Below, one piece after another: positions 1 through 64,000 of a stretch of DNA of 64,000 bases (position 1 is the stretch's first letter; each line of letters begins with the position of its first letter). The translations under genes were made by a program, and so were the position numbers. The DNA is taken from the NCBI GenBank assembly GCA_914767715.1, contig OU612066.1, positions 10,295,001 to 10,359,000 on the forward strand. Direction: 5' to 3'. The stretch comes from Membranipora membranacea (taxonomy: Eukaryota > Bryozoa > Gymnolaemata > Cheilostomatida > Membraniporidae). A model generated the notes under the pieces. That model had not been told where the DNA came from, made no database searches, and worked only from the letters and a program-made list of their open reading frames with translations.

Positions 1-1240
1 AATGAAATCAGATGCAATTGAGACGTGGGAAGCACATGTATGTCTACTAGCAAGTAATAGTAGCACATATAGTTGCATTGGACTGACACTTTTTGGTCCA
101 GTCTGTTGCTAGTGGAGCCTGTCTTGACACCTCCACAAACTAAGCTGGCTAATATATAAGGAGGGGGGGGGGGCTAGTCAAACATTGCCTGATACCCAGG
201 TTTTTTTGAGTAGCGGCCTGTCCTGCCTGTGGCATCATCATCAGTGGACCAAGGAAGGAGTTTTTTACTCCTTGAGTGGACTACTACCTACAAGTAGTAA
301 CAAGGAATCGGTAGTAAGTTGACACTTACTCTTCAACCCCCAGGCCTCCCCATCCATAGGCATCTGCAGTGCCAAACATGTATACTCTGCAAAATGTTCA
401 TGATAACAACTTTTCCACCCAATTCCTAGCGCCCCAAATCAAACAACTCAGGCCTCTTCAATTACAAGACAGAGTAGTAGTATTCATTCATTATTCATTC
501 AAACATACACCACACTTTGCCAAGATCCAAACCCGACACAGAGATTGTTCTTGGTTGTGCCTGACAAAGTGTAGCATACACCACATGTTTGTACCTAGAT
601 GCCTTGCACCTCAGGGACTTAGACAAACTCCCTGCTTCCTGCACAAACCATCAACCTCTGTTGCGAAATCACGTTGTCCGGATGCCTTTTATGCCTATTT
701 GGCAGAAACACCAGATGCACCGGCAGTTGTCAAATAGGCAAAGTCGTCCTACTCCTAGGGGGTCTTTCAATTAGAATGAGCGATGCTTTACTAAAAGCAA
801 GTTACCACCATCACATCGCTCAAAATTATCATTCACTTGGTCTTTCAATTAGACAAAATCGCTCCCGAATCGCTCACTCAGATTGTGTATAGTTCCATTA
901 ATGACTGAGCGATACATGAAAGCGAGATCCTAGCAGGTATCGCTAACTCAGTGAGTGAGTGTTCAGATTGTGATTTTAGCTGTATCAATTGAAAGACCCC
1001 CAAGATGGGTTTGTATACACATGGAGGCAATGTAGGCTCTAGATACAGTACCTCCTTTGATTTCGAACTATTCAAAGGATTACCCCTTCTCAATAATACA
1101 ATAAACAGACCCAAAAAAATAGTCATGTTCAAGAAGACAATGCTGTCGGAGCAATCCGTCTCACTTATATATTTTCACACAAAACATCAAAACCTGATGT
1201 CATCATTGTTATTTCACAGACTAAGAGATTGAAGGTGAGC
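1..1240. other. Upstream region without a recognisable gene
   Basis: I see no protein-coding signal here. The short open frames have no recognisable domain and are not bounded by convincing splice sites. The stretch holds a G-run near 161-174, an element with terminal inverted repeats (758-1001, listed separately), and the presumed promoter and 5' UTR of the dihydrouridine synthase gene that begins at 1241. Confidence 0.6.
758..1001. mobile_element. MITE-like element, copy 1 of a family
   Basis: The element is about 244 bp and bounded by a perfect 15-bp terminal inverted repeat, GGGGGTCTTTCAATT at the left and AATTGAAAGACCCCC at the right. The interior is rich in short repeats of the type ATCGCTCA/TGAGCGAT. 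It has no coding capacity. A diverged second copy lies at 28428-28657, inside an intron of the large receptor gene. Target-site duplications are not clear, so I do not assign a superfamily. Confidence 0.65.
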
Positions 1241-3691
1241 ATGTCTGGGAGTAATGATGGCGGAGTGGATATTCTTGAAATTCTGAATTCACCAAATACA
1301 ACTAAGATCTGTGCTCCTATGGTGAGATATTCAAAGTAGGTGCTGTCTTGTTATCTTAATATATTCATATACTGCGTGTATTCATATAAAACTTGTATCT
1401 CTTGAATGGATCTGAAGTAATGTTCACGGCCAATATAGTTCAAGGGAGATTCTATCAGGTTGCATGTACTTACTTTTAGTTCAATTTGACAGTAAAGATC
1501 ATAGTAGGCGTACCTCTCTACCAGCCTGCCCTAACTTTATTTCACTCTAATTGATGTATATGTCATCTTCACAATCCCACAGACTGGCATTCAGAACTCT
1601 TGTGAGAAAATATGGATGTGATATAGCATTTACTCCGATGATCATATCCGACTCGTTTGTCAAATCACAGAGGGCCAGAGATGTGGACTTTACTACAAAC
1701 GATGGTAGGCCATGTCTATTTGATAAAATGACCTTCAGTTAATCAAATCCAATACATATCACTTACAATCTCCAGTGATGATCTTGCCAAACAGAAGTCA
1801 TCACCAAAGTGTACATACTTCTCAATATATGCTGTGAATTCTCTGTTTGTTACGGACCAGTTTGAAAATATAACTTACACAGTTTCAGTAGAGATGTTCC
1901 TTTTTCCAGGTGACCGACCTGTTGTGGTTCAGTTTGCTGCTAAAAATGCAACAGAATTAGCTAATGCTGCTGAGATGATAGCACCTTACTCTGATGGTGT
2001 GGATCTTAACTGTGGCTGTCCTCAAAGGTATGAATATGTGTGTTTCTTTCCAGAAAGAACACCAGAGCAGGATACTTGATGAAAAACTCAACTGAATGTA
2101 TTACTGGTATCCTGAAATGAATCAAACAGCCACCGGAATTATGGTTAGGTGCTCCAACCCAGGTTCTGGAAAATGAAATAGCGGAAAATTATTTCTCTGC
2201 AATAAAACAAAGTTTCCACGTTTTCCCGGCCTAAACTCCAAGCCTGCAGACTCGCCGCCTGCTTATATGAATCACAGCTTGTTTTATTTTCATGAATTTG
2301 ATGTAACATAATTTGAAAAACATAATTATATTAAAGATGGGCTATGCAGGAAGGTTATGGTGCCTGTCTCATTGACAAGCCAGAGTCGATTGCCGACATG
2401 GTCAAACAGACAAGGAACAGAATAACAAGATATCCATTCACTGTCTCTGTGAAGATTCGTGTTCATGATGATATCAGGTTTGCAAATTTATTACTAATTT
2501 AGAATTTTTTCACAGAAGTCATTGATTCTAGTATACAGGTCACCCATATTCATCATGTGTGCATGTCTATATAATTCCGTTACCTCTCTGCAAAATGGTA
2601 GCGTGTGAATGGACATAGCAGTGATCTAGAAGCGGACCCGTTCATCGTTAACAATTTCTGCCTATTTTGTAGTAAGACAGTTAACTTCTGTCGTCAGGTG
2701 GAGAGCGCAGGTGTTTCGTTTATCACAGTACATGGGCGTACCAAGCAACAGAGATGTGAACCTGTCAACACTGAGGCTGTCAGAATCATAAACGACAGTC
2801 TAGGAGTGCCTGTCATACATAATGGTGACATAACGTCACTCGAGAGCATGAACGACATTGTAGAGAAAACTGGTGTATGCGGTAGGTTGCTGAGAACTTA
2901 GTGGCTACATTTGCTGATGTTTAGTTTCGTCATTATGTTGATAACTCAATATGTTAATGATGGTAATGTTAGTTGGTAGTTAAAGCCTTGCTTGTCTCGT
3001 TTCAAGTGTCTCTGTGTGATCAGTTTGTTTTTAGTGGTGCACGTATAAACATGAGACAGTCCAAAATATGTAGTCTTTGCTCTCAATATAGGCTAATCAG
3101 CTACAATTGGAAAAATAACATCCTTAGAATTGTCTCATCTTTGCTATCAACATGGATTACTGAAAGAATCCAGGTCTAACACTTGTTGATTTGTAATGAA
3201 TTTAGGTGTTATGTCTGCCAGAGGATTGCTAGAGAACCCTGCCTTGTTTGCTGGTCATGGAGTGACATCACAAGTCGTGTCTGACTGGGTAAGCCTTCAC
3301 CACAATTATTGTGCAATGTTCATTGATAGTAATTGGCAGGCACATTTACATTATGGTTAAACTTGCTGCCTTTGTGGACATTATGATTGAATCAAGAGGA
3401 ATATATATAAAATAAAAAAAAGTTAACTTGCTCTCAAAAATAATTGATCTGTTTGTGATATGATAATATAGTAATTGAAGCTCCACATGCTGTTTTCCTC
3501 TGATTGTTCAGGTTGATATGTCATCAGCACACGGGACTCAGTTTCAGTGCTTTCATCACCATATTCATAAGATGTTAGAGAACTCGATGTCTAAAGCCGA
3601 GAGGAGGGTGTTTGTTACTCTGCAGAGTACTGCAGCTGTTCTAGACTACCTTGAGACTAATTATAACATCAACACCAGTCAACCTGGCTGA
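1241..3691 (+). CDS. DUS4L: tRNA-dihydrouridine synthase 4-like (DUS4L)
   Basis: Flavoenzyme that reduces uridine to dihydrouridine in the D-loop of cytosolic tRNAs, using FMN and NADPH (known of the Dus family). Seven exons: 1241-1335, 1583-1704, 1910-2027, 2337-2477, 2673-2881, 3206-3288 and 3512-3691, giving 315 aa, close to the roughly 317 aa of human DUS4L. Visible family motifs in order are CAPMVRYSKLAFR (FMN-binding start of the TIM barrel), TPMI, VQFAAKNA, NCGCPQR with the catalytic Cys, VSVKIR with the conserved Lys, ITVHGRT, VIHNGDI and GVMSARGLLENPALF. The start at 1241 is the ATG opening a 22-residue leader before the CAPM motif. All splice phases agree and the stop is TGA. No sign of inactivation. 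Assignment to DUS4L rather than DUS1-3 rests on the short length and on these motifs. Confidence 0.93.
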
Positions 3692-6154
3692 CAGGATAGC
3701 GAACAATATGGAGTGGTGGGTCGAAACAGCACGAGATACAACTGTGTTGAACTGTAAGTGTTTTAAATACATGCAACTTGTTCCAAAATATCATAATCTA
3801 AAGTCAAGCTTAAAAGGTCTCACGGCAAAATATCAGTTGATGCCGAATTGACAATAGTAGGCAAGACTGATGTGACATTGCAATGTGATTCATGGGTGTG
3901 TAAAAAATATAGTAGACCATGTCCACTCGACAATAGTAAAAGGTCAGATTTTGCAAATGATACTCATTTTAAATACAGATTTTGTATAGACCGTGTACCT
4001 AAAAAAATGTATCTGGAATAATGTAGGAGTCCGATATGACAGAGAACCTGTAAAGCTTTCTCTCTATAAAGAAATGGAGACAGGCTATTCTGGTATACCA
4101 ACCAGCATTTTGAGTTGAGTGGTATAATGAAGGTATAAAATGTACAAAAGAAGTGCTTAAAATTAGCTGATTGCTGTTGCTTATAGCGTGATTATGACTT
4201 TGTTTAAGCTCTGCTGCAAAGACACAATGTCTCAAAACCCAGACCGAGACATTTGGATGGATAAAGAGAGCCATCATCAAAGAAGTTCTCATCAAGGTAT
4301 TAATTTGATTACCTTTCCATTCCTAATGGACAACAATATAAATAATGTGCAATATATGTTGGAGTTGTTGAAACATTGATGCTGATGGAAAATGTAAATA
4401 ACACACGAAATATATTGGAGTTGTCCAAACATTGATGTTGAGTAGACAACTATGTATTGTCTTTGTGTCAGTCAAAACCAGCTGCGATTGGTAATATGTC
4501 GTCCATATGACAGTGATATACCTGTGAGTTATGAGACCTGATAGCGCATGATGCTAAATGAGCCTGTCCTTGAGTGAACACATTTTTCGTCACAAAAAAA
4601 TTAATTTGCATGTGTGTGGTGGTGGTAGATAAACAAAATTGTAACAACTTATTTTTTTTTTTATCAATGTGGCAGTCCAAAGGTGATGCCCGCGGATTTA
4701 TCCTTTTTTGTGGACGTCATAATTACCCATTGTAATAATGGGAGATAATAATCTGTAATTTACCTTTTGTTTGAATGCATTGGACTAATGATTACAACAA
4801 TGCCTATAGTTTATCGGCTAGTGACATACAAACAACTAGATTGAATCAGGGCTAGTGCCATACATGACAAGTTGGTAGACCCAGAAATCAGGAGGTCTCC
4901 GCGGACAAACTCCCGTCTCGGAGTACCACTCTGCGCGTCTCGCAGTGAAGGTGTAATTTGGCCCTAGTTGTCATTTATTTTAAGCCAAAACTAGAGCGTT
5001 CATATTATGAAATGCCTAATTTTACAAATTATATTGTTGCACTTTATCCGAACGAGGAGAGATAGTATGTTAATAGGCAATTATATTTAGGTATATGTAC
5101 TGTGGGTGTAGGAAAACAGCTTAAAAAGTCTTCTGGGTGAAGGAAGCTGAAAAAAGGGAGATAGGGAGGAGGTGGAAAATACCCCTAAAGACTGGGAGGC
5201 TCCCTACCAAAAAGGGAGACTTGTCAGGTATGGCTAGTGCTCAATGACTGAATCCATTGTATAATGAAGTGAAATTACACCTCAGTTTCTGTACACTAAC
5301 CAAAATGCATCGAAAATTGCATGTGCGACTAGCAATATCCCATATAATGTACACTGATTATATACTAGCTATCGACAAACATTGATAGACCACATGTTTT
5401 GTATCAATATAGCTCCTTTGTTGTTGGAATAGATAATTTAGACAAAAGATCCATAATTCATCACTTAGCATTTTTCTCCCTCATTTCGATATTCTAATTA
5501 TTTATTTCTTTATTTTACTATTTGCTACACAATGATATGTTGTCATCATCATTTCCTCTAAATAGAGCAGATTTTTTGCTGATCAATATTCATGAGTCTT
5601 TGTTAATTTTGTTTATATAATGTTAAATATTTTGCACCTTGACGTATCCTTATTATCGTAATCCCCTTTATTATATGTTTTGTGTTTGTTCATGCGGATA
5701 CAATATGCGCCACAATGAGAGGCTATATAATCCCAATGCTCAATTCTGACTGAGCCATTTGGTTCAAGCCTCAAGTTTTCACTTAAAATATATCATAATT
5801 TGCATATCAATACAATGTTTCTGTTATTGTGAGTATAGCGCTAGTGTCCGACCACGCACTCAATAACTATAAACAGCGATACTAAACTGAAAGCTAAAGA
5901 GAAAGCTCAGTATCATACCTAGTAATTATAGTACCTAAGTGAATCAACAAACTCTCCTGGCACTACAGAAAGGAATCTACAGCATTACAAAAGCATCATT
6001 GTGCTCCTAATTCACTGTGGACAGCAGTCGCATTCTTCTTATGCTGTGTAACATCTGAGGTTTTTCTGCGACGTCGGCAAAGCTTGAAGAAACTTTTTTT
6101 TGCTGCCTGAGTACAGACAATACGACAGCGTGCTGGTGCTGACGCCATAACATC
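3692..6154. other. Intergenic region between DUS4L and the receptor gene
   Basis: No exon-like sequence was found. It contains a diverged tandem duplication at about 4341-4440 and, on the + strand, a TATA-like TATATAA at 5724-5730, about 425 bp upstream of the next start codon. That would suit a promoter only if the transcript has a long 5' UTR or an upstream non-coding exon. Promoter assignment is a guess. Confidence 0.4.
4341..4440. repeat. Two-copy diverged tandem repeat
   Basis: Two adjacent ~55-bp units share the core TTGGAGTTGT followed a few bases later by AAACATTGATG (first near 4359-4382, second near 4413-4438). No coding role is evident. Confidence 0.5.
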
Positions 6155-9100
6155 ATGTCGGCGATTAAAGCTAAGTTCACTAAGAATGTGAAAGGCGATT
6201 CTGAAGTGGTAAGTCACCTTGTCAGTTTTAATTCTACTAGTGACTTTTATTTTGTTACTACATTAGCAGCTGTGTCTAAATAGCTTTAGATTAACTTTGC
6301 TGCTATGCTTGGGTTTTTTTAGGAGTGCCTCTTTATTAGGCCTATGTATATACCCAACCCAACAACCTTGCTGACATTGATCAAAAATGTATTGGGCACT
6401 TCCTCACTATTTTTTACGTTGTGCTAGGCCTATGGTTGTCGATCATTGGGTGGTTTCGGTTGAACTAATTATTTGGTTGTCAGTAGAATGTTCTAGGAAA
6501 CAATAATATAGTAGTTCTCAGGTGGAAAGTTATAGCTGGCATCATCACAATGTTCAGGAGTCACAAATCTCCTGGTTATACGGGTCATTGGTAGCATATC
6601 TAATCCTCTATCACCCATAAATTAGCGTCAGCGAGGATTATCTCTTCAAAGATTACCATAACATTGCATTATAGGGGCATAGAGATTAAGTTAACAGTAG
6701 AGTTATGATGCGTACACCACTTCTTTGAATTTTTTGTGTGAATCAGCTGACTTTTTCAACTATGGTATGGTATGAGCACAATCACCAATGGATGATGCAG
6801 TGCTGGTGAAGTGCTAGTGGTGTTTTTTTAATCCTCTCTTTTTGGACGGAAGCTGCTGAAATTAAAGAATACACTAACATCAAAACAATGATGATTTAAA
6901 ATTTCACCCCTGTTGAGCCAGCCGCTATCCTTTTTATAATTACAGATTTACGTTTGTTATCAGGCTAGGCTTGTTAGGATTATGCGGTCTACGTCTCTGG
7001 GATGAGACTGATTAATGGGCTTGTGCAACCTAAACATGATTAAGGATGTTCTAAGTTGTTTTCTTTGATTGTGATCAGTTGGTTGTCAATTTTACAATTT
7101 CAGACTTCTTTTCTGTATTTGATATATGAGATACCCTGATAGTACATGTGTTGCTCAGGAGTAGATAAGTTAGTGGACTAGTTAACCCTCGTGTGTCCAG
7201 TTTTGACAATCTCCCGGGGATACTAGAGTGAATAATGATGCTGATCATAGTTTGCATTGACTTAGTGAGGCAGTGTTTTAAATGAGCCATTGTTAGTCTG
7301 AAGAAAGTATGCCACTGGCTGTCATCTCAAATTGTGAAAATTATGGTATAAATTACTGAACATTTTTGTACAGTGATGTCACGCTGCCGCAGTAGGGGTG
7401 CTTGACACAGTAGGTGTGCTGGTAAACACTTAAATTGTTTAGACATTTTGAGTTTATAGAAATTGCCCTGATCATTTTCTTGCCTTTCAATGAATGAATC
7501 AATAACTTCTATCTCCTATTATTGGTTTAGTTTGTCACAACTACCAGTGCCATAAACAATCGACACCCCAATTATTGGATCATGCAGTCTCCCTCTTGTT
7601 CTGGTGCGGTTCAACAACCTCTAATTTACTATAATAATCGCTTCATGATATTTGGTTGCGTGTCTAAATTCTGATGCATACAACCCACTGATGATATTTT
7701 GTGGGTTTCAATATTCAAGGACCTCTTGTTGATAGTAGTCATTGATTGTACATCTTAAACAATCTGATGATCTATATGAGCAAGGATTAAATCAAATCTT
7801 GGCTTTTCTCTGTAATTATCAAATTATAAATGGTTTTGCAGTGTTTCATAACTCATTTGAGTCAGCATTTGTATCTGTTCTTGGAGTCTTGCCAACTCAT
7901 ATCTGTTGCCATTATCAGTGAAACCCTTCAATTTTGCTACTCAGCAAAATCTCATCATTTGTGAAAGAAAGCGATCTTGTCGCAGATCCATACTCTGTTA
8001 TCATTCGTAACTTGATAGGCTATTGGTGCCATTGTTTGCTTTGCTATTGTGATCCTTGAGGCTTTGTACTAAAGTTTTATTTTAACTGCAATGCAGGACT
8101 GGTATATAGTTTTAGTTCATTTATGCTATCTCATGCTCATGCTGTCAAGAAATCAAACTTAAAAATTTGGTTGGTACATAACAGTATCAGTGTCCATAGC
8201 ATATGAATAGAGAAGCAGGAACCATCGTCAAGAGCATAAAAACTCATTAGTAAAGGTCTTGTAGGGACTGATGAGCATGAACCCTTCTTAATCCTAGTAC
8301 AGTGGTATTATTTGTGTCATTGACTCTTTTCAGGGCTACTTAGGCCTTAATAACCCTACATATGGGTTTGACTCCCTAGACACATCAGATGAAGGTCTTT
8401 ATGATCCGATGCCTGCTGAATGCAATGGCAACCTCTGTTACAAAGTAGATCTCATGTTCCAAAAATCTCTAAAGAACGGCGTATGTCTGAAAGTTTTGTG
8501 TCTTGTTGTTCCTGTACACGGTTAAACCCACTTTTTTGGCATGCTACACCTACATGAGTATGTTATGATATTTGTTCCAGCACAGAAAAATTTCTAATTA
8601 CATGTTGAAATATTCATCACCCGTGCTAAATGAATATATCTGCATTTTAATTCAAGATTTTTCGGTCCTCGAAATACCTGGCATGGCACAAAGCCGGTCC
8701 TCCCTTTACCACTGACTGGCATGAAATCTTGTTTAATTTGAGTGCAGAGGGCCAACATCTGCAGCTAATTACAGTACATACAGGTGTTTGACACCAAGAA
8801 CAAAGCTCTTACATTTCTGCATGTTTAAAACAGTTGCCCTGACTGAGATCAATGAACTAAACCTCCAGGAAGAACAACTCATAGTTAAGCTGGCTGCTGA
8901 TTGGCTAATTCCGAAAAATTGAAAAATGATGTGCATGCTTAAATAATGGTCACTTGAAATTAGAGAGTGATCAGTAAAAAATGGAATTGCAATCATTAGG
9001 AGTAATTGTTTATGATGAAACATGGTTATGAGGGATAACAGGACTCATACCTTCAACTGCCTGTCCAACATTCCATGATTTAGAGTCAGATGACACATTC

Positions 9101-10653
9101 CTCAGCATATCTTGCTTGTATATGCTGATTTTAATGGGGTTTTCATCACTTTACATTCAAAATGTGAATGTTCAATGTATTTACCTGCAAGGTATATGTT
9201 CTTTGCAATATAGCCCATACCTCCATGTTTTTAGATTGATCAATGATGGGTTCTGCATAGAGATTCCAGGATTTATAGAGTGAAAAATTAACATTTTAAT
9301 GACTTTTCTCTGGATTATCTTTGAGGTTTAAGCATTGTATATCTGAAAATGATGGCACCTCAACTGTCAATGAGCATCTTCTCTATAGTCCCATGTCTCA
9401 GTTTAGTGAAATAAACCATCAGTTATGAGAATATTTGGTGTCAACACCATGGCCATTAGGCCTCATCACTAAGCATATTCACAGAATTGCGGTTATTTTC
9501 TAGTGAGTCAGTGTATTCAGTGTAACCCACCCCTTATTGCTACCAAAGAACTTGGGCTATCATGGAGTTATGTTTCCAATTTATTTGAACCAACTGCACA
9601 CACCTCAATTGGTCATGTGACTGCAGTTGTTCTTCCTGGAGGTTTAGTTCATTGCTGAGATGAATGACAACAAACACCAATTCTCTTGTAATTGTTTTTT
9701 AATTTTGTTAACTATACCCTGCTTAAGCGGCTTCTAGGAGAAAGAACAAGCCCAACTTTCTATGATAAAATAGGCCTATACAAACCCAACATTATCAGTC
9801 TCCACTTCAAGACTTCTGATTCGAGACCATGTTTCTTGAGAATAAGATCAGAGGATTCTACCTATCCTGATCACACTCGTTTCGGCTAGACCCAATTGCT
9901 ATTACCATCAACATGCAACAATGAAATACTGGTATTTTCTGCTGACCTATTTTAAAAAGCATGCAAAGAAAAGATTTTGTTAAATTTTCCTCCTTACTTT
10001 CGACAATAACCGCATGATAGCTTTGACGTTTGCACCTTTTCATTATTTTGGTTTCTCGATACACCACTTGTTGTCTAAATATAAGGACCATATTATTACC
10101 TCGCAACTTATTCTCTACTTTTAGTGTGCCAAGTCTCAGGGCCAAGTTTTCCTGTTCAAGGGGACCTTTGGTCCAAAACCTAAAATTAAGCTTTAATAAC
10201 CCACATCTTACCCTACAATTGCTTTTTGAAATTTTAAAGTAGGCCTATGTACAAGTCCTCTACTTGTGACTCTGATTACCCTGAACATTCCACTTAATCA
10301 CTCAATTGGCGGTTAATAATAGTGGTATACCCCCCTAGTGCTATGATCCTTGTATAAGCTCCCTTGTATAGCTATTTAGAGTTTGTGTTTCGTAACCCTT
10401 TTTCTGATGTTGTAGGACTATGCGAACTTTGATAACCCCATATACAACAAAAATAATGGTGGAAATGGACCTGCTAATATTGACCATGATACAGTCAGCG
10501 TCTCCACAACAGGAACCAACAGATCTAGTGCCTTATTCTTCAGTGATTTAAAGGGAGATAACAGCAAGAAGAAATGGCTGATTATAGGTGGCGCCATCAT
10601 CTTAGCAGCAGTGGTCATCATAATAGTAGCTGCTGCAGTGGGGGCTACAGCAG
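6155..10653 (+). other. Receptor part 1: cytoplasmic tail and transmembrane helix
   Basis: Exons 6155-6208, 8334-8480 and 10416-10653. The first exon starts with ATG and encodes [18 protein letters not shown]. The tail carries NNPTYGF (about residues 24-30) and NFDNPIYN (about 71-78). The second matches the FxNPxY internalisation signal of the LDL receptor. A KKKW stretch precedes a 26-residue hydrophobic segment rich in Ile, Ala and Val. There is no N-terminal signal peptide and the basic residues lie on the N-terminal side, which predicts type II orientation. Introns 6209-8333 and 8481-10415 are long and show no coding content. Confidence 0.85.
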
Positions 10654-13600
10654 GTTAGTAGGTAGTCTCTCGTCATGTGCGATGAGGTAACAAGACAAAC
10701 ATTTTGCCCCGGCTTTATTGGAAAGTCAGACAGGGATGGAAATCAGGACGCTTGTGGTCATATTGGCGTAATATTATCACTGCTGACCTGGAACTTTTGA
10801 CAAGGCATTTTGAATTGTTCTGAAAATATTTTATGTCTGGAAAATGGACAATACCCTCTGTAAAGCCGGCATTCATGTTAAGATGTCATAGAGGTGATGT
10901 GGGACCCATTAATCTGTAAGATGTGTAACATTGCCGCATAAGTTTAACCCTCAGACCATACCTCAGGGAACCATAACACTGATTACCCTCTCCTGACAGA
11001 CTGCCGTTGCTGACTAATGTGTTGCCAGATTGTGTTCCAATAATTTGAACAGACACTTGAGTGGGTAATGATGTTGAAAAAGCTGCTCGCTGCTAATGTG
11101 GCAAACTGTCAATAAAACTGTGTGTCCTAAATTTACGAGATCACGCAATACAGCATTTTCTTCACATCTAACAGTTTTGTTGCCATTAACATTGATTTTA
11201 ATGCTCTTGTTTTGGGATTCTCATCTCATTCAATGAAACATAAATATGAAATCAAAGTAAAATTTCTAATTACTATTTTAATTATTCATCCGTATTCATA
11301 AGTCATGTCTGGTCAATTGTGTTTTTTTGCCAAGAATAATGTTTAATGAACAACGCAATTCACTTTCCATTCAGGTAAGAAACCAGAAGAGCGAGTGGTG
11401 CCATCAGAATCCACGTCTGGAGCTAAATATGCCGGCAGCATGCGATTGACGGACGAAACATTCACAGATGACTATAATGACCCAAGTAGCTCTGAATACA
11501 TCACTCTCGCAAAAGAATTTGAGCAATCGGTGAGCTACTGGTATCACCGTCCCTTCAATGCTTTGTCAATATATAGGTCTTTTTCATATTTGTTGTAATC
11601 TGATGAGTGGAATCTCTTGAAATCATGTCTGGAGGAAGAAGCACCACCAAAATTTGAATCGAATTTTTTATCAAGTAGACCACTGTTCACAATTTGCAGA
11701 AAGGCTGGCATGACTCCTTTTCACTGTGACTGCTATTTTTAACACTGTTAGTTTTGATTATTTACCAGATGGATGAGCTTATAAACCAAAGCGGTGACAT
11801 TGACTCTTCCACATATAAAGGCACTACTGTCACAGGATTTGAGTAAGTAGATTAACAGATTATATCTAAACTTGTATCAGCTATCAATGCAATATCTAAA
11901 TAATAACGTCAGTAGCTGGCATTTTCAGGAAGTGGAAAGATTAATCTGGTTACCAGGTGCTGTCAAAGATTGTTTGAACTGAAAACTTGGACAAATGGCA
12001 TCTTTGACGGGCTCTTAGGCAGTAGTTTACTGCCTAGTGTACTGTGAGCTTGCGCTTGTTGTGAATGAATTGTGTCGTAAAAATACCCCTTTGACATAGT
12101 TATATAGCCCCTTATTAAATGATTCAATCCAGTCACATGTTGTTACTATTTCTAAATCCAGTATCGCAAGCTTTCGATTAACATGTAATATGTTGATACT
12201 CAAATAGGTCGATGACATTACAATGGAGCAAGCTGCAGAATTTTTCAACAAGTTGTATTCACGAAGCATGTCTACAAAATGATGCCTTATTTCTTTTATC
12301 CTTCAGTGGAATAATTTTAAATATTTTCAATTTTACAGGCCTGGGAGTATCATTGTCCTGTATGTGATCGAAATAAACGATCCAACCATGTCTTCTACCC
12401 AATTGTCTGAGTCAATTGAAAGCAATATTGAGGAGAATGGAGGGCTTGGAGTCTTTGCTGTTGACGTAACTAGCATCTCCATCATCGCAGGTAAGAGAAT
12501 ACATTTCACTACCATAAAGGTGTAGCTAGACAGGCCCACGAAATCGTGTGGGGAGGCAATTCCACTTTGTTCCTGCCAAACCACACCGTTTGGCACGCTA
12601 ACGATGCGTCTTTTCAAAGACCAGCATGTTCGTGTTGTTAACCACGTTGTGAACCTACGCTTCTGTCATTGGCCAGTTGGTACAATTGGTCATGGCTCAT
12701 TGGTCACTCACTTAACAATGTTGTCACAAGGGGGTGTGTTTAGCCTATGAAGCCACGCCCACCACGCGTGGGAAGACAATTCCACGCATTTCGTGGGCTC
12801 ATGTAGCAAGGCCTTAACCCTGGGATCTGTTCCACATGGACACACATAGCCCACACAGACATTAAGGTCTGGAGAGAATGGATTAACGCTTGATTCATCA
12901 TATCCATTATAACAATTTTATGTGGCAATATGCATAATCGAAATGCCACAGTACTCTGCAAAATGGCGTAAACAATGAAGACTTCTGAGTGTCAATTAAA
13001 TTTAAATGCAACAAAACTTGCACTTTCATAGACATTAATCTTCAATTTAGATTAATTTAATTTTGATATAATCTAGATGGTGATGTCTAATGTCTACAAA
13101 ATATAGTTTGTCTAAGAGATAATGGTGAAATGTCAATTAAAATTTAAGTTTAAATCAAGGGACAAAGAGTGGGCAGCGAAATAGTGGTTGCCTAATTGAT
13201 CTAATGGATAGGATACCCAATTGTGTAATCTCTTTTGTTTTCTTCTGTTGCAGGTGATTCTTCAACTAAACCAACTAATCCTGTCACAGCAGCTACCACC
13301 ACAATGATACCTGAGTGAGTACTATACGCATCAACAAAATTTCCTGTGTGTGGCTGTAAAAGTATAGGTGTTGATTTCAAGGAACATATGATAATAATGT
13401 ATCCTGTCCCTCGTATTTGATTCTGCACTGCTACAAAGATTCTGCGTTATTATTATGTTTATATTATTAATATTATTTATTGATATCCCTGGTGTTTGCT
13501 GTACTTTGTGCAGTGGAGACTAGCAAGGCTTGTTTAGGCTTTTCTATGATATCAAATCACTATGAAATGTTGATTGATTGAGGTAAATTTATTATTCATA

Positions 13601-16600
13601 TATTCCAGATGGACTGCTACCTGCATGAATGCAGGAAGATTTGAATATTGTTTGTTTTGCCCTCTAATTAGTGATTCGCCCAGTTTTTTATGATGATGTG
13701 ATATGTGGTTCTAATGGATCTATTTGTTTCCAGACAATCTTGTGGCAATCCCGTCATTGAGGAATGTCGATCTGTGCTCTCTTACTCAACATCAAGGCGT
13801 CCACTCGAGGCTCAGAACGCTATGAAAGACCTTCTTCTCAGAACTGCCAACAGAACCATGAGTTGTTATGAAGATTCCAAGTTCTACATGTGCTCTTATA
13901 TTGCACCACACTGCTACGGAAAAGGCACAGTGCAAGAGTTCTTACTGCCATGCAAACAAAGCTGTGAAGGTTTGTTTTGAGATAAACGCCTCGATCAATT
14001 TTTGAATTTTAATTTGCAGGTAACCAAGTTTTTAGCTGGAGATTTATTCATGTTAGCACCTCCCAACATAGTGCGTGTGTCGTCGGAGGGCTCGACTGTG
14101 TGACCTGGTGTCACAACCTGTAATTTTATGAATTTATAAATAATTTGCATCCTACACTACCTAATTTTGTTTTGTAATAGTTCCTAGCGTGATTGTGCGC
14201 CAGCAACCAACAATGTTGGGTGGCTCTAAAATTCATTGACTGTCTGGATTTGATGAATCGGATATGAACTAGGATGGGAAATTTTTAACCATTGTTTTGT
14301 CAAAAGGCATGTAATAATGCTTCCCTGTTCAATATCATTTACTTATTGGCAATCATAATGATGGTGGTGTGATGAATATAATTTTGAATCCTTCTGCAGA
14401 CTATAACCGTCAGTGTAAAGAGGCTTTGGAAGATGTACCTGATAAGACAGCACTTGAGTGTCTGCCGCTGCCGTCATACGTGACAGAAGTAAACAGATGT
14501 GCATATAGAGGCACTCCACCTACACCTGAAGTAGCTGTTACTCCAAAACCGGACAGTAAGCCTTTAGTAACTGCATCATTCAGTCAAATAACATAGGGAG
14601 TGTAGATACACCAACTGCTATCCTATGTCGGATGCTTAGGTTGACTACTATGTACACCACTGGTAATAAGTGGTCGGAGGGGGAGGGGAGGCCGGTGCTG
14701 TAAGATTTCAATAAGATAGCTATACTTCTATACTTTAAACTAAAAAAATTATGTCAATAAAGAAGCTTAATTGCATCTTGAGTGCCAAATAGCCAAACTT
14801 TCTCTAGCTAATGTAGATTTCTCCTCGAAAGTAACTGCAATATTTAATGATGCATGATGTTCTCTTGTCTGTTTTAGTTGGACGAGCTGAGCTTTGTTAT
14901 CCAATTCACCACAGCTATTGCTCGAACATCCCATGGCATTCTGCTTTCCTACCAAACTACAGAAATCACACCACTGTGGTCAGTATATTATGCTCTATAT
15001 ATCTATATGATCTCGTTCTCCCTTTCCAGCTCGTAATAACGTAATAACTTTTATTTACTCTCACAGTATCCTTGAACCTATTTTTTTTCAATAACCTCAA
15101 ATTTTCAATTGATAACTATGGTACTATTTGTCAAGGATAGAGCTGTGATGCAGGGAGTTTAATTGATTTTGTTACCCTTTTTGTGAATTCAGAAAGATAC
15201 GAACGTTGTAACTGTTGATTCGTTATTATTTTGTTTACTATTACAGTCCGAGGCATACGAGTACCTGAGTTTTGTGCAAGCTCTGACTGACAGTGGACTA
15301 CGCTGCCATGACAATCTACATGCTCTGATGTGTGGAACTCTACTACCTAAATGTGATGCAAACTTTAACAGAATCCCTCCATGCAAATCTTTCTGTCTAG
15401 GTAAAAATAAGTGATCTTTGAGATGAAACCCAGGCTACGTATGCAAGCTTGTACCTAGTTGGTTCTTTATGATCTCCCATTTATCCCTTGTATTTATCTC
15501 TGCGTAATTTTGCCTGAAATAGGTGAAGCCAATGGACCCAACAAGGATAACGGAGTTCAAACATTAGATTTTCTGCTGATAATATGGCTCCATTAAGGTA
15601 AACCACACGAACATGAAGTTGCTATAATTGATTGATCTATTTCTATTCACAGAGGTGGTTGCCAACTGTTCTGTGATGCTCGGTAATCTTCCAGTTAATA
15701 TCCCGATAGACTGTGATATGTTCCACAGAGATTTCAACTGTACAACTGCGGGACCGCCTACAGTAATCTCTCGTAAGTAATACATCGGTTTTACCGATGA
15801 TTTGTAGGCCAGCGGATTACTTGCATTTTTTACACTGCGGTTTTGGAGATTAATTCTGATGCAGAAATAACATAATTGGAAGATTTAAAGACAGAGGATC
15901 ATAAATAAAAAACAGATTACAAAACAAACAGAATATACTTATAATATTCATTGGGTTCACGGCTGAGGACATTTGAATCAACCACCATTTTTAAGATTGT
16001 GATCAACAATTCCTGATCAATAGATCCCTATCTTGGTTCATTTGGTGTGTTGCAGAAATTTTTCTAGTCTGCCATGCCGTAATTATATTTATGTCCTGGT
16101 AGGCAAGTTTACCGTGATGTATTTGTAAACCCTTAATTATCGCAATTAAGTTTTTAATACTACTGTTTAAAGAATGTTGTGGTAAAACAAATTGCTGGTG
16201 TTCAGGCTCTTGTCTTTGCCTGTAGACAAACATCTCGTCTCTGAGGCTTATCTGATTGATATTGTGGACTTCGCTCTTTACTGGTGACGCAACACCTCCT
16301 CTTAACAGTTCTACTTTCAACTAAGAGATGTTACGTGATTTGACTAGACTATGTAATGTCCACCTGAGTCCCGGCTGCCCTGTAACTTCCCATTGGCCAT
16401 TGGCATTATTTATGATCCATCCCTCAGCCACGTAGTAATAACCCACCCTTTTCTTGCAGCATGTGATGAGGATGTGCAGTATACTTGTATGGACCACCAG
16501 CAGTGTATACCTCGTGGTGACCGATGTAACGGATTCCCCAACTGCAATGATGGCTCTGATGAACATGGATGCGGTATGTGCTTTTATTTTTGCATGATAG

Positions 16601-19600
16601 TATAGTAAGTTAATGGTTTGATATTTGTTTTCTGGCAGGAAAGGGCAGCTGGGGCCCCTCATATTAGGACAATGGTATACAAGGTTTTGTGCGGCTGTTC
16701 TTCCGCAAGCCACAGTGTCTACAGAACAGGTTGATAGTGGTCGAATAGGGTTACTAATGACTAGGAAACTTTTCACCATGGAGTACTGCGTTGTGTCCAG
16801 GCTTGGGTTTACCCAAAGACTATCAAATTGTTACCTCTATGGCTTTGCAGCATTCTTGATGGCTGCGGTGTTGTCTATTGTGTTAAATTTGACAAGTGGC
16901 AGATATTACAGGGGGCGATGATGAATAGGGGAAGTGGAAATGATCGAATGAAACATCTGCATCAATACTGCAAAAAGAATCAGCCTTTATGCCAAGTCTG
17001 ACACTAGAGGATGTGTCAAAGTATGGCTTTCTACTTGTAACTCCATGTTAAATGGTCAAATTAAAAACCTGGGATTGTCACAGTAAGCTACCGATACCAA
17101 CGCCCACAGCTCACATGACTGATGAACTTCAGGCATATCAGCAGTGAAACTTAAGGGCCTATGAGATGTTCATGAAGTTATTTAGGATGTCCTGGTGGTC
17201 TCTTAATCCTTTCCATATCCTTGGAGAAAAGTACTTTCATGCCAACCAGATATTGCAAAATTGTATCTATTAGTCATATCAGTAAGATAGGCCATTACTT
17301 GTTTGTAAATGAGTGTGCGGTAATCTGGTTCATCTTGTTTTTTAGTCATGAACAATCTACATTAGCTATTACACATCATGGTGACAAAGGTGGCGTGTGC
17401 CTGCGTAACTTAACTGTTTCTAGGCAACTCTTTGTAAAACGATGGTTTGGGTTTGGATGGAATTTTGTATACCCCTCCCTACCGATTGTAATGCTATTCC
17501 TGATAATGGAATCCGTGGCCTGGTTGTATCTGAGATGAGAAAATGTGCAAACAGATATACTTTATGGTCTTTCACAAAAAAGGGTGGAAAAACAATGAAC
17601 TACAACATACCTTTGAAAACAAAAAATCGAAATTTGCAATCTGCTAAAATTATTGTAACAAAGAAGATTATAGGCTTTACCATACACATTTATTTTGAAT
17701 GATCACGCAAAAAATCAAAATGGGCTATTAAATTAGGTAAATTACACTTAGAATTTGTTAATCTGCCATAAGTAGGCTATTTAAATAATGGAACCATTAG
17801 TTCTACCATTCCCATACATACCAGTTTTATTTACCTTTTTTACGTTAACACCGTGGTAATATATTCAATAGTGTTGTAATGGATGTGCTTACACCTGGCC
17901 ATGACCATCAGTAAATTGAGTTCATGGCTGAAAAACAAGACATGTGATGTCCAGACAAAAAAATTTATTTTAAGCGGTTTAATTATAGAACAATATTTTC
18001 CTCTTCATTACACCGGATATCTTTAGCCTATGTATCTTTAGCGAACAAGAATGTCATAGTCAAGAGGTAGCAAGTACTTGTTATTGTGTACAAATATAAG
18101 ACGACCTGGTGTGTGATAGATAGAGCCGAGAGAGGGTCTGCTCTATAATTACAAAGTATAATATTAGGTTAGAGTAATTGATAAGCATGCAGCACTTGCA
18201 CACTTGCGCGACAGAATCACTTTGTTGTGACTCAGCAAAAGATGAATAGAAGGGAGTTAGATTGTCCTAGATCTCTCTCACACTGCTTGGTCATTTCCTG
18301 TACATTTAAAACTGAACAGCAGCGCTGAGAGAAATATGCTGCTGCCGCTGCTTAAATGAACATGTTCCTAAAATAAATCTTTCCGAATCCATAACATGTC
18401 ATCTTTGATCTTGGTTAAATTTCATGAAATGCCCATGGAATCAATGCTACCATGGTGGGCCTTTCTTCTTTTTGTATCATATATGACATCTTTTGGGACC
18501 CGTACCTATCCACGCCAAGGGCGATAGAGGAATAGATTTCATAAGCAATGTTACCTATGATTATTTAATTCTCTGCTTCTGTGTTGACAAGTTTTGATGG
18601 TGAGGTTCCCCACCATCAAAACTTGTCAACACAGGCTACTTCTGTGCGTACCATGTGTATATACATGGAGTAAATGCTGTTATGAGGTGAGTATTGTTGA
18701 TGGCACAATTTATTTTCTGTTTTGCAGCTGATGTAGTTCAGTCTTGTGATGCCGGAGAATTCAAATGTCCGAGTACAGGACTGTGTATAAAATCTGACTG
18801 GAAATGTGACAACTACAATGACTGCGGAGATGGGTCAGATGAAGTCGACTGCCGTAAGTATAAAGATCCCCCTCTGTCTCGTTGAAAATAGAGTTGTCGG
18901 CAACGGCGGGTTAGGGTATAGGGTATCGTCCCAACACGAGCCACCTACCCGTTAAATATGGCGGTCAAATAAGACATAGTGTATGGGAAATAAAAGTTAC
19001 TCCTAACTTAGCCATCCATACTTATTAGCCAGATTAGCCGTGTGAGAGGGTGTGGGACTGCAACAGTACAGATCTCCTGTGTGTCTGACAAAGCTAAATT
19101 TCTCTCTTGAACCTTGTCATAAACAAGATCATAAAATGCCTAATTATGCAAATTGAGATGGAAATTAATATTGCTGTAGACATTTTGTTAAAATTAGAAA
19201 CTTGATGCATGTAATCTTTTTTGGGTGCGTTGAAACCAGATTTGGTCAATGATTCAGCGAAGTTAGCTATTCTATATATGTCTCCTGGAAGTCAGCTTTG
19301 ATCCTCAGTTTTGTAAGCTATGCACGCCACAATTTTACAATAGAGTAATTAAGTTCTGATTTAACATAGTTTTCTGGAATTTAACTCTCTTTTAAGCCAA
19401 GCAAAATAATTAATAACCCTCTTTAAAGCACTTCTCGCATTGATGAATTTACACCAAATTAATCGCCTTAGAATCTGAGATCAGCCTGTTTTACTATTAT
19501 TGTCTAACAATGTGAAATTGCCCACTTCATCCTTACTTTCTTCTCATAGATAATGTCCAACACCTAGATAAAAAACAGTCAAATGATATGTTATTTATAG

Positions 19601-22600
19601 ATGACAACATCCCAGCAACAAAATAAGACCAATGCCACTACTTAGTAGTACTATAATAATATCAGTGAGTAAGGTACTTAACTCAGACCCACAAACAGCA
19701 GCTGTAGCAGCTGTGAAACCAACAAGATTATTTCAAATCCCTCATTTTGACCAGATAATCTGCACCTTGCATTGGAACCAATCCAACTGCTATTGGTCTA
19801 ATACAGATGGATAGATGCGGACACCAGGAAATCATCTACATGACATGACTCATTCTGGTTGATCAGATTTGCATATCAGCTACACCCAATCTACTTCCAA
19901 TGGTGGAGCAACTCCTAAATCAGGAGCTTTACTTGATATAGCCTGAGGCCGGTTTGGTAGGTAATCATATCATAATGATTGTTTTTGTGTTACAGAATGC
20001 GGAGATGATAAGTTCACCTGTGGCTCTCAGGATGGCACACCACGATGCATCGATGCCAGCCAGCAATGCGACGGCTACTTCAACTGCTTTAACCATGAGG
20101 ATGAAATGCACTGTGACAACTTTACATGTTTAGATGATCAGGTAGGTGCAACTCGGAAACCATAGAACTCTGTCAATAATGGTGTCTCTTCTTTATCAAA
20201 ATTTGCCTTTTGCATGTAACTTGTCATAATTGGATATGCAAACAGTTTATTGATTATGCCGTTGATATTCTCAGAAACCCCTTATGTTTTCCTCCACTTA
20301 AAAAAAATGGTTCACTTGTATGTTTTTATCTACATAAATGATTTGTAATGTGATATGTTGTATAATTGGACGGTTTTTATGTGATATGTTGTCTTATTGG
20401 ACAGTTTCGATGTGACAATGGACACTGCAGACCACAGAGGTTCCTGTGTGACGGAGATGATGATTGCGGTGATATGAGCGATGAGAAAGACTGCCTAGGT
20501 AATGATTTATCATGAATTATTATTATTTTCTGATAGGCCTATAGTCTACACAAAGGCAATACTGTTCAGGTACAACTGTTTAAAAGTTTGTGTAACTTGT
20601 ACCTTGTACCTGTATGATATTCTTATGAATGTGTTCCCATAAATAAAAATTAGCATGATTGAAGTGATCCAACAGTTTCCAGATAATACAAAATTATGTA
20701 TCTAACATCTCAGATGTGACCAAGCTTCTGTACTGACGTGATATTGTAATAACTATTTGCTTCTTTCAGAGTAGCTAAGTTGGTTCTTGTTGGTTCTGTA
20801 ATCCATTTGGAACTTAGGTTACCGTAACACAACTTATCTGCTTGAAAACGGATACTTTGTCTCTCAGAAACCATAATCTTACCCTTTAGTTTGTCTTGAT
20901 CTTTAGGTCGCAAAGCTAGGAACGTCACTAGTATAACACTTTCTTATACAATATGATATATATTGGGTACCACTGCCGTTTCAACCAAAACATTTATATC
21001 TTTTCAAAAAGACGAACACACAAAGCATAATATTAACATCCATTCACTTTTTCACAGCTAAAGAGGTTTGTCGAGAGGGAGAGTTTAAATGCGTGAATGG
21101 ATCTAGAGCGTGGGGACTCAGCCTGACAGCATGTATGCCTATGGCGTGGAGATGTGATGCAGAGAGAGACTGTAGTGATACATCAGATGAAAAAGACTGC
21201 CCAAGCTTTTGTAATCCAAACCCGTGCTCGTGAGTCCTGACGAACTAATCCTGCTGCATTGTGGGAGTTTTGTTGTGTATCTTATGAAACTGATGGTTAT
21301 ATCACAGAGTAAGGATATACTAGTAAGGACATATCCTTACTCTGTGGTTATATGCAAGTGGTCGTTTCAATCTGATTTCATTTGTGAATGAATACTGTAT
21401 GACACCAGCATAGTTTGGCAGATTTCCAATAATGATTAGTGAATAATGATACGTAATACATTGGTTGATGGCCAAACATGAATATTTCCAATGATGCAGC
21501 AAGAATTCTGCTCTTTCCGAGAAGTGATTGGATCTGAATAACTTGTATCTTAGATTGTAATCTTCAAGAAATTTAAGTTTATGCAAGTCTAATTACAAGT
21601 TAAGCTTATCATTATCTTTGATTTAAGATTCATCATGTCTACAGATATGATCTTATCAGATTTATTTTGAGTTATATTAATTGATAATTCTATGTTCAAC
21701 CAAGTGGTTACCTGAAACTTACACCAAGTTTGGTCCATTTGCCTGCATACAAAGTTGCTCCCGATGATCCACTGGTCACTACGCAGCGGCGTGGCCATAT
21801 CGGGAGCAACTCCGTATGCAGGCAAATGGGAGCAGCTCCAGATGCAGCAAATGGATTAAACTTGGTCTACCTGAAGCTATACAGCTTCATGAAAGCTGCC
21901 CACCTAGCACCTTGATTACAAAACCAGTAAGCTACTCCCAACCCAAACATATTTAAAGCGACATCCATTCTTCACTGTCAGGCGTATTGTCAATTGTTTG
22001 CCTGTTATTGACATGTATTTTTTAAACTTGCAGACATCAAGGAAACTGTACCGGAGATCCATCAGGATACAGGTGTGAATGTCCGGCAGGAACCGCTGGA
22101 TCTAACTGTCAAATAGGTAACGCAATCAATACATTTATATAATAAATGAGCTCTAAAACAAGGGTCCATGACACGTTGTTATGAGTTCAAATGTAATCCA
22201 AACTCAAAGACCTTTCATAACCTTAGAGAAAAGCATCAACACTTCCCTGAGAGGAGAAGAGGTTAAACTAGATTCTCTTGGACTAGATTCTCATATATAT
22301 GCCCTACCACTATGTTAGATAGAAGCTACTCTTGTTAGGACTATTCAATCTACCACCCATAGTAATAAATGTGTAGATCTGTGCGAGTCTGAGCCCCCAA
22401 CACTCTTGCCCCACCCCACCCCACCCCCCTAGCCCCTCCCCGGCTACTATCAGATGAGTTTAGTCACAAACCCAACCACACCTGTGCCCAAGCAGTGAGG
22501 AGTGGCATGTCAGATTCGACCATGCACACACAGTAATCATTGATCTATAAAAAAAAATTATGTAGATTTATCAAGCTTATTATAATCGCTTAACCATCTA

Positions 22601-25600
22601 AAATAATAATAAATGAGAATGCGGTTTTGAGATTAAAAGTTGTTTTTGTTGTAGTTGAGAACCTCCCGGAGATTTCCTGTTTTACTCCCATCACTATAGA
22701 AGCATGTAAAGCCCCGCTAGCTCCCTACCATAACTTTACCATCTCATCACCAAACAGTCAGGCTACAGTATCTCAAGAAATCACTGTAAGTATACCGATA
22801 GACGAGACCCTCTAAATTGGTCGGTGACCAGAAGAGGGGCCATCAATGACCTCCATTTTCTTTAATGCCCTATTATGTTTGGATATTATTTATTATTATT
22901 ACAATAATTGCCTGATTTGCATTTCTATGCAAGGTGCACAGCAGCGATAAGCCAGATAAACCACCACCAGATTGGGGCTTAACTTTACTGAAGCTGTGCA
23001 ATGCTCTGCAACAATAGTTTATACCATACTACGATGGAGGAACCAAAGGTCATGGTTTCTACTGTTCAGAGAGATGATTGTACCATTTATCTCTCTCATC
23101 AATCTTTACCTCTTTCAGGAGGTTAACCTTGTTTGTGACCAGTATCATAGCTGGTTGGTTTCCTCACCATTACTCATTGCTTTCTCTGGATCCACACAAA
23201 ACAATACTCCCACTCCCTTTTCTTTTTGCGAACGTTAAATGCTTTGACTTGTGATGATATAATAACCGATACATTCATTTATTTTGGATGACAATGACGA
23301 TTCCTTTCACTGTGTAGAGTGGATCTAGTCTTATTTGGCCTTAGAAGAAAAATGAGCATTTTCTTACCTATCAACCGCTAATGGTCTTTAATTAATTGGA
23401 AACAGCTTGCCAACATTGGCGATGAAGAAATTAAGTGCTAGGGATTATAACCATGATCTGATAAGCTAACCACACTAGCTTTTTTTTACATGTGGTTGGG
23501 AACATTCTAGTAAACAGTTTTTTTAATCATGTGATGCAAGACCAGGGAAGTTTACCTCTCACTCGTGTTTTTGCTTTTTGCGTGAAAACTATCCAGTCAC
23601 ACTTTTCCTGTGTTTACCTGTGCCCGCCCGCCCCTCTATAATCACGTTATTACAGAGTGGGACAAGCATTTCCTTGTTTCCCAGCCACCACAGCTTGGTG
23701 ACAGGATGTGATGACTGTCCAGCCCCAAATTATCATAACTCATTTAGCACCAGGGGCTATCTTTTTTTCATTCTGCAGACGTCATTTTGATAAGTCCTTT
23801 GTGACGGGCTAAAGCTCAAAACATGACGATACGGCCACCTTTTCTATTATCGTTTGCCAAGAAATCCATTACCACTGGTCAGTCTCTGAATTCATCAAAT
23901 CAACACCTTTTTTTGCCATGCTAACCTGAGGCTGATTTTCTAAGATATGTTCTGTTTGCTTTGATACCTAGAAAATTGAAGCTAATTTTTTCGATTTTTT
24001 ACAGCTGGGAATACAGAAATTCAGTGAATGTTATGAGCATGCAGCCGAGTTCTTGTGCAGTTATTCGTTGCCCCAGTGTGGTCAGCTATCATTCCCAGAG
24101 TTCCCATGTAAGAGTATGTGCCGCGAGTTCAGGGCCCGCTGTGCCCACAAGCTCAACGAATCTGAGGCTATCGACAGGCTTATTGAGTGCGACACTCTTG
24201 CTGATGACCATTTGAACCCTAATGCAGGATGTTTCAAGCTGGATCACACAACACCCACCATAGCTCCCCCTACAAATGGTGAGCATACTTGAACTTTGAT
24301 CGCTCAGTATGATTTGTTGTTACTCTGTGTGATTGAACTTGAGTGTCCATCGTCTTGAGTATTATAGATGGCCTCCCTCAACTGTTTGTTCATCAACATT
24401 TCAAAAAGCATTCAATTTATTAGTCTACTGCTGTTGAAAGGATGAATGACGCAGCAATATTTTTTTTGTTATCATCTTGATTTAAGTTTTTGTTTTATTG
24501 TTATTTTTAGACTCCAGCTTAGGTTGTCGAGATCTGAAAATCAACTACTGTGACGGTATTGGATACACCAAAACATTCTATCCCAACTTCTTCAATCAGA
24601 CGACCCAGGTAAGTGACAAACCACTATATAATAATAGATCTTAATGATCTTATTGAAGCAGTCACTGTCCAAAGTTGTACTAGGAGAGGTCATGTTGTTG
24701 TTAGCTGCAGTTGTTGTGACATAGCTTTTTTTCTTGCTTTGGAAGACTCCACAATTCCACACTGGGTATAATAATAACTATTCTGGTATTAAATGGTGAA
24801 CCTTTTTTAACTCTGATATATGTACAATAGAAATTGATATGGTGCTTCTCTTATTTGAATGGACATGCAACTCAATTTTAAAAAAACAAACCCACTTCAA
24901 ACAGAATTTGTAACCTTTGCTTGGTAACTTTGACATGAGCTAGGAATGCATCCCGTTGTTTAATGGCTTCTATAACCTGATATTTATAGCCGGACAGTGT
25001 TTGTATAGTTGCCTATCTTGTTTCATTAGGGTGAGGCAGAATGGCTAATGGATCAGATCGAGCATGCACACAGCAGTATGCCAAACTGTAACCCATATCT
25101 CAAACATTTCGGCTGCTCTATTGTTGCACCAAAGTGTAACGCTAACGAGACTGCTAGAGTTCCACCATGTAGAGAACTCTGCCATGGTGAGTTAGTCCTA
25201 TAAGTATATCGGAAGCACAATGCATTGTCTTTTAAACCATTTGGTTGTACGTACGCTATTCTAGGTTTTACATTCAAGTTATCCAAAGTATTATGATGAG
25301 AAGACAACCTTAAAAAATAAGCTCATGATTATGCTGCATTATGCTTTAATCAAAGAGTTGCACCTCTTGCTCCATAATCAGTTCGAAAACTCTTTCTATA
25401 CAAGCATGTTCATGGAGTTTTCGCTCATCGCTTACAATCAACAAAATAAAGGAGGTGTTCATTCTACCGCAATATTACAATAATATCATGTCATTTTCTT
25501 TTTAGCTGTACAGTTTGATTGCGGATATTGGATGGACTACATGCAATGGAGATTCCCTTTTGTTTGTGATGATTTCCCACTAGCTAACTCTACAACAGAG

Positions 25601-28600
25601 TGTGTCCCTCTACCAGCTCCTGAACCATTCGAAGGTGAGAGGTTCACTTCACTTGGTTATGCTTAAATTACTGCAGCCACTCAGGCATAATTGTGCTCAT
25701 CGCATCCTGTATAGCTGCAAGATAACTCATTGAGGCTTTAATCTCAGAATTGTCATCTAATGATAATAATAATATTGCTGTCTGTCAGGGTTGACAATGA
25801 CTAGCACTGATGACGTCAATATTGTTCTCAAGTAACGGTAACTGCCTCACAATGTACGCTAGATAATAAATTTCATACCCTGATTTTGACGATCGGTTTG
25901 TGCAAATTATTTGCCCTTTAGGTGACAATGCTGAGATTGCAGCCTCATTTTGTAGTTTTGAGCTTGTTCTGTTAGCTGCAGTTGTATTCTTCATGCAGGG
26001 TTTTATTTATATAACTTGTTTTTTTTTGTTGACAGGTTGTTATGGCGACCAGTTTCAGTGTGGTAGTGGAGAGTGTCTACACAAGAGACTACAGTGTGAT
26101 GATTATGTGGACTGTGACGATGGAAGCGATGAAAATGTGGATATGTGCGGTAAGTGGGGCTGAATCAAAATCTAGTCAATCTCTTACTAATCTTTCTGAG
26201 AAATCCTAGATAAACACCTCAATATTTAGGGGAGTTTCACTCCCATTTTGTGATATCATGCTGGTGATTCGATATTGAATATGTTTATGTGTAGACTCAA
26301 CTCTTACGCCTTTGCAGTGACGATGAAAATTTGGATCCACTCATCAATGTGTTGGTGCTGATTGGTTGGATGGAGGAGTGTGTTGGCTCCCTTCTCCACC
26401 TGACCAATCAGAGTCAACACAATGTTTCGATCCACTCCTCCAACCAGATAAAATATTAATTTATGAAGGCAAAACATTTTTTGTCTCTAAGATAAAGCAT
26501 TACACTGTTGACAGTGTGAAGACCCAAGTTCCTCTTTTAACTGTTTGGTCACCCTTTCTTATTACAGCTACCTATCGAGAGGAAAACCCCACAACCACTA
26601 TGCCTCCTTTCGACTTCTTTCAACACATTTTCGGTGGAAAATAAGCATTCCATATATCACCTAGTCAATATCATGAACTCTAGTTTCACCTCATACTTTT
26701 TCTCATCCCGAGTTTAGTAACATCACTAGTCTACTGTATCAAAAATAGATCATGTTGTACCCTTACTGCCACTTATATTATTAGTAATGTCGATATTGGG
26801 CAAGACCTATCTCTCTCTCTCTCCATAGTCATATTGTATACTATCCTAAGATGGGAGCCAGCAGTGCGGCCCGCTACTGTTTCATAAACTAAACCATAAT
26901 ATACATATTCTATAATTTTCCTTGGCATTCATTCATAGTATGTAATACTGCTCAAGTTAGTGGTTGTAATAATTGGATGGTTAATTTGGGGCTTGTTCTT
27001 CAAACTGATATACGGTGCTACATTGCTCTTTTTTTGCACGCAATGGCGCCGAATTATATAATAAAAATCTCTATTAGGATATTTGATGACTCAATGTTTA
27101 TTTTCACTAGAAATCATAATATGAAATGAAAACTTTATACATTTATTTTTTTTGTATACTTCATTGTAAGAACAGAAAAAGGTGTTCTGTAAAGCGAAAT
27201 AAAAATCTAAAAAGCAAGCCAACTACCATTGCATATCCTCCTTCCATATCAATCTCAGTAAGCGTTTGTCACCTCTTCGATCGATCAAAATGAGTAATGG
27301 TTCTTCTACACTGAGTAAGTATGATCTAGCCTGCTTATACTATCCAGCTCGCAATTATCTCTCCTGCCTATGTCTACCCATGCCTGTTCTCCATGTGGTC
27401 CCAGGAGCTTGCTCTTCCATGTCACAAATCTAACTAATTCTTCTGAACTCCCCTCTGTCCGCGTTTTGTATAGATATATATGTGCCTATGGTGATGGAGC
27501 TCTTTTTTAGGAAACTTGTCTGTTATGATTTTGCTTGTCTTCCCTATTCATGACAGAGAGGATAGCAGTCAATGCTTCCAGATCTCATCTGGTGCTAGCA
27601 ACTAGTTTATTGGAGCTAGTACAGGTAGATTGTATTAAAATTAATGTTTGATCAAATGCTTGTATGTTGCTTTGCTTATGATTATTATAGCTGCTATTGG
27701 CTGCTCGCTCTCAGAGTTTGACTGCGGTAATGGTGTATGTATCCCCTTATCGTGGAGATGTGACACAGACAATGACTGTAGCGCAGACGGACCTTCAATT
27801 GACGAGCAAAACTGTAAGGGTACATCCTCGACATTTAATTTTATGTAATCCTGTTAAGTGTTAATTTAGGTAACAGTGAGCCGCAGTGTCACTTTCTTCT
27901 CTAGGTTTAATGTCCACTATATTGGCCTCGCTTGCCACAAAATGGCCTACTCACCCTGTTACTCCCTGCTAGTCATTATATGGAACGAATAAAGATGACG
28001 AGTAGGCGAAGATAAGCCGATTAGAGGGATTAGCTCAAGTGGATTAGTGTATTACAATCCAGATCCCTTGTATCATTAATGGTGCAGTGTCATTTTTCTT
28101 TGAATCTCAAATGAGAGATGAAATCACTGGATGAGAATCAGACCGTAATATTCAAACTATATATGGAAAGGATCTTACCGTTGTCTTGTTTTTTGGGGTG
28201 CCTACTGCCTAGTCACCTGTTTTTCAATTAAGTTTTTGAGCTGGGCAATAGCTTGGAATATGTTTTCAAACAGCTGATAAATAGAAAATTGAAATGAAAA
28301 TACAGGTATCACTGTTGTGAAAAGAGAACACAAGATCACTAGTTTCGGGATGAGCAAGAGTTGGCTGCTTTCCAATTCTGAATGCTTATCACTATAATTA
28401 GTGATCTTCGGTATAAGTAGGGTGGGGAGGGGGTCTTTCAGCTAGGTTGAGCAATACTTTATGGGCAAAATTATTGCTATCACTTCACTCAAAATCATTG
28501 CTCACTTGGTCATTCAAGACTAATTGCTTCACAAATCATTCACTCAGAATGTATATAGTTGTCCATAGTTCCAAAAAGGAGTGAGCGATTTGCAAAGTGA

Positions 28601-31600
28601 TCATGCTCACTGAGCTAGAAGCAATCAGATAACAATTTTGGCAGCTTAAAGACCCCTTGATTGGTAGAATATTGCTTATGAGCTTTATACCTTCCTTTGA
28701 CGTCGCTCCTATGTAAGTTTCTTTATTCTGAGCCTTTGATGTATTTCCCACTTGTAGGTATCTGCACTGAGAACCAGTATAAATGTGATGATGGTGCTGG
28801 ATGTTATTCCCAGGTAATTATCTATATCAAGTTAAGTTGGCATCTGATGTTGCAATGAGCTCCAATAATCCAGACATAATCATGAAAAGGCCAGATAAGT
28901 TATTATACTCAATCAGGGTTATGGAGTTTCCCTCCCTTCAACAAAGAGAAATCAACTCCTGATACAGGTAACACGAAGCAGCATTGCACAGTCTTAATAT
29001 ACAACAGCATTTACAGATGATACACATATGATCAATGAGGCGTTTAAAAAAATGTTTGACGCTCTAATCTGGTATCAGAAACATCATACTCCCCACCTAC
29101 TACATCAATGAAATCCTAGATCAAGTTTGATCCAGTTTGCCTCCATTCGAGTTGGCTCCCCTTACACCAATTGGTTGGGGGGGGGGGGGTGAGAGCTATT
29201 CCAGATACAGGAAAACCGGATCATACATGGTCTTATGATATCCTGGCTTACAAAACCAGTTTACTATATACCACATATCACATTACTTATAGTTGTATCG
29301 CTGTGATGGGTTCGATGATTGTAATGATGCCTCCGATGAGTCTGATCAGTACTGTAAGAACGTTACGTACTGTGATGGAGACATGTTCTATACATGTGCT
29401 AACGGTGACTGTATCCTGCTATCCTGGCATTGTGACGGCTTCCCAGACTGCGCTGATGACTCAGACGAGATAGATTGTGAATGTAAGCTCCTTGATCTAA
29501 ACTTGAATTGCTTTATTAATGTGCTTGAAAACCAGATTGTTGACATATTGCGAGCCAATGAATACATATAAACCTGGATATAAGTCACTAGGACCTAAAC
29601 TCTCACCAGAATAAATATGGAAAATATATATAACTTGTTTGGCCATTTAGCTGTTGGCGGGAGAGAGGGAGAAGCACCCCCACCAACAAAGGATATAGGA
29701 TATGAACTGAGCCTATCTTGGCAAATTTGTTTGATATGGTTGTTTCCCCCACTCCCACCAACAAAGCTCGACGAGACAGGCTACTTTGAACTGTGATATA
29801 ATGTGTTGTGTCTGCAGATTGCGATGGCAGTGACACTCTTTGTCTGAATGGTACTAACAAGTACTCTGGTACTAACTGTGTACCCCTTAACTGGGTGTGT
29901 GATGAGGAGGCAGACTGTACCGATGGAAGTGATGAGGTAAGTGCAAGCAGATGGTTTGAAAATGAAAGCTTTTTTTGTGCCAAGTAATCTACTCAACCAA
30001 TGCACAGTTTTGAAGCCCCAAACATAAATACCCAATTCTTCTCTCAAACATGTGTACCAAGTTTGTATGTTTGATTTAGTTCTAGATTAAGACTGTATCT
30101 GGTGCTTTAGTGAGATCCATGCCTTGGTTTCATTGCTCATTCATTCAATCTTACTCTCAGGAAAACATAATAATATGATGACTGATATTTTGATGGTTGA
30201 TGTGTTGTAGTTGGGATGTTTCCCCTGTCAGAGTAACCCTTGTATGCACGGTGGACTTTGTATCGAGGCTGAGAGTAACACGACCTTCACCTGTGAATGT
30301 CCAGATCTGACTAGTGGTGACCGCTGTGAAGACTGTAAGTGAGATAGCCTAAAGCTGCGTTTACATTGTCAACTAATCTGCCTATTTGAACAACACCGAC
30401 ATTCAACACCGATAACTCTTCTAATGTAAACATTGTGTCGTGCAGACTAATCGGAGTTTAATGAAATCGTTGCTCTGTGATCATGTCACAGCATGAACGA
30501 CACAGGGTCCGATTCCATTGATACATAGCCAATTAAAACACAGATATTACTAGCTGTAGCTATTGTACAGGGGTAATATTGTCGCAAAATGGTAGCTGAA
30601 TGGTCAATATAGTTGCTTGATTGATAGATTAGGGTAGAGTTATTAGACTGACAAATCTAGTGTAAAAGCAAAATCGTTATAACCTATATTACACCGACAT
30701 TTACTGCCGACAGTTATGGTATGTCGGTGTTGTTCAATTATGCAGATTAGTTGACAATGTAAACGCACCTTTAGGAGTACTTGGAATGTTTTCAGTGCTG
30801 ATACAATGTTCTCATGAAATCTTTTGAAAACACAGCTTTTTACCTGCCCTGCGACTTGACTTGACAGTGACTTGTTAATGGCAACCATGGGGTTTTTCTC
30901 ATATATATGAATAAACATGTTATTATTGTCGGCTTGTTGAATTTCCAGAGATGTTTAGTTTTAAAAAAAAACCTTGGATGTACACACAATAATAAAAATA
31001 TCTTCAACTAAATGTATTTCAGACTCAAATGTATTGAATGCCCTTGGTCGACAGTGCTGAATTTGGTATATATAAGTCGGTCTAAGCAATATAATATTCC
31101 CTTTCATGTAAGATAATCTTTTGAGGTACCATGTTTCTTTTTACAGATGTTGGTCTGACAGCAGTTCAGTGTGATCAGCCTATAGCTAGTGAAAGCTGCC
31201 GTAGTAGACTTGCCCCACATTACACACAGTCACGCATGCCTGTGATTATGCAGTCATTACTTGGTAATGTTTTCAATGCTGATGTGCTGCTTCGACTTGA
31301 TCAGTGCTCTAATGGAGAGGGAGGCTTGTTCGTGTGTAGTTCTACCATTGCTGGCTGTCAAGATAATGGATTACCCATAATGCCTTGCAAACACCTGTGT
31401 CAGAGTGAGTACAGATTTCTCATTACACACATTGAAAACATCGTCTTAATAATTACTAGCCTAAATGCACTCAATTTTCAGATGGGAGCATACCGGCAGG
31501 AAAAATCTCAGACAGTGGATCTTTTTACATGCAGAACTTGGGTCATCTATTCATTAAACGATGGACATGACATTTGCAACTCTATCCACTTTCCTTTATT

Positions 31601-34600
31601 TCATTACAGGATTCACACGCAATTGTGCTGATATTATCGCACAGCTTGGTTATGAGTTTGACTGCGATATTTACCCTGATAAGTCGATCTATCCTAACGC
31701 TGTGTGTATCAGCTCACCATCAGACACAACTACACCACCACCCTCAGCTCCTGTCGGTCAGCCACAGTGTCAGGTGCTCAAACAGGACTACTGCTCCTGG
31801 GAGGGAGACAGAACTGTTATACCTAATCTTATTGGTCAGAATTCTCAGGTAACCCTTTATACTTAGGCTCATTTCTTTGCTTTTTTATGGAACTATATGT
31901 TCATACATTGTAGTTGGAACAGGTTCAATTAAGTAGGCTCTGGAAGCGATATATATATATAATATATATATTTCTGTTGCTCACAACAGTTTTGGCTAAT
32001 ATAATTTTCTCTATACTCAGTCGTTGAGGGCACAAGCAACTGACTCTTGGGCTGATTGACAGCAAATCTACTCTACTCTTATTGATGGCGATGCTGGATA
32101 TTTTCCCCATGACCTTCAAAAACCAGAAATGACATGACAGTATCAACATGTCTCCTGGAAACTATTGCTCCATTATAAGTATTTTAGTTTCATAGCCCTC
32201 AAGTGCATAATTTGTTATATGATTCACAGGCAGAGGCAAGCATTTACCTGGACATCATAGCCAGAATAAACTCTACATATCCCGTATGTCATGAAGCTTT
32301 ACAGATGTACTCATGCTCGGTGCTAGCTCCACCATGTCATAATGATACTCACTCAAAACTACCCTGTAAATCATGTAAGTATGTAAAAGTGCTCAGTAAA
32401 ACACAAAATGATCTATGAATCGTCTCCCACTGATTTGAGGTGTCCATTAGAATTCAATTTGTGCAGTTCTTGTTCGCAATAATATCCAAATAACTAAATT
32501 ATTATGTTGAAAATCTGAACATGAATAGCTGAAAGAACGAAATTTTGACATTACCTTTAATCTGGAATTTGCCTTTTGAAATGACATGTTATGATAATTC
32601 ACTGATAATACTCTCTGTCGGCTGATGCCAGGTATTCCATTTCTTGAGCGCACTGATGCCCTATTCGAATTTTCAGTCATAGAAAAGGACAAATTATGTG
32701 AGACTTTGGAGTTTTTAACTTTTCTGTCTCCAAATTGTTCACCTAGGTCCAATCATGATTTTACCAATTGAAAGTGTTATCTCGCTGTTCTGTTAGCATC
32801 AAAAGTGTTTTCTAGCATATATAACATAACCTCGCTCATAAGCACATGTGGTTATAATAAATATAGATAAGATAGATAAATACAGGCCATCCAAGTGTAG
32901 AACAACCAAAAGACTAAATACCTTTTTTGAATTTTATATGCGATTTTTCAACTAATGTGGCTCAAACTCCTTTTATTTTACTTTTCCCATCTATGTGCTG
33001 TACATTCGATGCTATCAACCTATCACAGGATGGATATTAGAATTTATGTAATAAACGAACTTCAAACTTCAATATATTGTCATGTTCCTTCTGTTTGTTT
33101 TTGCAGTATGTGAGGAGGTGATGGAGAAATGTACATATGATCTGAACCTGCTTCAGATCCCTCTACAGATGGATTGTAAAACATTACCTGAGTATAACCA
33201 TCAGACGGAGAACTGTGTCGCCCACCATTCAGTGCTGCCACGTAAGTATTCATAGGCCAGATTGCACTGCAACCGTCAACATTTTCTAGCTCATCCTAAT
33301 ATTTACTTACTCATTATTTGCATCTATATAAAGAAAGTAGCCAAGGGTCCCTGGCTAATAGATCGAAACCCTCATACCATGTTTGGATTCCTCAATAGCC
33401 TTGTATGAATTGCTGAATTTTGCCCATTTTTGCCAATGTATTATCAAGCAAACTAAACCTGATAGATGTGGACTTAAGGCTAACAGTAACAACATTTGTC
33501 CATGCTTTGCATTTGGCAAATTTTGTCTTCTAGCCCCAACTGCAGGACCTCCTAGCACCACAGCCTCATCAGGTGAACCAAATTTTGCCTTCTTTTTGTT
33601 GTCCGCTTTTCTATCGCTCAACTTGTCACACATCTTTTCAACAGCAAACTTGACTTATTACAATGAGAATAACCCCTCCGTCCGCCGCTCTCTCTTTGTC
33701 TATGACTATATGTGTCTATCGCTTGTATGTATCTAAGGTCCTGGGATATGATCAGATCTGATTGGGATTGGAAGAAAATTTTAACCATTTTTGGCCTTAT
33801 TGGAATACTATGATACTCATGATCTGCCTTTTGAACTGTCACGGAATATAAAAAGTAAACTCGATTGCTCACTGGAGCCTAATAAATATCACTCAAACTG
33901 CTGTATCAATTCTATCTGGGCATCTCAACCCCTAGTCTGCAGGAAGTCGGTATGGTCTGCTCTGATTAATATGCCGGTTTATATTTATTTAGCCACTAAA
34001 AAAACACCATCATCCTCTACCCCTCTATGTCTATTTTATTTGCTCCTTTCTTGGACCTTATCAAATACTTAGCTCCTGCTCCACGCCCTTTTCTTTCATT
34101 GTAATTCTTCACAAAATGCTGATGACTGGAAAAATCCGATCGACCAATATATCTCTGCCAAAGAATCAACAAAGGGCACTACCCCATAAATTAACCGCGC
34201 GTGTTGAAAGCTACATACATACATACATACATCATAAAGCACAGACATCCTCACCACGGACATCTGGACGACTGTAGTTCACCCACACTTTATCTGTAAT
34301 AAGTAATTTTTCCCCCTTCTCGTTTGCCTCTCATAACATCACTGTGTTGTATTTTAGCCTGTCGAGATGATCAGTTCTCGTGCAGCCCCGGAGCTTGTAT
34401 ACCAATCTCTCAGCGCTGTGATCAGGTCCCACATTGTTCCGATGCCTCAGATGAGATGGACTGTCCCGAGTCTTCATGTCGCAGCGATCAGTACCACTGT
34501 AAGGCTAGCGGAGAATGTATACCTCACTGGTGGAAATGTGACGGATTCACAGACTGCTTAGGCGGAGACGATGAAGCTGATTGTGCTACTGGTATGCTTT

Positions 34601-37600
34601 TACAAGACATTTGATATCTCTTAAAATTGTGATCTACTTGGATTCAGGGCTCAACAAATTCGGACAAATCTTACACTGATGTCTTGCTCAGTGCTCATGA
34701 TAATTAGGCTGCCCTCAAACAACTGTTTTCATAATTTTTTGTGTAATTCATATTAAAAGTAACTTATGTGCTTCATCAGCCATTGTCATAACACCAATCC
34801 AAAACTCAGGTTCAGAGAGAATCATAATATTAGCCCTTATTTCACGCTGGACTGCTCCCTGACCTAAAAAAGGGTCATCTAATAACTCCAATTTTTATTT
34901 TTACAGTATGTAATATTCAGAGAAGAGAGTTTGCATGTAATGATAACTCCACCTGTCTACATGCCTCTAAGAGATGTGATTATGTCAGTGACTGTCCAAA
35001 TAACGATGATGAGGAAGGTGAGGATCATTTTTGAGGCTTTTAAATTAAAATAAATTAAAATTTGTAAAACAATTGTGTCAAATTCTTGAATACTCCGCCA
35101 TCACGCTCAGAGCTTTTGAACAGTTCTCAAGTGGTGGAGATGCGTTCTGTCTGTTCTGTGTAATGAATTCTACTATACAGACATATGTACCCCATTGTCC
35201 TGATTCTATAAATTCTTGTTGCTGCGATACTAAATACGTTATTTGCGGTTGACATTCAGGTTGTGAGGCCCTGACTTGCCCGAGTGATGAGTTCCGTTGT
35301 AACTCTGGTAGATGTATACCTAACTTGTGGAGATGTGACGGAGCATCAGACTGTCCCGGTACAACTGCTGAGGATGAACGTGATTGTGGTCAGTATTCTC
35401 ATGTAGTTAGATTAGAATCATTAACAGCAAAATCTTTGTTGTCAACTAAACCCGAGCCTTGAAGTTTAATAATTCCACCTCTATGGTCACTCATTGTTCC
35501 GAACAATTTTCTATTACCTGCTTTCGCCACAGAGCTCCTTTTTTTGCTCTGTTGACCCTTTACATTCTCATAACAAATTTTTACGACCAATGCTCATCAA
35601 ATCACCAATCACAAGGGTGGACAGATATCAGGCAGTTACAAAAAAAGACAGGAGGGCACAACTTGACCAATAACATGATATATATACATATATACTATTT
35701 ACATATTTTATTGTCAATCTACAATCATTATTTGATTGTTTTTCATTCAATAATTCCAAATATTATACACACAGTGCTGGTGACTTGTGCTGAGAATCAG
35801 TTCAGATGTACCGGAGGAGGATATAATAAGTTTGCTGCAGATTTCCCCACACCCTGTATCGCTATCTCATGGCAGTGTGACGGAGAGGAGGATTGTACTG
35901 ATGGTACCGATGAAAGTGATTGTAAGTTTGAGTAATTAATTCTGTTATTGAAGTGAATATCTCGGGAATACGAGAAAAATGCTAGAAAATAATGTTAATA
36001 ATCAAGACCAGCCTTGGATGGGTACTTGATAAGCTCAGCTGGATATAAGTATGAAATTCCGATAATAGTTATGGAACACATCGCTTGCAATCTATCTCCC
36101 TGTCATCAAAACAGGCCCACTCACTTAAATATAAAAACTGGTATGTGACTCATTTTTGGCAAAGATTAAACACTTGGGGTGTGAGTGCACGCTCTGTAGC
36201 AATGTCGTTGTGTAATCGTGTTTGGTTTTTATTCTCAGGTGATGATGTGGACCTCAGCGCTTGTAGACCAGACCCATGTGAGAATGGTGGATCATGTGAC
36301 CTTGAGGACGGATCTCCCGTATGCACATGTATGTTCGGATTCTCTGGACGATACTGTCAAAATAGTAAGTTTTTAATATCACACATACATAGATAGAATG
36401 TATAGGTGTTGCATGTTATTTGAGTTTGTAGTTACTGTACACATTCATTTTTGTTTCTCTTCATTACTTAAATAATATGATGCAAGTGTCAAGTTGCAAG
36501 AACATATTCAAAATAATCAAAAACTGGAACGTGAGAAACTTGAATACCAAGAAATTATTGGACATTGCCATTAGACACATCTATATTATGACCATAGAAC
36601 ATAGTTCTAGGCTATATAGTTGTAGTATCAGCGTAGCTTGTAGATAGTTTCATTCGAAAATACTGATGCAATTTCTAGCACAGGGTGTTTGTGTTACAGG
36701 CATTACATCAACCACTACTGTGTCGAGTCCCAGTACAGTGTCTAGTACAATTTTGCCAATCAGTAGTACCACAAAACAGCCCCAAAAACCATATTTCCCC
36801 AAATGGACCACTGAGTCATATCATCAAGCAGAATCAAAACTGACCTCTAGCAAAATTGTGTCTAGCACTGCCACTGTGGCTCCGACAAGTAGCTCGACAA
36901 AAAGAGCCAGGCTTACCACAGTAAAACCCCGTAGACATCAAAGTTTGTAATGGCGCCTGTCTGTCCTGACTTGTTTGTTATAATTTCACCCGTTAAGCAT
37001 GACAAACTGCACCAGTTTTTTATCCGAATTCTAAACCCTTAACAAAAAACTGCATGCAATCTAATGCTTCGATTGGACTGATACATCAAAACTTAAACCC
37101 CTAGTGGTCACTGGGGCACTTGACCCCTGAAGCAGCACAACCTTCAGTGGGCCTGTGTTGCCCAGGTCCTATTTGAAAGTCTACTATAAGGTGGCTCAAG
37201 AAATCAATTGTATAACCTGTGCTGTGCAATGTCATGTATTCTTTATTTGTAAACTTTTGCAGAGGATTTGCCAGCCTATAATTGCTCGATACCTCTCAAT
37301 TCTACAAGCACCTGTCACCACTACTTACCGTATGACATGACGTCCACAGCTCCACACATACAGATGCTGCTGAATGCCAGCACAGAGAACCTGTTATCAG
37401 CTCTCAGCACGAGCCAATGTTATAACATGTCACAAATGTTTGTATGCGCTACAAGATATCCAACATGTCAGCAGAATGGATTCCCTCTACTACCTTGTCG
37501 CCATGTCTGTGAATGTGAGTGTGTATCCTATTACTTAGGAGGTGATGCACATCATCCAATTATCCATATGCAATATGTATCAAATACCTTATACCATATG

Positions 37601-40600
37601 CCGTATGCCGTATGTGATATACCATATATGCCATATAGAATACACCACAGACAATATATCACATACCATACACCCTATAGCCTGTGCCTTGTACCATATA
37701 CAATAAACCATATACCATATACCATTTATGATATACAATATACCATTCACCGTTTACCATATACAATATAACATATAACATTAGTATATATCACACCATA
37801 CCATGTCTTCAAGTGATGGTATCTGTGGATTATCACCCAGTAATTTTTGATATGTCCTGAGATTATCGTATATTCTCTTACAGTATTTAAGACTCACTGT
37901 GGACATGTTCTGACACTAGGAGGACACACCGATCTACTCAATCTGACATGCGATCATTTCGTCACTCGATCCAGCTCCACCTTTAACTGTCTGTCTGAGA
38001 ATGCTATGCCTGCTCCAAAACCAGGTAAGCATTGCTTTTATAAAACCAGGTTTTTTGTCGGTCATCTTGCTTATTTTATTTGTCTTGACATAGACAATGA
38101 TGAGCCCCAGTGTTGCTCCTTTTGTCTGTTGGTTTTGTGGTATGTTATATCCAGTGGAGCCTTACAGCATTTGCAGGTTTTGTCCCGGCTCATTTGTATA
38201 ATCTTGGTAATGTTATCCTGTGTCATCTCTCTTACCCATCTTTAAATATAGCTGTTCTTTTCAGATACAACCCCAGCAGCACCAACTTGCCAGAATCTTA
38301 CCAATCCTATTTGCTCGGCGCTGAACTATACATCAGTAGCGCTGCCTAACCACTTCGGCCAGACGTCACAATCTGAGGCAGGTTATCTTATTAATATGCT
38401 CAGCACTCTGGACTCGACAGACGTCTGTAGGGAGATAATGTTATCTGTGGGATGTGCTCTTACTTACCCTAACTGTACAGAGAGCGGAGCTGCACTTCCT
38501 CCCTGCCGACAGGGATGTCGAGGTTTGTGATGAACCCACTAAATTTAATTCTTCTCATGGAACATAAATATGGAAAACAGTTGGAACACTCAAACAGGAA
38601 CTGATCTGACATTGATCTGATTGGCTGATTGGCATGAATAATATAGCCTGATAAATAGTCTCGTTCACAAAATTGCAAACATAATTAATTGCCTTCTGCG
38701 TTGATGATTTCGGCATTGCTAGAATTCTACTAGGGACAGGCTATTTTTACAAGCACTATGTTTGTCTAAAGAAAGCCAATTATGCTATTCTTGATATGGA
38801 GGTCGAGGGGTCACACTCCTCATAAAATATGTGCTAGCTCTGTTCAGACGGAGAACGTGTTAATATAATTTCAGTTGGTCAGAAATAGCTGCTATATGAT
38901 GAACTATAGTAATGAACTCGGTTTTCTTTGTTGTAGATTTGATTCAGAAGTGCAGTTTCTTCTTGGATCACTATAACTTTAACTTACCTGTGGATTGTGA
39001 GACTTTCCCTGACTCCACTGATCCAGAGGTCTGCTTCCAGAAACCAGATATAGTACCTACATCACCTCAATGTAAGTGTCGGTGATGGCTCAATCAGAAG
39101 GCATTGAAATGTTTGCCTATGCGAACAGGCTATGAAACTTTGAACCTGAGCAATTGGCCAAGTATATTTGTACTTTCTTTCTAGTACTCCATGTACGGTG
39201 TTATGTTGTCTCATATTGATCATCCCTTATAATTTCATGTAAAAAACCATTTCAAAAATGAATTTCATATTACAGTTTGTGAATATGGATATAAGAAGTG
39301 TGTTACATCTGGAGAATGTATAGAATCTGATCAGTGGTGTAACACTGAGGTCAACTGTCTTGACGCCTCCGACGAGGAACATTGTGGTATGTATTCAACT
39401 TAGGAGCTTAATAATTACTAACATCATACATAGTTCAGATTTTTGATTTAGTCATTTATCCATTGCTGCTAGTAGTAAAAGCACTGTTTCTGTGGATAAA
39501 CCCTCAGCATCTCATGTCTTCTGGAACAACATCAAACATGCTTCAAATTTTCGAGTTGGTGATGAAACTCAACTATTTGCTTTTAGTAAGCACTACTTGG
39601 TAGTAGCTGCTTGATTGTTCAGTCAATTAGACGTGTGACAATCTTGCATATCTGCGACCCTCACCTGGATTCGCTATCCGTGCAACATAATTGCCTATCC
39701 CTGCCAGTTATCATATTCATTATCAATATCAGGAATGCCATTTTTATTTTCTGATCTATTTCTGACAGAGATAGCAGAGTGTACTACTGGTACGCTGAAG
39801 TGTAACGGCTCTTATACTCAGTGTATACCACCTAACTGGCGCTGTGACGGATTCCCTGATTGTGAAACTGGCTCAGATGAGCATCACTGCTTCATAGAGG
39901 TATGGAGATGTCACATAACTTCTCATTCTTGTAATACTGCATGAAGTATATCACTGGGTCCTATTCGAAGCCTCCCACTTCACTTTTATTACCTCATGAC
40001 TTGTTGGTGAATAACCTACAACACAACTTTCATTGAATTCTTGGGACTATTTTATTGAAGATCCTGAGGTCTCCCTGGCTATCCTGGGAATCCCAGGTTA
40101 CAGTTGCATTGTGGGAAGGATACCCTAGCAAAAATGTTTTTTCGATATGGGCATATTGAGAAATATACCTTTGTATCTTGAACTGACTGATCCTACTAAA
40201 CTGAAAGAACCTAAGCAGTAAATTGTCGCTCACATGATAAATTTACTCATTCCGTTTTAAACAAGTTCCTAATCTAAAATATTTGTTTGAATTTTTAGGC
40301 TGACTGTCAGGGAAATATGTTTGCATGTCCTCCAACCATAACTACTGCTGGACACTGTATACCAACACAATGGGTAAGTAGTAGTAATTGCAGTTTTCCT
40401 CTTAAACGGAGGCCATTAGGTAGGGGGTTGTCCTCTGTTTCAATGTATCTCTTAGCCTGTCCTGACAAGCTTTATTTGGTGGGTGTGGGTGTTGGTGGGA
40501 ACAATGCTTATCAACTCTTGCGACCAAGCTCTCCCCACCCACCAAACAAAGGTTGTCAAGACAAGCTATGATTTCTGATTAATGATACTAATTCGAATCG

Positions 40601-41023
40601 ATGAATGTCTTTATAGTCAGAAATCTGACGAACCTGTGAAGACTCTCCTTTTGCTTTTAACCTTGTTGTGAGGGAGTAAACCTGATTGGTGATACATAAA
40701 TACCGACTGATGAACAAACATCTGGAAAATTTATATGTTCATGTATACTTTACACACCAAATGAAGATTAGTTCTGCAGTGATGATATTCACTCATATTT
40801 GACGTTTTATTTATAGAAATGTGATGGTATGGAGGACTGTAATGGAGGGTCCCTCGCTGATGAGATAGACTGTGATTGTGACTCCCAGGATGAGTTTAAA
40901 TGTAACGACGGATCTAACCGCTGTATATCGACTGCGTGGGTGTGTGATCAGTTCCCTGACTGTGACAACGGATCGGATGAGGCAAATTGCCCTGACACAA
41001 CCACATGGAATTTCCTCGGCTAA
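6155..41023 (+). CDS. Giant type II membrane receptor, SEA-[Fz2-LDLa5-EGF]n, corin-like without protease
   Basis: Main model of 47 exons (coordinates under the five parts below), 6,771 nt including the stop, about 2,256 aa. Order: cytoplasmic tail with NPTY and FDNPIY motifs (1-120), transmembrane helix (about 121-146) preceded by KKK, SEA domain (about 165-273), Thr-rich linker, then four blocks of two Frizzled CRDs followed by LDLa modules, with an EGF module closing blocks 1-3. Totals are 8 Fz, 19 LDLa and 3 EGF. Most extracellular introns are phase 1, as expected for shuffled modules. Fz plus LDLa in a type II protein resembles corin, but no SRCR or trypsin-like domain follows; the frame ends NFLG-stop at 41023. 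Role inferred: cell-surface receptor for lipid-modified or lipoprotein ligands, endocytosed through its NPxY motifs and perhaps shed at the SEA domain. No gene symbol is justified. The exon chain is well supported; whether every exon is in one transcript is not proven. Confidence 0.85.
11375..13314 (+). other. Receptor part 2: SEA domain and Thr-rich linker
   Basis: Exons 11375-11529, 11769-11842, 12339-12490 (SEA) and 13254-13314 (linker). The SEA domain runs from about residue 165 to 273 and includes [18 protein letters not shown], then [15 protein letters not shown]. The GSIIV at about 225-229 corresponds to the GSVVV autoproteolysis site of mucin-type SEA domains, with cleavage expected between Gly225 and Ser226. 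The 20-residue linker is rich in Thr, Pro and Ala and probably O-glycosylated. A SEA domain just outside the membrane is typical of type II serine proteases such as matriptase and enteropeptidase, and of membrane mucins. Confidence 0.8.
12517..12815. mobile_element. Palindromic MITE-like element in an intron
   Basis: About 300 bp. The left end (12517 on) and the right end (up to 12815) are imperfect inverted repeats extending some 45-50 bp, starting AAGG and sharing CCCACGAAAT plus a nearby CAATTCCAC. The interior has no coding potential. It sits in the intron between the last SEA exon and the linker exon. TAA-like bases on both sides may be a target duplication, but this is uncertain. Confidence 0.6.
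18579..18634. repeat. Perfect 24-bp inverted repeat
   Basis: Arms 18579-18602 and 18611-18634 are exact reverse complements, separated by an 8-nt loop. The arm begins CTGTGTTGACAAG. It lies in the intron between LDLa1 and LDLa2 exons, about 90 bp before the LDLa2 acceptor. The perfect pairing implies recent origin or selection for the fold. Confidence 0.85.
20348..20408 (+). repeat. 31-bp tandem duplication spanning a splice acceptor
   Basis: Two near-identical units begin ATGTGATATGTTGT at 20348 and 20379. The second contains TTGGACAG, the acceptor used by the exon starting at 20405. The first has TTGGACGG at the same place and so cannot act as an acceptor. Confidence 0.75.
21303..21346. 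repeat. Perfect 16-bp inverted repeat
   Basis: Arms CACAGAGTAAGGATAT (21303-21318) and its exact complement (21331-21346), with a 12-nt loop. Located in the intron that splits EGF1. Confidence 0.8.
21735..21829. repeat. 95-bp foldback element
   Basis: Two 31-bp arms, 21735-21765 and 21799-21829, pair with two mismatches; both contain GTTGCTCCCGAT or its complement. The loop is 33 nt. It sits in the same intron as the hairpin at 21303-21346. Confidence 0.8.
26346..26423. repeat. Short hairpin of the CTGATTGGT family, copy in receptor gene
   Basis: Arms about 26346-26366 and 26403-26423 are imperfect inverted repeats sharing CTGATTGGT/ACCAATCAG and TGTGTTG/CAACACA. Related hairpins occur at 57420-57490 and 58398-58465. 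Confidence 0.65.
26568..26644 (+). CDS. Alternative terminal exon A of the receptor gene
   Basis: After the donor at 26149 the next acceptor (TTACAG before 26568) opens a phase 1 exon in the correct frame. It encodes a 25-residue tail that includes [12 protein letters not shown] and ends at TAA (26642-26644). AATAAA signals lie at 27060-27065 and 27198-27203. If used, the protein would stop after LDLa6 at about 1,120 aa. The competing acceptor at 27691 continues into LDLa7. Whether this exon is expressed cannot be decided from sequence. Confidence 0.5.
28428..28657. mobile_element. MITE-like element, copy 2 of the family at 758-1001
   Basis: About 230 bp with imperfect terminal inverted repeats (AGGGGGTCTTTCA at the left, complement TTAAAGACCCCTT at the right). 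The internal order is the same as in copy 1, with ACTTGGTC, TCACTCAGA and a TATATAGTT-type segment. It is clearly more diverged than copy 1, and lies in the intron before LDLa8. Confidence 0.6.
29742..29783. repeat. Half-copy of the TAGCCTGTC hairpin family
   Basis: Reverse complement reads TAGCCTGTCTCGTCGAGC then TTTGTTGGTGGGAGTGGG. It matches the left arm of the complete hairpin at 40453-40568 at most positions. A partial opposite arm (CCCCCACCAACAAAGG) lies near 29677. Confidence 0.5.
30348..30775. mobile_element. Non-autonomous DNA transposon with ~54-bp inverted repeats
   Basis: About 428 bp. The left end (30348-30402) and right end (about 30721-30775) are near-identical inverted repeats; the shared core includes GCGTTTACATTGTCAACTAA and then CTGC and GAACAACACCGACAT. 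No transposase is encoded. It sits in the intron right after the EGF2 exon, only 14 bp past the donor site. Confidence 0.8.
31147..36364 (+). other. Receptor block 3: Fz5-Fz6-LDLa11-15-EGF3
   Basis: Exons 31147-31404 and 31610-31848 (Fz5, and start of Fz6); 32230-32374 and 33107-33241 (rest of Fz6); 33534-33572 (39-nt Pro/Thr/Ser linker miniexon, phase 1 in and out, skippable); 34358-34591 (LDLa11 and LDLa12 in one exon); 34907-35017 (LDLa13); 35260-35388 (LDLa14); 35775-35921 (LDLa15); 36239-36364 (EGF3). Residues about 1300-1820. Between Fz5 and Fz6 there is a linker with [10 protein letters not shown]. The LDLa modules keep CDGxxDC and acidic boxes, for example [15 protein letters not shown] in LDLa15. 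Confidence 0.85.
34212..34233. repeat. (CATA)n microsatellite
   Basis: Five tandem CATA units with flanking partial repeats, in the intron before the LDLa11-12 exon. Confidence 0.8.
36700..36950 (+). CDS. Alternative terminal exon B of the receptor gene
   Basis: A consensus acceptor (TGTTACAG before 36700) joins in phase 1 to the EGF3 exon and opens an 83-residue Ser/Thr-rich tail, for example [16 protein letters not shown], with a basic end (KPRRHQSL) and TAA at 36948-36950. The EGF3 exon also joins in frame to the next Fz exon at 37263, so this exon is not needed in the full-length form. No strong internal phase 1 donor is visible and no AATAAA lies between 36950 and 37263. The polyadenylation of such an isoform is therefore unexplained. 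Confidence 0.45.
37561..37800. repeat. Degenerate ACCATATAC-type minisatellite
   Basis: A 240-bp run of imperfect units built on ACCATATAC/ACCATATGC in the intron between the two Fz7 exons. An open frame reads from the exon into this repeat past the donor at 37515; that extension is an intron read-through. Confidence 0.75.
40453..40568. repeat. Complete hairpin of the TAGCCTGTC family
   Basis: Arms of about 35 bp at both ends pair imperfectly: TAGCCTGTCCTGACAAGC then TTTATTTGGTGGGTG at the left, and the complement of TAGCTTGTCTTGACAACC then TTTGTTTGGTGGGTG at the right. It lies in the intron inside LDLa18. Confidence 0.75.
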
Positions 41024-42282
41024 AGTTCATCGTGTTGAAATCTGTGGGTCATTATGACTGGATTAGATACAACACCCACGACGTAATTTTTTATATCGGT
41101 TATGGTACAATGGGAATTATTCTTAGCCCTTTTTCCTATCTTTGTGCACCATCTAGAAGATATAAGCATTGCTTTAGCATTTCTGACATATCCACTCGAT
41201 TGGTTGTAATGTAATAATCGTATGTCAGTCATTTTATTATCTTACTTACTAGGTCAGCTATGGATGCAAAAGTAGCTAAGCTACTGTTGTCGGATTTCAG
41301 TTTTTTACATATATACCCTATTGTCTTTTTACACTCTTTCTCGGAAAAAAAAATTGAATGTTGCATGGAAATCTCAGGTCTGAGCTAAGAATGATGTTAT
41401 TACCTTTCTGGCCTAGAGGAATGGCAACCAAGGCCTAAGACTTTTACTTTTTGGTGTGAGATATATTATTGGCTCATTTACTTAGTTTCCAGACTTTATA
41501 TATTGTATTACTTGGTCCTAGATATTGCTCAAATTTGGTGTTTGTTTCACATTCCACAGTGCTGGCTAAGGTTTCCGCCAAATGTTATCATCAATATCCT
41601 TGATGCAATCAGCTTTATGCATAATTATTTCTCTTTCTCCTGGACTCTCCTTTATTTTTATACACCATGTACAAACAGATTGATAGGCTGGGTTAGGGAG
41701 TCTGCATGTGAATAATTGAATGTAATTTTTGTCCGAATAACTACCTATTGTCGGCCAGTATGAAAGTTTAAGAGAATTTATTTTTATAGTTTTTTTGCTG
41801 TGCATAGTCCAGGCTGCAGTTTAACATCTTTCTTTCTACTGGAATCTTCTTTTTTTAATGAATTATTTATCATTCTGTTCAAACATTACGGTGCATTTTA
41901 ATCGTTTTTGATATAACTATCTCTGTATCTGTAATATTTTAAAATATATATGGTGTTACCATTCTTAACTTCTCACCAGTTTTGGTACAAGTCTGTCAAA
42001 GAAAATAATTCACTGCTCATGAGCTGTACATTGATAGCTTGGTGATAAAGAAAATACTAAAGTGTCAATGCAATGGGACAAAAAGAGTGAAAAAAAAACG
42101 GATTCTCTAAAAATACAGCAAACTAAAATCTCCTGAGGTAGAGATTGCCTTCTGCTACACTATCTAAGTGAACAGGGTTAGTTTTGTTACCATTGTCAAA
42201 CTAACGTACACACAGCTTGGTGTGGAGTACGGAATCCTTAAGTGCTGTGGTATGTACTAAAAAAGGTTCTTTGAAGCATATA
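41024..42282. other. Convergent 3' region between receptor and K+ channel genes
   Basis: The two genes end tail to tail here. No exon-like sequence of a trypsin, SRCR or other domain is visible on the + strand. No AATAAA is seen on the + strand; on the - strand AATAAA (seen as TTTATT at 41777-41782) lies about 500 nt past the channel stop and could be its polyadenylation signal. Confidence 0.5.
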
Positions 42283-45200
42283 TCACAATGCTGTGTTTTC
42301 TACGTCAGTACGGTTATTATTGAATTTTATTGAGCCAGTTTCTGCGGAGGATTGCCTGGAATTATTATAAGAGTTTCTTTTCTCACTAGCTAGCTTCAGC
42401 AGGTCACTGCTAGAGTTACAGTTTGAGTTACTCTCCGCTGTGTGGTTAGATGCTGCCAGACTGTTATCATCTAGGCTTTTACCTCTGCTTCCTGTGCCAT
42501 TCTGATTCTGAGCATTTTGTTGAACTATAAGATCAAATGACATCTGCATGATTATGAAATATCGATAAAGTGATATCTGCATCAAAATCGTTTATTGATA
42601 AATTGTTATCTGCATTGAAATCACTTATCAATTATCGCCTAGGGTGACCCAAGCTGCAGTATTTTTCAGCTTGTTGGGCATATTCTTATATACCGTATCG
42701 CTAATGCAAGATATTGACTCAGTGTAGGTCGGTAATCGAACTAGTAAGTTAACTTTTCAACGCCATGCCTGTTTCTATACTTACCACATGGCAGTTTTGA
42801 GTCCCCAAATATTGTAGAGCCATCTGAAAATAAACAAGAAGAGAATGTCTAATACTATGTATATAACATACTACTTAAATAACCAATATGATTGACATTT
42901 ATGGAGATATTGGTTTATAGCGCGACAGTGAATGATCAGTATAATAAACTCATAGTATATAATTCTCTGACCTCTCTGAACTTTCCGACCCTGCCGCCCT
43001 CTAACCTCTCTGAACTTTGACCTTGCTTAACTCCCTGACCTTGCCGACCTCTCTAACCTTTCTGACCTTGTTGTCTTCTTTTACCTTTTTAACCATTCTG
43101 ACCTCCCTTGGCCTCTCTTTTCTCCAACTACAACTTTAGAAGTTAGTGAGTGGATAGCTTGCGAACCCTTGGTTGTTTTAGTTGTAGGACAGACCTACCT
43201 ATTGAGTGCCTGTTGAGCTCCTCTATGCTGACTTTAGTTTCTGTTTGATTCAATGCAACTTTGACGTGACGCGGTGGAACTTTATCCTCCCCGCCATCTG
43301 TGTTAACCTTAGGCTCATTATTTGAGGTTGTAGATATCTGTGCGGGAGAGATGTCATGTCCAGCTAGTGAAGTTGTCTCCTCCTCTTCTGGTTCCTCTCT
43401 TACAGATGGCTGACGTGATATATCTTGATGAACTCTCAGCATCGGTAATGCTTCTTCACCACTAGAATTTGACCCTATATAACAGTATCAAAATATTCTT
43501 AATATTTTATATCTACTTTAGGAGTTGTGTCTCTTTGTGTTAAAAGTGCACAACCCCAGATAATTATTCACAGTCGTTCCTAAGCCATCTCCGGTCAAAC
43601 CAAGAGGTATATTTAACAGTTAAGCTATTGTTCAGTGAAGTTTGTATAGATTAAACAACGTCTTTTACCAGACACTAAGTCACTTAACTTGTCAAGATGC
43701 TGGAAGAGTAAAATGTCACGAGGAAAAACAAAGAGGTGCTACAAAGAAGCAAAGCCAGTTTATCACTAAAATCACTGATATTTGCAGTCTGATATGCGAA
43801 ACAAAACAGGGTGCATCTGATTTTGCTTTTTGAAAAGAAACTCGATGATCACTAACAGAATAGACCTGCATACTATTACAACAAGTCAATACCATGCACA
43901 GTTGCAAGCATGTCTCTGTAAGGGACCGTCAACATTGGGGCATGATCTATTGTGTACGATGCTGAAATAAAATCATGCTATAATATATAATAATGAATTA
44001 ATGAATTTAAATTATCACACTGTCTACGTTAATTTCAACTCAGGAAACAAAATGAGATTGATTGGTAATAAGATATGTGCGAGTTGATATTTTGATAACA
44101 CTTTATATAGCCACACACTAAAGCAATACTCCGCTCTAGCAGATGCAAATCTGAACCGCTGGATACAAAGATACTATTATACTGCGTTCACAGATGCTGA
44201 TATGACACAATATGTTAATGATTGTCAGATAAATCATTGACGTTCTGTTAAAAGCAAGATTATTGCACTCTCAAATTAAAAAAAATGTGCAAAGTTGTGC
44301 AATGAACACAATTCACTCAGCCAGCCCTACAATCATTTCACCTCTTGCTTGTTCCATAACTGCCAGTACTAAGAATATGAAGTCAAAAAGTACATCACAA
44401 CAAATTATCACACTCAGAACTTGATCGAGAGATCACCACATAATTGCCATCGTTTTGTTAGAATTTATACAGGAAAGTTTAACAGATAGCAAATGATTTG
44501 ATCAGTAGGTCATCATTGTCAAAAAAGCTGAACTTTGTAGCACTTGGAGTTTTTCAATTTTTTGCGTGCTCATTTTCAGCAAGATTCTGTTTGTTGATGG
44601 TGATAATGTGAAACTTGCAATGCAATGCCAGAACTAAACGTCACTAAGATTACATTCACATAAAGTGTACGCTCAAGATTCATGTCATACCTGGATTAAG
44701 AACTTAAAAGTTGAAACAAAAATTAGATTTCTTAATCAGATTAGTTGAAGGTTGCAGAAGTAAATGACAGATTTTCATTCCTTAGACCAGAATCAACGAT
44801 ATGTCATGGCACCAAAGTTTTTAACTTGCCAGTCTTACAAAGTAAACATGACTGTCTCAATCTGGAGTTTTCCTCCCTGACCAAGAAAGACAAGAATAAT
44901 TTTGAAGTTTTCTTTGATTTACCGATAAACATAAATTCTTGAATATTTTTATGTTTATGGATTTATCCAACCATCCAACACCACAAATTCTACGTCAGAA
45001 TACAGGTTCAATGGTGCCATGTCATAATCTGTTTTAACAAAATGATCATACAATCTGAAAACTGAATTTTTGTATACCTGGTGTGAGGCTATAGCCTGAA
45101 TACGACTGATTGAGGATTCCTCCCCAGCCATCAGCTGAAGCTTAATAAAGCAGCGAGCATTGTACATAGGACATCAAGTAATACATATTTTTTAAAACTC

Positions 45201-48200
45201 AAGGTTTGACATTATTTTCGAACACAAAAAGTTCCGCTGCAATCTTCTTAGATTAATAAATCACAGTTTGCGTTATTGGAGCAGGAGAGGAGAGCGTCAG
45301 CGATGCACTGATTTTTAGCCTGCTTACTGTTCCAATAACAAACATTTTCACTGAAGATGTTTTACAAAGCCAATCCAATTAATAAGCTTTCAAATGACCG
45401 TGACAACTTAATCATTAGTTCAAAGGTGTTTAGGAGTTCATCTAACCACTAAGCCTCACACTTACTTTTGATGATAACTACACCAAAGGCTCTCAAAGCA
45501 TCTTGTGCTACCCCGCCCTTTGGTACCAAAAATAAGATTTGTAAACCTGTCATAGCCAGGTCATAAAGTACAAAATCAATGACGATGTGTTTCTTCGAAT
45601 CGCAGATACAAGATGGAAACATTGATTCTTGCCTAAGGGTCATCGGAAGGTTTACTGATAATCATAGGTCAACAATCCCCTGATGATGATACTCTTCTGC
45701 TGCCTACATCTACATACTTCTAGATCAGCCAAGCAATAGCTCTCTGCTAAAGAACAGCCTCTAACGGCTAAAGCGATGCGTCGCTGTTATGTTGTCACTT
45801 ACATCATGACCATAGGCCTTGGGGCAAATTGGAAGGTAAAGCTCTTATGTTAGTTTAAACTCACCCATTTGACGTATAGGGTAGTGGTTAGGGAATGCGG
45901 AGCTCCTTCGTCTTGCAGGTGGGGTTTCTCTGTGCGCCGGCGGACAGTGCGGCCGGACTGCCTCGACTGGTAATACTCGCCTTCTTTCCTTAGGCAGCTT
46001 AGATCTGGCTTGGGTGTGTGTATAGAACATGGTAAAGTTGCTTACTATTACAGGAACTGGCAGCGCGATAGTGAGCACTCCCATAAGTGCACACGTACTT
46101 CCAACTAGCATACCTAAGTAGGTTTTAGGAGTCATGTCTCCATACCCAACTGTTGTCATTGTAACGACAGCCCACCACAAACCGTTAGGGATACTGGTAA
46201 AGTCGTTGTGTGGGTTATACTCCAGCCTCTCGGCGTAAAATATCAGTGAAGCAAAGACTATGATAAACAACATTAGGAAAAATATCAGCAAAACTAGTTC
46301 TTTTGCTGAAGCTTTAAAAGTGTGTATGAGTATTCTTAGTCCGGATGAGTGACGAGTTAGTTTTAAAAGCCTCAGTATCCTGATCATACTAAGAAACTCT
46401 AAGATGTCATTGCCGAGGTTTTTTCCGGAAAGACTGATACTCAAATCTGCATAGAAGGAACCCGTTGCAATGACATCCACTATGTTGATAACGTCTTTGC
46501 AGAAGAGCAGCTTGTTGGGCGCCACTATAAATCGTATCAATATCTCGATTGTGAACCAGATATTGGCTGATGTCTCTATATAGAAGAAAGCAGGATGAGG
46601 TTTAGTGTTGTTTTTCTGCAGTGACCAGGTTGTCTCGTTGGCGCTTATTCTCACTGTCTGGTTGACTATTTCTGGTATCCTCAGATCTGGGTGAGTCTTG
46701 AGGCAGAATGATGTTATCGATACCACGATGAAGAATATTGACACAAAACTCACAAACTGCAAAATAAGAATCACAAGCACTTGTCATTAAGTTCTGTCAT
46801 TTATTTTTGTTTTGACCCAATATTGTGGTGGATTGAATGTTTTGAGGAACCTCCCTTGTCATGGCTTGTTTTGGACATGCTGGGATAAATTTGATTTTTG
46901 AGGGACATGCATTGCTTGTAGCCTGGGCAGGCTATCGGGGTTGGTGAAAGGGTGTCTCCACCACCCACCCACCCACCCCCGTTATCCTGCCCAGGCTACA
47001 TTGCCTGAGAGATTTGTGAGTGACTGCGATACTCTCACCATCTGCCAGCAAACAATAAAACTTTGAGATACGATGTAAGAGGCAAATAGAAAAGCTCGCA
47101 TATGACCATTTTTGCGTTAGCAGGTTTTATCTTTGGCGGTGCGTCTTGGCCTGCTAAAAATGACCAAAAACTACTGCTATGGGGTTAGCTCTTAGCTGTT
47201 CAAATTTGTACAGTTTGCAAAGAGTTAACAGAACTGCCCCCAAAATAACCAGACCACAACTAACTGGTTAAAAATTGATAAGATCATATATGGTAATTGA
47301 TAAGCATCCCACGGGATTAGGAGTTGTGTCCCTATTGTGTGATTTACCATTATTGTTAATGAAGTGCAAACAAATTAGGAATGCAGCTCTCTGTTGCAAG
47401 GCCAGTTCGGGACAAGACAAGATTTCGAAATATATTGCAAGGCGTTGTGCGCAATTTTTCCCACGGTTTGGTTGTTTTGGAAGATTCAAGCACTGATTTC
47501 CAGTTCAGATGCCGAGCACCACTTTCGAATGTATTCAATATCTCCAATTGATTAAGGATGTTATAATTGCACAGGAAGTGCTAGCCATATATGCTGACAA
47601 GCTTTTATCCATGGAATCACAAACATACTACATCACAAACGCGTTTTTAGGAGACTCTTGGGCCAGCACTCTTCCGTTGAATAACATTAAATGGTGCACC
47701 GCTGCCCCGCGGAGGAAACAAACAGTATTTGACACATTAACAGGGTGTTACATGTAGCGTCGCCACTCTGTCAGCTGTTATCAACCATGTAAATCTAAGG
47801 CTACACCTGCAAAGCTTGTACTTGAAGAGCTCTCACAACTTGTCAAGTATTTGATTTTACAATAAGTTTTGCTACCTAAACACCTAAGAGTAGGATATGC
47901 AAATGTACGTGAAATAATCAATGTGCTAAATAAGTGTGACAAGACCACGGTGAGCAATATTTAACACAGATATTGCCTCCCCTGTGTGTTTAGACTCCAA
48001 ATTTTCGAGTAACGATTCAGCTATCTGACTGACATGATATATTACATTTGGTTTGAATTTTATATTTTCTGAGACATGAAGATACAGACTTTAACTTCAA
48101 CCAAATACATTTTCTCAGTTCTAACCATCTAACCGATCATGAGAGAATCATATATCGCTCGGACATATAGATAAACTTGGTGAGACGACCACCTGGTTGT

Positions 48201-50485
48201 TTTACATTATCTAGTGTTGTGTCAAGATAATGAAGCTGCCTCGCTTATAAATATCAATTATATTTATACAAATATGACGCAATTTGTCCCGAAACACAAA
48301 GGTAACGTGCCAAATTAGGTGACGTCGTCTACTGTTAACCTGGCTTGTGTGGGTGGAAAGAGAAAGAGAAATTGTAATACAACGTAAGCTCATATTGAGC
48401 TATTGTGTTATTCTAGGTGCAAGTACAGGACAGTAACGTCACATCTAGGAAGCTGTAAACAAGAGCTTTCAAAGTCAAAACCCTGAATAGTGGGTGGATA
48501 CAAAATTAGAGTGAAAAGTAGCTCATCTTTATGACCGAATTAATGAAGCATTCACTTTCAATCATCCTAATCAATATAAGATTCTTTTGTTTAACTCTTT
48601 TTGTCCAAATACTGATTCCATCTTTGCACCTATTTGCTTGCTTTGCTGACAGTATTTATAAATACTAATCTTGCAGCTTATTTTCACACATTGCGTTGTA
48701 TTAAGTAAATAAATGTTTGGTGCAGGCATCGATCCTTGCAAAGGTATTAACTCAAACACAATTTCCTTAAATTGGCCGTTCAGCACAGTAGAGCAGAATT
48801 GCTGCTGATTATGTGGTATACCAGTGATCAATAAAATGAGTAAAAGCCTGCCCTAAGGCATCACCCACTGCATGCTGCCGTGTAAAGAAGTGGAGCAAAT
48901 TGAAAAAAAAGTTGAAAGCTTTTCAGCAAACTACAGTATTGTATTTCTTTGTAGATTAGGGTCAGATGTTCTATTATTAGGCCTAGAGCGGGGAGTTTTG
49001 AATTTGAAATGGATACAGTTACAACTAATCGCACAGACAAGCCCAGAGTCTGCCGCCGCAGCAAAATATTTATATAGATGTAACAAGCATGGGAAAATGT
49101 GATATTCCAGAATATGAAATCAAAAACTATGAAGGCTACATAACACATGGTGATTATTGATCAGCAGTCAGGGGTCTCATGAGAGATTTAATGCGCTAAC
49201 TCACTGCAGAGTCTGTGCGCCGATACTGAAACGTCGATGCTGCTGATGCTGCTGATGATACTAATAAAAAGCATGTTGGTAACTAATCCAGAGCTCTTCA
49301 TAACACACATCCTGCTCATTGCAGTATATTTCCACCCAAGAGAATTGAAAGTCTGCCAGATAGGCATGATTGTTGTCATGTATTATCAAGGTATTATACT
49401 GGTTAATCATGTGTAGACATGGCCATGATCTCTTGTTTGACTGTATTCGTATACTCTAGGTACCGGGTATTGTTGTATTGGTAATGGGATGAAACAGCAA
49501 AAATGACAACATTGGCCTCTCTGCTCAGAAGTAATAACTTGCGGGTCAAAATCAAAACACTTGTTTACCAAGCGCTTTCATGTTGCGGTGACTTTCATTT
49601 GCAGTATTTCCATCCAAAATTTGCGCCATAACAAAACCATTAGTGACAATCTGATTACAGATGGATCGGATTTGTCCCCACTTTAATAAATAAGGGCATA
49701 TACTATTCCCGACCAACAATGAATAGGATTGAGTTGAAATTTCTGAACATAATCCTGAAACTGAAGTTGTTCGGTGAATTATGAAATATTGCAGTGTGGT
49801 GAATGGAACTCACTTGGAACTTCATAAACTCCGAGCCCTCTGAACAATCATATTACCTAGAGCAGCTCACATGATGTCAAATGACTATTGCGCTACTTCA
49901 TCAGTTGGCGCAAAAATGCGGCTGTCATTCTTCTAAATAGATTCAACAACCCAATACCTGTACAGCACTTACCTTCGCGAGTTTGGAAGAGTACGGTTCG
50001 TCGAATAAAGTCCAGATTTTAGGTCTAATCTTTTGCCAACAATTCAATGTTCCATTGTTATATTCATCTACTAGGTCAAATTTTTTCATGATATCCTCTT
50101 CGGTCTTTTTGTCGGTATCGATGTCTAATTCATCGAGGATAGCCAGCACCTCTTCTGTGTTCCTGTGTCCAGTGTACGTCATCCAACAGCATGGTTCGAC
50201 CTGGTTATAATCCAAACCCCAAAACTCCAGCTCCCTCTCGAACAACGGTCCGCACACATCTGTAGGGTAGTGGAGTTGTCCTGTCCTGTAGTAATTTAAT
50301 ATCTGTGAGAAAACCCCTGGATGTCTATCAAAAAAATACTCATTCAGTACCGGATCATAGTTGGCTAGAGCCTCGGTGAGGCGAGAGAGCCGCGTAGCTG
50401 GGATTTTCTTCAAAGTAGCTTTGTATGTCTCGTGTCGTACGCCCCCTACATTTATTATCACTCTGTTATCAGCATCTGTTGACAT
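42283..50485 (-). CDS. Shaw: Shaw-type (Kv3) voltage-gated potassium channel
   Basis: Pore-forming alpha subunit of a tetrameric delayed-rectifier K+ channel in the plasma membrane. Coding exons in transcript order: 50485-49973, 46756-45865, 43474-43199, 42823-42785 (39-nt microexon), 42524-42283; 653 aa. The start is MSTDADNR, shortly after an acceptor at 50514, so at least one 5' non-coding exon lies upstream. The T1 domain (about 8-105) has the Zn site H72-x5-C78-x20-C99-C100 of non-Shaker channels. S1 begins at about 172; S4 is about 291-306, S5 326-346, the filter TVGYGD 373-378, and S6 has PVP 404-406. After S6 come [20 protein letters not shown], characteristic of Shaw. The C-tail is low-complexity, rich in Asn and Ser, and ends ENTAL. 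Skipping the donor at 43199 gives an alternative tail ending STH at 43143. Confidence in Shaw subfamily is high; the C-terminal exons are inferred from splice signals and phase. Confidence 0.92.
42967..43130. repeat. Pyrimidine-rich degenerate minisatellite
   Basis: Imperfect units built on CTGACCT and GACCTCTCTAACCT repeat over about 160 bp, in the channel intron just 3' of the 43199 exon (minus strand). On the transcribed strand this is purine-rich. Confidence 0.65.
43475..45864 (-). other. Channel intron 2
   Basis: A 2.4 kb intron. On the minus strand it has two short open stretches (about 45643-45466, with a good GTAAGT donor; and 45128-44955). Neither fits the channel's phase 1 junction and neither encodes a domain I recognise. 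They could be cryptic exons or chance. Confidence 0.5.
46757..49972 (-). other. Channel intron 1
   Basis: A 3.2 kb intron between the T1 exon and the membrane-core exon. Apart from the hairpin at 46918-46999 I see nothing recognisable in it. Confidence 0.6.
46918..46999. repeat. GTAGCCTGGGCAG hairpin
   Basis: Arms of about 23 bp (GTAGCCTGGGCAGGCTATCG at the left; complement GTAGCCTGGGCAGGATAACG at the right) enclose a C-rich loop with repeated CCACCCA. It is similar in design to the TAGCCTGTC hairpins in the receptor gene. Confidence 0.7.
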
Positions 50486-52405
50486 TCTATTTGAGCTCAA
50501 TCCACCATCAAGCCTGAAAGAAATCGTAGAAAATTCAACAAGATGCCTCAAATCCATCAACTTCTTTTTAATGAAACCTTATGAAACCAACAGTGCAATG
50601 AGTATGTCACGAAATGAAAAGTGCAGCAAAGTCGCTAATGGTTCTAACTGCACGCCTCTAAAGGATAAAAAATAGAAAACTTACAACAAAACTCTGCCGC
50701 TTCTCGAGCCAAAGGTATGATTTGCTTTGATACATAGTTTAATCCATTAATTGAATCACATTCAATGTGCTGATGTTATGTCAGGCAAACAGGCATGAAA
50801 TGCACAAAATATCAATTCCAGTAATGAAATTTCTTGTCATCACTATGATCAGTTCTATATCTGATTAGCCGATATTAGTGCGTTATAAGTGACCCGCTTT
50901 TCCCATAGGAATACACACCAAGAAAAAGCCTGTAACCATATACACGTAGATATGACATTATTGAGTGCGTGATTCGAAAGTTTTAGAACTTACCGCCCCA
51001 ACCGATGTATTATTTAATGACACCCCTAAAACATAGCCTGGTTTTTCGAAGCACACTGATGTTTTTGAGGGTGTATCCTATAGAACGTGACCTGCCACCA
51101 GATGTCATCAGGCCTGCACAGCAGAAATCTCTGCTGTCATAAAGCTCATGTAACCAGTTATATCAGTGTTGCTTACTAAATCAATATTGCGCATATGAAA
51201 CTTTTGAATGTAAAAAGGTAGGTAGGTGTAAAGAAGAAAAATTTTGAGACTAGACCGTAGAGTACTTGCCATGTGCTGCAGGAGCAGAGAAAGAAGATCA
51301 AGAGTGTCATACATGACACACAGCTGACAGATGGGCTAATGAAATGCTGGCCGCATTGTGTTATTGCAACCAGCAGTATTGACAGCGCAAGTTTTCATTG
51401 GAAAGGCTGTGAAGTGCAGAGAACATCTAGGATAAAACATTACTCAGAATCAATAACCATCAGCAGCAGCCACATTAAAACACACACTATGCCATCAGAA
51501 ATTATCCGGGAATGACAGCAGTTATATTTATATTTCAATGTCATGCCAGAGAAAGTTTTGATTCTCAGAAATATTATTGAAACTTAAGAAACCAATATAA
51601 AGTACTAATGGGATAGGAATTACAGCAGGTGCTGCCATGCTGACTCATATAGAATAGGAATGCTGTCAGTTAGAATTTATGGGATTTTATTGCAAATGGA
51701 TTTATAATGTTGACAAAGAAAGACATTGTGTTTTTTCTAGTTCCAATGCAACAATTTCGTTTTAAATTTTATTCAAATGTATTTTCAAACTTGGGATTGA
51801 TCTCACTGGTTTAACAGTAACTTGAATTTCTCAATGGTGGCATCTGTACCCTTATGTTCATGACTTCTTTCAAATGCCCAACAAAAAATGTGAAACTTTA
51901 TAACTAAAAGATACAAATTTCCAGATGGTCATACAATTACACTTTGAGCAAATAAGTTTACCTAGACGGGTTTGAGTTGTTAGATCTGTTCGAATTCCGA
52001 GATGGCATAGTCGTTCATTAAGCTGAAGGATATGTTCAGACAGAGCCTCAGCTGCAAGCCCGGCTAACAAAACTAAATTCTGTACTCATTGAAAGTCCGA
52101 TAAAAAGCTGTCATTCCAGTCACCAAATATAATTATAATGAATGTGATTCCGGTGGTTGGTGACCCGCGACTCAAAGTCATTCCTCGTGCTGACTCTGAT
52201 TAGATCATTGACATTATGTCATAATTATGATATTTAGGCAGACTTTACCTGTAGTCTGTACTGTACCTGTACTGTTACTATTGATTTGGGTTCTCCCTGG
52301 GGAAGTTATTTTGTCCATAGCAGGATTAATTCTATCACGAGTCAACAAAAGAAAGCTTTGTATCACATATATTTTTGGTATTGACTGCACCATTGGTATC
52401 CAACC

Positions 52406-52477
52406 AAGGAGTTAGAGACAACTAACTCCTTGATCCGACTATCATGGCAAAGAGTAACATGCGAGCTGTTACTCTTT
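52406..52477. repeat. Two adjacent short stem-loops
   Basis: First stem AAGGAGTTAG (52406-52415) with CTAACTCCTT (52422-52431); second stem AAAGAGTAAC (52449-52458) with GTTACTCTTT (52468-52477). Both are perfect 10-bp stems with loops of 6 and 9 nt, spaced 17 nt apart. Confidence 0.75.
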
Positions 52478-53397
52478 AACATGCTCCTCTTTAAATATTG
52501 ATGTGCAAGTGTCGCTACCATGCTGTCTATGCACGTGTTTGTGCTTTGAAATTGAACTTTTGATGGCCGACGAAAATGATAGCGACATCAAAAATGTTAT
52601 CGGTGGAGAAGAGATGAAAGTCTCTTTGATTAATTGGTAATGTAGGGAAGACTCTCCAATTACGCCAAGACTATCTGTGAATATGAGACTTTCCTCTCGT
52701 TTAGCAGAAATAAGTAAAAATCTCTATTGCATCAAATCACTTTGTTTGATTTTGCAGGGGGTGATGGGATACCCTGCTGTGTTGAGTGTCGCTAGAAGAA
52801 GACAACTCACATAGGGTTATGGATAAGACACAGACTGTCACATTCATTAAACCCTGAAAAATTTACTGGTGGTTCAGGCCTCAAACAATCTTAGTTAGGA
52901 TGAAACGAACGTTGAAATTTGATGTTTTTAAAATTTCCACTACACATCTCTTCAAGTTTAGTTCCAATTTGATATAGCCCGTAATAGTGGACTTCTTTGT
53001 GAGCCTTGATTGGGCATAGTCCTCTCTGAGTCATTGGGAGTTTAAAAAACTTACACACTGTAAATTGATCAAGTTAGATACCTGTGTAGCGTAACACATG
53101 TTGTGGGTTATTAACAGACCCGTTACAAAGGTGTATTCCATCGAGACCTGTGTTCATTTCTATATAAATAGTTAGTATCCTCCCAGGTGACAATGGATCA
53201 TCAATGGTATAGGATACCCTGTATAACTTTAGCCGACAATGATAAAAACTTCATAGTATTCTCATTTCAAAAGTTGTGTAAAATAAGTAGACAAAGTTGC
53301 TAACAGTGACTAATGTCTAGCTAAGGAGTGTAGGAATTTGCCTGAGGAGGATTTGATTAATGATATGACAGTGTGCCTGAGATACTGTAGAATTTGC

Positions 53398-53541
53398 AAT
53401 GCATGCATATAAGGAGACTTCGGAGGTTTAAGAGGACACAATATACTCTAATTACCGAAATTTTCTCCTGTCCTGTCTGATGGCCGTACCAGACAACCTC
53501 CGAGGCGATGAGAGATGTCCCATATATGAAGGATGCATGCT
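53398..53541. repeat. Imperfect ~140-bp foldback
   Basis: Ends share TGCATGC and internal TCGGAGGTT/AACCTCCGA segments in inverted orientation, with unpaired bulges. Probably a decayed MITE. Confidence 0.5.
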
Positions 53542-53604
53542 GAAATAGCAGAACTAATGATTCAGTATCATACCATGAAGTGTGATGTAGAGAAATGAAT
53601 AACA

Positions 53605-53661
53605 TAGCCTTATCTCAGCGGCCCCAAAAATAACAAAAATGAGGCCGCTGAGATAAGGCTA
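53605..53661. repeat. Perfect 19-bp inverted repeat
   Basis: Arms TAGCCTTATCTCAGCGGCC (53605-53623) and its exact complement (53643-53661), 19-nt A-rich loop. It lies about 65 bp beyond the decayed foldback at 53398-53541. Confidence 0.85.
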
Positions 53662-56172
53662 GAATAAAATGAGCTTATTTGATCCGGCAATAAGAGATGT
53701 GAAGTAACACAGCCAGTTTATGGTAAATCTCCTAGAGAGGGTAATATTTACTGATTAAGTTCAGCTAGTTATGGGACTTTACGTTAGCTAGCACCAATTA
53801 ATGGTGGGAGTTGTTGTAATGTTAAGAGGGTGAGTCTATTCTATCGAACCATAAATAACAATATTTTATACTTACACCATTGAATTCCATATCTGGAATA
53901 GCATCATTAGCTTTCTTTTGCAAAACAAAGGGCTTGCAAAAATAGCCAGTCCCTAGTAGCAATCTAGAAATGCCCTAATCATCGACACTGTATGGGGTAT
54001 AATTACTGTTTGCAAATTTGTTAACAAGACAATTTCTCAGGCTAATTATTCATGCTACTAGGGACAGCCAATCAGATAACAGTCAGATTGGTCCCTGTGT
54101 TTAGTGTCCTAACTGTATAACGCTATGATACTATTTCCATTCTAAGAGAAGAATCTAATTCAGTGACTTACACTTATTTTTACGTATGTTTCACTCCTCA
54201 AGGTAACCTTCTTTCTTACAGCTATTAAGGCCTAGGAGTTATCACAGCCTGTTCTTGAAGTCCAGAAGTTAAGCAGACAAGCTACGACTCTCAACATCAT
54301 GAATTTTAAGAATCCTCACAAAAATATTTCAAGGCTCAATTTTCTCAATAACCCCAAAAAAATTTTCAGTAAGAAGATGACAAAAATGACTCATATTTGT
54401 GAAATCTGGCCGCTTCACTAAAGTCCACACAATATGAGCCTAATCCTTCAGCTGTTCTTAATTTTAGTGGGATGAATCAAGACTGTTCATAAAATTCTCC
54501 GGGATCTCTAACATCATGTGGGCACATCAGGTGATATCATCATACGACCAGCAGACCTAGGGTATTATTATTTATATTTATCCATAGTTTTATCGATAGT
54601 CCATAGGCTGGCTAATTTACATCATACTGTAAATTAACTATACTGTAAAGTGAGAAAATAATCCCTATCAATAACAATATAAGAATTATATTGAAATAGC
54701 AAGTTATCAGGTCTAACTTATGGTAAAATATGAGGTAAAGATTGGCCAAACCTGCAGTTGACAACAAGACTACTACCTGCTCATATAAAATCTAGTCTTT
54801 TAAATGTGATGGCTAACTAGTAAGATTATCAAACATAATGACTAGTGCTCAACCATTTCATGGCCCTAAATATTATTATTTAGTATGAACAACACTGATA
54901 TTTATTAACATTTTTAGTCTTTGAACTATGTAAGCTTATTTTTCAAAGGTGTACAGTAACTAGTTGGTAAGTGACATGTATAAATAATATTCTTATTAGC
55001 CTGATTATGATACCAATATAATACTTGTAAATATAATATAATACTTTATTTAGAAACAGAATGATGTTGAGTATAAGTAAGGTAAGGTAGGTGCTGTGGA
55101 GGATGAGAGATCTAAGTATCGTGGGCGTCTTAGCGAGTTTGTAGCAAAATTCTTGTCATACCTGTGTTTTTTTAGTGTTGAGTAGTCAGAACTTGATGTA
55201 GTGTAATATAAATCTTTTTGTAAAGTTTTCCTCTTCTTGTTAACGTGTCACTTCAGAGTACATATTGAATGATCCTTCTTTTTTTTCTGCCTGAGATTCA
55301 CACAGTAATATATATCCTACTCAGGTGCAAACATTTTGACTGAGACAACAGATGATGCTAAAAATGCTGACTCGCTAATCTTCATTGAAAGAGTAGCAGA
55401 TCTGAAAGGCGCTGACTGTTGTTATATGAAACCTGTCTGCACAAAAATAATAACCTATTATCATGTGCGCAACTTTTCATGCAATATTAAAATAATGAAA
55501 AATAAGATCAATACATTGGCATTGACTGGACCACACATCGACAGCAGACGAACAGGATTTAAGCACACGAGATGCTGCTTCTGGCAGCAATGGAATGACC
55601 AATTGGATAACTCTATACAACGCTGGTAATAATTGTCCATTTATGTGTTGTGGCTTATAGGATGCTGCTGAAGCGTAGAGGTTTATGACTTTTGTGTGTC
55701 ATCATAATAAATACATTTATTGTGAGAAATATTCAATAATGATAATGGAAATACACTTTTCTTTGTATTGCTTTATCACGCATATCAATAATACTTTTCT
55801 GCAAGAGACTGGAATGAAAACATCGGCATGTTGCCTGGGGCAATGTATTAACTACACTATGTACTATCAGTACCTATGTACCAGAGCAGCTGGGGCTATT
55901 TTGGGTATAACATTTTATTGTTATAAATTTATCCATAAAATATAACTTTGGAGTTGCACATTTATTGAACAGGGAAGACAACTTTTACGAAGATGCGTTA
56001 GCTGTTGACAATAATACCTGAGCAGATATGAGCGGAGAGTAAGAGATTGATCAAATACAATGTAAAATATAATAGTTTCTCTAGCAAATCCTGGATGCTG
56101 GATCTGGGCTAATCAGTACTATTTTTTAATATATAGAGAAAGTGAAATCATTCATTTTCTGGCTATGGAATA

Positions 56173-56250
56173 GCCTAGCCAATGTATTGGCTATGATAGG
56201 CTGATGGTAGGGGACAGCGGATCAGATCAGAGCCAATGCATCGGCTAGGC
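56173..56250. repeat. Inverted repeat in the GPCR 3' flank
   Basis: Arms 56173-56192 and 56231-56250 pair at 18 of 20 positions (GCCTAGCCAATGTATTGGCT against its partner). It begins 25 nt past the GPCR stop codon, so it is probably transcribed in the 3' UTR. Confidence 0.7.
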
Positions 56251-56274
56251 AGACTTGAGAGATATAGAAGTATA

Positions 56275-59200
56275 TTACATACGGCGATATCTTTTATTGA
56301 GTGTGTTTGGCTCACTGCTACGTCTCTTTGTTTTTTTCTGGAACGCGACATGATCATTATCCTCACTTGCTGAATAAACTGAGGAGAGATCTTCCTTTGA
56401 GGTTTCCAAAGTCCAGCTATGCCTTCTTGACAAACTGTTAAATGGTAGCTTGGTGTGATGGAGGCTGTTTAACCTTGAGTTGATAATGTGGTTTAGCTTG
56501 TGAAGCCTAGATAGGTCTTCTACTGTCACATCACTGTTGTTATTATTCTCACAGTGGAAGCGTAGGGTTTGCTTTCTACTAGCGCTTACTGATGTTCTCA
56601 GTGTTAGCTCTGATATGCTGCGAATTAGTTCCAAGGATGCCATACTCGCTAGTCTTGCCGCTTTTCGTCGCCTTTTCTTAGTTTTGCACAGCTGTTGCAT
56701 CATAACTACTCTGAATCTTTTGCCCATTACAGCAAATATGAGGAAGTTCGTGCTGGAGTTTATATAAACCAGAAGGTCACTAAAAATCTGCAAACAAACA
56801 CGTCTGGTTAGTATAATACAAATTATAATATGAAGTGTGCTCCAAATAAAATCATAGGGTTTAAAAACTTGTAAAATCAGATATAATCAATCAGATAGGT
56901 CAGTCAGCCAATCAACAGACACTTAAGTTCCAGGAATTCCTGCCAATAGAGTTCCATTCAAAACCAGAACTTAGCAGGCAAAATTGTAAAATATTTTGAA
57001 ATGCACAGCTGATCAAAGTCCCAGGTTATCAATAATTACGCCTACAGTTTGTTGGTTGAGGTAAGATAATTTATTGAGATCTCTGGTCTGATGATCTTAC
57101 CTCATAAGTATCCATCACGGGAGCATTCATTATTATGAGTATTTCTAGGGCCAGACTCGGAGTTGTGCACACAATAAATCTGATAATTATACACATGACA
57201 GTACGAGTTATCCCCTCCTCAAACACGGCTAGCTTTGCTGAACTCTGAAAAGTGACGCAAATCGGGTGGATTAATTCAACATGAGTTGAGAAACTACTTC
57301 CTCGAAATGACTTGCCATCCATGCTCAAATCAAATTAAGGACTATAATTTCTTGGTGCTGAGGAGACAGGTATAAGCTCATCACAGAATTCTGTTTTGAT
57401 TGCGTGACTATATGTAGCCAATGTGATGGCTCTAATTGGTCTGATTGGGGGGGGGGGAGACTCATCCCAAACAATCAGAGCCAACAAGTTAGCTCGGTGT
57501 AAGACATAACAAAGGAGTACATTCATTGATACAATTGAAGGTCTATATCTTAAATGGTTTTGGTTCGGTTGCCGCTGAATCAACTTTGGTAGACTTACAT
57601 TTCTTTTGAGAATTTTAGGTTTATGGCTGGTGAGAGAGGAACGCTTGTGTCTAGCTCTGTTAATGTGCTTGATGAGGAGAACATTCATACAGAGGAGGAT
57701 GGCTAGAGGGATTATATACATTGTAATGAAGTAAAGCACCACAGTATATATAAGCTGGTAATAGCTATTCTTCATCAGACTTGTCTTCTCTTTTATCCAT
57801 AGTGTATCATTACTGCAAGTATCTACAGTTTCTTTCAGAGTGAACTAAAAATTGATGAAAAATTTTATTTGATAAGCCATATTGTAAATTGATGTAGCTA
57901 TGGCTGGCGGACGCCCTTATGCACCATATCTGCTACAAACTACAAACTCTTGCTTGTGATATTTCAGGTAAAGAAGAGCTGTTAGCTTGAGAAGACATGG
58001 TCATGAGTATTATGGATCAAATGTAACTCTTGTTTTTGTTGATCATTACTGGTGTAAATATCTGCTTAATTGTGTTTGATAGTAACATGCCTCACCTCAA
58101 AAGCTCTCGGGATGTTACAGAAAGTGACCAATGAGATCATCAATAACAGATAATATCTGGCTCTTCTTATAGTGCAAAGTTTAGTGGCTTTCAGTGGCTT
58201 CGATACTACTATATATCTATCAATGGTCACCAAAACTATACACCATGTACTGAAAATAGAAAAGAAACAAGTGAAATTATATTCCAAATCAGCTGTCTTG
58301 CATTATTGACAACAATCCATGATTAATATAAAAAAACATAGTTCCAATTAATGAAAAGATATAAGAAACAACCTAATTATTACTCCAAAATATAGCTAAT
58401 GTGTTTGTTCTGATTGGTCGGATGGAGTTAGTCTCTTCCCAACACAACCAATCAGAGCCAACACCAGGAGTTTAAGTTTCCTCACCTGCAGTTCTGAGCC
58501 CAATGGGATATCGGATTGCTTACAATGAAGAAATAATCTTTGTAGTCCCAGAACACATGTCCAGCCCCGGTGTACGGGAATCCAGAGTGTAGGACGTTAG
58601 AGAAAAGCCCATCCACCAGCAGAATGTTATCTAAGATGGCTAAGGCTAAAAGAAGTACTGTATTTGAGTTCTTAACTGGATCCAAGCAGTATACTGACAC
58701 AACTATGCTATTCCCAATTATACCTATAATATAGAAAAGAAATACTTACTATCATCATATCATATTAGTATTGTCTTCCCTTTATACAGGTGGGAACAAC
58801 ACCACATATGTCAGCCCCAGTGATCGACAATGTAAAGGTTGGTGCCCATATATCATGCGCAAAGTTTCAATATGTTTATGTATAAGACTCAAACAAAGTC
58901 TAAGCTTTAGTTCCACATGTCTGCACTGCTCCATAGGGCTTACTTGCCATCATACTATTGTACCCGTTATGAGCTAAGCTTTATTAAATTTGTGTACATC
59001 CTGGTTACCCACATCTAGACTTTGAGTACAGGTATTGGATCAGTATCTGTACCCAGTCTGCCAGCTTAAATTTGTGTGAAATAAGAGCCTACTCATACTG
59101 CTGAGCTCAGATCCTAGTAATACAAACTAGATATATGGCCAATAGAGTGATAATAGCTGATAGAAAGTTTAAAACTGTGGAAGACAAGCACATTTCCACA

Positions 59201-59431
59201 ATGCCAACCCTTGTTACATATTCCCTACATTTTCAATGTTTGATGTCACTTACCGAGTGCAACAATGACTAGAAGAATAATAACGTTTGCAAAGAACAAA
59301 ACTTCCTTAGTGCTTGTAAAGTCATGGCAATGTTCATGATCGTGGTGATCTTCGTCAGAATTACTCCCATGGTGCAGTTCTGTTGTAAAGTTTCTGAGTA
59401 CGTTGGTTAGGTTATCCACAGCAGATGCCAT
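56275..59431 (-). CDS. Class A peptide GPCR, FMRFamide-receptor-like
   Basis: Seven-helix rhodopsin-type receptor, probably for an amidated neuropeptide. Exons in transcript order: 59431-59254, 58723-58486, 58249-58096, 57844-57599, 57244-57101, 56787-56275; 490 aa, all phases consistent. The N-tail has two N-glycosylation sites (N7LT, N14FT) and a His-rich cluster before TM1 (about 43-63). TM1 carries GNS; TM3 ends with TIDRYIVVSKPL (DRY at 149-151), and ICL2 continues KATKLCTIRRAR, which resembles FMRFamide receptors. ECL2 has DTC. TM6 lacks the usual CWxP and has CTTP. TM7 ends INSSTNFLIF (N330), the NSxxNFxxY-like form of insect neuropeptide receptors. The C-tail (about 140 residues) is basic and Ser-rich. 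Ligand unknown; the subfamily assignment is from motif recall. Confidence 0.85.
57420..57490. repeat. CTGATTGGT-family hairpin in GPCR intron 4
   Basis: Left arm about AATGTGATGGCTCTAATTGG (57420 on), right arm CAATCAGAGCCAACA; the loop contains a G-run. Related to copies at 26346 and 58398. Confidence 0.6.
58398..58465. repeat. CTGATTGGT-family hairpin in GPCR intron 2
   Basis: Left arm TGTTCTGATTGGT and right arm ACCAATCAGAGCCAACA pair imperfectly. The loop holds GGATGGAGTTAGTCTCTTCC, similar to the GGATGGAGGAGTGTGTTGG loop of the copy at 26346. Confidence 0.65.
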
Positions 59432-61084
59432 GGTTTGAACTAAAACTCTGCTTCATAAGAAGAGACGATGCTGATGATGATGTTTCATGCAGGAAGTACA
59501 TCCAAAATATGGCAGAACTACAGATAATTCTACTTGAAACCTTTACAAGTGATTCCTTATCCTATTACCCCCATAATCCAATTAATCGCCAGCAGGCTAA
59601 TAGCTTACAGGGTATTTCCTTGCACTGCAAAAACCAGCTGTTTGTTTAGAAATATGAACATCCGACAGCAAAGTCTAGATGCTAATCTTCAGTATCAACT
59701 ATCGATGAGTTAGAAATTTCTGCGGCAATATGTTGTTCTACAAAAAATATTATTATTCATTGCTGTCTAATTTGTTGCTTAGTCAAAATGCCAATTCAAT
59801 GCTCAGCTTACATAATTATTATGTGAGTTTAATTGTCGTTTTTTATTCCCACACTTTGAATGTTTAATGTTATCTGTAGTCATCAATGTGGCATTTGGGT
59901 CTTTTGTCATGAAGCTGAATGGTTATTCAGGGTAAAAATTGAACTACACAAAAGACACCTGGAGTTGCGCAATATTGTCAATAGCATGCATCATTTTTGA
60001 CCCGGAGTATTTTACCTGAATCCGTAAATTAAGATAGAGGCTTGCCAGATAAATTGTCACTCAAAAGTGAGATTATGCAAGATAATACTTGCGAATAATA
60101 TGCACAGAAAGAATGGTGGACTTATCATCTTTGTTCTATAAATATAGGGCCTTCGAATAAACTTCATTATAATACTACATAATTTTTTTATTTCCTGAAG
60201 TGAACTGTGGCGTTGGAACAGAACTGTTGTGTGTATAGTAGCCTACAAATATTCTGAAGTGACTTTTGGGAAGAAATAATATATTAGCAGTCTGCTGTTA
60301 TCTATCGATAGTAGCATGCAAATTATGCAAGTTTGAGGCACAACGCATAACAAACATAATCTTTTGTTTGTTCCTAGAAAACATTCCCCAATGTGCAGGT
60401 CTTCAATATGATCTTGACACAGGTGGAGCAGCCTATCCATCACATCTAGGGAGGCTCATGTCTTTAAAGGGACATCCGAAATATGCGTTGGAAACCAGGT
60501 GAACAATATGTCTTCTATACCATTGTAGGGCTTACATTTGGCACAAGATATACCACGAGTCAGGTTTTGTCAAGATCTTTTAACGACGTCTCCAATTCGA
60601 CAAAACTATGTATCACTGTGGTTGTTATCACAACACAGTTGCACTATATATAAGAGCAATGATTAGTTAACCTTACCCTCCTTCACTGGAAATTCGTAAT
60701 ACTGATATGAAATACAACTCAGAATGATTCCTGATGAAAACCTAAGCAAATAAACTACGGAGGAAAGGCAGACAAAGAGTACTAAGGGGAACGTTCTGAG
60801 GTCAAGGAGTCTTCCTGCAGAGTTGTGAATGAATGAGAAAGCTGCTGTTTAAGAGGAGTCCAGTTCAAGTTGGCTAGCAGGAGGGAGTTTTTGACAAATC
60901 CTCTCCCCCTGCTTGCGGAACCACTGCTACTGATTGTCCTAGTTTTGGAGTTGTCCTTCAACATGTATATTCTTATTGTAAAGAGTTGTTTGCCCATAAT
61001 TTGATTAGTAGAATTCCGATGTTTAAGTATACATTTAGTAAACACTATTTTTTCTTAGTTTGAAAGCGCCACCTACTTCTAAAT
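59432..61084. other. Divergent intergenic region between GPCR and CECR2 genes
   Basis: The two genes are transcribed away from each other. No exon is recognisable. On the + strand TATA-like sequences occur at 60137-60144 (TATAAATA) and 60645-60653 (TATATATAA), the latter about 430 bp upstream of the CECR2 start. Any promoter role is unproven. Confidence 0.4.
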
Positions 61085-63950
61085 ATGGAGGGTAAGTGGT
61101 TTGGCTTTTTACTCTAGTGTGCAGGGATTACCTTATTATTTACAACACAGTTCATTGTTTTCTCTTTTTTATTGACTGAACTTGAGATCAATGCTTTATC
61201 TATTGTAGAGCTACGTGCCAGATGGGAACTACCCTCTATAGCTCACTTTGTGGCTACTTTTCACAGAATATTCCAACTTCCAGAGCTCCATGTGGAGGTA
61301 ACTTCAATAGAAATTCCCTCCAAATAGTGATTTCCTTAATTTTCAGGGGAAATCCCTGGTTGTCCTGTATGGTGTACATACATCTTTGCTGGAAAAACCT
61401 TCTTTTACCATCCTATGTTTATGTAACTTGTTATATTTCATCACTGAAGTCAATTTCATGAAGCTTTTTGATCTAGTAAACATAAAAAGCAGTAAAACTC
61501 AGCAAAACTAGTCTTATCGCCGCTGCAAAAACTACAAATACTGTTTTGATTTCTTGCCAGAGCGAAGGGTAAACGAGGTGCTCAGAGATAAATTCTGTTT
61601 TCTGTCTAAACCTGTAGTGGTAGTCGGCCAAACATTCCATGATATTTTCTTTTGCAATAAATTGAAATAACATGCAACAAATCAAGTGGAGGTTCTTCAC
61701 CTGTGCGTAGGGAATTCCCTCCTGTCCTATATATTGACCTTTTGAGTTGTTACCTACCCGGTCCCATTTCGATCATAAGAAGTTTGCTCATCACTCGCAG
61801 AGTGTTTTACAATCCTAAGATCATACCAACGAATAATTCTTAGTGAAAATATTACATTGTTATTGTATTCCTTGTTTTAGGAGTTAGAAACAGCCTTCCT
61901 AACGTCATGCACAACAGAAGGTTCTGACTTACTCAATCAGCTGTTGGCAGCCTTACTTGCTGGATACTACAATAGTAAAAATATAGAGTAAGTCAGCACG
62001 ATTATGCAAAGTAATCGAATCTCTGCTTTTGAGCTATTTTACACATCTTCAGAGAGGTTTCTTATACTAGGACGTGAACACCCTCTCTCTTGGCGTGATA
62101 TCCTGCAACTTGATGTGACAGTTAATAGCATTGTCAACTTATTAGTGTTATCCCTGTACATGTCATAGACCATGATAGTAACAAGAGACCACTAAGTAAC
62201 TTGTAATCTGAGAATCATTGGGGAGACTGGATAATGACTATTGCACCCGGTGAATGATTTCTTCCATTTTTTCTTGTAGGTATTATAACTATGAGTCTTC
62301 ACTACGAGATTGTCTTCATCAAAATTGGCAGGTTAAGTTGAAAAAAGGCAACCCTCTGGCATCAGGGGAGTTTAGAAATGTTACACTACACGACAAAGTA
62401 GATATACTCTACTCTCTATGTATGTACAGACTGGACGCTGATGATGTCAACGATTCAGTCAAGGTGAGACATTATCATATGTTATATGGAGGACTTTATA
62501 TCATACATAGTTCTGTATATTATACGGAGGCCTGTGTAATATATGAAGGGCTCTATGTTTTATGGCTACTCTATCAGCTTTGTTGAAACGGCATTATTGA
62601 TAGACTGCGAAGGGTGACTTACACCATTTTTATGCTGGAGTCACTAAGTCTTAAGAAATCTTATCACATAGCAAATCAGGCTATTGTAGCTGCACTAAGA
62701 AATGTTGCACTCGTAGCCTATCAAATTCTAATTTTTGTAACCACAAAGTCAAGCAAGTTGTAGGAAACATTTGTGGTAAGGGTTTGTATACATCAACCAA
62801 GTCAAGACAAAACTGGCATGAGTTTTTGTCTAGAAGCTCAAATGTCAATGCAATGGATTATTTATTTATTTAGGGAATGCATGGAGAGGATATGAGGGTA
62901 GAACCAGTTGGAATGGACAGTGAGAGTTGTACTTACTGGAATTTTAATGATGAGAGGCTATACAAAGAAACTAAAGCACCGGAACCTCCAAAAGAGAAGC
63001 ACAGGTAGTTTATTCAGTCCATTGTAGCAATAGCTTGTGTCTTTGTGCCGCAGGCCCAACATAACTTCAGTTTGCCAAGTTGAGAATAGCAAGAAAGGGT
63101 TTTAAATCTGACCAATTTATTAGAATGATTCATACTGTTTGTGCTGGGGTCAAGACAATGGTCTCAAAGTGTATGATTCATCTCATTGTATCTGTGTTTA
63201 AATTTGTAGGAAAAAGCACAAGCATAAACACAAGCATAAAAAGAAGAAAGGAAAGCACAGGTAAGGCTTTTATAATTGCTTTATTTGTGTGATTTGTTCA
63301 TGTTCAGAGACCACATTATTTTGATGTAGCCACAAACTATTCACCCCCACAGTTATAGAATTGTCAGCTCTTGTTGAAAGTTACATCAGTATTAGACAAC
63401 TCCGAGGGATTGAAAATATTTGTAGAAAATAGTGTTAAACACCAAGGCATAGCGAGGTTTTTGTCTGCACTCCATTCAACACAACCGGAGGGATGTTATT
63501 TAGCTGTCGATTTACTTTACGGTGGTTGATGTATCTAGCAAAAGCTGAGGTTGAATTTTACAACTTTGTCATACCTCCAACCAAGTCGTCTCTAACTCCT
63601 TGCTCCAACGCCCTCAAATTTAATAATCAGTTGAATAAGATAATCAGAACAATTTTTCCTGCAGGCGTATTAGTCTGAATGAAGCACCATCAATATAAAG
63701 CTGTGTACCTCACCTATCTCCATCTTTTTTTTGTGATAATAGAGATTCTGTTGAGTCTGAGGAAGAGGAGGAGGAGCCCACACCACCGCCCCCACAGTTT
63801 GGAGAATGGTCCTTAGTCTGCTCTACAGAGGAGGAATGGCAGACATTAGTGAAAAGCCTTAAAAAGAATAAACATAAACAAGATAAGAAGCTGAAGAAGA
63901 TCATAGTTAATGATTTCCTGCCTCTTATAGCTGATATCATTGTAGAGAAG
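61085..63950 (+). CDS. CECR2: CECR2-type chromatin remodelling subunit, 5' part (gene continues past window)
   Basis: CECR2 pairs with ISWI-family ATPases (CERF complex) and reads acetylated chromatin through a bromodomain that would lie beyond the right edge. Exons in the window: 61085-61091, 61209-61297, 61881-61987, 62280-62463, 62874-63004, 63210-63260, 63743-63950; 259 aa in frame, ending at a GTGAGA donor. The start is ATGGAGG, a seven-base coding part that splices to give MEELRARWELPSIAHFVATF, matching the start of the CECR2 N-terminal helical region. Next come ELETAFLTS, LLAALLAGYY, MYRLDADDV, MRVEPVGMD and the YWNFNDERLYKE motif that corresponds to the YWYFYGTRMYKE of CECR2. A 51-nt exon encodes a run of Lys and His, followed by an acidic stretch and WSLVCSTEEEWQTLVKSL. 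The family is clear; the bromodomain is outside the window. Confidence 0.92.
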
Positions 63951-64000
63951 GTGAGATCTCACGGTTTTAGAATTTGACAGGCTTTTCACTATGTTTTGTT

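Follow-up and report, generated by a model that had tools for sequence, protein, structure and literature searches.

A Membranipora membranacea gene for a predicted type II receptor with repeated Fz-Fz-LDLa-EGF units

Frizzled cysteine-rich domains (CRDs, here Fz) occur, to our knowledge, once or twice per protein. A locus of the bryozoan Membranipora membranacea, at which eight of them are encoded in pairs together with LDLa and EGF modules, raises the question of how such an ectodomain was built and what kind of protein carries it. The locus lies in a window of 64,000 nucleotides, by which we mean the whole stretch of DNA that was analyzed (C2:10295001-10359000), in a host genome of 339 Mb and 18 contigs. 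A sequence-only reading of this DNA had described a receptor that grew by duplication of a unit of about 500 residues with the order Fz-Fz-LDLa5-EGF.

Gene model and domain layout

Exons were modeled with a codon and splice-site scorer trained on clear exons, and some exons were picked by hand. The resulting spliced gene occupies positions 8334-41023 of the (+) strand and comprises 46 exons, which encode 2238 residues with no internal stop. All 45 introns are of the GT..AG type, with 31 in phase 1, 11 in phase 0, and 3 in phase 2. The TAA stop at 41021-41023 is located ten residues beyond the last LDLa cysteine. The features are as follows, with the supporting evidence given in parentheses:

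8334..8480, + strand: exon 1, predicted cytoplasmic tail with NNPTYGF, NPxY at residue 7; a soft call (open frame, splice sites, compatible phase)
10416..10653, + strand: exon 2, NFDNPIY, KKK, and a single transmembrane (TM) helix (gene model, Kyte-Doolittle)
11375..12490, + strand: exons 3-5, SEA domain with EPGSIIV as putative self-cleavage site (Pfam SEA 51.2 bits, E 1.6e-13)
13254..13314, + strand: exon 6, Thr/Pro-rich linker (gene model)
13734..22116, + strand: block 1, exons 7-17, Fz1-Fz2, five LDLa, and EGF, 501 residues (gene model, Pfam)
22655..30334, + strand: block 2, exons 18-28, Fz3-Fz4, five LDLa, and EGF, 505 residues (gene model, Pfam)
31147..36364, + strand: block 3, exons 29-38, Fz5-Fz6, five LDLa, and EGF, 521 residues including the uncertain exon 33 at 33534-33572 (gene model, Pfam)
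36700..36942, + strand: possible Thr/Ser-rich (mucin-like) linker exon between EGF3 and Fz7, outside the model (phase 1-1; acceptor 5.2, donor 2.7; whole-frame codon score -17.2)
37263..41023, + strand: block 4, exons 39-46, Fz7-Fz8 and four LDLa without EGF, TAA stop, 436 residues (gene model, Pfam)

It should be noted that the training set consisted of the same Cys-rich exons that the scorer recovers, and Cys-poor parts such as the tail and the linkers are therefore scored less reliably. The softest exon calls are exons 1, 33, and 5, the last of which has a codon score of -6.6 despite covering the SEA core. The first coding exon and its ATG were not found; an ATG at 8409 inside exon 1 is a possible start and would exclude NNPTY.

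The four blocks outlined in the sequence-only reading were recovered at the same spans as exon-bounded units of 501, 505, 521, and 436 residues. The protein extends beyond them, with the 5' exons at 8334-13314 encoding the tail, the TM helix, and the SEA domain. As predicted from the spliced sequence, the locus almost certainly holds one gene with the architecture tail-TM-SEA-(Fz-Fz-LDLa5-EGF)x3-(Fz-Fz-LDLa4).

Regarding module content, the eight Fz and the LDLa numbers of 5, 5, 5, and 4 were found as previously listed, as were EGF1 and EGF2, but EGF3 fell below the Pfam cut-off. Scores for Fz1 to Fz8 were 40.5, 62.3, 47.7, 80.4, 32.6, 58.2, 43.8, and 68.6 bits, all above the cut-off of 32.1, and each of the eight contains ten cysteines. 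The EGF modules of blocks 1, 2, and 3 scored 23.8, 31.4, and 18.4 bits (cut-off, 21.5), and EGF3 fits a loose EGF spacing pattern. All 19 LDLa modules have six cysteines. CDxxxDC...DE is present in 15 of them and W-x-C-D-xxx-D-C, the Trp/Asp pair of which has a role in ligand binding by LDL receptors, in 11. The even-numbered Fz retain a PNxxxQxxQxEA-like segment of Frizzled CRDs; Fz3 keeps part of it, and Fz1, Fz5, and Fz7 showed no match. Pfam scans of the gene model detected no protease, SRCR, CUB, or LDLR propeller domain. Sub-threshold Pfam matches to FZ_RECK (Fz6 and Fz8), LDLRAD1_C, and VirB8 were set aside. Among solved chains, the nearest by sequence were Frizzled-8 for the Fz4 part and LRP2, VLDLR, LRP4, and LDLR for the LDLa part of block 1. 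The Fz3 part gave a weak Smoothened match (E 0.009), the SEA query against the PDB gave weak fibronectin matches and no SEA chain, and the tail query against the PDB gave 0 matches.

The one TM segment of the model spans residues 104-122, with KKK on its N side and a Kyte-Doolittle value of 3.15 over 19 residues; the highest value past residue 150 was 1.35. Since block 1 comes after the tail, the TM helix, and the SEA domain, and translation ends behind the last LDLa, the protein is predicted to be type II and non-proteolytic. No GDSGGP-like motif was found on either strand of the window, a search that an intron-split motif would escape. As signs of a missed 3' protease, TAAHC-like strings at 27887 (-), 40344 (+), and 42396 (+) were considered and rejected; none is accompanied by a GDSGGP-like motif, and the string at 40344 falls inside an LDLa.

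Two NPxY motifs, NNPTY and FDNPIY, lie on the predicted cytoplasmic side. NNPTY is the less certain because exon 1 is soft and the first ATG was not found. FDNPIY differs from the FDNPVY of LDLR by a change from Val to Ile. Internalization of the LDL receptor relies on FDNPVY, and FxNPxY motifs are bound by Dab-1 and Dab-2 (PMC4584282). In the SEA domain, EPGSIIV is positioned where cleavage would be expected. Its G-S-hydrophobic site resembles that of self-cleaving SEA proteins, such as GSVVV in MUC1 (PMC4456727), and cleavage is predicted here. For MUC16, the same study did not find cleavage at the predicted SEA site, DSVLV (PMC4456727), and the GSIIV motif is thus no proof of cleavage.

Relationships among the repeated blocks

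If whole blocks were copied, Fz1, 3, 5, and 7 should group together, as should Fz2, 4, 6, and 8. This expectation from the sequence-only reading was borne out. The odd/even division ranked top among all 35 four-by-four splits, with a score of 126.4 compared with 104.0 for the next-best split, and was also the best of the 8 within-block labelings. The mean global alignment score was 46.8 for adjacent Fz pairs versus 126.4 within classes. Pair scores were 136-169 for even-even (6 pairs), 72-136 for odd-odd (6 pairs), and 26-92 for odd-even comparisons (16 pairs), with three of the six odd-odd scores (72, 72, and 91) below the top between-class value. The block topology was not rejected (p-AU 0.49). 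Clustering by adjacency, which had been named beforehand as the outcome that would speak against block copying, was not seen: enforcing all four adjacent pairs yielded a topology that was 32.1 log units worse and was rejected (p-AU 0.0028; LG+G4, 120 columns). When each adjacent pair was enforced alone under a mixture model, rejection was not reached (p 0.169, 0.122, 0.085, and 0.255).

The mixture-model tree contained 14 rows, namely, the eight Fz, two cousins, three Frizzled-type CRDs of the same genome, and human Frizzled-8. The odd Fz were placed on one side of a branch with a support of 72/79, which was present in 94% of 200 bootstrap trees. In the best tree, the even Fz do not form a clade and require two changes, and enforcing an even clade costs nothing (p-AU 0.51). 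Most forks of this tree are open, and long branches were flagged by the program. In both classes, the block 1 member stands apart, with scores of 72-91 versus 113-136 for the odd and 136-139 versus 160-169 for the even Fz; in this respect, the two Fz columns agree. These comparisons strongly support a reading in which the Fz-Fz-LDLa-EGF unit would have multiplied after its two Fz had diverged.

Similarity is also apparent at the level of entire blocks. Blocks 1-3 align mutually over nearly their entire length, and the alignments with block 4 cover approximately 410-426 of its 436 residues. Identity is 28-32%. The protein alignments had E values of 8e-54 to 7e-88, which are generous for Cys-rich sequence as composition correction was off, and weaker out-of-register matches were obtained too. 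A blastn comparison of 13001-41100 with itself (plus strand, E 1e-3) revealed no block-to-block DNA match, so the duplications look old.

A cousin gene with the order TM-SEA-Fz-LDLa3-stop was located at approximately C1:7386745-7397998, its exons being joined by eye. The SEA domain scored 38.5, the Fz 70.2, and the three LDLa together 76.0 bits (Pfam), and a large exon encodes the TM helix and a cytoplasmic tail different from that of the window protein. The cousin shares with the window protein the order tail-TM-SEA-Fz-LDLa, a long-looped last LDLa, a stop after this module, and an even-type Fz, which scored 142, 139, 132, and 181 to Fz2, 4, 6, and 8 (Fz8 being the closest) and 38-64 to the odd Fz. 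In contrast to the window protein, it has one Fz, three LDLa, and no EGF. No GDSGGP-like motif was found in the 60 kb surrounding it (C1:7370001-7430000). The cousin supports the gene boundary and indicates that the TM-SEA-Fz-LDLa core exists alone; the difference between the two genes may reflect enlargement of the window gene or reduction of the cousin.

The LDLa modules bore out block copying in part. The Cys2-Cys3 loop of the fifth LDLa is 13, 11, and 15 residues long in blocks 1, 2, and 3, the loops of the other 16 LDLa in the window measure 4-9 residues, and that of the last LDLa in the cousin measures 17. The order signal, however, was weak: in an exact permutation within blocks 2 and 3, the observed order ranked at 616/14400. 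Comparison by block pair gave 48/120 (1 versus 2), 2/120 (1 versus 3), and 39/120 (2 versus 3), so that the signal rests on blocks 1 and 3. LDLa 2.3 and 4.4 carried two extra N-terminal residues in the order comparison and were trimmed for the loop comparison. The loop of the last LDLa in block 4 has 6 residues, so that, besides the EGF, this block seems to have no LDLa of the fifth type. Fitting block 4 by score instead favored a missing third LDLa (951 versus 816 for a missing fifth).

Module boundaries had been described as mostly phase 1, which would allow whole blocks to be added without breaking the frame. This applies to 31 of the 45 introns, with 14 exceptions. Phase 1 introns lie on both flanks of blocks 2 and 3, but the intron 5' of block 1 is in phase 2. 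Within Fz, a phase 1 intron is located in the second codon past PCxxxC in six of the eight (Fz1, 2, 4, 5, 7, and 8), three codons earlier in Fz6, and is absent from Fz3. A phase 0 intron just before xEA is shared by Fz2, 4, and 6 and, at the same place, by the Fz of the cousin; it is absent from Fz1, 5, 7, and 8, and Fz3 has one a few codons off. In LDLa 2.3 and 4.3, (Y)R/KCDG is immediately preceded by a phase 0 intron, the two positions differing by two codons, and in both cases the next exon also contains the entire following LDLa. The intron pattern is block-like mostly, not wholly.

Growth by block duplication is, on these sequence comparisons, very probably the correct reading. Separate insertions of modules or local duplications of Fz, with no copying of blocks, would be compatible with the weak LDLa order, with single adjacent Fz pairs that the mixture model did not reject, and with intron positions within LDLa that differ between most blocks. 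This independent shuffling is nevertheless improbable in view of the rejected adjacency topology, the first rank of the odd/even split, the loop insertion at the same LDLa position, and the long co-linear alignment of the blocks. It is most improbable that several neighboring genes were read as one: the three block borders are acceptor and donor sites in matching phase 1, the model contains only one strongly hydrophobic segment, and the single-unit cousin has the same TM-SEA-Fz-LDLa order. Under block duplication, eight Fz arranged two by two in a 500-residue repeat would constitute a record of how a mosaic receptor grew by whole-block duplication, a record preserved in the two Fz classes, the position-specific LDLa loop, the phase 1 introns around blocks 2 and 3, and the one-unit cousin.

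Comparison with known proteins and possible function

The LDL receptor family (LDLR, VLDLR, and LRP) has a type I orientation and is defined by a YWTD beta-propeller. The window protein resembles this family in its clustered LDLa, for which Ca binding is predicted, its EGF modules, and a cytoplasmic FxNPxY. It differs in that it is predicted to be type II, with the TM helix before the whole ectodomain, and contains Fz; Pfam scans detected no YWTD beta-propeller in it. Frizzled receptors have a seven-TM domain, whereas the window protein has one TM helix. Human corin has an N-terminal tail, a TM segment, 2 Fz, 8 LDLR modules, an SR domain, and a protease (PMC7605860). Common to corin and the window protein are a single TM helix near the N terminus, predicted to be N-in, and the combination of Fz and LDLa in one ectodomain. 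Unlike corin, the window protein shows neither an SRCR nor a C-terminal trypsin domain in Pfam scans, its stop following the last LDLa, and it has a SEA domain, EGF modules, adjacent Fz pairs, and 8 Fz plus 19 LDLa in repeated blocks. MFRP is described as a type II protein with 2 CUB, 2 LDLa, and 1 Fz (PMC12036977). The window protein is likewise predicted to be type II, with LDLa and Fz and without a protease, but no CUB was detected by Pfam scans, and it has a SEA domain, Fz placed before LDLa, and many copies of both. As the window protein has some of the defining features of corin, MFRP, and the LDL receptor family but lacks at least one of each, it was assigned to none of them. In its build it is akin to corin and MFRP, and it may work in the manner of LDLR. 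In the titles and abstract openings of the open-licence PMC literature, we did not find this architecture, including multiple or tandem Frizzled domains, described.

The overall best explanation, to which we assign a probability of roughly 0.6, is a receptor with a corin/MFRP-like plan that acts in endocytosis or ligand sequestration. That the protein is a receptor, as the sequence-only reading had called it, is likely; for an endocytic function, predicted from sequence, we would put the odds at even. In such a receptor, the SEA domain would self-cleave and the ectodomain would be either kept on a short stub or released. LDLa modules would bind protein ligands in a Ca-dependent manner, and the even Fz, with their PNxxxQxxQxEA-like segment, may bind a lipidated or hydrophobic ligand. 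Repetition of the unit could provide avidity or ligand range, and the FDNPIY tail could recruit a PTB/clathrin adaptor, leading to ligand uptake. No NPxY was found in the tail exon of the cousin, and the uptake signal is thus not seen across the family.

Two other functions were weighed against this receptor. The eight Fz, together with the proximity of Fz4 to Frizzled-8, would also fit a sink for Wnt or another lipidated ligand, in which Fz capture the ligand and SEA cleavage, predicted at a G-S-I site comparable to the MUC1 site cited above (PMC4456727), frees the ectodomain or lets it be exchanged, uptake playing no part. This function appears rather unlikely, as Fz1, 5, and 7 are without the PN...QxEA-like segment and Fz3 has it in part, and it leaves the FDNPIY tail unexplained. 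Alternatively, the modules could organize apical membrane partners in a non-catalytic scaffold or adhesion protein, with the tail serving in sorting. The long repeat build is consistent with such a role, as is the likeness to MFRP, which combines CUB, LDLa, and Fz in a type II protein and is described as an apical membrane hub (PMC12036977). Pfam scans of the model, however, found a SEA domain and no CUB, and we regard a scaffold as unlikely.

Returning to the endocytic or ligand-sequestering receptor, a fuller account can be offered only tentatively, with the odds against it. A corin/MFRP-like type II protein would have become a large, protease-free endocytic receptor with an FDNPxY tail and a multiplied Fz-Fz-LDLa5-EGF capture unit. 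Uptake of lipoprotein or lipid-modified cargo in the manner of the LDL receptor would thereby have arisen for a second time, with the membrane orientation reversed, and the divergent odd and canonical even Fz would form a bipartite CRD. With FDNPxY joined to a protease-free ectodomain that is anchored by SEA and predicted to be type II, convergence on uptake in the style of the LDL receptor could be tested on this protein, which may also represent a Wnt- or lipid-binding receptor of a kind not yet studied.

Related sequences in the genome and neighboring genes

Of the 19 exons matched in an exon-by-exon search of the genome for Fz, which also led to the C1 cousin, 5 lie in the window; this search is insensitive, having missed three of the eight window Fz. 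No second multi-block gene was found in a TM-SEA search (5 matches, all in the window) or in an Fz8-LDLa search (97 matches). The latter included LDLa-only clusters on C1 (~12.4 and ~22.5 Mb), C2 (~12.6-13.0 Mb), C10 (~8.9 Mb), and C11 (~0.3 Mb). At C10:6148001-6198000, both strands carry partial Fz/LDLa copies of the Fz-LDLa3 cousin, one of which contains a stop (L023, L024, L014, L025, and L026). We read these pieces as probable decayed or incomplete copies, which would indicate a small family with decay. Two near-identical Fz exons located about 4 kb apart at C8:26958210-26962428 (L010) probably derive from a recent tandem duplication of another Fz protein. Very similar Frizzled-5/8-type CRDs, named by their likeness to human Frizzled-8, were found at 27.94 Mb on C4 (L001) and 10.26 Mb on C3 (L002).

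Within the window, dihydrouridine synthase exons lie upstream on the same strand at 1910-2881 (+) (Pfam Dus 90.8 bits, from an approximate query sequence). A rhodopsin-type GPCR-like fragment at 57338-57844 (-) scored 16.3 bits for 7tm_1 (cut-off, 30.5), and an open frame at 62254-62583 (+) matched the KIAA2026 helical domain with 19.7 bits (cut-off, 27.8), both below their cut-offs. Downstream of the gene, exons of a voltage-gated potassium channel occupy 45848-46783 and 49946-50578 (-), with scores of 150.6 bits for Ion_trans and 102.9 bits for BTB_2.
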